DNA of 64,000 bases from Symbiodinium natans (Eukaryota > Sar > Dinophyceae > Suessiales > Symbiodiniaceae): contig CAJNDS010001669.1 of assembly GCA_905221605.1 (NCBI GenBank), positions 62,001 to 126,000 on the forward strand, written 5' to 3'. Numbering within the stretch: the first letter of the stretch is position 1; every line of letters starts with the position of its first letter. The notes beneath the pieces were generated by a model. It saw nothing but the letters and a program-made list of their open reading frames with translations. It did not search any database and was not told the DNA's origin. The translations under genes were made by a program, and so were the position numbers. This document shows, one piece after another, positions 1 through 64,000 of this stretch.

Positions 1-257
1 TGCAGGTTACTCGAGCGTGGCAGGAAGAAGGAGTCACCGCAGCCTAGACCCTCAAACCCTAAACCTTGCTATGGAGGGATCCAAGGAGCTCGCTGTACAG
101 CTTTGGGGACACTGTATAGCCTGATTGGCAATTTTTAACCCCCTGACATATCTTCCTGAATAGGATCCGCTCTAATCACTCAGGGGAACACCCCAAACCG
201 TTTTAAACCCTAAATCCCAAAGGCAGCATCCCATAGCAGGGCTACTGCCCATGCCAG

Positions 258-3200
258 TAGCACGTGGGTTCTTAGGGAGCTCAAAGCAGGCAAATCTCAA
301 ACTCTACAACTTGAGGTATGTTCCTAAACCTTAAGGGCCCAAGACCCCATTATCTTAGCTTTGGAGTAGACCCTGGAAAAAAAGTATATACTTTTTAGGT
401 TTAAGTAGCTATTATAGCAACCCAGAACCAAAAAAGTATTAAAGTGTAGTACTCCAAAACCCAGTTATGTAATTCAGGCTCGTCATCTGTCTTGGGGCCC
501 AAAGACCTTGCATATGTGGGGACTTGGGCCCTTAGGGTAAGTGTTCCTTGCGCTCTCTCCATGTTCTCCAAGGACTGTGGGTGCATCAGCTGAGAGAATC
601 CGCCGCTCCTACTAGTCGTCTGTGGCGGATAAGTCCCATCCCCTAAGCCCCCAAAATTACACACCGCGAACAAACCCCTATCTAGACCCCAAAAAAACAA
701 AACACTGAACCCTCCAAACCCTGAACCCTATAAACCCTCTAATTAAACCCTAAACCCCCGAAACCCTAAACCCTAAACCCTAAACCCCAAACCCCAATCC
801 CTAAACCCTAAACCCTAAACCCTAAACCCTGAGGGTTTTCAACCCTCAAAACCCTCCAGGAGCCAAGAGCCTCGACGAGGCTCTTCAGGGAGTTCACGGA
901 GCTTTGGCGCGACAGATTCGGGCTATCTGGCAGAGACTTTTGGTTTAGGGTTTAGGGTTTAGGGTTTAGGGTTTAGGGTTTAGGGTTTAGCTTTAGGTTT
1001 AGGGTTTGGGGTTTGGAGTTGAGAGTTTGAGGTGCAGAGGATGTTCCCCGTTCTGGTACTAGGCTCTGCTGGGTTTTTGAGGGGCGCCATCTTTCTAACC
1101 ACGTATGTCTAGGTGTTGTGGCAACTCTTTATGGAAGGGCCTAATGCAAAGCCTTTACAGGCTTTGGATGCTTGGGGTCGGGGTTGAGGTACGTAGTTGT
1201 TCTCCAGACTCGAAACCTGAATATGAACAAACCCTAAATCCTAAACCCTGATATGAATAGTTTCTCTAAAAAAAGGAAGCTGTAAACAGCTCTGCCGAAG
1301 CACTAAATTCAGCTTAGGGTTCTGGCTCTCTGTTTCAGGCCGTTGAAGGTTTTTAAGGTTCAAGGGGTTTTAGGGCTTAGGGTTCAAAGGGTTCGAAGGA
1401 TTTTAGGGTTTAGGGTTCAAAGGGTTTTAGGATTTTAGGTTTGAAGGTTTAGGAGGATTTAAGGGTTTCGGTTTAGGGGCTTAGGGCTCAGGGACCCTAA
1501 ACCCTGAACCCTAAACCCTAAACCCCAAGCCCTAAGCCCTAATACCCTAAACCCTAAGGCTTTGGGGTCTGGGGTTTTAAGGCTTTAAGGGTTAGGATTC
1601 CGCAAGCAAGCTCGGGACAGGCAAGCACCTTCTCAAGAACTGGTCGGTACTGGGGTTTAGGGTTTAGGGTTTGGGGAACATCACCTCCCATCTCGCACAG
1701 CCCGCACTTGGCGGTCTGCTTGATGGGGGGCCCCTAAAGCCCTAAACCCTAAAGACCGAAAACTGTAAGGGAATAGGGGGGGATGCTGAGAGCAAGTTTA
1801 GGCCACAGGCCCGAACCCTCAACAAAGAAGGCCAGCCAAATTCCCGGCGCACACACACACACAAAAAAAAAAAACTACAGCCTTAAACCCTGAACCATAA
1901 ACCGAAATCCTGAACCCTAATCGTGCCGCTGCTGCCGGTTTGGATCTCCAGCCTCGGCCCAAACGCAGCATCTCGATAGCTGAGATTCTTCAGGGACATA
2001 CGGAGAGTTTAGGGTTTAGGGTTTGGGGTTTAGGGTTTAGGGGTTTAGGGGTTTAGGGGTTAAGGGGTGTAGGGGTTTAGGGGTTTAGGGTTTAAGGGTT
2101 TGGGGGTTTAGCGGTTTACTTAGGAAGTTCATGTGTAGTTACAAGTAGGCTTCTTTCCAAGTATGGGAACTATACTTCTCTCCCGATTTAGAGTTCTTAT
2201 AACCCTACTTATAAGGGGCTTGGGGTTTGGGGTTTAGGGTTCAATGTTTCGGGGTTTAGGGTTTAGGGTTTGGGGATTTAGGGTTTAGAGGTTTAGATTT
2301 TCTGGTTTAGGAACCCTCGAAGGGACCCTTACTCTTTACTCTTTTGCCCCCTATATAACCCATACATGGTCGGTTCTCAAAGTTAGTAGCCCTTTTTGGG
2401 TGCCCGAAACATCAGGAGCCACAATAGAGAAGTGACCACATAAACTATTCATCGTTGCTATATACCGAAGTAACCCCTACATTACCGGAAGGACCCTGGT
2501 CCCTAAGCCCGAAACCCTCGAACCCTAAACCCGAAACCCCCAACCTCCCCTTCGTCCCTCGCGGCTTCATTCTTGTGGTTTGGTGGTTTTGGGGGTTCCC
2601 GGTCGTTTCCTTCTGCATCTCCAATTCCTTCTCCATCTCCACTTGCAGTGATGATACCACCAGTTGAATGAGGAATCGAACCTGGTTTTCCCCAGCTTCG
2701 CCAAATTCCGCAACAACGCAAGTGTGTAGGTTGAGTGCAGGCCACTGAACTGATCCAGCAGATCTAGCCGGTTCAAGAACACACGCAGCGAGGTCCGATG
2801 TCAGAGATGTTCTGGAGCACAACGAACTTGCCGTGCCCTCACCGATATCTGGATCAATGGTCAACTTGTGCTTCATGCTCGTGAGTCCGGTGTGGTACTC
2901 CAAAGGCATGAAGGTATATAGCTACCTCATATATAAATCCTTTTTAAGGGCCAGAAAGGGGTTTAGGGTTTCGGGTTTAGGGGGCTACTCCCTCATTCCG
3001 ATCGAAGAAACAGTAAGCTTAGGGTTGCGAGCTTTTCAATAGTATCAGCTTTCTACTCCGAGGATCATGGGTAGTTGTAAGAGAGGGTTATGAGCATGGC
3101 AAAATACATCTAACCCTATTTAGGGAACAAAACGAAGTAAACCCTGAACCCTGAACCCTAAACCCTGAACCCTAAACCCTAAACCCTAAACCCTAAACCC

Positions 3201-3324
3201 TAAACCCTAAACCCTAGACCCCTCCAAGTGGGTTTTTTTAAAGTCGCTCCCCGAGTCCCCCCTGTCTCAGGAGGGAACCGTGGCCGCTCCGGCGCTGGAT
3301 GGGGCTGCCTTGGCCGCAGCATAA
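258..3324 (+). CDS. Gene 1: multi-exon path, 5' end outside the window, product unknown
   Basis: No family is recognised. A phase-consistent path uses blocks 258-315, 590-632, 860-942, 1038-1102, 1161-1188, 1339-1348, 1596-1654, 1701-1729, 1809-1848, 1952-2006, 2759-2880 and 3271-3324, ending in TAA. Readable pieces include TWVLRELKAGKSQTLQLE, a helical stretch KSLDEALQGVHGALARQIR, then a hydrophobic stretch MFPVLVLGSAGFL that could span a membrane, and PRPKRSISIAEILQGHTE. Donors at 943, 1655 and 2007 are the first GT of GTTTAGGG; those at 1730 and 1849 must be GC. A family C element (360-464) lies in the first intron. The 10-nt exon at 1339 and the last two exons are the weakest. A 154-codon frame on the other strand (2445-2909) overlaps exon 11, so the 3' part may be wrong. 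Bases 1-257 hold only short motif runs and no clear exon. Confidence 0.4.
360..464. mobile_element. Family C foldback element
   Basis: About 105 bp, ends TTTGGAGTA and TACTCCAAA in inverted orientation, AT-rich centre with AAAGTATATACTTTTT. Other copies: 6208-6316, 16843-16951, 27430-27658 (interrupted) and 50985-51090. It sits in a predicted intron of gene 1. Read on the minus strand the element runs from a GT (G|GTTTTGGAG) to an AG (CTCCAAAG|). Confidence 0.8.
2326..2440. mobile_element. Family L element copy
   Basis: Shares an ordered series of short matches with 13128-13250: GGTTCTCAAA, CCCTTTTTGGG, ATCAGGAGCC and AGTGACC. Diverged, ends not sharply defined. Together with the diverged family A remnant at about 2124-2215 it fills the long intron after the gene 1 exon at 1952-2006. 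Confidence 0.5.
2445..2909 (-). CDS. Alternative reading: 154-codon open frame opposite gene 1 exon 11
   Basis: One of the longest uninterrupted frames in the window, containing MKHKLTIDPDIGEG, QWPALNLHTCVVAEFGEAGE and a charged helical segment VEMEKELEMQKE. The last 30 codons are degenerate telomere motif, so a splice donor just before it (GGGGAG|GTTGGGGG, exon edge at 2545) is more likely than true coding to 2445. No matching downstream minus-strand exon was found before gene 1 exons begin. It is either an exon of an unresolved minus gene or the noncoding complement of the gene 1 exon at 2759-2880. No family recognised. Confidence 0.35.
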   Translation of the reverse strand: MPLEYHTGLTSMKHKLTIDPDIGEGTASSLCSRTSLTSDLAACVLEPARSAGSVQWPALNLHTCVVAEFGEAGENQVRFLIQLVVSSLQVEMEKELEMQKETTGNPQNHQTTRMKPRGTKGRLGVSGLGFEGFGLRDQGPSGNVGVTSVYSNDE

Positions 3325-3686
3325 ACAAGCACCCACGGTATCTGACGCCTTCAGCTCAGGGTTTAGGGTTTTAGGGTTTTAGGGTTTAGGGTTTAGGGTT
3401 TAGGGTTTAGGGCTAGGGTTTAGGGTTTGGGGTTTAGAGGTTAGGGATTTCCTGGCTAAGCCCTAAACCCCTGATGCCCTCGCTCCCTAAGAGCCAGTAG
3501 GTTTACGGGGTTCTCAAAATGCCTGAAAAAAAACACCTCATTCCCTACTAAGAACCAGCCGGCAACACCCTAAACCGTACACCCTAAACCCCTAAACCCC
3601 TAAAACCCTACACCCTACACCCTACACCCTACACCCTAAACCCTAGCCCTAAACCCTAAACCCTGAATCGAATCCTCCGGGGGCCC

Positions 3687-5681
3687 CTACGGCGCGGCCT
3701 GGGCCTGGACGTCTCCCTGTGCCTCGGATGCATCTTCGCTTCATGGGGTTTAGGGTTTAGGGCTAGGGTTTAGGGTTTAGGGTGCAGGGTGTAGGGTTTA
3801 GGGTTTCGGGTTTAGGGTTCAGGGTTTAGGGTTTGGGGTGTAGGGTTTAGGGCTTAGGGTTTAGGGCTTCATGGTTGAGTCTAGGACGGCCATTAAAAGC
3901 CTCTGAAAACATGTTCGTTAATACGACCCTCTTTAAACCCAATAAGGGAACATGCTTTAGGGTTTAGGGTTTAGGGTTTAGGCAAATATGAAGCATCCCA
4001 AGGGGCCTACCTAGGATTTGTTTGGGGTTAGGCTTTGTTGGGCTTCGGGTTTGCAGGCTTGAGGGTCTAGGGTTTGGAGTTGAGGGCTTAGGGCCTGGGG
4101 TTTAGAGGGTTTAGGGCTTAGAGGGTACAGGGCTACTAGAGCTTAGGCTTTCGGCTTCTAAGCCCTAAACCCAAAAGCCATGTTCTTTTTGTCGAGGCAC
4201 AAGACTAGGCCAACTTCTACTGTGCACCTTGAACCCTAAACCCTAAACCCGAAACCCCAAATCCTGGTTCTTTTGCCCTGCAACGTGTTAACGCGTGGGG
4301 CTCTCAGGGCTGGAAAAAGGGGGGGGGCTGGGGTTTAGGGTATTTAGGGTTTATAGAGGTTAACGGTTAGGGTTTAAGAGTATTTCGGATCTAGAGATGC
4401 TTGCGTATTTGGGTTTCGGGCTTAGGAGTTGCTGGGGTATTTGTGTTAAACCTGGAATCGCGATATCAAGCGAGGCGTCATCGGCCTCCTGGGGTGAAAC
4501 GCACGATCCTTCCCCGCTGCTGTTGCCACCAACTCCACCAGGAACGGTATTTTCGGGTTTAGGGTTTAGGTTTTCTTAGAGAGTTGTGGGTATTTCGGGT
4601 ATGCGGGATTCTGCAGAAGCGTCTTGAGTTTTTTGGGGCTTTCGTCTTTGGCCCTAGGTTTGGGCTTTGGAGTTTGGGGTGCGAAGATGATGGTTTGAGG
4701 CTTAGCGGGGGGTTTAGGGCTTAGGCTTCGGGGAGAAACAGCTTGTGTCTATTGCAATGCTCCGAACCTACCTCCGAGTAGGCATGTGGGTTGGGATCCA
4801 CTTTCTCCACCCGAGCCCGCAACTCTTGTCCTTTGCTGACAACACGGGTCTCGGAAGGCTAACGGAAAACGGGATTTTCCAACCGAAAACCCCAACCCTG
4901 AGCCCCCGCCCCACACCCAAACCCTAACCCCCCCCCCCACCCCCCAAACCCTAAACCCCAATCCCTAAACCCTAAACCCTAAACCCTAAACAGCTTCAGA
5001 GCTGAGAGCTGGAGCTCCGCATGTAAAGCTGAGGGCCGCACATCCCGGGGGTCGGCAGTGAGTGAGGACCTCCACAAGGAATGTTAGGGTTTGGGGTTTG
5101 GGGTTTGGGGTTTAGGGTTTAGGGTTTAGGGTTTAGGGTTAGGGATTGGGGATTGGGGTGTAGGGAGTGTTTAGGGTTCACAGGGCTTAATTGGAGGATC
5201 GGGGGACTTCGTAAGCAGCTTTTAAGTAGGAAACTCCAATGTGTAGCTACTAGCCCGAAACCCTAAACCATAGCTGCATTCGATTATTTCGCTGTTGTCG
5301 AGGTTGTGGGGGACTCTCTAAACCATATTCAACTTCATTATTTGCAAAGACGGTAGGTGTGTTTGGAGGTGGTGGCGCTAATGCTTTTATTTCTGTGCTC
5401 TTTTGACATTGCTTCGCCCAATGCTTTAGAGTAACGCAGTTAAAATTGTTAAACTTCTATTATCATCTACAACCATACATATTGAATATGATATTGCTCA
5501 GTCTAAAATTACACCAATTATTGATAACGGCAAGCTCTTAAGCGTGGTATCCGTGGATTATACACTCGAATATCTATCCGATTCCCTAAACCCTAAACCC
5601 TAAACCCTATATGACTGATTCTGTCGATTGCGCGAAACGCTCGTGGCGGCCCCGGCTTGCACACGATTTGGGATCATCCAT
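3687..5681 (-). CDS. Gene 2: nine-exon path, about 163 aa, product unknown
   Basis: A complete start-to-stop path in order 5616-5681, 5324-5377, 5269-5291, 4992-5069, 4772-4858, 4452-4519, 4264-4302, 4179-4219, 3687-3722, all phases agreeing. It begins MDDPKSCASRGRHERFAQST and ends AQGDVQAQAAP before TAG. The middle is soluble and mixed-charge (VLSAKDKSCGLGWRKWIPTH, GEGSCVSPQEADDASLDIAI). Donors at 5323, 5268 and 4991 are GTTTAG in telomere-like sequence; 4771 is GTAGGT; those at 4178 and 4263 would be GC and GA. Gene 2 converges on gene 1 (stops 3324 and 3687) and diverges from gene 3. No conserved domain recognised. The smallest exons are the least certain, and a 32-nt intron (5292-5323) is unusually short. 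Confidence 0.4.
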
Positions 5682-5919
5682 CTACTTAGAAGGGTTCAGG
5701 GTTTAGGGTTTGGGGGTTAGGGTTTGGGGTTTAGGGTTTAGGGTTTGGGGTTTAGGGTTCAGGGTTTAGGGTTCAGGGTTTAGGGTTTGGGGTTTGGGGT
5801 TTTGGGGTTTAGGGTTTTACAATCGTACGACGATTTAGAACTATGCATGCATGTGTGTGTATACATATATATTGATTTATATTTATGTGTCTATCTAGCA
5901 AGTGTTCTTTCTGGAAGCT
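5682..5919. promoter_or_regulatory. Putative shared intergenic region between divergent genes 2 and 3
   Basis: If the two starts are right, this 238-bp interval separates divergent genes. It holds a TTTAGGG/TTTGGGG array (5697-5817) followed by an AT-rich stretch with TATACATATATATTG at about 5860. No defined promoter motif can be claimed. The AT-rich stretch contrasts with the GC-richer blocks around it. Confidence 0.25.
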
Positions 5920-7471
5920 ATGGCTACCAAAAGTCAATGCTGTCGCCCAGAGCACCCATTGCGCTTTAAAGAAGGTTTTGTGCTTATGCTTTATACATAT
6001 ACTTGGAACACTGGACACAAACTCTAAGCTATGCACCGTACTGTGAATCCCAAACCCTGCCCGACCTCATGCGAAGGCACAGCAGAAGCCCAAAGAGCCC
6101 AATACCCCTTAACCAAGGAATAAACCTTAAATCATACTGATATAGTTTAAGGTATACTCTGAATTAAGGAATATGCCTTAAATCATGCTAAGGATCCCTC
6201 TATACCCCACCTTTGCAGTAGACCCTGGAAAAAAGTATATACTTTTTAGGTATAAGTATCTATAGTAGGAGCCCAGAAGCAAAAAAAGTATTAAAGTATA
6301 GTACTCCAAAACCCAGATACTTAAAGGTATATTCCGTAAATAAGGGGTCTTTGGGCTCGCTGGGAAGTTGGTGACCTGCTGTTGCGGCCGCTTTGCACCG
6401 TCAGCCGCTTTGCCTGATAAGGCGGGGTTTAGGGTTTAGGGTTTAGGGTTTAGGGTTTAGGGCTGCAGTCTGCGCAACACTGAGAGGCCCGTTAGCTAGG
6501 GTCGTAGGGAAGTTTCGGGCTGAGGGTTCAACCCTAAACCCTAAAACCCTAAACCCCCAACCCCAAACCCTCAACCCTAGCTTCCCAACCCCAAACCTCA
6601 AACCCTTAAACCCTTCAAACCCTTAAACCCTTAAACCCTTAAACCCTTAAACCCTTAAACCCTTAAAACCCTTAAACCCTTAAAACCCTTAAACCCTTAA
6701 AACCCTTAAAAACCCTTAAACCCTTACACCCTTAAAACCCGTAAACCCTTAAAACCCTTAAGCCCTTAAACCCTTGAACCCTTAAACCCTTAAAGCCCTT
6801 AAACCCTTGAACCCTTAAACCCTTAAAACCCTTAAACCCTTAAAACCCTTAAACCCCTAAACCCTTAAACCCTAAACTCAAAACCCTACTTGGCGGTTCG
6901 TGGGTAAGTAGAAGTAAGGCTATACGTACGGCAACTATACTTGTATCCCTATCTGGGGCACTTGCAGCCCTACTTAGAACTACCCATGAACCTCCAAGCA
7001 GGATGTTTGGGAACCTAAACTCCAAACCCTAAACCCTAAACCCTTGGGTCTACGTTTCAGGGTTCAGGGAAATCATGTCAATCTGTAGCTCTTCGCGAAA
7101 ACTGTCCCCACTCAATGCGCATAGGGCATCTGTGGCAAAGAGCAGGGTTTAGGGTTTAGGGTTTGGGGTTTTCGGGTTTAGGTCAACTTTCCGAGGCTTT
7201 CATTCTCTGTGGGTCTTTTCGTGAGACTCTGTTTTCGGAGGCCATCATACAACTCATCAATCTTGTGTGGGGGTGGTGGGGGTTTCATCTCCGTGAACCT
7301 AGGGCCGAAATGAGAACTGGACCAACAGCGGTTGAAACGACATCTCCACACGGGAAAACGCACAAAGGAACGAAGCCCCGGGGCCCCGCTCCGAAGCCTT
7401 TGCGTGCAAGTTTTTTCTTCGCACCGTTGCCAACTTCTATTCTTTATCAGCCCAAACTCGTGGAGCGCTAA
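5920..7471 (+). CDS. Gene 3: five-exon path, about 149 aa, product unknown
   Basis: Starts MATKSQCCRPEHPLRFKE (5920-5974, donor GAAG|GTTTTG), then 6405-6426, 6469-6486, 7068-7146 and a 92-codon last exon 7196-7471 ending VER and TAA. The last exon carries SEAIIQLINLVWGWWGFHLR, a hydrophobic segment, then a basic proline-rich tail (KGTKPRGPAPKPLRA). The intron between exons 2 and 3 (6427-6468) is five telomere units. The next intron holds a CCCTTAAA array and a family A element. A GC donor at 6487 is needed for phase. A reading with GT at 6491 is open but does not join the last exon in phase. No known family. Confidence 0.42.
6090..6362. mobile_element. Family F foldback element with a nested family C copy
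   Basis: Outer ends match as inverted repeats around GAGCCCAAAGA...CCCTTAA and TAAGGGGTCTTTGGGCTC. The interior repeats CCTTAAATCAT and AAGGATCCC. A complete family C element lies inside at about 6208-6316, so C entered F. Both sit in the first intron of gene 3. Confidence 0.65.
6427..6468 (+). repeat. Telomere array that makes up a whole candidate intron
   Basis: Begins GTTTAGGG, continues as TTTAGGG units (five in all) and ends CTGCAG, so it runs from GT to AG in 42 nt. Flanking blocks 6405-6426 and 6469-6486 are open in joining phases. 42 nt is short for an intron, but introns of 39-45 nt recur in the other paths here. Confidence 0.6.
6529..6880 (-). repeat. CCCTTAAA octamer array
   Basis: About 350 bp dominated by CCCTTAAA and CCCTTAAAA, an eight- or nine-base variant of the telomere heptamer. 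It begins and ends in ordinary CCCTAAA units. It lies in the long intron of gene 3. Confidence 0.95.
6886..7002. mobile_element. Family A foldback element
   Basis: Ends CTACTTGGCGGTTCGTGGG and CCCATGAACCTCCAAGCAGG are inverted repeats, with inner matches GTAGAAGTA and TACTTAGAACTAC. Lies in an intron of gene 3 after the octamer array. Confidence 0.85.
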
Positions 7472-10400
7472 GGCGGCAAGAAAGGCAAGAGTTGCATGGG
7501 CAGAAGTGAGGCAAGAAGCCGTCGACTTGAACAGGCTGTGGTCGTGAATGGTTCACACATATAGGAGGGTTGCCGCAATTGGCTTCACTTTCTTTGGGGA
7601 TCCGTAACATTTATCGTATCCGCAAAATATATACACTCATCAAACCGTGTTTAAACATCGGCCCAATTGCGCTGGAGTAGACCAGCCAAGCGAAGAACAC
7701 CGCGAAGATCCATCGGGCGTCCTGCATGCGCAGAGAGGTTCCCAGAGACAGAGAGCCCTAAACCCTTAAAGCCTAACCCCTAAACCCTATTATAAACCCT
7801 AGAACCTAAACCCGAGCCCTAAACCCTGAACCCCAATCCTCCCCCCCCCCCCCCTAGTATCCCCTTACTTAAGGAATTTCCTAACCCAGGGATTACCATG
7901 GAGTCTCTGAGTTGTCAATTTCAGAATCGTTAGGGCTTAGGGTTTAGGGTTTAAGGTTTAGGGGGGGGGGGGGGGGCTGATAATTCTTGATTAAGGGGTA
8001 TGGGGTCTCTGTAGGAGCTCAGGACTAACGTTCGCGCTCATCTGATGGGTCCTTGTTGCTCTACTTATGAGGGTTAGGGTTTAGGGAGTTTAGGGTTTAG
8101 GGGTCTTGTTTCTTTACTTATGACCAGCTGGGATCCCTCCTTGCAGAGCCCCTGACGTAAACCATGTGGGGTTCAAGGTTTGCGGTTTACGGTTTAGGGT
8201 TTAGGGCTTAGGATCTAGGGTGTAGGGTGCAGGGTTCAGGGTTTAAGGGTTTTTTTCGAATCGGCAAAGTATCGCATGGATCCTGCGTGGGAAGGAAGTG
8301 CCACGCCAGCGATTCCGTCCTCGCGCATGGGGGACACCCCTCATCAAGCCCAGAAAGAGCCCCCAAACCCTAAACCCTAAAACCTAAAATCCTAAACCCT
8401 AAACCCACTTCATTCAGGAACACAAAAGCCACTGAGGCACTTGTCATGAAACCGCTCTATTCATCAGTGCAAGGAGTATTGGGCTCTCAGGGAACCTGAC
8501 CAAACGCTAAACCTAAAGGGCCCAAAGAGCCCCAAACACCTTGATAAAAAAAACACCTTCAACAAGATAGGGATCCTTTCTTGGCTGCATACAGGAGGGT
8601 AGCTATAATTGAAATTTGTAGCTGCTTTGCTAGGAAACCCCAAGTTACAGTTAGGGTTTAGGGTTTAGGCTTTAGGGTTTAGGGGAGTAGGGTGTAGGGT
8701 TTAAGGCTAGTTCATAGCAACAGAGACCCCTATAGGTAAAGCTATGATGCTTCACTAAGATTTATTGGTCTGGGCGGCTGCATACCGGAGATCAACTTCG
8801 AACTTTTTGTGGAGTCAAGCAAACCCTAAACCCTAAACCCTAAACCCTGAACCCTGAACCCTAAACCCTAAACCCTAAACCCTAAAGGCCCTAACTTGAA
8901 GGCCCTGAAGGCCCTCAAGTCCCATAAAGGCCCCCCAAAAAAGCCCAGCCCAAAATACCCTACTTGGAGGTTCATGGGTAGTAATAAGTAGGGCTCCAAG
9001 TACGGTAACTTGTAACCCTACTTAGCATACTTATTACCCTACTTCTAACTACCCATGAATCTCCAAGTAGGGCTGACAGCGTAGGGGCCCCTTGGGGTGC
9101 AGGGTGTATAGGGCTTAGGGCATAAGACCTTCTCTAACTCCCATGAACCTCCAAGACGTAGCCCTAAACCCTAAACCCTAAACCCTAAACCCTAAACCCT
9201 AAACCCTGACGACTCAACAGGTTCAGGCTTCAGGGAGGTTTTCGGTCGAGGGGGGCGCACCTTCGCATCCACCTTTGCGTGTGGGCGGTGTAGAGGCTCC
9301 AGAGGCGGAAAGCCCTGTGAAGCTGCAACATGGCAACCCTAAACCCTAAACCCTAAACCCTAAACCCTAAACCCTAAACCCTAAACCCTAAACCCTAAAC
9401 CCTAAACCCTAAACCCTAAACCCTAAACCCTGAACCCTGAACCCTAAACCCTAAACCCTGAACCCTGAACCCTGAACCCTGAACCCTGAACCCTGAACCC
9501 TAACACAACTCCCACAACAGGCTTAGGGATCAGAGGTGCAGGGGGAGTCTCGTCGCGTGCTTCGAGTACTTGGGCTCAGGTACCTGAAGCTGCAAGCCTC
9601 ATCCAGAAAGGACCTTAGGAGCCCTGGGTTTAGGGTTTAGGGTTTAGGGTTTAGGGTTTAGGGTTTAGGGTTTAGGGTTTAGGGTTTAGGGTTAGGGTTT
9701 AGGGTTTAGGTTTAGGGTTTAGGGATTAGGTTTCGGAATACATAGGGATGTGTGCGAAAATTGCGTAGGGCCCATTGAACCATCTCGTTGGAAGTCGAGT
9801 ACCGAGTCATCAAGCAACTAGGTAGCCTTAGCTGGAGCTACCCTATGAGGGTTTAGGGACTTCCCAAAGTCCCCTAAACCCTAAGCCCTAAGCGCCCTAA
9901 GCCCCCTAAGCCCTAAGCCCTAAGCCCTAAACCCTAACCCCTGAACCCGAAACCCTCTTCAAGCTCCTCCTCCTGAATCCGGGGCTCGCCAAGGCCCTGG
10001 CAGCTTCACCACATCTGCGCCTGACGAGACAGTCTCGCAACACCGCTCTCGAGCCTTAACACTTAGGATTTACGGTTCCGGGGTACCCCAAAGTTAAAGG
10101 TGAGGAATTCAGAGTGATTAAAGCCCCTTGCAAACCCCTGCTTCCGGGAGCCCTAAACCCCTAAACCTCCGTCCGGTTTAAGTTGCAGGGTTGAGGCCTA
10201 CCACCCCTAGACCCTATTTCGGGGACGCCCAGGCTACTAGTTGTTCAAGAGCTCCCCCAAGACAAAAAAAAACAGACAATCATCCCTACCCGACACCCGG
10301 AACCCTAACCTTATATCTTAAACCCTTCTAAGGACACTCTGTTGTGTTTTTGGAGGGAGGTTCTGAGCAGGCGCAAAGCATTGACACCCCCCCTAACCCT

Positions 10401-11193
10401 TAGGGTTTCGGGTTCGGGGTTAAGGGTTTCTTGGGATGAACTTGACTATTGCGAACATTCCCCATAGCAAAAAAGGGATGTCAAGCGGGGTGGCAGGTTG
10501 GGTCAGGTAACCTGTGAAGGAACCTACACAAAAAAAACCTTGGTTTGGGTGGCTATTGCTCCAACGCTTGAATCTTATCTCTTCCCCACACCCTAGACCC
10601 CACACCCTGGACCCCGAACCCTAAACCCCTAACCCCTAACCCCTAAACCCTAAACCCTAAACCCTAAACCCTAAACCCTAAACCCTAAACCCTAAACGGC
10701 GCTGCCTCCCATGACGAAGCCAGCAGTGCTCAGGGCCAGTGAGCCCCGAGTTAGCCGGCTCAGCACCTGCTGCTGTGATTTCTTGGAGGTTCATGGGTAG
10801 TTAGAAGTAGGGTTTAGGGTTTAGGGTTTAGGGTTTAGGGTTTACAGTTTAGGGTTTTTTCAGTACCCTAAGTACGGTTAGAAGTTGTAAGTATACCTGC
10901 CGTACTTATAGTCCTACTCATAAGTACCCATGAACCTTCAAGTAAGGGAGGGTCCAGGAAATATGGACTTTAATTAGATCGCCCCTCACCTCCAAAAAGT
11001 GTGGTGACTTCGTTTCTTTGGTTTATTACCGCAAGAAGAACATCACAAATATGCCCTAAACCTAAACCCTGCACCCTACACCCTAAACCCCAAACCCTAA
11101 ACCCTAAACCCTAATCCCTACGCGGTTCAAGGGGCTTGTGAGTATTTGAGTTGCATGCGGGTTGATCAGCAACTCCTGATCCTCGGCCGTCAT
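7468..11193 (-). CDS. Gene 4: about 19-exon path, about 400 aa, product unknown
   Basis: The best supported long path. It starts MTAEDQELLINPHATQILTS (11122-11193), then SPHFLEVRGDLIKVHISWTL (10936-11007), a family A intron, KSQQQVLSRLTRGSLALSTA (10698-10781) and a 44-codon exon (10447-10578) with ATPLDIPFLLWGMFA. Further exons: 10167-10197, 10087-10126, 9954-10047, 9756-9817, 9532-9613, 9273-9322, 9205-9227, 8756-8795, 8557-8629, 8441-8456, 8263-8339, 8118-8151, 7978-8024, 7646-7757, 7468-7535. Near the end a hydrophobic helix ARWIFAVFFAWLVYSSAIG suggests a membrane anchor. All junction phases agree. Four donors would be GC or GA. The TAG overlaps the TAA of convergent gene 3. Frame choice in GC-rich exons (9205-9322) is uncertain. 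No family recognised. Confidence 0.5.
7857..8010. mobile_element. Family F-like foldback element with array inside
   Basis: Left end GTATCCCCTTACTTAAGGAAT and right end ATTCTTGATTAAGGGGTATG are imperfect inverted repeats. Between them lie a TTTAGGG array and a run of 16 G. It overlaps the edge of the gene 4 block 7978-8024, which lowers confidence in that exon. Confidence 0.5.
8960..9071. mobile_element. Family A foldback element, near complete
   Basis: CTACTTGGAGGTTCATGGG at one end and CCCATGAATCTCCAAGTAG at the other, with AGTAGGG/CCCTACT inner matches. Lies in an intron of gene 4. A solo right end (CCCATGAACCTCCAAG) follows at about 9131. Confidence 0.9.
9334..9501 (-). repeat. CCCTAAA array, about 24 units
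   Basis: One of the longest nearly perfect arrays, with CCCTGAA variants clustered at its right end. An oppositely oriented TTTAGGG array follows at 9627-9732. The 125 bp between them holds the gene 4 block 9532-9613. Confidence 0.98.
10782..10935 (-). mobile_element. Family A element that exactly separates two open exons
   Basis: On the minus strand the element begins GTTCATGGGTACTTATGAG right after ...TACTTGAAG and ends CATGAACCTCCAAG right before AAATCACAG. Upstream block 10936-11007 (24 codons) and downstream block 10698-10781 (28 codons) are open and join in phase 0. The element also carries a six-unit TTTAGGG array. This is the clearest case of a foldback element plus telomere array forming one intron. 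Confidence 0.7.
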
Positions 11194-12869
11194 GCTACTA
11201 AACCCTGCTGCCTCTAGGGTTTAGGGCTTTAGGGCTTTAGGATTTAGGGGTTTAGGGGTTTAGGGCTTTAGGGCCTTGAGCCCCAAAACGATGCTACGCA
11301 TATGTATGTATGTACGTATGTATGTATGCATACAATACACATACACCCTAAACCCTAAACCGTAACCCTAAACCCTAAACCCTAAATCCCAAACCCTGAA
11401 CCCTAAACCCTAAATTGCAGAGCGATGCAGAATATGGTTTCCATTCATGCTTGGCAGCAGTCTCGGCCCAATTGACTGTTATCTATAGACTGCCAGCAGT
11501 ACTCTTACTGGTCCTTAATAGGGAAGGCCGGAATGAGGCGCCCTGTATAAACCTTTAGAGGGTTTAGGGTTTAGGGTTTAGGGGTTAGGTTTTAGGGGGG
11601 TATATTTTGGGGGGATGCAAGGTACCCCATTCCCTCATTCCCTACTCAGAACTTGGGGGTACTGATCCCTTCGCCGCGCCTTCTCCATCTCGACCGTCTG
11701 CACCATGTGAGCCTGGCCGGAGAGTCCGAAGCCCCCTTAACTAAGGAATGCATCTTCAATCCAACCTAAACCCCAAAACCCTAAACCCCAAACCCTAAAA
11801 CCCAAAACCATAAACCCTAAACCCTAAACCCTAAACCCTACTAAACTCCTCTTTCAGGCCCTCGGCTGCAAGGGAGGGCCAGCCCGAATGCTTGTCCCTT
11901 CAGGGTTTCGGGTCTACCCTTGCCAGTTTAGGGTTAGGGTTTAGGGTTTAGGGTTTAGGGTTTAGGGTTTAGGGTTTAGGGTTTAGGGTTTAGGGTTTAG
12001 GGTTTAGGGTTTAGGGTTTAGGGTTTAGGGTTTAGGTTTAGGGTTTAGGTTTAGGGTTTAGGGTTTAGGGTTTAGGGTTTATGGTTTAGGGTTCAGGGTT
12101 TCGGGTTTAGGGTTTCTAAGGATCCCAAGGTGACTCGAAGGGTTTCGGAACTTCATGTCAAGCCCTGCCCGCTGCATCCCCAATTGACCTGCCAAGTACC
12201 CAGACAGCCCACTACCCCTTAGTTTGATATATCTTAGTTCATTTATGCTGAAGTGATCCCTGTCTGGTTGCAGTTCGGGATTCGGGGTTCGGGGTTCGGG
12301 GTTCGGGGTTTGGGGTTTGGGGGTTTGGGGTTTGGGGTTCAGGGTTTAGGGTTTAGGGTTTAGGGAGGGTCTAGCCAAAACCCAATACTGGGTGCTTCTC
12401 CAGGGGCCTGCCAGAGATAGAAGAACCTGAGCAGTCCAGGACAGTTTCTCGAGAGCCCAATACCCCTCCCTAAACCCTAAACCCTTAAAGGAATGGAGTC
12501 TGGGGTTTAGGGTTTAGGACTTGGGGTTGAACGTTTAGCGTTTAGGGTTTAGGGCTCGCATCCTCCCAATTCCAAGGGGGTATATAGTTCCTTGAGTACG
12601 CACTATATGGTTTAGGGTTTAGGGTTTAGGGATGGCTCTCTGGGTACAGGATCGAATATGACTTCGGGATAAGACCTTGCAAGATCTAAGTACAGCGACA
12701 GCGCAGTTTAGACAAGCCTGAAATAGGAGCAGGGCGGCTGAAATGTGGGAGTGTGCTTGAACAAGCCCAGTTGTGGAATATTGCGTTCGTGCAACGTTCT
12801 TCCCATTTCTTATTCAACTTTCTACGTTGGACTATGTACAATCAACAACTTACAACATCTAGAATGTAA
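11192..12869 (+). CDS. Gene 5: eight-exon path, about 169 aa, product unknown
   Basis: Exons 11421-11510 (30 codons, AQLTVIYRLPAVLLL hydrophobic), 11650-11706 (NLGVLIPSPRLLHLDRLHH, donor CAT|GTGAGC), 11858-11911, 12141-12195 (GFGTSCQALPAASPIDLP), 12274-12286, 12404-12443 and a 58-codon last exon 12696-12869 with LKCGSVLEQAQLWNIAFVQR ending TAA. All phases join. The start is the weak point: an ATG at 11192 gives a nine-codon first exon that overlaps the minus-strand ATG of gene 4, so the real start may lie elsewhere. The long last exon is the strongest part. No family recognised. Confidence 0.45.
11930..12115 (+). repeat. TTTAGGG array, about 26 units
   Basis: 186 bp, nearly perfect in the first two thirds, then with TTCAGGG and TTCGGGT variants. 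It lies in an intron of gene 5. A shorter array at 12280-12365 shifts from TTCGGGG to TTTGGGG to TTTAGGG. Confidence 0.98.
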
Positions 12870-12990
12870 CCTCTGAATATGATATTGCATGGTAACTCTA
12901 CTTAGAACCCCATGTAGGGTACTTGTAAGCGTCCTTATAACTACCCATGAGCATCAGCCCTAAACCCTAAATCAGGATGGTGTTGAACAC

Positions 12991-13077
12991 TCAGTTGCAG
13001 CTTAGACACTCTGCAAGATCGTAAGGTCGTGCTCGGTCGGCCACACGGCGGACGGCGAATCGCTTCGTGGCGCGCTC
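12991..13077 (-). CDS. Candidate last exon of an unplaced minus-strand gene
   Basis: After acceptor GTGTTTAG| an open frame of 28 codons, ERATKRFAVRRVADRARPYD then LAECLSCN, ends in TGA. It is arginine-rich. It could be a further 3' exon of gene 6 if the gene 6 stop at 13745 is bypassed by a donor at TCT|GTGCGC. It converges with gene 5. Confidence 0.3.
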   Translation of the reverse strand, partial: ERATKRFAVRRVADRARPYDLAECLSCN

Positions 13078-13127
13078 CTAAACACACAGCCCTATTGCAG
13101 CAGACTTTCTTACTTCGACTATGTATG

Positions 13128-13250
13128 GGGAGTTCTCAAAACTAGGGTCCCTTTTGGGGCGCCCTAAATATCAGGGGCCGCCTTGTTATAGTGACCCCAA
13201 AAGGGACCATTTTTTGGAGTAGTGGTTATATAGGGTAAGAGAGGGACATA
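13128..13250. mobile_element. Family L element copy
   Basis: GGGTCCCTTTTGGGG and CCCCAAAAGGGACC form an inverted pair inside the element. The body matches 2326-2440 in order. Lies between the candidate exons at 12991 and 13537. Confidence 0.5.
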
Positions 13251-13536
13251 TCCAGGGTTGTATTAGGGATTCAGGCCACAGGAGGTTGAAAAAAAACCCT
13301 AAACCCTAAACCCTAAACTCTAAACTGTAAACCCTGAACCCTGAACCCTAAACCCTACATAAACCCTAAACCCTAAACCCCCCTGAGATTGTCAGAGCCA
13401 CGATCCGGGTTTAAGGTCCATGGTTTAGGGTTTAGGGTTTTGGGTTTCTGGCTGTGAAGAACCCGTATTTTCCAGAATGCTTAACCAAGGAATATTCCCT
13501 AAGTCACGGAGCCAGAATTTCGAAGGGTTCCTGTGA

Positions 13537-13615
13537 TTAACTTAGAGCAAAAGAAGAGATTGCAAGTTCGCATTGAAGATTATTATAATGCTTTGAGGGG
13601 CAAAAGGAGGGACCC
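13537..13615 (-). CDS. Candidate terminal exon, 25 codons
   Basis: After acceptor CCTGCTAG| the frame reads GPSFCPSKHYNNLQCELAIS and ends SFALS plus TAA. Its last ten codons resemble the end of the gene 6 path at 13745 (AQLISSVRS), hinting at a duplicated 3' end. The following intergenic stretch to 13744 holds K-like fragments and no clear gene. Confidence 0.3.
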
Positions 13616-13744
13616 CTAGCAGGGAGCCTTAATCTTATTCCCCTACATAACCCCGATAAATACCTTATACAGTCCCACAAGTAGCCCCCCCAAATAAACC
13701 TTAAATAATAACCCCTATAATCCCTCAACCCTAAACCCTAAATG

Positions 13745-16700
13745 TTATGAGCGCACAGAAGAGATTAACTGGGCGCTCGTGAAGTTAACAATAAAATGTA
13801 CCGCGGGCACGAAGACTATTGATACGATATGGGGGTTTACGAAAATAGGGGGTACCTTGTTGGGGTCATGATTATAAGGGGATCCTACTATTTGGGGGTT
13901 TATATTCGGGGTCCCCTTTCCGTAAACCCCCATATGCCTGCACCCCGCCCCAGTAAACTCAAGAAGCTAACCGCTGTCTAGAGGAGATAACTTGCATTGC
14001 TGAGTTGTGAAGGTACCAGCCGGGAGAGAGAATCGAATGAGGGTGTGTTTGCGTGAAAAGACCTGCAAAACCTCTCTGTTGTTTTGGGCGTTCGTGAACA
14101 CCATCAAAAACTCGTTGCAAAGAAGCGAGTCGCGGAGCCTATGGTTCAGGCAAATTCCAAAACAGTAAGCCCGAAACCCGAAACCCTACACCATCCTTAA
14201 GCTACTTTGGCACCATGTCCAAAACCCTAAACCCTAAACCCTAAACCCTAAACCCTAAACCCTAAACCCTAAACCCTAAACCCTAAACCCACGCTTCAAG
14301 CGCTCTGCCCCCCCCCCCCCTCCCTCCACCCCACGAAACCATGTCCTGGAGCACCCTGAGCCAGCCTTGGATAGGGGTTTAGAGGGTTTAGGGTTTAGGG
14401 TTTAGGGTTTAGGGTTTAGGGTTTAGGGTTTCGGGTCGCTTCGAGCCGGGTACTTTTTTCAAGGGAACTTAGGACCCAAGTAGCAAACGGGTAGCACGGG
14501 GCCTATTAAGTCAGTTTAGGGTCAACTGAGTAGGTTTTGGGTTTAGGGGTTTCTTGACCTGTGGTCAAGGCGCCCCCCCCTCCCCTCTCAAAAGACGAGG
14601 TTGGCCTTGTAATGTAGACCCTCAGAAAAACTTAATCCTAAACAGGGTCCTCCTAAATGCAGGCGTGGTTTGGGGTTGAGGGTTTAGGAGCTTGGGTTTA
14701 GGACTTATGGCAAGGGACTAACCCTAGTAGGGTTATGAGTAGAGATACCTGAACCCTGAACCCTGAACCCTAAACCCTAAACCCTAAACCCACTGAGACA
14801 CCATGAACCTCCAAGTAAGATCCGTCAGGTAGCCGGAGAATGTGGTGAAGCGCAGCCATCGGTTTTCGGCAGCCTGCCCAGAGTGCTCCCAAACCCTAAG
14901 CCCTAAGCCCTAAACCCTAAACCCTGAACCCTGAACCCTAAACCGAAAAAACCCTGAACCCTAAACCCTAAGCCCGAAGGCCTAAGCCTTGAAAGTAAGA
15001 GCCCTGCATCAAGGGTTTGTATGCCCAGTCCCTTCAAGAGGACTCACCAACAGTGTTCCAAGGGGCCCTATATATACTTGTCAATAAACATCATAAAGGC
15101 CATACCAGACGTAGTTGAAGGTGTAATCCTTAACTTCAACCCTAAACCCTAAACCCTAAACCCTAAACTCTAAACCCTAAACCCTAAACCCTAAGTGTAA
15201 TCCTTAACTTTAACTAAGGGAAGTTGGCCCCTCTGGGCGTGAGGGCACGACAGGGTTAGGCTTTAGGGTTTAGGGTTTAGGGTTTCGGGTTTTAGGGTTT
15301 AGGGTTTAGGGTTTCGGGTTTAGGGTTTAGGGATGCGCAGGGTGACATTATAAAAATAACCTATTGCGCATCAGCGGTCCTTCTCTTGGGGACTCTTAAG
15401 AGGGAGTCTTTGGGATGTCCCGCCCCATGTTACTAGCAGTCCTTAATTAGGATGAGATCATGGGGCTTTAGGGTTTAGGGTTTAGGGTTTAGGGTTTAGG
15501 GTTTAGGGTGCTATAGTCGCTAGTCAGGACTGGTAGCATAGAGGGGGAAACATCCCAACTTTGGGGTATATTGGGGTACAAGGGGCGATCTTCACTTCTG
15601 GAAACTCCTAGCTTGGGAACACCGAAACCCCTAAACCCTACACCCTAAACCCTCAAACCCTCAAACCCTACCGGCCTGGCACTTCGCAATTGTGAACTTC
15701 CTGGCGCTGGGGACCCACCGTTGGGTGTATAGGATTGCGGGTGCACCCGCATGCAAGTCATCACCAAGTAACCTAAGCCCAAACCCTAAACCCTAAACCC
15801 TAAACCCTAAACCCTAAACCCTAAACCCTAAACCCTAAACCCTAAACCCTAAACCCTAAACCCTAAACCCTAAACCCTAAACCCTAAACCCTAACCCTAA
15901 GCCCTAAATTAGACCCCAAACCCTAGGAAAGAAACAGCAGCCCTTGTTTGAATAAAGGGGCTTCTGAGGCAACCTACCCCCCCCCCCCCCCCCCCAAAAA
16001 AAAAAAAAAAAAGGAAGGAGGGCCTGTACTTATGGGAATACCCGATCGGGGAGGGGTTGATTATGTAGGTGCGCCTGACTCAACATTCCCACAGCAAACT
16101 GCGCAACTGAACTGTATCCTCCCCTTAGAAGCCTCAGCAAAAATTATAGGGGAACCCCCAATGTAGATCCCCAAATAGTAGGGTCCCCTTATAATCAGGA
16201 CCCAAATAAGGTACCCCTAATTTCGGAAACCCCCATGTGTGTGTGTGTGCACACCATTGGGCTCTAGATAACCAGAAAATGCAAACAGAACTCCTAGAAA
16301 TAAGACGATGGAAATCCTTGAGAAAGGGCCATGTTATAGGATCATGTAGTCTTTGTTTTGCAATATAAACTGTCTTCCTACAACCTAAATAATCTAAAGC
16401 TGAACCCTGAACAGCGTGACGTTGTCCCTAAAGCTCATATAACAACGGGAGCTGTCCAATCCCCCTTTAGGCGTTAGCCTTGTGGCCGACTACCATGTCA
16501 AGAAGTCTCCGGGCACTTACCACTACAACAAAGGCGCCTCGTTTTACATTCGTAAATCAACTCGCCAAGGCATGATTCAATCAGCAGATCAGGGTTTACA
16601 GTTTAGGGTGTTAGGTGTCGAACCTGTTTCCGTCTTACAATCCTGTAAGCCCTGAACTCTAAACCCTAAACCCCAAACCCTCAACCCCAAACCCTCAAAC

Positions 16701-17166
16701 CCTGAACACCAAACCCTAAACCCTGAACCCTAAACCCCCTTGTCCGTACCCCTCGGCCATCCTTGTCAACTCGATACGCTGACAAACAGCCGTCCACATT
16801 TCCTGGCCAGGGCAGCTGCGAAGAAAAAAGAATACTCTACCCACCTTTGCAGTAGACCCTGGAAAAAAAGTATATACTTTTTAGGTATAAGTATCTATAG
16901 TAGGAGCCCAGAACCAAAAAAAGTATTAAAGTATAGTACTCCAAAACCCAGTCTATTTGCTGAAGAACCACCCAAACAATAACAGGAGATTGCAATTCAT
17001 ACGGCCTGGCTAGCGGAGGAATTACGCCAAACCCGAAGCCCAACACCCAAAACCCTAAATCCAAAACCCTAAACCCTAAACCCCAAACCCTAAACCCTAA
17101 AACCCAAAACCCTAAACCCCAAACCCGCTCAGACCCTGCCTCTGCTTCGGTCATGGCCTTGGTCAT
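13745..17166 (-). CDS. Gene 6: about 16-exon path, about 350 aa, product unknown
   Basis: Exons in order 17135-17166, 16948-17005, 16750-16844, 16624-16642, 16521-16560, 16231-16399, 16073-16132, 15922-15963, 15672-15772, 15560-15607, 15361-15394, 15078-15128, 15003-15031, 14809-14873, 14017-14138, 13938-13957, 13745-13815. Strong parts: PYELQSPVIVWVVLQQIDW followed by VGRVFFFLRSCPGQEMWTAV across a family C intron; a 55-codon exon with DPITWPFLKDFHRLISRSS; GDDLHAGAPAILYTQRWVP; PMAALHHILRLPDGSYLE; and a 40-codon exon with SLQRVFDGVHERPKQQR. One donor is a perfect GTAAGT (16520). GC donors are needed at three sites. Introns contain C, K, B and A elements and a poly-T/poly-G tract. Start and last two exons are least certain. 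No family recognised. Confidence 0.48.
13832..13937. mobile_element. Family K foldback element
   Basis: Ends CGATATGGGGGTTTACG and CGTAAACCCCCATATG are inverted repeats, with an inner GGATCCTACTA motif. Relatives at 16143-16238, 43763-43862 and 53310-53625. It lies in the last intron of the gene 6 path. Confidence 0.8.
15121..15214. repeat. Telomere array flanked by 20-bp direct repeats
   Basis: GTGTAATCCTTAACTTCAAC (15121-15140) and GTGTAATCCTTAACTTTAAC (15195-15214) differ at one base and bracket a 54-bp CCCTAAA array. This is what a target site duplication around an inserted array looks like. The duplicated bases include the gene 6 acceptor and the first bases of its exon at 15078-15128. 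Confidence 0.9.
15411..15563. mobile_element. Family B foldback element with telomere array inside
   Basis: Starts TTGGGATGTCCCGCCCC and ends AGGGGGAAACATCCCAA. Subterminal TACTAGCAGTCCTTAAT and CAGGACTGGTAGCATA also pair. A TTTAGGG array (15467-15508) sits in the centre. In gene 6 the donor would be CCCAAA|GTTGGGATG, so the element edge supplies the GT. Confidence 0.85.
15777..15925 (-). repeat. CCCTAAA array, about 19 units
   Basis: Nearly perfect array ending in CCCTAAG and CCCAAACCCTAGG. In gene 6 the donor of the exon 15922-15963 is the GT at its right edge (AGG|GTTTGGGG read on the minus strand). Confidence 0.98.
15977..16012. repeat. Homopolymer pair C19 then A17
   Basis: Nineteen C directly followed by seventeen A. 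On the minus strand it is a T-run then G-run near the 3' end of a predicted gene 6 intron, just before acceptor TTGCCTCAG|. A similar C28-A11 pair occurs inside a family P element at 52453-52491. Confidence 0.97.
16143..16238. mobile_element. Family K foldback element
   Basis: Left AGGGGAACCCCCAATGTAGA and right TTCGGAAACCCCCATG with inner GTAGGGTCCCCTTATAATCA. It forms most of the predicted gene 6 intron between the 55-codon and 19-codon exons, with minus-strand donor GG|GTTTCCG and acceptor GCTGAG|. Confidence 0.75.
16843..16951 (-). mobile_element. Family C element acting as a phase 0 intron
   Basis: On the minus strand GACTGG|GTTTTGGAGTAC opens and TCTACTGCAAAG|GTGGG closes it. The 5' exon reads VIVWVVLQQIDW and the 3' exon reads VGRVFFFLRSCPGQEM, both open in the same phase for 19 and 31 codons. 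The exact match of element edge to splice boundary is the point of interest. Confidence 0.7.
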
Positions 17167-17282
17167 TGTAAGGACTGCTGCCTTCCGCCAGGACAAGTGG
17201 TTAGGGTTTAGGGTTTAGGGTTTAAGGGTTTTAGGGTTTTAGGGTTTTAGGGTTTTAGGGTTTAGGGTTTAGGGTGTAGGGT

Positions 17283-19280
17283 TTAGGGTTTAGGGTGCAA
17301 TCTGCTACAGCGGAGAGTAGGGTTCAGGGTTGAGTGTGCCCCGTTTGGAACATACCCCTCCCCCCTCCCCTCCCTTTTGATTTCTGGGTTTAGGGTTTAG
17401 GGTTTAGGGTTTAGGGTTTAGGGTAAAACCCAGAAATCAAAACCTCAAGTAGACCCAAAGATACCCAAACCCCCGAATTAAGGAATGCTATATACCTCAA
17501 ATCATGCTGAGGATCCGCATGTAGCATAAGGTATAATCCTGAACCAAGCAGTCTGGGCGCTCTTGGCGATTGATGTCTACGCGCTGTCGGGAGGATGCAG
17601 AATCCAGACCCAAAACTCCATAATTAATGAGGGGTGTTGCAAGCCTAAACCCTAGACCCTCTAATCCTGAAACCTAAACCCTAAACCTCAAACCCTGAAC
17701 CCTAAACCCTAAACCCTAAACCCATCTAAGCCTACTAGCCTTGGCTTGATCTTGCAAGAGCGCGCGATTGTCGTAGATCTTCTCCTCAGTGGGCGGGTTG
17801 ATTCCCGACCTCCTATAGTCTAGAACCCTAAACCCTAAACCCTAAACCCTAAACCCTAAACCCTAAACCCTACACCCTAAACCCTAAACCCTAAACCGAA
17901 GTACTTCTGCGGTGGGGCCCAGTGCAGAGCACTGGCAAAGCCACTAACAAACTTTAGAGACTAAACCCTCAACCCTAAACCCTATAAACCCTGCAAACCC
18001 TGATACTCATAAACCCTTACCCGAAACCTTATTATAAACCCTATAAAGCCTATAAACCCTAATTAAACCCGCAACCATACTTCTATCCCTAAACCCTAAG
18101 CCCTAAGCCCTAAACCCTACTTCTGTGCCTTTTCCTGTCTTGTGACTTGGTACTGCCAAAGCTCCTCCTCCGAGCGTGGATCTTCGCTCTCCTCTTCCTG
18201 GCGCGACACCGTGACACAGAGAAGCTGCGGTCTATACCGTTTAGGGTTTAGGGTTTAGGGGCCTTGATACTTAGAAGAGGGTTCTGGGGGTGTTATTGTA
18301 GTAGAATTTTGAATTTACAGATGGACAAGAACGGAATACGATACGTACTTAACCCCAGAAACCCTAAACCCTAAATATTTCGACCCCTATTTTATAAACG
18401 TTCACCCTACTGCAACTCTAAACCCTAAACCCTAAACCCTAAAGCCTAAAGCCTAAACCCTAAAGCCGGAGTTCCTGCCTCGTCCTCCAGCCACCGATCG
18501 CACTGAACGGAGAAGCTATCTCGTTCCGCATCTTCCTTGGGCTCCGCGCTTTCAGATTGGGATGTTCCCCCTTATACTTACCGGGGTTTAGGGTTTAGGG
18601 TTTAGGGTAGTTTAGGGTTTAGGGTCCTTAATAGGGATTGCAGTAGGCGTACTATAATTCCGAATAAGGACTGTTAGTATAATTAGCGGAAACATCCCAA
18701 CTTTCAGACATTAAGCCCTCCAGCTTTCTTGCATGATGGGACTCCAAGGAGATTTTAAGAAGTGTTGAGACTTGCTGAATGTTTCGTCAAGGTCTAGGAT
18801 GTAGGTGTTGGTTCTTCTAGCCGACTCGCATAAGGGCGATGCACCACATCTGGTGACCTTCAGAGCCAGAACCAAAGCAGAAACCTAACACCAAAGCCCA
18901 GCCGCAAACAAGACCCCTCCCAAACCCTAGCAGCATAACGCCCTAAGTCCTGAAATGCAAGAGAAGCCCTAACAACCATCTGCCAAACATAAGCGCCAAA
19001 CCCGTAACCCCTATACCCTAAACCCGGAACCAAGTCCGAGTTGCGATGAGGAATCGCAGTCGTCGCGGGGAGGACACGGACGGCAACTGTGCTCATGAGG
19101 CTTCGGCTTATGAGGTTTAGGATTCTAAACTCCAAGACATAAAACCCGAAACCTCGAAATTCGCCCCAACTCACGCTTGGTTGGGGTTTAGGATTTGGAA
19201 ACCCTGTCAGGAACCCCCTCCCCCCCCCCACATGCCTGTGAACAACAGGGCCGAAGGTTCATGAACATATGCCTCGCCAT
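17283..19280 (-). CDS. Gene 7: eight-exon path, about 207 aa, possible DxDxT motif
   Basis: Starts MARHMFMNLRPCCSQ (19236-19280, GC donor), then 18926-18979 (MVVRASLAFQDLGRYAAR), a 47-codon exon 18717-18857, 18467-18541, 18121-18224 (34 codons, acidic RQEEESEDPRSEEELWQYQV), 17722-17812 (NPPTEEKIYDNRALLQDQAK), 17545-17583 and 17283-17357, whose stop lies in CCCTAA of an array. The 47-codon exon contains YILDLDETFSK. ILDLDET matches the DxDx(T/V) signature of FCP1/NIF-type HAD phosphatases, but no other motif of that family was found, so this is only a hint. The last exon is weak. A block at 19024-19100 is also open and may be an extra exon. Confidence 0.42.
17375..17442. repeat. Telomere array inside a 17-bp perfect inverted repeat
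   Basis: TTTTGATTTCTGGGTTT at 17375-17391 and its exact complement at 17426-17442 enclose only TTTAGGG units. It looks like a minimal foldback element whose whole interior is telomere motif. It lies near the 3' end of gene 7. Confidence 0.9.
17466..17560. mobile_element. Family F fragment
   Basis: AATTAAGGAATGCTATATAC, TCAAATCATGCTGAGGATCC and AAGGTATAATCCTGAA match the family F body at 6140-6200. On the minus strand the exon at 17545-17583 abuts it with donor TTG|GTTCAGG. Confidence 0.6.
17905..17968. repeat. Dispersed repeat Q, copy 1
   Basis: GTGCAGAGCACTGGCAAAGC followed by CTTTAGAGACTAA recurs on the opposite strand at 20012-20075. It can be read as open exon sequence but its repetition suggests an element fragment, so it was left in a gene 7 intron. 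Confidence 0.7.
18557..18701. mobile_element. Family B foldback element with telomere array inside
   Basis: ATTGGGATGTTCCCCCTTATACT at the left and AAACATCCCAA at the right, with GTCCTTAATAGGGATTG and AATAAGGACTGTTAGTATAA pairing inside. Short TTTAGGG arrays at 18585-18627 interrupt it. It fills a gene 7 intron. Confidence 0.85.
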
Positions 19281-19341
19281 GCACATAGGGTCTGAGTCCT
19301 GAGGTAACAGGCTTTGGGCTGGAAGCCCTGTACCCTGAATC

Positions 19342-19790
19342 ACACCCCTAAGACCCTAAACCCCGAAACCCTAAAACCCCGAAATCCCTAAACCCCTAAA
19401 CCCCAATGTCCTACACCCTGCACCTCCAAAACCTCAATTCCCTTAACCGCTACATCCTTAACCTGTATGCACCCACAATCCCTAAACCCCTAAGCCCCTA
19501 AACCCCTACCCCCTAAACCCCCAAAACCCCTAAAACCCCTAAAACCCCTAAAACCCCTAAACCCCTAAACCCCTAAACTCTAAAACCCCTAAAACCCCTA
19601 AAACCCCTAAACCCCTAAACCCCTAAACCCCTAAACCCCTAAACCCCTAAACCCCTAAGCCCCTGAACCCCTGAACCCCTGAAGCCCTGAAGCCCTAAAG
19701 CCCTAAAGCCCTAAAGCCCTAAAGCCCTAAACCCTAAACCCTAAACCCTAAACCCTAAACCCTAAACCCTAAACCCTAAACCCTAGGGGC
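19342..19790 (-). repeat. Long CCCCTAAA / CCCTAAAG / CCCTAAA array
   Basis: About 450 bp that changes in blocks: CCCCTAAA and CCCCTAAAA octamers, then CCCCTGAA, then CCCTAAAG, then perfect CCCTAAA. The block order implies local expansion of successive variants. Confidence 0.97.
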
Positions 19791-20655
19791 GCTGTTGGGG
19801 TGCCTTTGTCAACATCCGCGCCGCTTCTGCGGTCTCCCGGTAGGCGCGAGCCTAAAGGGTTTAGGGTTTAGGGTTTAGGGTTTAGGGTTTAGGGTTTCGG
19901 GCTTAGGGGCTAGGGTTTAGAGTTTAGGGATTAGGGTTGTTTAGGGCTTAGAAGGGTTTACAGGGTAGAGTTTGCCAGGTTTAGGGTTGAGCAAGGTTTA
20001 GGGTTGAGGGATTAGTCTCTAAAGTTTTCGTGGCTTTGCCAGTGCTCTGCATTGGGGTCCCCCGTTTGGGGGTATCCGAGGTCACGCGTTAGGGGTGTCT
20101 GGTGCACCAAAAGGGACCATAATTTTGAGAAGGGATGCAACTTGGGTGATTGTGGGTTAAGCTTATGGCTTTGAAGGGCTTTAAGGCTTCTTTGGTGTTT
20201 GGGTTGCTCAGGCAAATCCGGATTTTGGGCGGTTTAGGGTTTGGGGCTTAGGGTTTAGGTTTTAGGGTTTAGGGACTTAGCTTGTCTGACTTTTTTTGGG
20301 GTGCAGGGTTCCGGGGTTAGTGCAAAAGAAGGGTGGCACTACTCAAGGCCTGCTGCTGCTAGGGTTTTAGTCAACAGGTTTATCAAGCAAACAAACGGCT
20401 AACACATGGGAATGCCGTGGCCGCGACTTGGAGGTTCATGCTACTTACCAGTATGAACCAATTATAACGGTACTTGTAACTCACTTATAAGCCCCTTTAG
20501 TGCCCTAATATGGTTGTAAGTACAGTTATAGGGACAGTTCTAATTTGCTTAATAAGTACCATGAACCTCCAAGGAGAATTCTCGTCGATCCGCTGCAGCC
20601 AAGCCACCCATGCACGAAAAGCTTTTCGCTTCTGGCGAGGGTGGAGAAAACGGTC
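19782..20655 (-). CDS. Gene 8: partial minus-strand gene, exon pair around a family A intron
   Basis: Exon 20567-20655 (29 codons, AKSFSCMGGLAAADRREFSL) ends TTGGAG|GTTCATGG at the family A edge, and exon 20376-20426 (SRPRHSHVLAVCLLDKP) starts directly after CCTCCAAG|, both phase 0. The first exon is open in all three frames. Another frame reads KRKAFRAWVAWLQRID, but it does not join in phase. A further block 19782-19851 (RLPGDRRSGADVDKGTPTA) ends at G|GTTTAGGG. A 67-codon frame at 20012-20215 contains repeat Q and L-like sequence and was not used. Start and stop not found. No family recognised. Confidence 0.4.
20427..20566 (-). mobile_element. Family A element as a phase 0 intron
   Basis: Ends CTTGGAGGTTCATG and CATGAACCTCCAAG. 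The inner part contains ACCAATTATAACGGTACTTG and its partial complement. It separates the two gene 8 exons exactly. Confidence 0.75.
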
Positions 20656-23451
20656 CTTGGATGCAATCGCAAAACCCTGAACCCTGAACCCTGAACCCGA
20701 AACCCTGAACCCTGAACCCAAAACCCTAAGCCCTAAAGCCTGAGCCCAAAACCCCCCTAAGCTCCAAACCCTAAACCGTAAACGCTTCAAACCTAAACCC
20801 TAAACCCCCAAACCCTAAACGCTTGAACCCTAAACCCCCCCGACCCTAAAGGTGAGCCGAGACTAAGCTCGCCGCCAACGTCCTCGCCCGGATAACTTCC
20901 AAAGCTGGCACGAGGGAGGGGGTTTAGGGTTTAGGGTTTGGGGTTTAGGGTTTGAGGTTTAGGGTTTAGGGTTTGGGGCTTGGGGGTTTAGGGTCTGACG
21001 CTTAAGGGCTCAGGGGGTTTAGGGTTTACCGTTTAGGGCAGCATCTGGTTGTTTGGCCGGTTTGAGGCTTAGGGGGTTTAGGGTTTAGGCCTGGGGTTGA
21101 GGGGTGAGTGCTTGGGGGCCTTAGGAGCCCAGAGTTTGGGGCGTTGGGGGGTGTGGGGGGGTTGCTTTGCAGGCTTAGAGCTTCAGGGGTTTTGGAGTTC
21201 AGGGCTGCAGCGGAGCTTTGGTGGTATGGCTTTAGGATTTAGGGGTTAGGGTTTAGGACTTAGGGTTAAGGGTTAAGGGTTTAGGGGTTTAGGGGTTTCG
21301 GGTGGGTAGGGGTTCGGGTTTTGGGCGGGTGTGGCTTGATTCAGCTGGGAAGTCTACAGTGCAGCGCTCTCCGGAACAAACGCCCTCGAACCCGAAACCC
21401 TAAACCCTAAACCCGAAACCCTGAACCCTGAACCCTAAACCCGAAACCCTCTTCACACGCAGCCCTGAAGCAGCCCTGAAACCCGAACAGCAGAGTAGAG
21501 GTCTCAGGGGGATCTCGCAGTGTAAGGGAAGACGCGGTGTGGACGACATTCCATTGGTGCTCCACCCTACACCCTAAGCCCTCAGACATTCAGGGCCAAG
21601 TGAAGCTTAAGGGCCTGACACCCTCCCAAGCACCAAACCCTAAGCCCTGAGCCCTAAACCCTAAACCCCAAGCCCTAAACCCTAAACCCTAAACCCCAAG
21701 CCCTAACCCCAAGCCCTAACCCTAAACACCCGAAGACCTCATCGATGGCTGCGTGACAAGGCATCCCTGCCTCGCTCGGCCTTGTCTCGCTGTTTGTCCT
21801 GCAATGATGTAGGGGTTTTGGGTTTAGGGTTTATAGGGTTTAGTAGGGTTAGTAGGGTTGGTAGGGTTTAGGGTTTGGGGTTTGGGGTTTGGGGTTTGGG
21901 GTTTGGGGTTTAGGGACATAAGGAGTGTACCTTAAAATAAGGGTTTAGGGCTTAGGGCACAAAAGGAAACAGAAGGATCCTTATTCTGGTTCAAGGACTA
22001 CCCTAAACCCTAAACCCTAAACCCTAAACCCTAAACCCTAAACCCTAAACCCTCATTTACGGGGTCTTGGCGCTCTCTGGGCACCAGCAACCTTCGAGGG
22101 ACTAGAGGAGGGACCCTTGCTAGGGACCTGAGGCTTCTGTAGGGTCCATGTAGGGGCTTAAACCCTAAACCCTAAACCCTAAACCCTAAACCCTAAACCC
22201 TAAACCCTAAACCCTAAACCCTAAACCCTAAACCCTAAACCCTAAACCCTAAACCCTGGAGGAAAGCTCCTGGCAAACGATCTCGGCTTGAAGGTACGCG
22301 CGCTGGAGGCTAAGCCGAGTCCTTGAGAAGGGGTTTAGGGTTTAGATTTGTGCTGGTCCTAGGGTGCGTGAAAAGACGCACGTATCTCGCAGAAGGGGCC
22401 AGCAAAAATCCTGATCCTCCCAATCCATGCAAGTTCAACACGTCCATTCTCGCAGTACAGCCCCAAAACCCAAACCCCAAACCCTAAACCCCAAACCCTG
22501 AAACCGAAAACCCTAAACCCTAAACCCCAAACCCTGAAACCGAAAACCCTAAACCCTCTGTGTCAAGTCACTGCAGCTTTGTCCGCTCCGCATCTTGCTC
22601 GGCGTGCCTCCGAAGGCAAACTCTAAACCCTAAACCGCTACCCCTGAACCCTAAACCTCAACCCCTAACCCTAAACCCTAGGCCCTGATAAACCCTAAAC
22701 CCCAAACCCTAAAACCCTAAACCCTAAACCCTGTTCGGCTCCCAAACCGAAGCCCTCAAGGTTCCTGTTCGGTTCCTGCTGGAGTTGATCTGGGAATCCT
22801 GACGAGGGCCTCTTGCTCATTCCGGTATAAGGCTCAGGGTGTAGGGCCCTAAACCCTAAACCCTAAACCCTAAACCCTAAACACTAAACCCTACACCCAT
22901 TGGGGTGTAGGGTTTAGGGATTTCGTCGTGCCGGGCTGATCTGCAAGGGCCGAGGAGCACAGAGTCCAAACTCAGCCGAAGCTGCGCGATGCCTCGGCTT
23001 GACGGCAAAGGCGACTGGCGGTGAGGAAGCGCTCTAAACCCTAAACCCTAAACCCTAAACCCTAAACCCTAAACCCTAAACCTTAACCCTAAACCTTCCT
23101 AAACCCTAAATCCGAAATCCCCGAGGCAGAGTGAGGGACTGACTATTCTGAACTCTGTCGTTTTTGAGGGCTCATGAAGGTTCAGGGTTTAGGGCTCAGG
23201 GTTCTAAAGTTTAGGGGTTTACACGCTTAGGGCTTAGGGCTGAGGGTTTAGGGTTTAGGGTTTAGGGTTTCGAGTCAAAAAACACACACCGAGGCACTCT
23301 CCGTCGCGGTCCTGCGCTCGTCCACAAGCTGCTCGCGCAAGCACCGGATCTGCATCTGGAGCTCCCTCCTGCTCTTAACCCTACTTTCATACGGTTTAGG
23401 GTTTAGGGTTTAGGGTTTAGGGTTTAGGGTTTAGGGTTTAGGGTTTAGGGG
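20656..23451. other. Region of degenerate arrays and short unique blocks, no gene modelled
   Basis: Arrays at 20670-20845, 20921-21300 (TTTAGGG, TTTGGGG, strongly degenerate), 21395-21450, 21640-21730, 21808-21912 (includes TTAGTAGGG), 22002-22052, 22157-22258 (14 perfect units), 22462-22730, 22849-22910, 23035-23095 and 23395-23450. Unique blocks of 60-130 bp between them, for example 22259-22335 and 23281-23385, look like the exon-like blocks elsewhere, but no long open path was worked out. Confidence 0.8.
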
Positions 23452-23643
23452 TTCTTAAGGAGGGGGGGGGGTTTCAATGGGGGTATGTAACCCAAGGTTC
23501 GCGAATACTCCCTGCTACTCCCTAAGGCTCCCTAAGCCTTGTTAAGGTTCCCTGGGTACCCCTAAACCCTAAGCCTAAACCCTAAACCCTAAACCCTAAA
23601 CCCCTCCCTTAAGAACCCGCGAACCCCCCTCCCTTAAGAACCC
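23452..23643. mobile_element. Family I foldback element
   Basis: GGTTCTTAAGGAGGGGGGGG at the left and CCCTCCCTTAAGAACCC at the right. Interior has CTACTCCCTAAGGCTCCC. CCCTAAA units lie inside. Relatives at 33183-33322 and 50458-50590. The TIR gives GTTCTTAAG at the start and CTTAAG| at the end, so GT...AG edges. Confidence 0.8.
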
Positions 23644-23656
23644 TATGATCTTTCTT

Positions 23657-23955
23657 GGTGGCCCAGAAACCATACTACAATAAGAGCACCTTGGGATGTT
23701 CCCCCTTATACTATAACGGTCCTTAACAGGGATTCTAGTAGCCCCGACTGCAATTCCTATTAAGGACTGTTAGCAGAAGGCGGAGTATCCCAAAGGGCAC
23801 CCTTTTTGGGGGCTGGGGGTTTAGGGCTTAGGGTTAGAAGGTTTAGGGGTTTAGGGTTATAGGGGGTTTAGGGTTTAGGGTCGAGGGGTTGGTTGCTCTA
23901 TAAGGGAACCTTGAACCCCCACAGAAAGGGAACAGGGTACCACTGGGCTCCCAAG
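23657..23955 (+). mobile_element. Family J element, split by a family B copy and an array
   Basis: Starts GGTGGCCCAGAAACCAT and ends ACCACTGGGCTCCCAAG. Family B is inserted at 23691-23794, and a TTTAGGG array occupies part of the rest. Read on the plus strand it begins with GT and ends with AG, and the open block 23956-24090 begins right after that AG. Confidence 0.8.
23691..23794. mobile_element. Family B foldback element nested in family J
   Basis: Complete copy: TTGGGATGTTCCCCCTTATA to CGGAGTATCCCAA. The flanks AGAGCACC and AGGGCACC are near-identical, and the uninterrupted J copy at 45012 has a single AAGGGCACCC, so about 8 bp were duplicated on insertion. Confidence 0.9.
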
Positions 23956-24090
23956 TTTTCTGGGTCAAAGACGATCGCAATACCAGTAGCAAATACCAAC
24001 GCCAATAACAGTGACAACACTGAGAATAATACTTACTTCTCCAATAGCCAAGGGGAAGAAAGGTTAAACCTGAATATCCCTGCTAAATAA
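23956..24090 (+). CDS. Candidate last exon after family J, asparagine-rich
   Basis: 44 codons plus TAA, starting FSGSKTIAIPVANTNANNSD and containing NNTYFSNSQGEERLNLNIPA. It begins exactly after the family J acceptor CCCAAG|. A diverged copy of its 3' half and following bases occurs at 44690-44800. Low GC compared with other blocks. No family recognised; upstream exons not resolved. Confidence 0.42.
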   Translation, partial: FSGSKTIAIPVANTNANNSDNTENNTYFSNSQGEERLNLNIPAK

Positions 24091-24965
24091 TGAAACCCAC
24101 GAAGTGTGAAGTTCAACTAAAGGCGAAGTAATTCTATTCACAATAACAGTAGTCAGAGTAGGAGTAAAGGTAATAGCACATCGTGAGCTGTTTGTAGGAA
24201 CTTAAACAGTTCGGTTGCCATCGCGTGAATCTATGTATGCATGAATGAGGCTTTTGGGGGGTACATTTTGAAGAAACACGCGAATGAAGATCGAATGCAC
24301 CCATGCGTGCACAGGAGCACACGGTCCTCTCATTGGCCCAGCCTGGCGCAAAACACAAACACGCACACACACACACACACAGAGACGATCTGCACTCAAC
24401 TGTTCCTACATTCGCCTTACAAATACAACTTGCATGCGCATCAATCAACACATTAAGAACACACATCTGAATACAAGGCGGACCTGTCTACCTGGTTGGA
24501 GGATTTCAGGCAAGAAAGGCAGAAGATCCACAACCCCAGGACAGGGCGACATCCCTGCACTGCCAAGCTTTCCGAGCCACACGCTAAACTACATTTCGTA
24601 GGGATGCCAACAAACTGTCTACTGGTTCTTAGTGGGGAATGATGGTATTAGGTACCTAATGTCCCCTATACAGGGGGATGTAAGGTACCTAATCATTCCC
24701 CACTAGTACCCCACTAGAACCTGCAGGACTTTGCTTGACTTAAGGAGTGTTCATTACTTGAGGCATATGGGCTCTCTTCGGACATAGAGCAGACGCTGCA
24801 AGCATTTGCAACGGCCCAACCCTAAAATCTGCGAAGTGGCTATCTTAACCCCTGAGCTAAACCCTATGAGCCCGCAACCCTAAAACCCTAAACCCTAAAA
24901 CCCTAAAACCCTAAACCCTGAACCCTAAACCCTAAACCCTAAAACCCTAAACCCTAGACCCTAAA
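24091..24965. other. Unique region with CA microsatellite and a foldback
   Basis: No telomere arrays until 24870. Holds a CA run at 24357-24381 and a foldback at 24628-24722 (family O: AGTGGGGAATGATGGTATTA against TAATCATTCCCCACT). Open frames of 65-110 codons on both strands overlap the CA run and are not convincing. Confidence 0.6.
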
Positions 24966-24967
24966 CC

Positions 24968-25160
24968 TTAAACCCTAAACCCTACCAACCCTACCAACCC
25001 TACCAACCCTACCAACCCTACCAACCCTACCAACCCTACTAACCCTACTAACCCTACTAACCCTACTAACCCTACTAACCCTACTAACCCTACTAACCCT
25101 ACTAACCCTACTAACCCTACTAACCCTACTAACCCTACTAACCCTACTAAACCCAAAACC
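24968..25160 (-). repeat. Nonamer array TTAGTAGGG / TTGGTAGGG
   Basis: About 19 tandem nine-base units, first CCCTACCAA then CCCTACTAA on the plus strand, joined to ordinary CCCTAAA units on the left. It encodes a meaningless GLV repeat. A short plus-strand relative lies at 21838-21870. Confidence 0.97.
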
Positions 25161-26560
25161 AAAGCCGACTTTCCCAGGATGCCTTGGACGCCCGACGCGC
25201 GGGCGGGTGTGGCCTGGCGTGCTGAGTTTGATTTGGGGTTTGGGGTTTGGGGTTTAGGGTTTGTGGTTTAGGGTTTGGGGTTTAGGGTTTAGGATTTGGG
25301 GTTTAGGGTTTAGGGTTTGGGGTTTGGGGTTTGGGGTTTAGGGTTCTGGGTTTAGGGTTCTGGGCTTGGGGTTAGGGGTTTGGGGTTTGGAGTTTGGGGT
25401 TTAGGGTTTAGGGTCTAGGGTGTCTTTCATCCTAGCTTACGCAGGTGCTCAATGGCATAGGGCTCGATGATGATGGGAGCAGTTCTCTCTGGTTGTAGGG
25501 CTCAGGGTATGCAAGCTTAGTAAGGCCTGAACTTGGGGATCTCTTATGCCGGAAAAGGGCTTGTTTAGGGTTTCGGGTTCAGGGTTTAGGGTTGAGGGTT
25601 TTGCGGGCTAACTCATAGTAGGCATGCCTTGCTAGATTGAGCTATCTTCCGCGCTTGAAGGGTATTGGGCTTCATTGTTAGACCCTAACTCACTCAGTTG
25701 TGTCACAAAACACGAACCCTCAACAAGCTCCTAAAAAGCAGGCGAAATCCTACACTCTTAACAGCCCTCCTTCAAAAAGGCCGCCTTCATGTCGCCAAGT
25801 CCGGCCACAGGTAGTGTTGGACTGAGGGCCTGGAACTTTTTAGGGGTTTTAGGTTTTAGGAGGTTAGGGGTTTGGAGGTTTAGCGTTTGGGGGTTTAGGT
25901 GGTTAGGGTTTAGGGGGTTTATATGGACAGGGGGTTTATATGGGGGGGGTTTAGGGTTCTCGGGTTCACGAGTTCAGGGGTTTAGATTTAGGGGTTTCGT
26001 GCGTGACAGCTTGCAGGGTTTAGGACTTATGGGTCCGATGTAGGGTTTCGGGCTTATGGGGGCCTGTTGTCCTCCTAAAACCTAAACCCTGACAACCCCC
26101 AAACCCCAAACACTAACCCCTAAACAATAAACTCTGAACCCCTAAACGTTCTTGCTACCCCTCAACCCTAAACCTTGAACGCCCAACCGTAAAGTACTAA
26201 ACCCTAAACCCTAAACCCTAAACCCTAAACCCTAAACCCTGATCCCTAAACCCTAAACCCTAAACCCCAAACCCTAAACCCTAAACCCTAAACCACAACC
26301 CATGAACGTTCTTTCCTCCAAGAACCAGGCCTCCCATGAAGCGCCCACCTTCCGCGAGCCAAGGGGCCCCTTGACAGTTGGAGCTGGTTAGGGTTTAGGG
26401 TTTAGGGTTTAGGGTTTAGGGTTTAGGGTTTAGGGTTTAGGGTTTAGGGTTTAGGGTTTAGGATTTAGGGTTTAGGGTTTAGGGTTTAGGGTTTAGGGTT
26501 TAGGGTTTAGGGTTTAGGGTTTAGGGTTTAGGGCTTAGGGTTTAGGGTTTAGGGCTTAGG
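25161..26560. other. Array-rich region, no gene modelled
   Basis: TTTGGGG/TTTAGGG at 25232-25420, degenerate TTTAGGG at 25830-26060, CCCTAAA at 26192-26300 and a long TTTAGGG array at 26388-26560 (about 24 units). The unique blocks 25420-25560, 25610-25810 and 26300-26390 show no decisive frame. Confidence 0.8.
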
Positions 26561-26563
26561 GTT

Positions 26564-26652
26564 GCTGAGTTCATAAGCCCCCAAAAAAGTGTACACTTTC
26601 AGTTCTATAGGGGCTTACAGTCTCCCACAACGTGTAAAGTGTGCTCACTCAG
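26564..26652. mobile_element. Family M foldback element
   Basis: GCTGAGTTCATAAGCCCC to GTGTGCTCACTCAGC, with a central AAGTGTACACTTT palindrome. Second copy at 28649-28740. On both strands the ends read CTGA|GT and CTCAG|, so the element has GT...AG edges. Confidence 0.85.
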
Positions 26653-27058
26653 CTACTCAGGGCTTAGGGTTTAGGATTTCGGGCTTTAGGGTTTCAGGTT
26701 TAGGGTTTAGGGGTTTAGGGTTTTGGGGTTTGGGGGTGTTGGGGGTTGGTTTGGGATTTTGGATTTTGCGGGTTCAGGGCTTAGGGTTTTGGAAATGTGT
26801 GTTTAGTTTTTTGTATAGGGTGTGGTGCTTAGGGATCCATAGTGGTCTGCTCTTTCCTCTTTGTTTTTTTCAGGGAGCCCCAATACCTTCTAATTAAGGA
26901 GAAGGGTTTAGGGATTAGGGTTTGGGGTGTTGGGCTTGGGGATCCATAGCGGGTTTTGTGGGTGTTACACAAGCTGACCCGCAAAGGGATCCCCACAGCA
27001 AATTTCACGGTACATGTGTTCATTGCGGGTTTGGGGCTCGCTGGGGGATCCTGGTCTT

Positions 27059-27183
27059 CATATGATGTGGGGTTTATATTTCCTGTATCCCCAAAAGGAC
27101 ACCGAATATATACACTCACCAATTTTAAACAGGAACCATATATACACTCACCAATAACAGTAATATAAACCCTGTTTCATATG
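27059..27183. mobile_element. Family D element
   Basis: Ends CATATGATGTGGGGTTTATA and TATAAACCCTGTTTCATATG are inverted repeats. Inside, TATACACTCACCAA occurs twice. A second copy is nested in family C at 27457-27583. Confidence 0.8.
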
Positions 27184-27429
27184 CCCTGGGCTTAGTTCTT
27201 AGACCGCACGAAGCCCGTTCTGTGCCTTCGCGAAACCATTCGCTGTCGACGGGATGGTCTGCACGGCGGGTGAACCCTAAACCCTAAACCCTAAACCCTA
27301 AACCCTAAACCCTAAACCCTAAACCCCAAAACAGGCTGAGGATTTCGGGCTTTCGGGTCTTCAGGCTTTCCCGGCCTGTGGGGTTTAGGGTTCCAAGCTT
27401 TGAGTCGAAGATTTGAGGGTTTTAATCCC

Positions 27430-27658
27430 ACCTTTGGAGTAGACCCTGAAAAAAAGTATTTGAAGTAGGGTATATATTTCTTGTACCCCCAAAAGGACAC
27501 CAGGTATATACACTCACCAATATCAAAAAGGAACCTTATATACACTCACCAAAAACAGCAATGTAAACCCTGTTTCATATACTTTTTGGGTATAAGTATC
27601 TATAGTAGGAGCCCAGAACCAAAAAAAAGTATTAAAGTATAGTACTCCAAAACCCAGT
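27430..27658. mobile_element. Family C element interrupted by family D
   Basis: The C ends (CTTTGGAGTAGACCCTG and TACTCCAAAACCCAG) are intact, but the central AAAGTATATACTTTTT is split by a family D copy at about 27457-27583. This shows D inserted after C. Confidence 0.85.
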
Positions 27659-27839
27659 TAAGGAGTTCAGGTTTCAGGAACTGTTGGCTGCCAAGGACTA
27701 CGGGCAGATAGTGGCTTCAGCTCTTGAATGTGCCTCGTGTACCTGTATGTCTACTTTGTACCTTTACTTACTCTATAAGTTTGCCGGATACTCTCAGTAT
27801 GAGATAAAATTATGGTATTCCAGGGTTTAGGGCTTTAGG

Positions 27840-28060
27840 GCTTAGGGTTGTGTTGGCAAACTTGAGTTTCCCCTCAAGCAGGCCTGGCCCCGGGGCATTT
27901 TTGTCGGGCCTCCGCTGCAGGTGAGATAGCGTCCGCTTGGTAATGACACACTCCATATGCCGCTGTGCAATGCAAGCATATCCCAGAGCATTGGATCCTC
28001 GACAGTGTGACTGAGCGACGGTTGTGCGTGAGGGCTCCGGCTTCTTTCGGGGCACCTCAA
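27840..28060 (-). CDS. Candidate exon with a long open frame
   Basis: About 70 open codons containing SRTTVAQSHCRGSNALGYAC and IAQRHMECVITKRTL. NALGYACIAQRHMECV loosely resembles an ankyrin repeat core, but a single imperfect unit is not enough to call it. A second frame on the same strand is also open. Edges not fixed: a GT lies in the array at the left. Confidence 0.3.
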
Positions 28061-28188
28061 CTATCTATGAACAGGTTCCTGTTTGAAAGGACAGACTGGT
28101 AATTTTTAAAGTTATTCACAACAGTACAACAAGCATACTTTGAGGCTTCAGGGTTTAGGGTTTCGGTTCAGGGTGTAAGGTCTGGGTT

Positions 28189-28305
28189 GGGATGTTCCCT
28201 CTTATACTAGGACTAGAATGGGGGGGGGGGGGGGTACTATAATCCCTTGTAAGGACTGTTAGTATAAAACCCTAAACCCTAAGCCCAGATAAAAAACATC
28301 CCAAG
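28189..28305. mobile_element. Family B element with G-run and array inside
   Basis: TTGGGATGTTCCCTCTTATA at the left and AACATCCCAA at the right. Interior holds a run of 14 G and two CCCTAAA units. AGGACTGTTAGTATAA is present. Confidence 0.75.
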
Positions 28306-28648
28306 GTCGTAGGGTTTATAAAGGCCTCAGCCACAGCTGCTGCACGAGACATTGTCACTTCATTCCTCCTCCCCGAAGTACCGTGAGGCTAGGTTTTTAA
28401 AGGGCAGGAGTTCCGGGGGAGAGCGAGAATCCCTAAACCCTAAACCCTAAGCCGTAAGCCCTAAGCCCTAAGGCCAAAACCCTAGGCTGGTTACTTCTCT
28501 TAGAGGTGGTCCCTTTTGCGTTCCAAAAAACTCCATCATTTGGAGAGCTTGTGGGGATTAAGACTCGCACCCCTAAGGTTGTACCGCGAAAGGTTTCTCC
28601 TAATGTACTCCGAATGTGGCCAGTATGTTTCTTCAGGACTACTTAGTT

Positions 28649-28740
28649 GCTGAGTTCATAAGCCCCCCAAAAAGTGTACACTTTCAGTTCTATAGGGGAC
28701 TATCGTATCCCAAAAAATTGTAAAGTGCACGTCACTCAGC
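28649..28740. mobile_element. Family M foldback element, second copy
   Basis: Same ends and centre as the copy at 26564, 2.1 kb away and in the same orientation, about 80 percent identical by eye. Confidence 0.85.
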
Positions 28741-28817
28741 GACTAAGACTACCTAAACAGGGTTCCCAAACCCAAGGTACCACCTCAAGCGTCCAAGGTA
28801 GAATCCCATGATAAATT

Positions 28818-28931
28818 ACTTGGAGGTTCATGGGACTGGGATAACCCCTATAAGGCCCTTTAGGGTTATTATAAGTAGGGTTACAAGTACAGTTATAATT
28901 GGTTAGTCAGTACCGTGAACCTCCAAGTAGG
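28818..28931. mobile_element. Family A foldback element
   Basis: TACTTGGAGGTTCATGGG to GTACCGTGAACCTCCAAGTA. Shares the inner ATAACCCCTATAAGGCCC with the copies at 55724 and 56129, defining a subfamily. Confidence 0.9.
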
Positions 28932-29009
28932 GGAACCAGCACCTGAAAATCAGGACCGGAACCCCCCCCCCCCCCAGTAACACCCCAGGCCGCAGAGCCC
29001 AAAGCCCTA

Positions 29010-29290
29010 AGGCTTAAACCCTAAACCCTAGCCCTAAACCCTAAACCCTAAACCCTAAACCCTAAACCCTAAACCCTAAACCCTACACTCTAGCCCTAAG
29101 CCCGAAGCCCGAAGCCCGAAGCCGGAAGCCCGAAGCCCTAAGCCCTAAGCCCTAAGCCCTAAGCCCTAACCCCTAAGCCCTAAGCCCTAAACCCTAGCCC
29201 TAAACCCTACAGCTCTAAACCCTAAGCCCTAAGCCCTAAGCCCTAAACCCTAAACCCTAAACCCTAGCCCTAAACCCTACAGCTCTAAAC
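29010..29290 (-). repeat. Mosaic CCCTAAA / CCCGAAG / CCCTAAG array
   Basis: Blocks of CCCTAAA, CCCGAAG and CCCTAAG, with a larger unit CCCTAGCCCTAAACCCTACA repeated twice. An oppositely oriented TTTAGGG array follows at 29398-29490. Confidence 0.95.
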
Positions 29291-29750
29291 CCTAAGCTCG
29301 GGTTGATCTCCTGCCCAAACTCACGGACGGGGCGTCTGGCATACCGCTTCACGTTGCTCAATCACGTCTCGGCCCCAAAGCTCTGCGATGTTAATGCAGG
29401 GTTTAGGGTTTAGGGTTTAGGGTTTAGGGTTTAGGGTTTAGGGTTAGGGTTTAGGGTTTAGGGTTTAGGGTTAGGGTTTAGGGTTTAGGGCTTCTTCTTT
29501 GGAATTCTGTTTTGGGCACCCTATCATATGACGGTTGTGTGCTATCATCAGTCAAGGAGGGCTCAGGGCGTTTAAGGTTTAGGGGCTTGGGTCTTCTTTC
29601 TTGAGCACTGAGGAGTTCAGGTTTAAAGGATGTTGACGTAGCCCAAGGGTCCCTAAACAAACCCCTAAACCCCTAAACCCTAAACCCTAAACCCCTGAAC
29701 CCTAAGCCCTAAAACCCTCAAAACCCAAAAAGACCCAAAGGGTCGGCGCT

Positions 29751-30035
29751 CTAGGAGCAGTGAAGCTGGCAAGCTGATGGCAAAACGCGCACGCGGCGCC
29801 TGGTGTGATCGACGCTTATGGGTGGTGTCGCCAGGCTGGGGCTGTACAAATGGAGCCACGGAGTGTGAGCTGGGCGCATGCCAGACTCAGGCTCCAACAT
29901 GCACATGAATTCATATAAGCTGTGGGGTGGTGGCATTATTGGTACTATTATGTTTGTGTTTTTGAGGGGGCCTGCGTGTATATAATGTACCAAGTTTTGA
30001 TCGCAATAAAATGACCATCTAAAAGGGCTGCTCAT
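29751..30035 (-). CDS. 94-codon open frame, possible exon or small gene
   Basis: Starts MSSPFRWSFYCDQNLVHYIH and contains PLKNTNIIVPIMPPPHSLYE and EFMCMLEPESGMRPAHTP, ending LPSACQLHCS. The block has no telomere motif and is one of the longer array-free stretches. It overlaps the end of the next frame by 17 bp, so the two are either exons joined by a short intron or one is spurious. No family recognised. Confidence 0.4.
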   Translation of the reverse strand: MSSPFRWSFYCDQNLVHYIHAGPLKNTNIIVPIMPPPHSLYEFMCMLEPESGMRPAHTPWLHLYSPSLATPPISVDHTRRRVRVLPSACQLHCS

Positions 30036-30213
30036 AGACCTTTAGGGCTTGATTTCTACGCCATCCCCAGTAAAGAAAACTGAAATAAGCTGTGATGGCA
30101 GGTATCCAGCGCTTCTTGGGACAGCATGTGCTTCTTGCACATTGCCGGGCCCTTGTTGTGCGACGTAAACTAACACACCACAACGGGGCTGTACTGTATA
30201 AAGGATGAGTATC
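30019..30213 (-). CDS. 65-codon open block, candidate last exon
   Basis: After acceptor GGTATGAG| reads DTHPLYSTAPLWCVSLRRTT then a basic stretch and AITAYFSFLYWGWRRNQALK, ending VYEQPF plus stop. Length without a stop is well above what is usual here. Upstream is an array, as for many exons. No family recognised. Confidence 0.42.
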   Translation of the reverse strand, partial: DTHPLYSTAPLWCVSLRRTTRARQCARSTCCPKKRWIPAITAYFSFLYWGWRRNQALKVYEQPF

Positions 30214-30288
30214 CTCATACCCTAAACTCTGAACCCTGAACCCTACACCAGAATCCAAATTTGCACAGGATCCCTCCCATCGCCAGGA

Positions 30289-30591
30289 TTATGGCCTAGG
30301 GCGGCTGAGTGTCCCCGACAGGTGGCTAAGTGCTGTGCGAAAGGGGAAGCACGTAGCCGCTGCAGCCATTCCCATGGCCGCTTGAGCTGCCAACTTCCAT
30401 GTCAAGCACAGATTCCAGAGAGGAAGTGTGGAAGGAGGATGCCGCATGGTGCGTGCGGGTATTACTTGAAGGTTGGTATTATAAGTAGGGTCATAAGGAC
30501 AGTTATAATTGGTTAGTAGGTACCATGAACCTTCAAGTAGGGGTAAGGCTTCCGGAGTGATAACATCTGGCGGTCTTGTCGGGGAGTGCAT
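30289..30591 (-). CDS. Two-exon gene with a 66-nt family A intron, 78 aa
   Basis: Exon 1 (30531-30591) reads MHSPTRPPDVITPEALPLLE and ends CTTGAAG|GTTCATGG. Exon 2 (30289-30464) starts right after CTTCAAG| and reads IPARTMRHPPSTLPLWNLCL, then an alanine-rich helical part and a stop. The join is phase 1 and removes exactly a short family A element. The frame also happens to run through the element. It could be the 3' part of a longer gene. Product unknown. Confidence 0.45.
   Translation of the reverse strand: MHSPTRPPDVITPEALPLLEGSWYLLTNYNCPYDPTYNTNLQVIPARTMRHPPSTLPLWNLCLTWKLAAQAAMGMAAAATCFPFRTALSHLSGTLSRPRP
30465..30530 (-). mobile_element. Short family A element as intron
   Basis: Deleted copy, TACTTGAAGG to ACCATGAACCTTCAAGTA, keeping ATAAGTAGGG and ACAGTTATAATTGGTTAGTA. 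It runs from GT to AG on the minus strand. Confidence 0.75.
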
Positions 30592-31040
30592 ATTCCAGAA
30601 GTCTACTGGAAAACGCGGGTACGTGCCCTAAACCCTAGACACTAAACCCTAAGCCCTAAACCCTTGGATCATGGTTGGCCAGGGAGCCTAGCCCACCAAG
30701 AAAGGAAAGTAAGGGCCCTAGTAAGGTTGCCCGGCACGGCTCTCAAAAACCAACTTGCCACACTTCCGTAGAAACAGGGTTTAGGGTTCAGGGTTTAGGG
30801 TTAGGGTACAGCTCAAGGACTGATCTGTTCAGAAGCCACTGGCTACAACGTCTCGTGGCTAACTCTGAGTCACATTTGGCTTGTCCGCCACGATGTCCAT
30901 GATAGCCTGGCGCAGAGTAAGAAGGTGTGAGCAGTGAGCAGTACCCTAAACCGTGGTCCGAAATTCGGACTAGGACCTCAACCCCAAACCCTAAACCCTA
31001 AGCCCTAAACCCTGAAAGGGACAACAACCTAGGACCGACA

Positions 31041-31194
31041 TTGGAGCTTCATGAGTGGGTATAAGTAGGTCATACGTATGGTAACTCTCCTGAGAACTCT
31101 ATTTAGGGTTTAGGGTTCAGGGTTTGGGTTTAAGGTTAGGGTTTAGGTACCCATAGCAGCCCTAGACGCTAAACCCTAAAATAACCTCCAAGTG
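31041..31194. mobile_element. Diverged family A element with array inside
   Basis: TTGGAGCTTCATGAGTGGG at the left, ACCTCCAAGTG at the right, TTTAGGG units between. Its right edge gives donor GAG|GTTATTTT for the exon at 31186-31310. Confidence 0.6.
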
Positions 31195-31310
31195 CTGTTC
31201 TACAAATTGGCAGTGCAAGGCCCCTGGAAGGATCCGGAAAGTAAACCACCCTAGTCCAGCCGTCTGTGCTGTGGCAGATGAGAACCTGGAATTGTTCCTT
31301 TTTTCTGCTT
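31186..31310 (-). CDS. 41-codon candidate exon next to family A
   Basis: Open after TCCAAAG|, containing RFSSATAQTAGLGWFTFRIL and HCQFVEQHLE, ending CTTGGAG| at the element edge. Two frames are open over most of it. No family recognised. Confidence 0.35.
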
Positions 31311-31659
31311 CTTTGGACCCTGTTTTGTGGCCCGGATGTGCAAACACACAAGGTTAAACCCTAAACCCTAAACCCTAAACCCTAAACCCTAAACCCTAAA
31401 CCCTAAACCCATCGTGTCGCAAACATGCGCAGCGGGCCTGTAATAATTCAGAAGATGCGGCACGCATGCCTCGAAGACTGGTGGGGGAGGGAAGGTGCCC
31501 TGGGAGCCCAAAAACCTCAGAACCCTAAACCCGGGACCCTAAACCCTAAACCCTAAACCCTAAACCCGAAACCCTAAGCCCATAAGTGAGGTGAGTTATG
31601 GTCTTACTGCCGGTGGCCCCAATAAGTGCCCCCCCCCTGCATGGACACCCTCCAATAGT

Positions 31660-31907
31660 CATGAGAAACCATCTATGCGCTCACCAATGACTACGGATTG
31701 CTTTAGAACCGACCAAATAACATGAAATATTCCTGCTGGTAAGGGCAGTCAGTACAGAGATCCCTATGCCACCCTTATAAGGAAAATATCTTCGTTTGCT
31801 TGTCTAAAATTATTTGTATTTGTTTATGTTATTGTTGTTGTTGCTTTCTTGTTTCGGGAGGTGTGTTCTTAAGCAGTTAGTCATTGGTGAGTGCATAGAT
31901 GGTTCCT
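31660..31907. mobile_element. Family E foldback element, about 250 bp
   Basis: AACCATCTATGCGCTCACCA at one end and TTGGTGAGTGCATAGATGGTT at the other. The interior is AT-rich with no telomere motif. The TIR carries a consensus-like donor (G|GTGAGTG). Related short motif at 59955. Confidence 0.75.
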
Positions 31908-31909
31908 TA

Positions 31910-32626
31910 TGGGCGGCTTTTTAAACACATAGTAGATGACAGAAGTGTGAACTCCCCTCCATATCATAGTTTAAGGCAGGTGAAGTCGGCAACACCAGTT
32001 AGCTAAGGCTTCAGGCTTTGAGGTGCAGGTCTATACACTCCCCTAAACCCTAAACCCTAAACCCTAAACCCTAGACCCTAAACCCTAAACCCCAAACCCT
32101 AAACCCTAAACCCTAAAGCCTAAACCCTAAACCCTAAACCCTAAACCCTAAACCCTAACCACCCCCCCCCCCCCCCCCCCCCCCAACCCTGCAATCGAAG
32201 AAACCAAAGTGTGGAACTCAATTAACGCCCTAGGCGCCCGGAACGAAAAAAAAACACAAAAACGCAAGGCAGCGGGCTTCCACAAGCCCCCCCGCTGCCC
32301 TCCCCGCCAACGCCCCCCCCTCTCCCCTCAAGACTCGAGTTGCGTCAAAGGCCAAACCCGTTTGGGGAATTTGGGGTTTAGGGTCCCCCCCCCTCCCCCC
32401 AGACACATCTAGGGACCCTTCTGGTGATTTCAGTCAGATTCCTTAATCCGAAACGCTAAGCCCTGGACCCTCAACCCTAAACCCTAAACCCTAGACCTAA
32501 AACTAACGGCCCCCTTCCTTAATTTTTGGGGGGTTGCTGGGCTCTTTGGAGATTTCGAACTTCTGCGGCCCAAGCCGTTTTCGTGGCACCCGGGCCGTCG
32601 TCAGCGGCTCTGCCTCTGGATACGGT

Positions 32627-32672
<46 letters not shown>

Positions 32673-35290
32673 GGTTTAGGGTTTAGGGTTTAGGGGCTCA
32701 GGGCTTGGGGCTTTCAAGCTGAGGGCTTGGGGCTTAGGGCTGAAAGCTGAGGGCTTAAGGCTGAGGTCTGAGGGGTTAGGGCTTAAAGCTGAGAGCTTAG
32801 GGCTTAAAGATTGAGGCTTTGCAGGTAGGTACGGCTTGCGGGCTAGGCAATACCCTTATGACGAAGGAGTCATTCGTCTAAGATCTGATTGAGGAGTTTT
32901 CCTTCATGAAGGAGTATTGGAGTCCCTGGGAAGAATCCCGCTCGCCCGGCCCAAAAAGCGCAAAGCCGAGCTCCTAAACCCTAAGTCCTAGACCCTACTT
33001 GGAATTTCATGGGGGGGTTTGAGATTTTAGGGTTTAGGGTTTTGGGGTTTGGGGGCTTAGGGTTTACTTGGCAGCTCTTTTGACTTTGTAAGTCTACTTA
33101 GTATTTCCCGGAAACCCTTTCGAAATCCAGCTTACTAACCCTACTTGCTACGTCAAGAGGGCTTCTAAGCATTTGAGGTTCCTGAAGGGAGGGGGGTTTA
33201 TGGAGGGCGAGCTATCTAGGGAACCTTAGGGAAGCTTAGGGAACCTTAGGGAGTAGTGGGGAGTGCTAGGGAACCTTGGGCTACATAACCCCCTTGAACC
33301 CCCCCCCTCCTTAAGAACCCCTAAACCCTAAACCCTAAACCCTAAACCCTAAACCCTAAACCCTATGAAAGTAGGGTTTACCCCAAGAAAAGACAGCTGA
33401 AGCTCCGTGGGCTGGCTGTTTCCTAGAAGCCCTACTACAAAACCCTATGAAACCCCTCGTAAAACCTCATGAAACCTCATAGGGGTTGAGGGTTTATGGT
33501 TTAGGGTTTAGGGTTTACCCCTTGTCAAGCCTCATGAAACCCTGTAAGGGTTGAGGGTTTAGGGTGTAAAGCCCGAACGCCCGAAAGCTCTAAAGCCCTG
33601 AACCTTATGAAAACCTTGCAAGTACAAAACCCGGAAAATCCGAAAACCCCCACCCACCGCCCCCCCCCCCCCCCCCCCAAACTGAGTTCCCTGCTGGGTC
33701 TGGACTCGTGGACTCTTGCCCCTTACCCGTACTGAAGAACCTGGTCTGTCCGTTTAGGGCCTTACTGTGTAGCAATAGGGTTAGGGTATTGGGGGTTTAG
33801 AGAACCTGGTCTGTGCAAGGTCAGGTTTAGGGCTTGCGGTGTAGCAATAGGGTATAGGGTATTGGGTTTAGAGAACCCTAAACTCTAAACCCTAGCCTAA
33901 AACGTCAGGTTTAGGGATCTTGGGGTTTGGGCTAGAAAGGTTTATACAGGGATCGGGCCGCTTGGAGCGGTAGAAGCTTTACACATCAACCCCAGCAAGC
34001 CCAGACGCACAGCACTAAATGGACCATGGCAGCTGGTGTCAGCCCAGCGACTGATCTTCCATCTCACGCGAACACCTAGCAAAAGCGCAGTTTATCGGTT
34101 TTGGGTCTTTGTGGTTCAGGCTTAAGCTTTAAGGCTTAGGCTCAACATGAACTGTGTGGCCCGATACCACGCAACCAAGGAGCGTGACAGAAATTGTAGG
34201 CAGGATCCCAGTGTTAGTGTTGAGGGTTAAACCCTAAACCGTAAACCCTGAACCCTGAACCCTGAACCCTAAACCCAAATGAGAGCTTGTTGGGCTGTCT
34301 AAGTAGCTCACTGGACCAAAGATGATCATTGACATATGGGTAGTTATACGGAGGGTTTAGGGTTTAGGGTTTCGGGCTTAGGGTTACAAGGAAGTATGGT
34401 AAGTATACTTCTGACCCTATTTGGGGGGACACTCATAACCCTACTTATGATTACCACGAACCTGCAAGTACTTTTCTCCAAGCCTCGTAGAAACCAGTAT
34501 AGGATTTATTGAAGCCTCATATACAGAGTCGTTTAAGGGAAACTACCCAGAAACTGTCCTAGATCGTACGGTACCGCGGCCCAATCAAGCATCATTTTAT
34601 TAGTTTATTGAAATGCAGTATGAGGTTTAGGGTTTAGGGTTTAGGGTTTGCAGATGTTTGCGGATGTTTGCGGTAGTGTGCAGACCTGCTGGGTTTCGGA
34701 TCACACGCTACTCTGAACCTAGACCGTAAACCCTAAACCCTAAACCCTAAACCCTAAACCCTAGGCCCTAGGCCCCTGTACTTGTTATTGAGCACCTACC
34801 CTTCTAAACATCAGATGGTAATAAGGAGTGTATAAACATGTTCCGAAAAAATCACCTACCCAACTACAGTACCCCCAAACCCCAAGCCCTAAACCGAAAA
34901 CACTAAACCCTAAACCCTAAACCCTAAACCCTAACACTAATTACTGGTTGCCAGCAAAGAGTCTGCAGCGCAATAATCGCAGCAGCCTGCAGTGACAGGC
35001 ATCGACGCTTCTTGCTGGAAGGACCAGTTCGCGACAAGGTGTGGTGGTTTAGGGTTTGGGGTTTGGGGTTTAGGGTTTAGGGTTTAGGGGGGGGACTAGG
35101 GTTCGGGGTGTAGGGTTTAGGGTTTGGGGCCTAAACCCTGAAACCCTGAACCTGTGCCTTTCTGGCTACATATCCCGGGCCGAGATTGTCAATACTCAAT
35201 ACCGCATCAGAGCATGCCTTGCCTTGTTCTGGGAATGACTCTGTCATTGAGGAGTGTGTGTGTGGGTTTAGGGTTTAGGGTTTAGGGTTT
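31910..35290. other. Array-rich region with diverged elements, no gene modelled
   Basis: Arrays at 32041-32160 (followed by a 24-C run), 32629-32690 (TTGAGGG), 33320-33366, 34727-34775, 35045-35130. Family I at 33183-33322 (GGAGGGGGGTTTATG to CCTCCTTAAGAACCC). A diverged family A at 34331-34470 and a possible one at 32998-33160. Short blocks with no clear frame elsewhere. Confidence 0.75.
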
Positions 35291-35295
35291 AAGGT

Positions 35296-35697
35296 TTAGG
35301 GTTTAGGGTCTAGGGTCTCGGGTCTAGGGTTTAGGGTAGCATCCAGACCGCACAATGGCCCTTGACGCGGGGGCTTAGACAGTTTGAGGTACGTACATTC
35401 TTTGCTGGGCTCGATCTCGGGTCCGAGTACATGCGTGGCTCGATGCATTCTGAAACCCTGGAATACCTTCATGGAGCCAACAGCACTGAGGAACCCGCTG
35501 CAGGCATTCGACAAGTACAACGTACATGCAAGGAATCTTCTCTGGCATTCTCTGATTCGAGTATCGTTCTTGTAGTCCTTCAGTCTAGACGATATACAAG
35601 AGTTTCGTGCGACAGTACCCGAAGAACCCAAAGAGTTCAACGCCCATTCGTTAAAGAATATACTTTATCCCAGAAAGGGATGCATCCTATGGTTTAA
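35296..35697. CDS. Array-free block open on both strands
   Basis: Plus strand: 111 codons with GANSTEEPAAGIRQVQRTCK and LAFSDSSIVLVVLQSRRY. Minus strand: 114 codons with SRLKDYKNDTRIRECQRRFL and VLGPEIEPSKECTYLKLSK. Both look protein-like and I cannot choose. A plus-strand TTTGAG|GTACGT and minus-strand GAAG|GTATTCC are available as donors. Probably one real exon cluster. No family recognised. Confidence 0.35.
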
Positions 35698-35892
35698 CGC
35701 ATTGTCCTCAATCAAAAGGGATCAAGCCCCAAACCCTACACCCTACACCCTAAACCCTAAACCCTAAACCCTACACCCTAAACCTTCTTAAGGGGCCTTC
35801 GGGGGCATTTGGCGATACTGAAAAGCATTCTTTTCCAAGGCACAGCTGCTACCTCAAGGGAGCGGCCCGCCTCCGGCAGAAGGAGAGTGTAG

Positions 35893-36450
35893 GGGTTTGG
35901 GGTTTAGGGTGGAGGGTTTGTTGGGGGTTGGGGGTGGGGTTTGGGGTTTAGGGTTTTAGGGTTTGGGGTTTGGGGTTCAGGGTTTTGGTTTAGGGTTTGG
36001 GGCTGAGGGTTTGGGGTTTGGGGGTATATAGGGTTTGGGGTTTGGGGTTTAGGGTTTGGGGTTTAGGGTTTTTGGGTTTGGGGTTTGGGGTTCAGGGTTT
36101 TGGTTTAGGGTTTGGGGTTGAGGGTTTGGGGTTTGGGGGTATATAGGGTTTGGGGGTTGGGGGTAGGGTTTGGGGTTTAGGGTTTTTGGGTTTGGGGTTT
36201 GGGGTTCAGGGTTTTGGTTTAGGGTTTGGGGTTGAGGGTTTGGGGTTGGGGGGTATATAGGGTTTGGGGTTTGGGGTTTAGGGTTTGGGGTTTAGGGTTT
36301 GGGGTTGAGGGTTTGGGGTTGAGGATTTGGGGTTTGGCGTTTGGGGTTTAGGGTTTGGGGTTAGGGTTTGGAGTTTGGGGTTTGGGGCTTGGGCTTTGGG
36401 GTTTGGGGTTTGGGGTCTGGGGTTAGGGCTTTAGGGTTTGGGGATTCGGT
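35893..36450 (+). repeat. TTTGGGG array with a 115-bp higher-order unit
   Basis: The marker GGGGGTATATAGGG recurs at about 36020, 36135 and 36249, giving periods of 115 and 114 bp. Each unit has the order TTCAGGGTTTTGG, TTGAGGG, TTTGGGG. Three units are recognisable. Confidence 0.93.
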
Positions 36451-37154
36451 TTGTTTAATGAATATTCATCAATTCAGGGGTATTGGGCTCTTTGTGTACC
36501 CCAGAAACCATGTGCCCAGTGTTCAGGGCTTCTGGCTTTCTCTCCACTGGAGCTGAAGTCAGCACCGAAGCAGTACATGTGCAGTATTTATGTTTGGGGT
36601 CATCAAGCTGGGACCCTAAACTTTAACCCCGGTTCAGGGTTCAGGGTTCAGGGTTTAGGGTTTAAGGTGCAGGGTTCCATGGGTAGCTTTAACGGCTCAG
36701 GATTGCTGGTTCATGGGTAGCTATGAGTAGGGCAGTCCCGAGGAAGCCGAGGAAACGTCGCCGCGTCTGCGCTTCTGGCCGACGGAGTTTAAGGGTTTGG
36801 TTTTAGGTTTGGGGTTTGGGGTTTGGGGTTTGGGGTTTGGGGTTTAGGGTTTAGGGTTTAGGGTTTAGGGTTGTGGGCTTAGGGTTTAGGGTTTAGGGAA
36901 CGAACCCTGAACCTGAAAGCCCCCTTGAACCGAGCATGGCCCCGGAAAGCCCTGAACAGAATCCTGCACCCTAAGCCCTAAACCTTCAACCCTATACCCT
37001 AAACCCTAAACCCTAAACCCTAAACCCTAAACCCTAAACCCTAGGAATCTTGAATCAGCCACCCAAGCCCTAAACCCTAGCGTCGCCTGACCTCTGAACT
37101 CGCTTTACCAAAGCCCCTGCTGGGGTTGCTTTGGTTTAGGGTATGCGGTTTCAG
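36451..37154. other. Mixed unique blocks and arrays
   Basis: Includes a partial family A end at 36704-36735 (GGTTCATGGGTAGCTATGAG) and arrays at 36785-36898 and 36970-37045. Nothing decisive between them. Confidence 0.6.
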
Positions 37155-37340
37155 GTAGGGTTTAGGGGTTTAGGGGTTTAGGGGTTTGGGGTTTGGGGTT
37201 TGGGGTTGGGGTTTGGGGTTTGGGGTTTGGGGTTTGGGGTTTGGGTTTGGGGTTTGGGGTTTGGGGTTTGGGGTTTGGGGTTTGGGGTTTGGGGTTTGGG
37301 GTTTGGGGTTTGGGGTTTGGGGTTTGGGGTTTGGGGGTTT
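37155..37340 (+). repeat. Near-perfect TTTGGGG array
   Basis: About 25 TTTGGGG units in tandem after a few TTTAGGGG units. It creates low-complexity frames (GFGVWGL repeats) on both strands that are not genes. Confidence 0.98.
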
Positions 37341-38229
37341 CCTGACCTCTGCGGGATATCGTGCGCGGCGAGGTCGGGAGTCCGAACTACTCGGGGTCGA
37401 GGCAGAGCCTTGCACCCCGCAAGAGCCCTTGATTCAGGACAAAGGGTTAGGGTTTAGAGTTTAGGGTTCAGGGTTCAGGGTTTAGGGTTTAGGGTTTAGA
37501 GTTTAGGGTGTAGGGTTCGGGTTTGGGGTTTTAGGGCTTAGGCTCCAATGTAGTTCGGGTTTGGGGTTTCGGGGCTAGGGACCAGTGCAACTTAATTCGC
37601 AAAAATGCCTTCAATCATCCAGAAAATCCCTATTTGGTTTAAGGTCTATTCCTTACTAGCTAGTGCAACTTAGGATCAAAACCTACAACCACAAACCTCA
37701 AATTCTAGAAGCATGCAGTTTTTACCCTAAACCCTAAACTCTAAACCCCAAACCCTGAACCCTAAACCCTGAACCCTAAACCCTACATGAACCCCTTTTG
37801 AGTGCGGCTTCCTACCTTCACCCCTTCGGCTTTAGGGATTTAGGGTTTAGGATTTAGGGTTTAAGGTTTGGGCTTTAGGGTTTCAGGGTTTAGGGATTTA
37901 GGGTTTCAGGGTTTAGGGTTTTAGGGATGTAGGGTTTACGGTTGTAGGCTTTAAGGTATTAGGGTGTAGGGTTTTAGGGTTTTCGGGGTTTTGGGGTTGA
38001 GGGTTGTAGGGTTTTAGGGTTTCAGGGTTTTAGAGTTTTAAGGTTTAGGGTTTAAGGTTGTAGGTTTTTAGGGTGTTGGGGTTATTGGGTTGTAGGGTTT
38101 GAGGGCTTAGGGTGTAGCATCGGTCTGAACGCAATAGGGTGAAGACATGCCCACCCCGCGGCGAGCCAAACCAGAGCCAGCCCAAACCAAACCAAAGCCA
38201 TTCCAACTCCCTGCGTCCCTAAACGTAGG
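37341..38229. other. Unique block, then highly degenerate TTTAGGG array
   Basis: 37341-37440 is a GC-rich block. 37440-37540 and 37720-37790 are arrays. 37830-38110 is a strongly degraded array with units from TTTAGGG to TTGTAGGG. Oldest-looking array in the window. Confidence 0.75.
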
Positions 38230-39010
38230 AAACGCTTGGGGAACTTAGGCACTGCAAACATTTTGGGACATTTGGATGCTCGGATTACGCTGATTTTTGG
38301 CAAACTTGTTGGCAAACTTGTTGGCAGAGTTTCACGGCACTTGAAAAAGAAACGCCCACATGGCATGCTTGGGACACTTCGGACTTGCGTCTGGTTCATT
38401 TGCGGATGGCAAATTATTGGCCGATTTCTGGGAAGTTGGAACCCCTGATTCATTGGATTTCTTGTCGCTCGGGGCCAGAAGGCAATGTGTACTCTCATCA
38501 GTGCTCGCACTGGAGACGGTCTGGGCCAAAGGCCCTTCCATTGCCAAGCTTGGCCTATAACTCGCTTGTCGGGGCCAGAAGGCACAGGAGACCCCCCTAG
38601 AAGTGATTGCACAGGGGACGGTCTGGGCCTCCCAAAGGCCCTCCCTAAACCCTAAACCCTAAACCCCCTAAACCCCCTAAACCCTACACCTTTTCGGTAG
38701 AGAACTGAGACACTGTGGCAAATTGGCCTAGAAGGCAAAAACGACCCCCTCAACGGCTGTTTGGGCCGAAGGGCCCTTTCACTGCCAAACGTTCAGCCAA
38801 CTTTTGGGAAGTGAACTGGGGCACTGTGGCAAATTGGCCGAAAACCCCGCTGAGCCATTGGTTATTCTGGTTGGGACCAGAAGCCCAAGGAAACCCCCCC
38901 CTCAGTGCTGGGGTCAAAGTTTGGCAGGCCAAAGGGGAAGACACTCCCCCTTACAGGTTACACTAGGGACAGTTTGGGCCGAAGGCTTGCGTTCTCAAAG
39001 GCAAGGACCC
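38230..39010. repeat. Diverged tandem repeat of about 150 bp units
   Basis: Recurrent motifs: GGGGCCAGAAGGCA, ACTGGAGACGGTCTGGGCC / ACAGTTTGGGCCGAAGG, CTTCCATTGCCAA / CTTTCACTGCCAAACG and GGGAAGTTGGAACCCC / GGGAAGTGAACTGGGG. The longest frame in the window (176 codons, minus, 38082-38612) runs through it and is probably not coding. Family unknown. Confidence 0.7.
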
Positions 39011-40109
39011 TCAACCATAAACCATAAACCCTTAAGCGCTGAGGCCCGGCAAAGCCTGCCCTGGTCTCGCTGAGCGCTCGACGGCGCCCGCCTACCCCAA
39101 CAGAAGCGAGAGGGGTGGCGGGCTGGTTTTAGGGTTGTTGGGTTTTAGGGTTTGGGGTTTTTCTTTTAGGGTTTTAGGGTTTCAGAGTTTAGGGTGTTAT
39201 GGCTTTTGAGGTTTTAGGGTTTTTTGGGTTTAACGTTTAAGGTTTTCGGGTTTAGGGTTTAGGCTTAGGGTTTGAGAGCGTAGGTGTTTTGGGTTTAGGG
39301 TGTTTGGGTTTTAGGCCCCGGAACCCACAAGTGTTGACCCCTTCAGCTGCAACACTTGGGCTTTCATTCCTGGAATCCCCAAAGGCCTAAACCCCAAACC
39401 CTATAGCCAAAAGTCAAACCCTAAGCCCTATGTTCTAAACTCTACCCTAGGTGACGAAAGAGAAAACACACTTCTTCTTTAATCCACTACTTGGAGGATA
39501 ATGGTTTAGAGTTTAGGGTAGTTATAAGTATGGTTATAACTACCCCAAATGAGGTTCTACGTGTAGTTCCCCTAACCCTAAACCCTAAACCCTAAACCCT
39601 AGGCCCTAAACCCTAAACCCTAGACCCTAAGCCCTAAACCGCGTGAACCTCCGAGTCGCCGTTTATGCCGAGAGGGAAGCAAGGAACCCAGGAATCCAGA
39701 GCCCAGGAGGAGGCAAAAGGGTTTGGGGTTTAGAGTTTAGGGGAACTATACTTAGAACCCCAAACTGGGGTTTAGGGTTTAGGGTTTAGGGTTTAGGGGT
39801 TAGGGGTTAGGGGTTTAGGGTTTCGGGAGTGTATGCTTGGACGACAGGACGAGCGGCTCATCGAAGGGTGAACCTCAATTGCAGCAAGTGGTGGCAATGC
39901 TGGCGGGTTTAGGGTTTAGGGTTGCCCCCAAGGCTTGTAGGGTTTTTGGTTTTGGGTTTAAGGTTCAGGTTTTCACATGGACACCAGATCATATGGCTAA
40001 AGTTTACTATACGCTGGTACCTTTTGTACGAGCACCCCCTTGGCAAGGGGCGAGAAAAAGCCCAGACCACACCCCGAAACCCTAGTGTAGCGATTAGGGC
40101 TTAGGGTTT

Positions 40110-40345
40110 TATAAGGTTTAGGGCTGTCAGGGGCATGTGGGCATTGGCACTGGGGACACTTTGTTCACTTGGGCCGTTCGGTGCATTTGGGCCAGTTGAA
40201 CTCTTGGGTCCTTCGAGCACGCCTCCCAATGTCAAGGGCATGTGGGCATTGCCACTGGGGACACCGAGCCTGCTTGCGTCGCTGTCTTGGCTTGGGTGCA
40301 CTTGGGCCGCTTGAACTCTAGCAGTGTGTCAGGGGCATGTGGACC
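40110..40345. repeat. Tandem repeat with GGGCATGTGG unit
   Basis: GTCAGGGGCATGTGGGCATT, GTCAAGGGCATGTGGGCATT and GTCAGGGGCATGTGGACC start three successive units of about 105-115 bp. CACTTGGGCCG and TTGAACTCT recur inside. Confidence 0.8.
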
Positions 40346-41049
40346 TTGATAGGGGCCTGCTGAATTCGCTTTGTTGTGTGCACTTGCGGGGGGCAGGGCT
40401 TAGCCGGGAGAAGCCCCAAGCGGATGCGACCAACGCCCGGATAACCCAAAAGACAAGTAACTTGTGGGGTGACGGGTTCGGGGTTTGGGGTTTGGGGTTT
40501 TGGGTTTGGGGTTTGGGATTTGGGGTTTGGGGTTTAGGGTTTAGGGTTTAGCCGAGGCGCTCTGACAAATCGCGCTGGCGACTCGGGGGAAGCGTGCCTT
40601 TGCACCTCCTGTTAAGCCGCAACCACGACGGGATGCATCCGCTTTTTCTTAGAATCGCAGCAGGCTCTTTGCAGGTTGCCTACAAGAGTTTTGTGGTACT
40701 CTATTGCCCTTAGAGCTAGGTTGAGGGTTTAGGGTTTAGGGCTTAGGGCTTCGAGTTTAGAGTCTTGGGCTTCAACCCTAAACCCTAAACCCTACGTTTG
40801 TGCATTTGTTCTATCATTTTTCCTCTCTTCTTCTGCCTAATGTGATGCAGATGTTGTCTGCGCCAAGGTCGCTGGGCTGTCCCGTCCGAGAGTGCTGCAT
40901 AGTCATAGGGGTCTAAAACGGTTCAGGGTTTAGGGTGTAGCATTTAAGGTTAAGGTTTAGGGTTTAGGCTTTAGGGGTCTCGTTCGAGTAGGGCTTAGGG
41001 TAGTTTAGGGATCTAGGGGATTAGATTGGGTGCTTGAGGTCCAGGTAGT

Positions 41050-41199
41050 TCTCTCCATACATATATATATATATATATGCTATATATGTTTTATGCTATA
41101 GATGAAAAAAACAAATAAGTAAATAAATAAATAAATAAATATATATATATACATGCTATATATATACACACACATATATATATATATATGTATATGTAC

Positions 41200-41239
<40 letters not shown>

Positions 41240-41245
41240 ACATGT
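41050..41245. repeat. TA / TG / AAAT microsatellite tract
   Basis: About 195 bp of TA dinucleotides with embedded AAAT and TG runs. Similar TA tracts at 56975-57010, 58205-58225 and 61880-61975. Confidence 0.95.
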
Positions 41246-42385
41246 TCGTTGTCAGGGGGTTGTCCTAAACCCTATAAACCCTAAACCCTAAACCCTAGAC
41301 CCTAGACCTCGAGACCTGCACGAACATGGGGCAGTCCAGTCACCTTGTTGTGAGTTGAGAATCAATCTAGGTTGGCCCATCTTTGCGCTCTGACAAAGCT
41401 TTCCCAATCAAAGTTTAGGGTTTTTAGGCTGTAGGCGGGAACACGTAACATGTCCCAAGGGCCTACCTAGGGTACTAACCCACAGGGCAGTTCAGATGTC
41501 GCATGCCCTTACCCCGTACCAGTCACGGCCTGGGGTGGACAACCACGCTGTGAACAAAATTGCATGTGCTGTCGCCTGCAAGTCGTAACGAAACTTGCAG
41601 ATCCTGTGCAGCATTGGTAGAACCTTAACCCTATGAAGCCCTAAAACTCTGAAACCCTGACACCCTATAACCACTAAACTCCAAAACCCTACAGCCCTCA
41701 ACACCGTAAGACCTTAAAATGAAAAAGGGACTTGTGCCTGGATTACTTTGAGGGGACCCGGTCCCCGCTTTCCGCCGTACCCATGGACTAGCAGGCCTTT
41801 TGGGGACTAGGGTTTGGGGTTTAGAGGTGCGGGATACGGCTTCGTTTGCTGAGGTACCGGGCTCCCGGAAAAGAATTCGTGGGGCGATCTACTAACTGGA
41901 TGACGGCGCGCTCGCTGGACCAGCAAAATTGTTTCGGCCACTGGCCGCAAGAGTCGCATGGATGGGTTTAGGGTTTAGGGTTTAGGGTGATTCCCAGGGA
42001 GCCCAATATACCCTGCAACAAGGAATTGCGTTGATCATATCTTACTAACGGTGGGTTCTTGACTCCTAAGCGTACTGAACTCCCTGGGAAGGAATGAGGC
42101 CCAAGTGGCACATTTAGTTGCTGGTCCTTCGTGCTCGCGCGGCTGGAGTGAATCTCCGGGCATCTTTGCCGGACGAAATCGAGAGCGGCTGTTCTTCTCG
42201 AGGAAGACATATGGCAAAGCACAACGTTTTACAAGCAGCAGTAGGGTTTAAGGTTTTGGGTTTAGGGTTAATTCTAGAAGCTGCAAGTATCAAGCATTCC
42301 GCTTGTGCTCTACCACTGATCTGTCGCTCGTCGGTTCTTGTGACGCTATGACGTTCCATCTGCCGCAGCGGAAGGCAGTCATCAA

Positions 42386-42775
42386 ATGGTAGCTAGGCCG
42401 ACCATCCTTCAAAGACGCGCGGCAGAAGCTCGCGTAAGCAAAGTACGCATAAAGTTGGCCGTTTTAAGTGGTGACCGGTACTCCGGCATGCAAGCGTGCC
42501 GTTTTTTTTTTGACACGGCGTGCTGTTCCCGTGGCGTAGCTAGGCGTGGCCCGATTACGTCCGAGAAGAAGTGTCCTGCGATACCTGCTCCGGAATTCGT
42601 GAAATGGGCCATTATCATCCTAAGCCCGGGGACAAGCAAGAAAATAGGTTGCACATTTGAATTCCGCAATCTCGGGGGTTTGCATGGGGATCTAAATAGA
42701 GGTGACGGCCTAGTGGTGGAACAGCCCGAACATACAGAACATGGTTCGACGAAGTTCCACAAGGTTGGTCTTTAA
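42386..42775 (+). CDS. 129-codon open frame in an array-free block
   Basis: The block 41960-42790 is one of the longest without telomere motif. The plus frame reads GDRYSGMQACRFFFDTACCS, PAPEFVKWAIIILSPGTSKK and GLVVEQPEHTEHGSTKFHKV before its stop. A 117-codon minus frame (42409-42762) overlaps and is also open. An 84-codon minus frame lies at 41968-42222. I favour the plus frame as a last exon, without homology support. Confidence 0.4.
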   Translation: MVARPTILQRRAAEARVSKVRIKLAVLSGDRYSGMQACRFFFDTACCSRGVARRGPITSEKKCPAIPAPEFVKWAIIILSPGTSKKIGCTFEFRNLGGLHGDLNRGDGLVVEQPEHTEHGSTKFHKVGL

Positions 42776-43477
42776 TGTGAAAGGAACATCCCTAAGCCCT
42801 AAACCCAAACCCTAAACCCTAAACCCTACTTAAACGGAGAGGAGGGCGCGACCGGCCTCCAGTCTTCAACCATCCTTAGGCCGCCACCTCTATGTAGGCC
42901 CTGCTAGCACTTTCCAGGCATTCGGAAGAACAAGCAAGCATCAGCACAGGGTTGCGGCTTCGGGTTTAGGGCAGATACTTCCCCCTAAACCGTCAACCCC
43001 AAACCCGATGGGATGTGAGGTTTAGGACCAGTCACTTCGAAAAGCCCGGAAAAAATGTACATTTGAGCTTCCTGCTCAGCTGTTGCAAAACAGCCTCAGA
43101 GATGCGCTCCGGGACATACTGGGCTGTCCAGCTAGTTAAGAACATTAATTCGGGTTTAGGGTTCTGGGTTTTGGGTTTAGGTTTCAGGGAACTAACAAGG
43201 GAACCTCGACACTAAGAAAATGGACAACAAGCATTAGCCCAATCAACGGGGCCATGTTTGGTCATTCCCTCGTGTTTCGTTTTTGCCGGCTTGCCAGGTT
43301 TAGGGTTGCTTCAGCGTTTAACCATGAGCCCTAAACCCTAATTAGGGTAGGGTTTTGGTTAAGGGCGGTTGGGTTCTCACGATAGGGGCCCGAAACCGGG
43401 CCCAAAAGCAGAATAAACCCAAGGATTCGACAAGCATGGTCTTCCAGAATATCCCTGACAGGGGACCTTATACCCCA

Positions 43478-43862
43478 ATAGTAACCTAGGGTTTAGGGTT
43501 TAGGGTTTAGGGCTACTAGACCCAGGAGTAACTTAGGAATAAAAAGGGTGCCCAATGTTTGGTTTTCAGGGGATTACAAGGGAACCCCAACCCTATAAAA
43601 AGGAAATAAGGGCCTCCTCCGGGGCCGAGAATCCTAATGCTTATGTGACGATGTTAGGGTTTAGGGTTTAGGGTGAAACTCGGAGCCTAAAGCAAACCGT
43701 GTGCAAACTTTCAAGCTTCTCTTTCAAAGGATCTGAGTACTCAAGCCTTTGGCCTACATGTGGGGGGTTTGACCCCAAATATAGATCCCCCAAACAGTAG
43801 GATTCCCTTTGTATAAGGACCCCAAATATGGTACCCCCCCCGCCGCCAAAAACCCCTAAACC
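43478..43862. mobile_element. Family G element followed by family K element
   Basis: Family G at 43478-43625: CTACTAGACCCAGGAGTAAC, AGGAATAAAAAGGGTGCCC, AAGGAAATAAGGGCCTCC. Family K at 43763-43862: GGGGGTTTGACCCCAAATAT with ATAAGGACCCCAAATATGG. The G copy and the one at 49013 share the same (TTTAGGG)3 stretch at the same internal position. Confidence 0.7.
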
Positions 43863-44689
43863 CCACACCCTAAACCCTAAACCCTAATCGGAAACCCCCA
43901 CCTGTTCAAAGGGCGAGGATGTAAAGTTTTGGGTATAGAGAGCATCCACGGCATTGCATTCAGGCGACAACAAAAAAGACAGGGCTTAGGGTTAAGGGTT
44001 ACCCTAAACCCTAAACCCTAAACCCTAAACCCTAAACCCTAAACCGCCCCAAGCCCTAGAGCTTGCTGAGACTGAGCCTCCGGCTGTTTAAAATATGCAG
44101 CAGGTCTGCCTTCCCGACAGGATCCAGCTTCACAAATTAGGCTTAGGGACTTAGGGGTTTAGGGTTTGGAGCTAGGGTTTAGGGTTTAGGGTTCAGGGTT
44201 CAGGGGTTAGGGTATAGGGTTTGGGGTTTAGGGTTTAGGGTCTAGGGTTTAGGTTCTTTTGGGATGAAGGGTTTTAGGGTTTTTGGGTTTTAAGACAGGA
44301 TCCAGTTTACCTGCGGTTCGTTGGTAGGGTTGAACTTTTGGGTGGAAGGGGCTTAGGGTTTAGGATTTAGGGTTTAGGGTTTAGGGTTTAGGGTTTAGGC
44401 CCAAAACCCTAAACCCGAAAGACTAGGGCTTTGGGTCAAGGTACAGCCTCTTTCTTGCGCATGGGGGTAAGAACAGGAACTGGCACGCCTCGCTCAGCTC
44501 TGAGACCCTAAGCTCAAGAACCCTAACAACCTTATTTAGACCAGCACTGAACCCTTAAAGCTCTAAGACCCTTCAGGGTTCTGGGTTTAACGTTCAACCC
44601 TAAAACCCTATAACCCTAGAGGCCTTTGTCGTGGAGGGCGGCACCGACGTGGCTCAGCCGCCTGCCGAAAGATGCGCTTTGCATGTCTC

Positions 44690-44800
44690 CAGTCTTATTC
44701 AATGCTTACTTCTTCAGTAACCAAGGGGAAAAATGTTAAACTTACCTTTTCCCATGAAAAAAAGGAAACCCAAAAAGGTTTCAAGTTCAACTATTGGCTA
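44690..44800 (+). pseudogene. Diverged copy of the 24.0 kb exon tail
   Basis: AATGCTTACTTCTTCAGTAA, CCAAGGGGAAAAATGTTAAAC and CAAGTTCAACTA align in order with 24030-24125. The frame is broken by stops here. Either a decayed duplicate or part of a larger element that includes family J, since a J copy lies 210 bp downstream here and directly upstream there. Confidence 0.5.
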
Positions 44801-44924
44801 AGTGAGAAGGTGTAGGGCTTGTGGGTTTTGGGTTTACGGGTTAAAGGGTTTTGAGTTTAGGGCTTAGGGGCCTTGAAAGTAGTACGGGTGGTGGTGAGAC
44901 ATGTAAGCTACATGGTTGTAACTA

Positions 44925-45152
44925 CTATTTGCCCAAGTACCCCAAACAATACCTGATAAGGAAGCGTGTTTTTTTTGTGGTTCCTAAGCAAATAGTAGGT
45001 AGTTGAGAACCCTGGTGGCCCAGAAACCATGTTACAATAAGGGCACCCTTTTTTGGGGTTGGCTACTTTACCCTAAACCCTAAACCCTAAACCCTAAACC
45101 AGGGAACCTTGAACCCAACAAAAGGGCCAAAGGGTACCACTGGGCTACCAAG
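44925..45152. mobile_element. Family P-like element then family J element
   Basis: P-like: AACTACTATTTGC against GCAAATAGTAGGTAGTT (44925-45008). J: GGTGGCCCAGAAACCAT to ACCACTGGGCTACCAAG (45012-45152), interrupted by four CCCTAAA units. Confidence 0.75.
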
Positions 45153-45732
45153 CCTTTATATAAGGGACCTGATAAGGGTTATTTAGGGGCTATTGGGGGG
45201 CTATATGTAGGGATGATAGAGCTAGAATTCCTTACTACGAATCCCTAAACCCTAAACCCTAAACCCTAAACCCTAAACCCTAAACCCTGAACTAATATCG
45301 GCAACTTGAGAACAAGAACCAAACAGAAGGCTCAGCTTCGTCGAAGCAGTGCCTCCCATCAGCTCTGAAGGTGGCGCAGCACCAACGCCCAAACTGCTGC
45401 CGATGTTATGGCGGCAAGAAGCCCTCAACCCTAAACCCCGGTTTAGGGTTGAGGGTTTAGGGTCTTAAACCATAAACCCTAACCCCTAAACCCTGTTTAG
45501 GGTTTAGTTTAGGGCCTTGCGCTTAGGGCTTTGTCCCCGAGGGCAGCTAAGGATTTCCGGCTGCCATGGCCTGAGCACCGTACAGGACCCAGGTCGGCAC
45601 ACTGACATCGGCCGGGCGCCCGCCTCACAAGCCCCGGCATCCTCTCCAGGCTAAGGCCGGGAACTGAAGCGCGGTCACAGCCGCAGGGGCAGAGGCACAC
45701 ACGGGCATGGTCCCCAGGCCTGTCTGCTATAC

Positions 45733-45788
45733 CCTCGCATAACAGGCAAGAGCCATCAGAGGAGGCGACCGGCAAGCGCAAACGAAGT
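45733..45788 (-). CDS. Candidate exon with good splice edges and a CxxC
   Basis: Strong acceptor (pyrimidine-rich, CTTTTCAG|) and donor GAGG|GTATAG bracket 18 codons ending SSDGSCLLCE. The same frame continues open to 45509 with more cysteines (VCLCPCGCDRA), so the exon may be longer and zinc-binding is conceivable. No RING or other spacing fits well. Confidence 0.38.
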
Positions 45789-45789
45789 C

Positions 45790-45919
45790 TGAAAAGAAAT
45801 CAGCTCAAGGTGCAGCCTGAGCACCTCACGAGGGCGGGCGTGTGGCAAGCTCCCCGTGCTGAAAAAGCCCGCATTGACGGCCAGAAAAGACCACAGCTGC
45901 GCTCCGCAACGGAAGCTCT

Positions 45920-45955
<36 letters not shown>

Positions 45956-46939
45956 TCATCATGGAAGCTCGTTTGGGGGGCCAAGGGGCAATGTAGAAAC
46001 AGTAAAGTTCTATAGGATATGTAGGGCAAGAAAGGGCTCATACTTTAAACCCCACTTAAAATTACCCAGGGTCTTATCATTCTGGCAGGCCTGGGCCTTG
46101 GGCTCCACGTTCATCTCCCGAACTGTCCTAGGCAGGTTCAACTGGAAGGGTTAGGGTTTATAGGGTATAGGTTATAGGGTTTAGGGTATAGGGTTTAGGG
46201 CTGCTCAGGGTTTAGGGTTCACATCCCTCTACTACTAGGGATCCGGACTTCGAGTTTAGGGTTCACAGGGTTGAGAAAAACATCCCCCCCCCCCCCCACC
46301 CCCGCCGGGCCCCCCAAAGGGTTTAGGGTTTAGGGTTTAGGGTTTAGGGTTTAGGGTCAAAGCTCCCAAGAGTTGCAGAACTCCCCTTGTCAAAAGTAGA
46401 TACATCTAGGGTATCAGGCACTCCCCGATCCCCCGAACCCTAAACCCTAAACCCAAAACCCCAAGCCCTAAACCTTAACTGCGGCTGGAGCGCCGCATTG
46501 ACATGACAGCTTCTGCCTCAGTTGAAGGCCGCAGGGTTTGGAGGTTTAAGCGTCGTCTCTTCCGACTCTTTCCTAAACCCTCAACCCTCAACCCTAAACC
46601 CTAAACCATAAACTAGCTAGCATGAAGAGGGGATCTTCTGCTAAAGCCCAAGTGTCGGCGGCGACTTCAAGAGAGCGGCCAGCCTGCGGGTTAGGTTTGG
46701 GGTTTGGGGTTTCGGGTTTCGGGTTGTATGATGGGTGTTACCACTATATAGATGACGAAGGTAAGTGTTTAGTGTGAACGTCACTCTACTTGTGTTTACT
46801 TACGAAATCCCCGAATCTACAAGTACACACCCTTAACTCTAGACCCTAATGGGCCTTAAGGCCAATAACCCAAAACCCCTAATCTCTAAGCTTCTAGGGT
46901 GTAGGGTTTAGCGGCCCTGCACCCGAAACCCTAAAGCCC

Positions 46940-46973
<34 letters not shown>

Positions 46974-47210
46974 GCCTAAACCCTAAACCCTGAACCCTAA
47001 ACCATAAACCCTAAAGTCCTGCTGAGGGCTCGCTACCAACAGTTGAGAGCCCGAAGCTGTCCGAGCTTCGCGAGCGACCGAAGAGCACTGAACGTGCAGC
47101 CCAAGACAATTGCCGGTGCACCCCGGCCCCCAACAGAATTGCCGGTGCACCCTGGTCCCCCCAAAAAAAGCCGGTGCACCCTCCCCCCCCCCCCGGCCGC
47201 CCCCCCCCCC
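45790..47210. other. Mixed region with CA run, C-runs and short arrays
   Basis: CA microsatellite at 45923-45952, C-runs at about 46286 and 46941-46969 (29 C), arrays at 46319-46355 and 46975-47015. Three copies of GCCGGTGCACCC at 47110-47180 form a small tandem repeat. Confidence 0.7.
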
Positions 47211-47214
47211 CCCC

Positions 47215-47465
47215 CCTCTTCCGGTTTTGGGCTTTTTGAGAGCCTTTTGGGGCTTGTTAGACCATTTCTGATCCTTTCTGAGCTTCTCCCATGAGCCTTT
47301 TTTGGATTTCTCCGAGACCATTGTCTGGACCTTTTGGGCTTCTCCCAAACCAGCTTCTTCCTAACCAGTTCTGAGCTTTTCGGGACCATTTCTGAGCTTT
47401 TTGAGCTTGTCCCCAGACCGTTTCCGAGCTTTTTCGGCTTCTCGCAAGCCATTTCTGAACCTCTT
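47215..47465. repeat. Minisatellite with GAGCTTTT / GGACCATTTCTGAGC units
   Basis: Units of roughly 25-45 bp combine ACCATTTCTGAGC, GGCTTCTCCC and GAGCTTTTTCGG. It makes long lysine/serine-rich minus-strand frames (up to 139 codons) that look like repeat artefacts. A separate tandem duplication follows at 47490-47640 with GGTCGAGGGGCAGCGGTACC in both copies. Confidence 0.75.
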
Positions 47466-49012
47466 CACACTAAACTGAAATCGAAATAAGCACGTCGGGA
47501 CGCTGGCCCGGTCGAGGGGCAGCGGTACCCCTGCAGTAACCCCAAACCGGTTTATGTCGTGACGAGGGATGCAAACGGTCGGGGCGCTGGCCTGGTCGAG
47601 GGGCAGCGGTACCCCTACGGTAACCCAAACCAATATGTGAGACAAAGAAAGCACGCCCGATTTTCATGAAGGGCTACCCCCACCACCTTTTCACAGCTTA
47701 GTATTGGCGAAGGGAGCGCTGCCGAACTCCATCTCTTTGCAGCGAGGCTCAAATCGGGACAGTGCTGAAACAGCGTGCGCAGTGGTACTGCATGCCCCCG
47801 GCTGGAAAAAACAAAATTAGACTTTAGGAAGTAAACCCTAAAAATAAATATGCCGGGTGGCTTGGGGTGGGCTTAGAGCCACGGGATGTTGCCAGCGACC
47901 CAGGCAGACAGGCCGTTTGGAAAAAGTAAGGTGAGGCCCCGGAGCCCAGCGAGCAACCCAGAACGTTGCACACCCTAAACCCTAAACCCTAAACCCTAAA
48001 CCCAAAACCCAAAACCCAAAAACCCTAAACCCTAAACCCAAAACCCTAAACCCTCAACCAGAACTAGGGAACCGGTGCTCTTATGGGCGGCCGCCTCAGC
48101 GCTGAGACGCTGACGCCTCAGGCGGCCAGACTCGCCCTGTTCGCCTTGCCAGCTCAGAACCCCAAGAGGGCTTTAGTGCTTAGGGTGTAGGGTTTCGGGT
48201 TTAGGGTTTAGGGTTCAGGTGTGCTACGTGCTCCACGCCACCCCGCGGGACGTGTAATGGCGTGCATCAAGGTTGCCTCCATACCCTCCACCAAATCTAT
48301 GACACTAAACCCTAAACCCTAAACCCTAGACCCTAAGCCCTAAACCCCAAACCCTACACTCAGTAGGGGCTTCATATGTGCAGTTCTCTAGATTCGGGTT
48401 ACGGCACCCTCAGAAGAAGGACCACAAAAAGGACCCCAATTTAGAGCACCACCCCAGACCCCAAACCCCAAACCCAAAACCCTAACCCTAAACCCTACCC
48501 CTAAACCCTAATGCAGAGAACTACACATATACTTGTTGTGGCTACTCTCTGTTGAATGAAGCGGTATCAGGCTTTCTGGGAAATCACAGCTTCCGTAGGT
48601 TCCGAGGTGTCGCAACGACGTATGGGTCACTTCTCTCCAATTTTGGGTACCCGTTCAGGTAGGGTTTAGTCGCCCTAAACCCTAAACCCTAAACCTAGGT
48701 TCATCGTTTAGGCGATTCGAGAACTGTCAAGTCAGGGCTTTAGGGTTTGGGTTTGGGGCTGAGGGCTTGGGGCTTTCAGGGCTTAGGATTTAGGTTTTAG
48801 GGTTGAAGGTTAGCGTCCTGGACGTCTGAATCTGGTCAATGCTGGGCACATGAAACTCACAGGCTCTGATGTCGTCGACTTGCCACAAAGACCGTGCAAA
48901 CCCAACAGACCTGAAACCCTAAACCCTTGCCCTGCGCCCCAAACCCTAAACCCTAAACCCTAGACCCTCCTAACCCTTACATTAAGCAACTCCCAAACCC
49001 TAAAAGCCTAGA

Positions 49013-49176
49013 CCCAGGAGTAAGTAACCTAGGGTTTAGGGTTTAGGGTTTAGGGCTACTAGACCCAGGAGTAACCTAGGAATAAAAAGGGTGCCCTTTT
49101 GGGTGTTAAGGGGATTACAAGGACACCTAAACCCCAAAGAAAGGAAATAAGGGTCTACTCCGGGTCCTAGTAGCCC
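49013..49176. mobile_element. Family G element with duplicated end around (TTTAGGG)3
   Basis: AGACCCAGGAGTAAGTAACC, three TTTAGGG units, then CTACTAGACCCAGGAGTAAC and the usual body to TACTCCGGGTCCTAGTAG. The end is present twice around the array. Confidence 0.75.
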
Positions 49177-49449
49177 TAAACCCTAAACCCTAAACCCTAA
49201 ACCCTAAACCCTAAACCCTAAACCCTAAACCCTAAACCTGAAAAGTTTTCCTGCCCAGCAGCTGGGAATTGAGCAGCATGAGCTGGTGGCGGACATAGGA
49301 CTCTCGAGGTCGCCTTGACAAACCCTGGTGGTCCTAAACCCTAGACCCTTAAACCCTAAAACTTAGGGTTTTAGGGTTTGATGCTTAAGAGGTGTAAGAG
49401 CTACAAGGCTTGGACCGACGTTATAACCAGGGAGCCAGTTGGAGCACTA

Positions 49450-49533
49450 GGCAAACAATTTTTGCCTCTCCCCCCTATTGTAATTCCTATTAAGGACTGG
49501 TAATATAAGGGGGAACATCCCAATTCATAACAG
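49450..49533. mobile_element. Family B partial element
   Basis: Keeps the right half: ATTCCTATTAAGGACTGGTA and GGGGGAACATCCCAA. Left end absent. Confidence 0.65.
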
Positions 49534-50457
49534 CAACCCACCCTAGTTCATTCGTGTTCTCACACGTCACGAAGCCAAGCCTCGCCCCAGCCCCGTACGG
49601 ATACCATGAAGCTAAGAACCCATAACGCCTAAACAGAAGCCGAGCCTCCCCCCCCCCCCCCCCCCCTCCCCCTGCCGCCGTCCGAATCCCCCCCACCCCA
49701 AAAACGCACAGCCGCACACACGCACACAAACCAACACACAAACAAATATGGACAAAAACCACAAAGGGCAAAGTCCTGCCGACCGGGGTCGCGACTCATG
49801 ATGCTGCGGGCCTGAGCAACACGCTGCGTGCATTTGCTGAACCGTGTATTCGGATCTCGACAATGCCGGGTTTAGGGTTTAGGGCCTTTAGGGCTTTTAA
49901 CCTCATTTCGTGGTAGGCTGGGGAATTCATCAGGACGGGGCAGGGGAAATGTCAAACATGCCGAGCAGCACAAACAACCCTACTCGGAGGTCCATCGGTA
50001 GGTTTTTTGTGGGTCTAAGTATGATAACCCGACTTCTACTGGAACTCAATTTATAACCACTCATGAACCAGAAAGTAGTAGCCCTACACCCTACACCCTA
50101 CGCCCTAAACCCTGAACCCTACACCCTTAACCCATGAATTTCAGGCGGGCGTCAGACGTTGGCTCACGCTTCCCCTCTATTGCTCGGTGGGGCCACACCG
50201 CTCTCTCAAGAGTCATGCAGCCTTGAGCCGATACACAAGGCGGTTTAGGGTTTAGGGTTTAGGGTTTAGACGGCTTAGAGGGTTTAGGGGGTTTAGGGTT
50301 AGAGGGTAGAGGGTTTGAAGTTTAGGGTTTAGCGGGTTTAAAGGGTTTAAAGGGTTTAGAGGGTTTAGAGGGTTTAGGGTTTGGGGGGGTTGGGGTTTAG
50401 GGACAAGCAAGAACCAGGCAAAGGATGAGTTTCTACTTGCATTTCTTGGTAAGCTAT

Positions 50458-50590
50458 AGGGTTCTTAAGGGAGGGGGGGTTCAAGCAAGGTTCCCAACTA
50501 TTCCCTACTACTCCCTAAGGCTCCCTAAGCTTCCCTAAGGTTCCCGAGGTACTTTCCCCCCTTGACCCCCCCCCCCCCCTTCAGAACCCC
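50458..50590. mobile_element. Family I foldback element
   Basis: GGGTTCTTAAGGGAGGGGGG to CCCCCCTTCAGAACCCC with CTACTCCCTAAGGCTCCC inside. Confidence 0.8.
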
Positions 50591-51842
50591 ACAAGTGAAT
50601 GTATGCAGGGTTCCTTCAAAAACAAGTTTGGATTTAGGGTTTTAGGGTTTAGGGGTGTGTATATTGGATGTGAATTTGCGAATACTCATATTAAAAAAAA
50701 CTACTTCAGATGGGCAGTTCTCTAACATCCTGTTTGGGTCCTTCTTGTAAGGATGCCGAGATATCTGTACGACCCCAATTAAGAACTACCCCTCTGCCTA
50801 CACGCCTCAAGTCAGCAACAAGAGAGCGTTCGCATCGCCAACAAAGTTGCCCTAAACTACCTTAAACCCTAAACCCTAAACCCTAAAACCTGAACCCCAA
50901 ACCCTTCGAGTTTGCGAGCCGCAGATACCCTCGTCACCAAAACAAGCAACTAGACTAGACCCAAACCCCTGAACTAAACCCCTACTTTGGAGTAGGCCCT
51001 GGAAACAAGTATATACTCCTCAGGTATAAGTCGCTACAATAGGAACCCAGAACCAACAAAAGTATTAAAGTATAGTACTCCAAAACCCTAAACCCTATGC
51101 CCTAAACCCTATACCCAGAAACAGTCAAGACGGAGAATCATGAGCCTGCTCTGCATCCCAGTCGACCTGACAGGCCACCTCCCAATACAGAGAGGTTCAG
51201 GGTTTAGGGTTTAGGGTTTGGGGTTTAGGGTTTAGGGTTTAGGGGTATTTAAGCATCCAGGTCCGAAACCCTGAACCCGAAACCCTATACCTTTTAAGCC
51301 CTCAACACCCAAACCACCTCGGGTTTCAAGTTGAGGGTCGGTCGTTAAGATTTAGGGGAGCACGGTTTGGATTGTAGCAGTGTTAGGGTTGCGGGTTTGG
51401 ATGCTAGGCGCCCAGTGTCCACATTATTCTGGTGCCCCCCCCCCCCCCCCCCCCACCCTAAAGCGGTTTAGGGCGTAGGGCATTCGGATTTCCAGATTTC
51501 GGTGTCCAGGAATTCCCACCATCGTCTTGGGGCTCGGCGGTTTCTCACATCTCGAGAACTTGCACTAAGGGCTTAGGGTTCAGGGTCCAGGTTTTAGGGT
51601 TACTGCGCTCAACCCTAATATATCCGTCTTTTCCTTTGCGAGTTTAGTGTATCACCCTGGCACTGATGATCAATCGCGATTTTGGTGATGGAAATCCCGG
51701 GAGCACAGGGTTTGGGGTTTACCTAGGGCCTCGGGTTTAGGGTGCACACCACCAGCAGCTCTCAACCTTGAACAAAACCTACAATCATGGACACACGCCC
51801 GCCGAAAATGAGGTGGGTTTACCAGTTCAGGGTTCAGGGTGT

Positions 51843-51950
51843 GTACTTGGAAGTGGAAACTTAGAAGTAGAAGTATCCTGAGTAGGGCTATAAGTATAGT
51901 TGCCATACGTGAAATCCTACTTACAACTACTCATGGACCTCCAAGTAGGG
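51843..51950. mobile_element. Family A foldback element
   Basis: TACTTGGAAGTGGAAACTTA to CTCATGGACCTCCAAGTAG, inner AGTAGGGCTATAAGTATAGT. Two more diverged copies lie at 49982-50072 and 53079-53245. Confidence 0.75.
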
Positions 51951-52088
51951 TTCTGGTAGAGGTGGACAGGGGATTCTTAGACCCGCGTGCCTCAGCCTGT
52001 AGCGGAAGGTAGTGTGCCTGGGAGAAAAATAGGGTTGGGGCCCATGAGTTTAGGGTTTAGGGTTTAGGGTTTAGGGTTTAGGGGTTAC

Positions 52089-52459
52089 GAGTTGCTGGGC
52101 AAACCAGTCTAGGACCAGGCGTATCCAGCAGAAGAAAAACCGAGAGACTAGATGCTGCAGTCAGAGCAATGAATTGGGATGTTGCCCCTTATACTAACAG
52201 TCCTTAATAGGGAATATATAGTACCCCCCTATTGTATTCCCTATTAAGCAGCTGTTAGCATCAGGAGGAACATCCCAATCAATGAAGACTTTCGTTCGTA
52301 GGCGCTTCCCTCGTCTGAGGTCGGTCTGAGGTCTGCCCGTGAACAACGGAGCAGCCCACAATGGCTGGCCAATCCGGCACATGCCTTTCGCTTGCGGGGC
52401 TTGAAACGAGGTCCCCCTTTGTACCAGGCTTATCCACCACTTGCTTAAGAAGCCCCCCC

Positions 52460-52490
<31 letters not shown>

Positions 52491-52658
52491 AGGAGAACAT
52501 CCTTCCGTGTAAGGGCAAGATAGGGCCAGGGATGATTACCTGTTCTTTGTTGGGGGTTCTTAAGCAAGTAGTAGCTTCTGCCAAACCCTCACTCCACAAA
52601 GAGAAGCTGTACACAAAACACTTGAAGTCACAGCCCAGGACTCTGGTGCTGTCCTCAT
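52089..52658 (-). CDS. Gene 9: partial, three exons joined across families P and B
   Basis: Exon 52576-52658 (TRVLGCDFKCFVYSFSLWSE) ends GCAGAA|GC; exon 52272-52439 is a 56-codon block (SFQAPQAKGMCRIGQPLWAA, LRRGKRLRTKVFIDWD) ending GAT|GTTCC inside the family B TIR; exon 52089-52154 reads HLVSRFFFCWIRLVLDWFAQ with donor CTC|GTAACC. After the first exon's 2-nt start all joins are phase 0. The third exon could be a membrane helix. The first intron is a family P element with C28-A11, with a GC donor. The long middle exon is the strongest evidence. Product unknown; ends not found. Confidence 0.47.
52155..52271 (-). mobile_element. Family B element within a predicted intron
   Basis: Near-perfect foldback TTGGGATGTTGCCCCTTATA to GAGGAACATCCCAAT. 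On the minus strand the donor GTTCC lies seven bases inside the TIR and the acceptor CTGCAG| lies 18 bases beyond the other end. Confidence 0.85.
52433..52578. mobile_element. Family P foldback element with C28-A11 tract
   Basis: CCACTTGCTTAAGAAG at the left and GGGTTCTTAAGCAAGTAGTAG at the right. Interior homopolymers at 52453-52491. Relatives at 44925 and 55200-55310. Confidence 0.75.
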
Positions 52659-53078
52659 CTTCAGACAAGATAAAAACACAGCTGCAAACACCGGCTTGGG
52701 GTTTAGGGTTTAGGGTTTGGGGATTGGAGTTTGGGGTTTGGGGTTTAGGGTTTGGGGTTTGGGGTTTGGGGTTTGGGGTTTAGGGTTTAGGGTTTAGGGG
52801 TGTTTACGATGCTGGGTCCAGCGCCGAAGAGGCTGAAGGCGACGGTATCATAAGGTTTATGTTCAGGGCTTTCGTAGCACGGGCCTTTAATGTGCGAGCG
52901 CTTACTGCTCATGTACCCTGTAAAGCCCAAGGCACATAATTCGGAGCCTCAAGGTATGGAACCACACGAAGGAGCCGCGTAATCACCCGAATTCAAAACG
53001 TAGCACAAGGTCTTTGCCACCCACTCACATTCCAAAAACCCTCAGTTGCCTGCCGTCTGCAGCTCTCAAGCAAGAAGC

Positions 53079-53625
53079 ACTCGGAGGTTCATGGGTGAGT
53101 ATGAGTATGATTATAAGTTCCCGAAAGAAGGTTACAAGTATAGTTGCCATTCTTATAGCCCTAAACCCTGAACCCTCAACTTAAACCCTTAACTCTGACC
53201 CTAAACCCTAAACCCTAAACCTAAGTACCCATGAAGCTCCAAAGCAAGGTACTCGAGGAGCTCAACACCCCTTTTGCTCTCTCCTAAGTTGGCCCCGGCA
53301 AAACATGCGAAACATATGGGGTTTCCTAAATTGGGGACCATTTTGGGAATATGGGGGTTTCCTAAATTAAGGACCATAAGGGAATTTAATTACTATTGAT
53401 TCCGACCCCTAGTAGGGTTTGGGGGGCTTTTATAGTCTGCTTACGGGAATACTGTTCCCCAAATGGGGGGGTTTGTTAAATTAGGGGTACCTTATTAGGA
53501 CCGGTTTAGGGTTTAGTTAGGGCTGGGAGTTTTGGATTAGGGGGTTTCCTAAAGTAGGGGTGGGGTCCTTGCTGTAAGGGAATCCTACTAGTTGGGGATC
53601 TCCCTATTCTCGTAAACCTCCACGT
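53079..53625. mobile_element. Family A element then compound family K region
   Basis: A: ACTCGGAGGTTCATGGGTGA to ACCCATGAAGCTCCAAAGC (53079-53245), with CCCTAAA units inserted. K: repeated GGGGGTTTCCTAAATTA and CCTACTAGTTGGGGATC in several orientations (53310-53625), suggesting two or three K copies in tandem or nested. Confidence 0.7.
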
Positions 53626-54329
53626 GTTCCCACCTGGTTGGTCTAGGTTTTAGGGTTTAGGTTTAGGGTTAAGGGTTTAAGGTTTAGGGAAAATTAACAG
53701 ATGATTCCCATCTTGAACATACACCGATTAAGCGAACATAGGAAAGACGATTCCCAAGGTCCTACCTAGTGGATTGAAGCAAGAGGTCTTGAGCTCTTTG
53801 GCTACAAGCTGCCTGGGTGAAAGGCCTCCAAACGCACGACATCTTCTGCGCGAGACCGTGTCCCTGGACAGCCCTGCGCGGAACACATCTCAGATCTTGC
53901 AAACCAGCTTTTTGTTTGGGGTTTTTGGTTTAGGGTTTAGGGTTTAGGGTTTAGGGTTTAGGGTTTAGGCTATATCGAAGCTCCCCTGAAAGACAGATCT
54001 GGGAATGACTGGTTGTGCTCCTCGCACGCCAGCAGTTAAAAAATCAAAGCGAAAAACGAAGGACCGAAGTTGCAACCAATTTCGAAGCCGTCATGAGATT
54101 GTCGTTCAAGATTTTGGGTTCAGGGCCGTAAACCCATAAACCCTATGTTGCCATCAGGGACCCAACGCATTGTGAGAGTGGCCATGTGGGCACTGAGGAT
54201 TGCACCCTAAACCCTAAACCCTAAACCCTAAACCCTAAACCCTAAACCCTAAACCCTAAACCCTAAACCCTAAACCCTAAACCCTAAACCCTAAACCCGA
54301 TCAAGAGCACGTCGACCAAAGCGCCCGGA

Positions 54330-54590
54330 CACCCAAAAGCGAGGACAAATCGCTCAAAAGCGACGACGACAGCTTCGCATTTGGGGAACACGGACGTCTG
54401 AAAGAAACTGTCACATTTGCTGAACCCAGACGTGCAGCGACGACAACAGGAATTTGGGGGGAACACAGATGTCCAAAAACGACGGCAACTTCACATGTAA
54501 CATCATTTAACCCAAACATCAGAAGCGGCGACCGTTTCACATTCGGGGAACACAGATGTCCAAAAGCAGCGACAGCTTCGCATGCTTTAC
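54330..54590. repeat. Tandem repeat with GGGGAACACAGATGTCCAAAA unit
   Basis: GGGGAACACRGAYGTCYRAAA recurs four times with GACAGCTTCGCAT / AACTTCACATG between. On the minus strand the unit encodes FGHLCSPN-type repeats within a 135-codon frame (54301-54708); a repetitive protein cannot be excluded. Confidence 0.75.
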
Positions 54591-55502
54591 AAACTGATGA
54601 CGTTTCGAGGACCACGAACGCGGCTACGCACGCGCCTAGGCAAGAACGCGATTTCCATCCAAAATGAAAGCGAGCTTCAAAAAACAATGCATGGTCCAGC
54701 CCTGCCACACCGGGCTTGCGCGTCCTGCGTCTTGATCGACCTGCCCCAGCTTACCCTGCATGCAGGAACTCCTTAATGGGCCCTGAAATGGGAACCCCTT
54801 AGATAGCCTAAAACCTAAGGGGAGGCGGGGGGGGTGGCCCATACTTCAGAACCCCGTAGAGAAGGTAAGGGACAAGCCCTATAGACCTTCACCCTAAACC
54901 CTAAACCCTAGAGTTGCCAAGCATTCGGAGCCTTCAAGAAAAGTCCCTCCCGACAGCAACACGTTGCTGTGGGTTTCATGCGGGACTGCAGGCATGCCAA
55001 GAAAACAAGCTCATGGATGGGAAGGGTGTTTTGGGTTTTGGGTTTGGGGTTTAGGGTTTGGGGTTTGGGGTTTGGGGTTTGGGGTTTAGGGTTTAGGGTT
55101 TTAGGGTTTTGGGTTTTGGGTTAAGGGTTGAGGGTTGGAGGTTAAGGGTTGAGGGTTGAGGTTTTAGGCTTACTGCTGAGTTTAGGGTTTAAGCCTACAA
55201 GTGGTTAAGAACCCACCCAGAAACAATCTGTTCCCAGGATTGGTGCTTTAGGAGGTATGTTCTATTAGTTTTGGGTGGCTCCTAAGCAAATGGTAGTTTG
55301 GGATTTAGGGTTTAAGGTTTGGGGTGTATGGTTCGGCGATGCGGGGTTTAAGTTTTTGGGTTTTGGGGTTTCTGGTTTAGTGTTCACAGGGTTTTGGGGT
55401 CTAGGGCCTAGGGCTTGGGGTTTGGTGTTTATGCGGACGGCCTTGCGATCCTGACGCATTAACTTGGGGGATCTTTACAAGGAAGGAATTACGAATCTAG
55501 GG

Positions 55503-55605
55503 CTTACCCAAAGGCTCCAATGTAGTTCTTTTTTGGGTTAGTTATAGAAGATTCTAGTATACTACCCCAAAAAGGTACTACATAGGAGCCTTTGGGTAGT
55601 CTTTA
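55503..55605. mobile_element. Family N foldback element
   Basis: TACCCAAAGGCTCCAATGTAG and CTACATAGGAGCCTTTGGGTA are inverted repeats of about 20 bp. A solo end lies at 37549 (GGCTCCAATGTAGTTC). Confidence 0.8.
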
Positions 55606-55723
55606 GGTGGCGCATACAAGCCCCAAACCCTGCAGACCCTAAACCCTTCAAGGCCATGGCAGCCTGTCACGGAATTTTGGCATTCTGCTGCGCTGGGGGC
55701 GCTGCGTAGGATCCAACACGTCC

Positions 55724-55879
55724 ACTTGAAGGTTCATGGGGCTTAATAACCACTTGTAACTGTACTTATAACCCTACTTATAATTGGGATAACCCCTATA
55801 AGGCCCTTTAGGGGTATTATAAGTAGGGTTATAAGTACAGTTATAATTGGTTAGTAAGTCCCATGAACCTTCAAGCAGG
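55724..55879. mobile_element. Family A foldback element, long subfamily
   Basis: ACTTGAAGGTTCATGGGG to CCCATGAACCTTCAAGC, about 150 bp with ATAACCCCTATAAGGCCC. Flanking blocks are open on both strands: plus-strand VTEFWHSAALGALRRIQHVH then QG and stop, or minus-strand TCWILRSAPSAAECQNSV downstream. Direction unresolved. Confidence 0.9.
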
Positions 55880-55973
55880 GCTGATAAAAGGGAAGTCTTG
55901 CTGCAAGTGCCGCCCAGCGCAAATCAAGCAAAGACCAGGATCAAAATCTCCTGAATTCGGCGGGCACTGTTGT

Positions 55974-56336
55974 TTATGAACAGCAGGGTTTCAAGATTTC
56001 ACGAATCCGAAGCCTGCAGCTTCTGTTGCGTGTCCTGCCAGCTGGCAAGGGGTTTGATGGCCATGAGGCCCCCGCTTGCGAGCCGATGTCTAGGACTCTG
56101 ACATTGACGCAAGCCGTTACACAGACTGCTTGAAGGTTCATGGGACTTAATGACCACTTATAACTGTACTTATAACCCTACTTACAATTGGGAGAACCCC
56201 TATAAGGCCCTTAATGGGGTTTTATAAGTAGGGTTATAAGTACAGTTATAATCGGTTAGTAAGTCCCATGAACCTTCAAGTGATACTGGGTAGCCCAGCA
56301 ACCGTATCTTGATACGGGGTACCCAGCACTCGTTTG
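55974..56336 (-). CDS. Gene 10: 3' end, two exons joined by a family A intron
   Basis: Exon 56274-56336 (NECWVPRIKIRLLGYPVSLE) ends CTTGAAG|GTTCATGG. The last exon 55974-56128 starts after CTTCAAG|, reads VCVTACVNVRVLDIGSQAGA and RSCRLRIREILKPCCS over 50 codons and ends TAA. Join in phase 1. The intron is exactly the family A element 56129-56273. A second frame of the last exon is also open but does not join. Upstream exons not found. Product unknown. Confidence 0.5.
56129..56273 (-). mobile_element. Family A element as a phase 1 intron
   Basis: Very similar to the copy 400 bp to the left (55724), sharing ACCACTTATAACTGTACTTA-type and CAGTTATAATCGGTTAGTAA-type halves. GT and AG coincide with the exon edges of gene 10. 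Confidence 0.75.
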
Positions 56337-56581
56337 CTGTTCGTTCCTCTCTATAAAAGCAAGTCAGAACGCGACAGCGCGGCAGAAGGCTGGGCAGGGC
56401 GCCCCTGGGATTCCTAATATAGGGGCCTTAAGAAGTGGAACAGGGTTTTGGGGGGTGTTTTACAAAGGGACCATCAGGGAATACCATCGGTAATCATTCC
56501 GACCCCTGTAAATACAGTTTAGGGTTTAGGGTTTAGAATTTCGCCATTGCCTAGGGCTTTGTCCCATCTCCGTTGATCAAG

Positions 56582-56911
56582 TGGCAGCGCCGGCATATGA
56601 CAATCATCTCGAACCTTAGTAGGGTTTGGGGTTTAGGGTTTAGGGTTTAGGGTAGCCCAGAGAAAAGTAACTCTTTTTGGGCTGGTGTTCCTTTATAAGG
56701 GAACCCAGCCCCAAACAAAAAACAAAATAAAGGGTACCACTGGGCTACCAAGGAACAGCTCTGGGGCAGCTTCCACATTCTCTGCGAAGCAGTCGACATG
56801 CCTCAAGTGGCGCTCGTGCATCCGTCGATCAGGCGGAGTTCGAAATGGTTGCTGCCTAAGTTGGGCCCTCTAAACGCTCTGAACAAACATTCTTATGTGA
56901 TGATCCTCTGA
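56582..56911 (+). CDS. Gene 11: 3' end, 52-codon last exon after family J
   Basis: Exon 56582-56623 (WQRRHMTIISNLSR, donor AGG|GTTTGGGG) and last exon 56753-56911, which starts directly after the family J acceptor CTACCAAG| and reads EQLWGSFHILCEAVDMPQVA, LVHPSIRRSSKWLLPKLGPL, ending VMIL plus TGA. Phase 0 join. The intron 56624-56752 is a short telomere array plus a family J element. The 5' part was not resolved. Product unknown. Confidence 0.47.
56653..56752 (+). mobile_element. Family J foldback element ending at an exon
   Basis: GGTAGCCCAGAGAAAAGTAA to GGTACCACTGGGCTACCAAG. Ends pair as GGTAGCCCAG / CTGGGCTACC. The AG is the acceptor of the 52-codon exon. Confidence 0.85.
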
Positions 56912-57319
56912 AACCCAACAATGGAAAATACTCGTAAAATACAATTATAACTAAAATTTAAAACAACAAACAAAAATATATATGTATATATGTGTATATA
57001 TATATATGTATCGCAAGGTCCTACCCAGCTGCCTGTTGGCCTGAACATCCTCTGAGCTCATCGATGACCAGAGCCGGTCGCCGTGCACAACGTCCTCCTC
57101 CGAGTAATGCAGCTCGTGCAACCCATCCATCTCAACAGTATCCTGCCTTGGTAGGGTTTAGGGTTTAGGGTTTAGGGTTTAGGGTTTAGGGTTTAGGGTT
57201 TAGGGTTTAGGGTTCAGGGTTCAGGGTTTAGGGTTCAGGGTTTAGGGTTTGGGGTTCAGGGTTCAGGGTTTACAACCATCCCTCTCAACGGTATCCTGCC
57301 TTGGCAGCACAGTCATAAA

Positions 57320-57523
57320 CTAGACCCAGGAGTAACCTAGGAATAAAAAGTGTACCACCTTTTTGGTTTTAAGGGGATTATAAGGGAACCCCAACCCTAA
57401 AAAAAGGAAGTGCGGGGCTACTTCTGGTCCTAGTAAACGGTACCCTTTTCTGGTGTTGGCTACCGTAGAAAAAGGAGGAAGCTCGAAGCAAACGGAAGGG
57501 CACAAGGGCACCACTGGGCTATC
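57320..57523. mobile_element. Family G element joined to a family J element
   Basis: G: TAGACCCAGGAGTAACCTAG to CTACTTCTGGTCCTAGTA (57320-57436). J: GGTACCCTTTTCTGGTGTTG to CACCACTGGGCTATCGAG (57427-57523). A microarray at 57145-57270 precedes them. Confidence 0.7.
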
Positions 57524-57679
57524 GAGCTGCGCGCCCGTCACGTTGGGAAGGATGCCTGTCGCGTCCAGGTCCATCACTTGGGGTACGCGCGTCTTGGCCC
57601 CAGCCTTGAAGGGACTGACAGGCGCCACGGCGGGCGCGGATGCAGTTGTGATAGGACTGAGTTGTGCTTTGAAAGCCCT
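57524..57679. CDS. 52-codon block beside family J, strand unclear
   Basis: Plus strand after J acceptor ATCGAG|: LRARHVGKDACRVQVHHLGY and on, open for 58 codons to AAG|GTTCTCC. Minus strand: AQLSPITTASAPAVAPVSPF and RVPQVMDLDATGILPNVTGA, 52 codons to a GA donor. GC-rich, so both strands stay open. Plus is favoured because the J copy has its AG on that strand. Confidence 0.35.
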
Positions 57680-58087
57680 CTCAAGATGAAGAGGTTCTCC
57701 CTTCTATGGCAAAACCAGGGAGACCCGGGAGATCTTTAAACCCTAAGCCCTAAGCCCCAAAACCCTAAGCCCTAAACAAAAAAGATGTCCCAAAGGGCAC
57801 AGCCCAGAGGCGTGCTGGCTCCACAGCCCATGATCCAAAGCCACGCGAATGGAAGGAGCCCCCGGCTTGAACTATAGCACCACGCGGATTGCTACTGCTC
57901 ACCACAGGCGCGTTTAGGGTTTAGGGTTTAGGTCTAAGGTTTAGGGCTTCGAGGTTCCACCTAAGCCCTAAACCAGCCTTGGCTAGCCTTAAACCCCCCC
58001 CGAAAGCCCGAAAGCCCAAAACCAGTCGAAACCCCTGAAACCAAACCCCTATGAAAGCCTAACCCCAAGCCCCTAGAGCCAGAAACC

Positions 58088-58090
<3 letters not shown>

Positions 58091-58126
<36 letters not shown>
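58091..58126. repeat. Run of 36 G
   Basis: Longest homopolymer in the window. Other C or G runs of 14 or more occur at about 7845, 7963, 15977, 32161, 33661, 46941, 49649, 51437, 52453 and 59265. Read length may be inexact. Confidence 0.95.
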
Positions 58127-58539
58127 CGGGCCTTTAAAAACAAATTCGGGGTTTAAGTTTGTTGGTTTAGGGCAAGGACATATTGGGTTAAATACATATG
58201 AACTATATTTATATATATATATACTCATGTTATGTAGGACTGAAAGCATTGTTTAGGACTGAAAGCCTTTTTTAAAGGGATTCTTGGGGGTTGCAAAGGG
58301 AAATTATGGTACTTGGAGCTGCATTTATTTCCGAATCAAAAATCAGAAGAGTTCATGTGATAGCCAAGAGGACATTCAATGTTGGGGGTTTGGGTATAGG
58401 TATCTTTGTACCCCAAAAGCCCAAGGCCTTAATTCAGGAGTAAACCTTACTAGGCTGGCGCTTATGAAGAGTATTCTGATAGCATGATCCTCTTGAACCC
58501 AATATAAGGGAAATTAAAACCATCCCAAGGTCCTACCCT

Positions 58540-58662
58540 CTTCCCAGACCCCTGGGAGGATCCAAAAAATGGATCCCCTCAAGGGTTCCTAAGAATGCCC
58601 CAAGAGTAGTATAGGGTACTATTTTGGGGTTCTATTTTTTGGATCCTCCCAGGGGTCTGGGT
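58540..58662. mobile_element. Family H foldback element
   Basis: CCCAGACCCCTGGGAGGATCC and GGATCCTCCCAGGGGTCTGGG form perfect TIRs of over 25 bp. A second copy at 61361-61484 has the same TIRs but its centre is reversed. Confidence 0.92.
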
Positions 58663-59039
58663 TAAAGTTTACGGATCTTGTCTGCGTCGTCGTTGCCTTG
58701 TCTTTGCCTGCATGACCATCAAACTCCTCCCACGCCTGCAACAGCTCGGTCCAGGGGCCGGGACTCTGCTTCTACCTAAACCCGAAACCCGAAACCCGAA
58801 ACCCTAAACCCTAAACCCTAAACCCTAAACCTGAAACCCTGAACCAACACTGAATTCTGGGTTATGAAGCTTGAAGCTGTAGGCGGCTGACCCAGAGAAC
58901 CTAGTACCTTTGTTTTCATAACATCGCCGATGAGGGGCCCCATTCATCCCGAGTACTACTAAGTTAAGGATTTAGGGCTTAGGGTTTAGGGTCTAGGTCT
59001 AGGGGTTAGGGTTTAAGTCATCCCCGAACACTAAGTTGA

Positions 59040-59470
59040 GGCCTAGTAGGGAATCAAGGAGTAACCTAGGAATAAGCTAAAAGGGGACCCTTTTTGGTTT
59101 TAAGGAGATTATAAGGGAACCTAAACCCTAAAAAAAGGAAATAAGGGCCTACTTCGGTTGTTAAGGGTGTTTGTGGGGCTCCCTGGGTATGTTTTTTGAA
59201 GGGTTTAGGGCAATTGAGGGCCAAGTTACGATCAAAGAAGCTGGTCCAAACGGCACAGCCCCTCCCCCCCCCCCCCCCCCGTTCAAGAAGAGAATCGACC
59301 TTAAAACTAGAGGGGGGGCGCTCATTATAAACTCACCCAAGCGCTTCACCTTAGCTAAACCCAGGAGTATCCTAGGAATAAAGGGAATTTTTGGTTGTAA
59401 GGGGATTAGAAGGGAACCCCAACCCTTAAAAACCCTTTAAAAAGTAATAAGGGCCTACTCCGGGAGCCCT
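59040..59470. mobile_element. Two family G elements
   Basis: 59040-59165 and 59353-59470, both with GAGTA(A/T)CCTAGGAATAA, a GGTTTTAAGG/GGTTGTAAGG centre and AATAAGGGCCTACT(T/C)CGG. Between them is a block with a run of 18 C. Confidence 0.75.
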
Positions 59471-59581
59471 AAGCCGCAGCCATGTTGATGAATTGAGGGG
59501 CATTGGGCTCTCTGAATATCTGCGCCGAGGGAACGGCCAGGCCCTGGGAAATCTCGCGGAACCCTCAAATCCAGCCAAACC

Positions 59582-59696
59582 CTACTTGGCAGTTCATGGG
59601 TAGTTATAAGTCGGGTTGCAAGTACCCTAAGGGCGATAAATACAGTTACCATACGTATAACCCCCTACTTATAACTACCATGAACCTCAAAGTAAG
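59582..59696. mobile_element. Family A foldback element
   Basis: CTACTTGGCAGTTCATGGG to ACTACCATGAACCTCAAAGTA. Inner GTTGCAAGTACCCTAAG and ACAGTTACCATACG. Confidence 0.85.
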
Positions 59697-59699
59697 CCC

Positions 59700-61360
59700 T
59701 AAACACCTAACTCATACACCACTACAGCGGTAGATACAAGACCGGCCTGCCAGGCAAGACGAAGCAGGATGTGCTCTTCAGTCTGCAAACGCCTACGGCA
59801 GGAAAAACAAACATAGCCTAAACCCTAAACCCTAAACCCTAAACCCTAAACCCTAAACCCTAAACACCAGACCCCAAACCTAAAACTCTGACTTGTGGAG
59901 CGGTTCAGGATTGTCAGAGATCCCTCCCTCTAAGGAATGTAAGGTGGGGCCCACACAGCATTGGTAAGTGCATGGGTTACCCCCTGTGTACCCGAGATCG
60001 CTTTAGTCCTCCTGTTTCGCGGTTGAGGGTGTAGGGTTTAGGGTCCGCAACCTGCGATAGGGCTTTTGAGAAGCGTGTCCCCAGTTTGGGTCCTTTGGAG
60101 GGTACTTATAATAACCACTTACTTACTAAGGCTCTTGATCCTCCAAGACATTCGCTTCTAAACCCTAAGCACCAAACCCTAAACCCGAAAGCACCCAAAC
60201 AAGGACCCGGGTGTGCGACCAACTCGATAAGCTCTTGCAACCTGTCACACCTTGAGACGCTGTCAGCCTATTAAGGCCTGGTTCATTGGTGCGCAGTACC
60301 CAATGCAGTCACAGAATCCTCACCCAAGCCCTTTACCCTAAAGTGGGACAAACCCTAAACCCTAAACCCCAAACCCTACAGCCCAAACCACATCCTCATT
60401 GTCATGCAGGTCTGGGGACCGTCCTACCCCAGCTTTCGAAAGCCCCGAGAACTCTCCCGAAAATCCCCGAACCCCCAATTGCAGGTTTAGGGTTTAGGGT
60501 TTAACTCTTAGGGGGTTGAGGCACCAAAAACACCCCAACACCTCAACACCCTCAACACCCTCAACACCCTCAACTCAATAAACCCTAAACCCTAAACCCT
60601 AAACCCTAAACCCTAAACCCTAAACCCTAAACCCTAAACCCTAACTGGGGAGTTCCTCCCTGAGGCCAGGGCTGCTGCAAGCGGACTTGAAGCTGCGCGA
60701 GGCAATGGCTTCTACGCTGCTCCTTTGCTTGGAGTTTAGGGCTTAGGGTTTAGGGTTTAGGGTTTAGGGTTTAGGGCTTGCAGGTCTTCGGGAGTTTCGG
60801 GCTAGTAACCCTGAACCCTAAACCCTAAACCCCTAAACCCTAAACGCTTTTTAGGGCTTATTTTGAAAACATTGGGGTTAGGGCTGTGGTTCAAAGCTTC
60901 GGGCACAGGGGTTTAGGGTTTAGGGTTTAGGGTTTAGGGCTTGTTTTTTGAGGTCTGCGGGGGTTTCGGGTTTAGTAACCCTGAACCCTAAACCCCTAAA
61001 CCCTTTTTAGGGCTCATTGTAAAAACATGGGGGTTAGGGCTGTGAGTACCCTAAACCCTAAACCCTGAATACCATAAACCTCCAAGTAAGCCCCCTTCGT
61101 TTACTGACTCCGAGCTCCAGGCTCTTTGCAGTTGCGCCAGACGACCGTCCAAGGCTTGTCGAAGCGACGCCTCGGGTTTAGGGTTTAGGGTTTAGGGTTT
61201 AGGGTTTAGGGTTTAGGGTTTGGAGTTTGGAGTTTGGAGTTTCGGGGTTTTGAGATTTAGGGTTTTGGGGGAGGGGGGGGGGGGGGTTAGGGTTTTAGTT
61301 CTAGTGTCGACTGTGTGTTCATGGCGTGTCACGTATCACTATGGATTGGGGCATACTCCT
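59700..61360. other. Array-rich region, no gene modelled
   Basis: CCCTAAA at 59818-59870 and 60576-60646, CAACACCCT repeats at 60535-60575, TTTAGGG at 60736-60780, 60909-60942 and 61172-61222. The phrase CCTGAACCCTAAACCC with TTTTTAGGGCT appears twice (60808-60880 and 60977-61035), so about 190 bp is duplicated in tandem. Confidence 0.75.
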
Positions 61361-61484
61361 TACCCAGACCCCTGGGAGGATCCAAAAAATAGAACCCCAA
61401 AATAGTACCCTACACTACTCTTGGGGCATTCTTAGGAACCCTTGAGGGGATACATTTTTTGGATCCTCCCAGGGGTCTGGGTAC
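61361..61484. mobile_element. Family H foldback element, centre inverted
   Basis: Same TIRs as 58540, but the interior (TAGAACCCCAAAATAGTACC onward) is the reverse complement of the first copy's. Both orientations fold identically. Confidence 0.92.
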
Positions 61485-61883
61485 TGGAGGGGGTTGAGGG
61501 TGTGCGATGGAAGCTCTCGATCGAGTTCTGGGGCAAGCAATGTGAAACACCTCTGTAAACCCTAAACCCTAAACCCTAAACCCTTGCAGTTTGGGTTTGG
61601 GGTTTTTAGGGCTTAGGATTTAGGGCTTAGGGTTTGAGCATGAAGTGCAAGGGCCATGGCTTGGGGAGCTGGTGAAGCCAAGAAGGCAGCGCCTTCGGGA
61701 GTCTTCTGGGAAGGTCGCTGGTGGGGCTGCTCATCAGGGTTTAGGGTTTAGTGTTGGGTATAGGGTTTAGGGTCAGGGGTCATATGTACATGTGTATACT
61801 TTTGTATATGTATACCTAGAGTTCAAACTAATGTTTCTAGTGTCTGCATATGTCTGGGTTCCATATGAATATTGGTGAGCATG

Positions 61884-61914
<31 letters not shown>

Positions 61915-64000
61915 GGCCATGTATCTACCTCTGTGTACACACACATATATGTATGCATATATATATATATATGCATATCTATCGGGAAGGTGTTCAATGG
62001 GAAGCACTGTGCTGGAGACTCAAGAGGTGCCCAAGAATCACAACTCAAGCATGACTTAGGTGTCTGACAAACCTAGAATAGGGTTTTGGGGGCTAGTATA
62101 GTAAAATTACAAAAGGACCATAAGGGAATAACCCTAAACCCTAAACCCTAAACCCTAAAACCCTAAACCCTAATAGTAATTCTTCCGACCGCCTACATTA
62201 CTCTGAACGAACATCTCTGGGGGCTTGTGCCTCATCCTGCTGGTCGACAACACCCGCCTCAGCACCGGTTTAGGGTTTAGGGTTTAGGGCTTAGGGTTTA
62301 GGGTTTTCCGATGCAGGCGACGAGGGTTGCGGCGGCAGGCTTTTTTTTTCGTCAGGGGAGGGTTGGGGCTTGGGTCAAATGGGCCATCAGTCCCGAAATC
62401 TCAGAAGGTTTAGGGTTTCGGGTTTGGGGTTTAGGCTTAAGCCGCAGGAAGTCCTGCCTCCTGCAGCTCAGCACGGGGTAAGGGCGTCGTCGCGCTGTCA
62501 GCGCAGCTGCCTGCCGCCTGGCATTGCTAACGTCCACAGCGAGGGGCTCAGGGCTTGAGGGTTTGAGGTTTAGGGTTTGAGGTTGCAGGGTTTAGGGTTT
62601 AGGGTTTAGGGTTTAGGGTTTAGGGGTTTAGGGTTTACAGGGTTTAGGGATTCAGGGTACAAAACAGGACACCCGAGGTGCATATGCAAATCAAGGATGG
62701 CCATCAGAAACATGAAGCATGGCATTGTGATACTGTCCTTTTTTTGGGGTTTAGGGCTTAGGGTTTAATTAGGGCTTAGGGCTTTGGGGCTTAGGGTTTA
62801 GGGTTAGGGTTTAGAGCTTAGGATTTAGGGTGTAGGGCTCAGGATTTAGGATTTAGGGTTTCCTCAACCCTAAAACAAACGGAGCCTTCAGCGACAAGAG
62901 ACCCCCACACACAGCCCTACAACACAGGAGACGGAAAGAACCCCCTAAATCTTGGTGTTGAGAGTCTTAGGGCTTTCGGTAGACTAAACCCTAAACGCTA
63001 AACCCCACTCTGCGCAACCTCGGGGCTTCAGGGCTTTGGGTTTTTGGCTTTAGGCCTGCTTGAGGGTTCAAGGGTTAAGAGTTATAGGGTTTAGAGTTTA
63101 GAGTTAAAGGGGTTTCGGGATGAGAGGGATTAGGGTTGAGGGCTTAGAGTTAAAGGGTTTAGGATTTAGGGGTAAAGTGTGTGGGTTGAGGGTTTAGAGC
63201 TAAAGGGTTCAGGTTTAGAGTTAACGGGTTTAGGGTTTTCAGGTTTAGGGCTTAGGGTTTAAAAAACAAGTTTAGGTGTGTTCGCGCAAGGTACTGGCTC
63301 CCTCCATGTATTAGAGATTCCGTGAGAATAAGCGGTCTCGGCATTCACATCTGCATATCATCTAGCATAGACCATATGCAACACCCACACCCCTTCTTCA
63401 TAGTACTTCTCTATTGGCCACGGTACTGTTGAGAACACGACGCTAGACCCTAAGCCCTAAGCCCTAAGCCCTAAGCCCTAAACCCTACTAAGCCCTAAGC
63501 CCTAAGCCCTAAGCCCTAAGCCCTAAGCCCTAAGCCCTAAGCCCTAAGCCCTAAGCCCTAAGCCCTAAGCCCTAAGCCCTATCCACCGACCTCCCGTAGC
63601 CCAGAGCCCAAAATCCTGAGTTCCTAAGTTCCCCCGCTCCCCTAAAATCCCTAAAATCTGGCTTGCCCTAAGCTCCGAATGCCCTAGACCCTAAACCCTA
63701 AACCCCAAACCCCAAACCCCAAACCCTAAACCCTAGACCCTAGACCCTAACCCCTGCCAAGCCCAACATGGCCCGTCAACTCCTCAACCCCACACCTCAA
63801 GGCCTTCGGGTTTGAGGTGCTTTCCTGAAGCCCTAAACCCTAAACCCTAAACCCCAAACCCCGAACGTTAAACCCTAAACCCTAAACCCTAAACCCTAAA
63901 CCCTAAACCCTAAACCCTAAACGGCCTCGCGCCCAGTGGTCGATTCGACCAGCGGAGGCGAAGGCGACGAAGTGAGAATCAGAGAGGGCGCCTCTTGGTT
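61485..64000. other. Array-rich right end of the window
   Basis: TA microsatellite at 61880-61975, a K-like fragment at 62065-62190 with CCCTAAA units inside, TTTAGGG at 62267-62310 and 62555-62650, degenerate arrays at 63060-63260, a CCCTAAG array of about 19 units at 63446-63582 and CCCTAAA at 63830-63925. GC-rich unique blocks (62430-62545, 63926-64000) resemble exon blocks but were not modelled. Confidence 0.75.

Follow-up and report, generated by a model that had tools for sequence, protein, structure and literature searches.

The window analysed here, a stretch of 64,000 nt of nuclear DNA from the dinoflagellate Symbiodinium natans (contig CAJNDS010001669.1, positions 62,001 to 126,000), holds, as shown by homology, a predicted coding gene on the minus strand whose exons, at least 14 in number and all very short, are separated by dinoflagellate-type introns. 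This gene (16761-23368) is homologous to P0001 from EukProt and to P0002 from the dinoflagellate Effrenium voratum. Its recovered part comprises 14 exons of 28-71 nt (598 bases; mean 42.7 nt), with 13 introns between them that average 462 nt. It passes position 20655, where the feature described in an earlier note on this DNA ended, and reaches 23368; the coordinate 20655 is also the exact 5' edge of exon f. In gene direction, the features are:

23298..23368, minus: exon a, RELQMQIRCLREQLVDERRTATE; homology to P0001; AG acceptor and GT donor, the P0002 donor lying 8 nt further
22993..23297, minus: intron a-b, GT-AG, 305 nt; telomere units in both orientations
22959..22992, minus: exon b, IAQLRLSLDS; P0001 only
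22608..22958, minus: intron b-c, GC-AG, 351 nt; telomere arrays
22572..22607, minus: exon c, HAEQDAERTKL; P0001, with different edges for P0002
22322..22571, minus: intron c-d, GT-AG, 250 nt; telomere arrays
22279..22321, minus: exon d, TRLSLQRAYLQAEI; P0001; same acceptor with P0002, donor 9 nt further
21799..22278, minus: intron d-e, GT-AG, 480 nt; arrays G,G,C,C in gene direction
21771..21798, minus: exon e, DKQRDKAER, 28 nt; P0001 and P0002 edges agree
20905..21770, minus: intron e-e2, GC-AG, 866 nt; arrays G,G,C,C,C
20876..20904, minus: exon e2, LEVIRARTL, 29 nt; P0001 and P0002 edges agree
20656..20875, minus: intron e2-f, GC-AG, 220 nt; telomere arrays
20608..20655, minus: exon f, DRFLHPRQKRKAFRAW; P0001 and P0002 edges agree
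19852..20607, minus: intron f-g, GT-AG, 756 nt; fold-back repeat by the donor, CCCTAAA arrays by the acceptor
19804..19851, minus: exon g, ARAYRETAEAARMLTK; P0001 and P0002 edges agree
19087..19803, minus: intron g-g2, GC-AG, 717 nt; long TTTAGGG-type array starting 23 nt past the donor
19045..19086, minus: exon g2, LPSVSSPRRLRFLI; P0001 and P0002 edges agree
18536..19044, minus: intron g2-h, GC-AG, 509 nt; lowest telomere-like content (14%)
18479..18535, minus: exon h, EDAERDSFSVQCDRWLEDE; P0001 and P0002 edges agree
18198..18478, minus: intron h-i, GC-AG, 281 nt; telomere arrays, G then C
18165..18197, minus: exon i, EEESEDPRSEE; set by eye, least certain edges, GA donor; aligner 18163-18231 (P0001) or 18165-18191 (P0002)
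17785..18164, minus: intron i-j, GA-AG, 380 nt; telomere arrays
17740..17784, minus: exon j, EKIYDNRALLQDQAK; P0001 and P0002 edges agree
17182..17739, minus: intron j-k, GC-AG, 558 nt; arrays G,C,C
17140..17181, minus: exon k, AAVLTMTKAMTEAE; P0001; same acceptor with P0002, donor 5 nt further
16803..17139, minus: intron k-l, GC-AG, 337 nt; telomere array by the donor, dispersed repeat of ~110 bp by the acceptor
16761..16802, minus: exon l, EMWTAVCQRIELTR; P0001 alignment only; 16761 is the end of the recovered part, not a defined 3' edge

Thirteen of the 14 exons were first picked by eye against P0001 and P0002, and the splice sites rest on homology together with these edges. With P0001, the automatic aligner returned the same edges for 12 of the 13 by-eye exons (all but exon i) and added exon l; with P0002, it reproduced both edges of exons e, e2, f, g, g2, h and j, the discrepancies lying at a, b, c, d, i, k and the ends. 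Four extra small pieces from the aligner (24379-24387, 23538-23551, 18319-18386 and 18073-18082) were not accepted. The spliced alignment to P0001, the one set against controls, scores 749, with 155 or less in the 23 controls (15 from the other strand or other regions and 8 shuffles), and that to P0002 scores 471. The 185-residue model, which excludes exon l, is identical to P0001 at 158 of 185 residues and to P0002 at 107 of 185 aligned columns. A decayed copy might also yield such a match: the recovered part lacks the 5' and 3' gene ends, and P0001 is longer by 41 residues between exons h and j, in two stretches. However, the 199 codons of the 14 exons are open and phase-consistent, with neither stop nor frameshift, and all 13 introns have splice sites of standard classes, both of these being partly conditions of the model; we hold a pseudogene to be highly improbable.

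The donors of the homology-supported model are GC in eight introns, GT in four and GA in one, i.e., the mixed usage seen in dinoflagellate introns, which fits the values for related dinoflagellates in Table 2 of PMC10666404. The acceptors show AG followed by G in 12 of 14 cases, although AG was a requirement of the model and the aligner slightly rewarded AG followed by G. In the automatic spliced alignment, GT-only donors gave a score of 574 and GT, GC and GA donors together 732; deliberately wrong donors (TA, CA or TC) with AG gave 579, close to the GT-only value. Thus, the score comes largely from the exons, and the argument for GC and GA donors is confined to the rise to 732. When any donor was allowed, the 17 donors comprised seven GC, four GT, no GA and six others (GT or GC in 11 of 17), and when acceptors were left free, AG was found in only 11 of 21, with a slightly higher score of 771. 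According to the earlier note, donors often coincide with the first GT in GTTTAGGG; this is contradicted by all 13 homology-supported donors, which are mostly GC instead, and such donors were found in 0 of 17 introns with GT, GC and GA allowed and in 2 of 19 in the much lower-scoring GT-only alignment. Its exon edge between 17721 and 17722 is likewise at odds with homology, which on the minus strand puts the donor 18 nt upstream, after 17740; for its edges between 10697 and 10698 and between 10781 and 10782, homology speaks neither for nor against.

Conventional searches of the region returned little. Rfam and tRNA scans found nothing, and a six-frame Pfam search of 1-20000 gave two sub-threshold matches among 12 frame translations, perhaps because the exons encode only 9-23 residues. 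Neither the guessed peptides, the gene model nor P0001 and P0002 had a Pfam match over the cut-off, and a PDB search gave a single match with an E value of 0.5. A second gene, sought with a 461-residue chimera of plus-strand guesses, had no match at E up to 10. Of two viral-contig pattern scans, the first found none and the second a single match (L001), which proved unrelated, and no full match to two spliced-leader sequences was recovered. In two array-rich stretches (L015 and L020), Pfam gave four zinc-finger families below the cut-off, in one frame of L020; the long open frame in these stretches is presumably that of a retroelement.

The telomere-type arrays of the earlier note, with unique blocks between them, are real: after merging, the window has 234 arrays of TTTAGGG or CCCTAAA, covering 12,184 of 64,000 bases. 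We use the term C-G block for a 60-170 bp block flanked on the left by a CCCTAAA array and on the right by a TTTAGGG array. The window has 48 of these against 29.6 +- 3.7 expected when array orientations are permuted (0 of 10,000 permutations reach 48), and 1-17000 alone has 15 against 9.1 +- 2.1 (P 0.0062). The predicted excess of open phase over shuffled sequence did not materialise: the 48 C-G blocks contain 87 open frames where dinucleotide shuffles give 83.2 +- 6.3; when the blocks are trimmed by 12 nt on each side, the figures are 120 and 122.3 +- 6.9. That the exons (28-71 nt) are far smaller than the blocks may explain this absence in whole-block tests. The C-G blocks also have no significant period-3 signal (z 1.4) and, outside the minus-strand gene, no significant strand preference (minus better in 17 of 41).

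Within the gene, exact telomere units are present in all 13 introns, and none of the 598 exon bases is telomere-like. By loose coverage, telomere-like bases make up ~40% of the introns and 26.7% of the window beyond the gene. The earlier proposal that telomere DNA fills the introns of compact, many-exon genes is accordingly supported for one gene, by two homologs, spliced alignment and 13 of 13 introns, but array edges did not prove to be splice edges. The distance from the donor to the first unit is 14-50 nt in 12 of 13 introns, intron f-g having no unit within 333 nt, and in 11 of 13 the unit nearest the acceptor is 8-75 nt away.

The arrays might instead be ordinary genome-wide repeat noise, with the gene merely lying in an array-rich region and its introns in no way special. 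The coverage outside the gene and the presence of arrays in 10 of the 16 genome stretches sampled are consistent with this, as is the finding that exon-likeness does not set C-G blocks outside the gene above other blocks (p 0.22, a weak test, the in-gene C-G blocks having a mean z of only 0.86). However, the 40% intron coverage is higher than any obtained when the intron mask was shifted circularly 2,000 times (mean 27.9%), a control one window wide, and 6 of 7 C-G blocks within the gene hold an exon, compared with 4 of 15 other blocks (p 0.015). On balance, this reading appears somewhat unlikely.

The wider genome (759 Mb) has 1,185,204 + 1,184,385 overlapping (TTTAGGG)x3 sites, against 41 + 33 for the reversed pattern. 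The tandem arrays occur at internal sites, both inside this contig and in the 10 array-bearing stretches, the unit being that given for dinoflagellate telomeres in PMC11453091. Eight of the 16 stretches have no array or one; the sample omits loci L001-L003 and L018 (47 bp) and keeps L019 (75% N). C-G blocks number 27 in the sampled stretches against 16.1 expected. Of six chaperonin-family matches elsewhere in the genome, the three examined have few or no telomere units, with 0, 2 and 8 in their respective loci of 3-4 kb.

The arrays are also oriented. The first unit past the donor is TTTAGGG in 10 of the 12 introns in which that unit falls in the first 150 nt (p 0.019), and the final unit before the acceptor is CCCTAAA in 7 of 11 (p 0.27, not significant); together, 17 of 23 intron ends are consistent with the bias (one-sided p 0.017). 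This, along with the C-G block excess in window and genome, might suggest that the arrays are functional, with donor-side TTTAGGG pairing with the exactly complementary acceptor-side CCCTAAA in the pre-mRNA, so as to bring the splice sites close to each other and aid weak GC and GA donors. In comparisons across introns, 5'-3' pairing (-87.4 kcal/mol) indeed surpasses 5'-5' (-79.2) and 3'-3' (-74.0). However, pairing between the two ends of one intron is not significantly stronger than pairing across introns (-98.6 vs -87.4 kcal/mol; 12 introns, p 0.12), four of 12 introns (e2-f, f-g, g-g2 and i-j) have exact units in a single orientation, and f-g lacks a unit near its donor; such a function seems unlikely.

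The introns could also be Introner transposons whose terminal inverted repeats are telomere-like by chance, given that dinoflagellates are described as Introner-rich, with inverted repeats at both ends (section 12 of PMC11453091, PMC10666404 and PMC9860276). Against this, in 12 introns the outermost 30 nt at the two ends complement each other no better than in random pairings (permutation p 0.71), whereby Introner terminal repeats were rejected; no repeat family common to the introns was seen in the best 70 of 155 rows of a masked self-comparison of the window; and the units nearest the acceptor lie inward rather than at the very ends. We consider an Introner origin very unlikely.

Taken together, these observations make it probable that a single homology-shown micro-exon gene has introns composed to about 40% of telomere arrays, which would have been inserted, expanded by slippage and retained as filler. 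The arrays may enter as interstitial telomeric insertions, either by telomerase acting at breaks or by capture of telomere fragments, then grow by slippage and persist where splicing is undisturbed, i.e., in introns and intergenic DNA, usually at least 10 nt from splice sites; they would thus be bulk filler, not splice signals. More tentatively, the bias toward TTTAGGG after donors and CCCTAAA before acceptors could reflect the mode of array addition, or the fact that CCCTAAA repeats contain neither AG nor GT and hence no competing splice site. A bolder version starts from the exon islands, in which ~100 bp lie between a CCCTAAA array and a TTTAGGG array, the orientation of a DNA fragment whose two ends were capped by telomerase: introns may have been repeatedly broken, capped on both sides and rejoined, making telomerase a main intron builder and perhaps the driver of micro-exon splitting. 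We regard this as doubtful. If the pattern is general, telomere-type DNA would rank among the major components of introns in an intron-rich lineage, intron growth would be linked to telomerase or telomere capture, array orientation could serve gene predictors as an exon marker, and the failure of domain searches to detect genes here would be explained. The question of intron origin also becomes testable, by asking whether the introns that bear arrays here lack them in close relatives.

The gene shares with the introns of dinoflagellates (Suessiales) its GC, GT and GA donors and mostly AG-then-G acceptors. Its mean intron length of 462 nt is near the low end of published dinoflagellate means, which are 486-1408 bp in four columns of Table 2 of PMC10666404 and 505, 517 and 893 bp in section 12 of PMC11453091. 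Its exons, in contrast, average 42.7 nt against 98.7-120.4 bp in those four columns, taken as Polarella and Symbiodiniaceae, one of them matching the Cladocopium goreaui values given in PMC9412976. The passages on dinoflagellate introns in PMC10666404 and PMC11453091 make no mention of telomere-type arrays such as those found here. Introners have inverted features toward both intron ends, as do these introns, which differ in that no terminal inverted repeat was detected among 12 of them. A parallel with Cymbomonas was set aside, as neither "telomer" nor "TTTAGGG" occurs in the main texts on it. The telomere-like repeat bands of Eimeria (PMC9131526) likewise have TTTAGGG repeats spread through the genome, but also CAG repeats running through coding sequence; the window has no run of four or more of CAG, GCA, AGC, CTG, TGC or GCT, which rules out bands of this type. 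The mammalian interstitial telomeric sequences inserted at double-strand breaks (PMC2246262) are also internal arrays of the telomere unit; unlike them, the arrays here amount to more than 2 million overlapping three-unit sites, occur in all 13 introns of one gene and are biased in orientation relative to its exons.

A generic codon score with the arrays masked was used to rank stretches of the window, and 13 of the 16 top-ranking stretches lay on the minus strand. When the minus-strand exon guesses were joined and searched against 5.8 billion proteins, a single match was obtained, namely P0001 (EukProt s4956_g4.t1, 267 aa; E 6.9e-8), which as a query recovered P0002 (E 3.8e-42), an unnamed protein from Effrenium voratum, a dinoflagellate in the Symbiodiniaceae. 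Guided by these two homologs, we placed 14 exons in order on the minus strand, from 23368 to 16761. On this strand and region an automatic spliced aligner gave P0001 a score of 749, versus 122-155 for the other strand of that region and 14 further region/strand controls, and 116-145 for eight shuffles; the controls were run for P0001, and P0002 scored 471. Leaving aside exon l, the model is identical to P0001 at 158 of 185 residues and to P0002 in 107 of 185 aligned columns. The 199-codon reading of all 14 exons contains neither stops nor frameshifts. Neither the 5' nor the 3' end of the gene was found, and no Pfam family exceeded the cut-off in the model or its homologs. The exons (28-71 nt, mean 42.7 nt) are shorter than those tabulated in PMC10666404 (Table 2), where four columns, taken here as Polarella and Symbiodiniaceae, average 98.7-120.4 bp.

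The earlier note had proposed that telomere-repeat DNA fills the introns of many-exon genes, and in this one gene, defined by homology, the proposal holds: each of the 13 introns (220-866 nt, mean 462) contains at least one exact telomere unit. By a loose measure, telomere-like bases make up 40% of the introns (range 14-68%), as against 26.7% outside the gene and none of the 598 exon bases; when the intron mask was shifted circularly within the window 2,000 times, the cover was never as high. The distance from the donor to the first unit is 14-50 nt in 12 introns, and this unit is TTTAGGG in 10 of them (one-sided p 0.019), while the last unit lies 8-75 nt upstream of the acceptor in 11, and is CCCTAAA in seven (p 0.27). 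A common form is thus a donor, about 14-50 nt, a TTTAGGG array, a middle, a CCCTAAA array, about 8-75 nt and AG. Seen from the exon, this layout is the C-block-G pattern, a unique block with a CCCTAAA array to its left and a TTTAGGG array to its right; within the gene, an exon lies in six of the seven such blocks measuring 60-170 bp, versus 4 of 15 other blocks in this size range (Fisher p 0.015).

The donors of the 13 introns are GC (8), GT (4) and GA (1), and none is the GTTTAGGG donor that the earlier note had favored. With any donor allowed, GT or GC accounted for 11 of the 17 donors that the aligner picked; restricting donors to GT lowered the score from 732 to 574, close to the 579 of a wrong-donor set. 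All 14 acceptors are AG, as the model imposes, and 12 are followed by G; when the aligner could pick any acceptor, 11 of its 21 were AG (score 771). Four Table 2 columns of PMC10666404, assigned by assumption to Polarella and Symbiodiniaceae (one agrees with PMC9412976), give GC 44-58%, GT 24-37%, GA 17-20% and AG|G 96-97%, and GC/GA donors in dinoflagellates also appear in PMC11453091. In the homology-guided model the predicted introns have splice sites of the dinoflagellate type, and telomere-type repeat makes up two fifths of their sequence. The proposed array-edge junction 17721|17722 would extend exon j in frame by 18 nt, and these six residues are absent from both homologs.

Across the window, 234 merged TTTAGGG/CCCTAAA arrays cover 12,184 bases, and C-block-G blocks of 60-170 bp number 48 versus 29.6 ± 3.7 with orientations permuted (0 of 10,000 as high); the excess is also seen outside the gene (41 versus 24.1 ± 3.4). 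Their G+C is 56.7%, against 49.6% for TTTAGGG-block-CCCTAAA. Since reverse complementation leaves the pattern unchanged, it looks alike for plus- and minus-strand genes. The refutation test that the earlier note had set for itself gave a result unfavorable to its proposal, as C-block-G blocks of the whole window show no open-frame excess over shuffled sequence: they gave 87 versus 83.2 ± 6.3 in dinucleotide shuffles, and 120 versus 122.3 ± 6.9 after trimming 12 nt per side. As the exon makes up about half of the block or less in most of the exon-bearing blocks of the gene, whole-block frame tests have low power, and we read the null as due to this partial filling. The period-3 signal of these blocks is weak (z 1.4), six-frame translation of 1-20000 gave no Pfam match above cut-off, and outside the gene their exon-likeness does not exceed that of other blocks (p 0.22); hence exons cannot be asserted there. 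The other minus-strand guesses in the query that found P0001, including the candidate at 57025-57142, had no homologs among the 5.8 billion proteins; because their part of the query matched nothing, most exon guesses outside the gene are unsupported.

Exon candidate and other repeats of the window
57025-57142, minus strand: the window's highest-ranking exon candidate by codon score, DTVEMDGLHELHYSEEDVVHGDRLWSSMSSEDVQANRQL; its AG|G acceptor adjoins a CCCTAAA array
359-467, 6200-6319, 16840-16952, 27577-27671 (partial), 50974-51088: dispersed repeat, about 110 bp long, copies 86-98% alike
8958-9072, 20427-20573, 41166-41229, 52173-52279, 55505-55598, 55725-55875, 56129-56280, 58543-58661, 61361-61483: fold-back (self-complementary), MITE-like repeats of about 60-160 bp

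One copy of the dispersed repeat lies inside intron k|l, and one fold-back repeat on the donor side of intron f|g. At 24978-25150 a nine-base variant array (AACCCTACT) is joined directly to a telomere array, possibly having arisen by local mutation of the telomere unit and subsequent spread.

In the 759 Mb assembly (2,543 contigs), (TTTAGGG)x3 is found at 1,185,204 forward and 1,184,385 reverse sites, counting overlapping steps, versus 41 and 33 for the reversed pattern. Among 16 stretches of 4-10 kb picked by place, eight carry at most one array and five have about 10-20% array cover; together they contain 27 C-block-G blocks versus 16.1 ± 3.0 permuted (P 0.0006). Therefore, the pattern extends past the window, though patchily. 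Of six chaperonin-family loci, three were inspected; over 3-4 kb each, they have 0 (L021), 2 (L023) and 8 (L026) telomere units. One array-rich stretch, L020, has a long open frame at about 220-1120 (minus strand) with CCCH and CCHC zinc-knuckle matches under cut-off, which we take to be probably a retroelement frame.

The arrays would have been inserted, and would have expanded, at sites compatible with splicing. Neither AG nor GT occurs in CCCTAAA repeats, which would for this reason be favored ahead of acceptors; TTTAG|G and GGGTTTAG are both available within TTTAGGG repeats, and this AG/GT content does not explain the position of these repeats downstream of donors. On the boldest reading, a broken intron would have been capped on both sides and then rejoined, leaving TTTAGGG followed by CCCTAAA within it. 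The two ends of one intron were not predicted to pair as RNA significantly better than ends taken from different introns (p 0.12). Terminal repeats of the Introner type were not seen at the intron ends (p 0.71).

Among the titles and abstract openings listed, with subscription journals mostly outside coverage, we found no description of telomere-type arrays as dinoflagellate intron filler. Telomere insertions at breaks are described for mammals in PMC2246262. A known precedent for genome-spread telomere-like repeats is Eimeria (PMC9131526). In Karenia, interstitial telomere probe signals are rare according to PMC6395649, and therefore the abundance of arrays in Symbiodinium natans may be lineage-specific.
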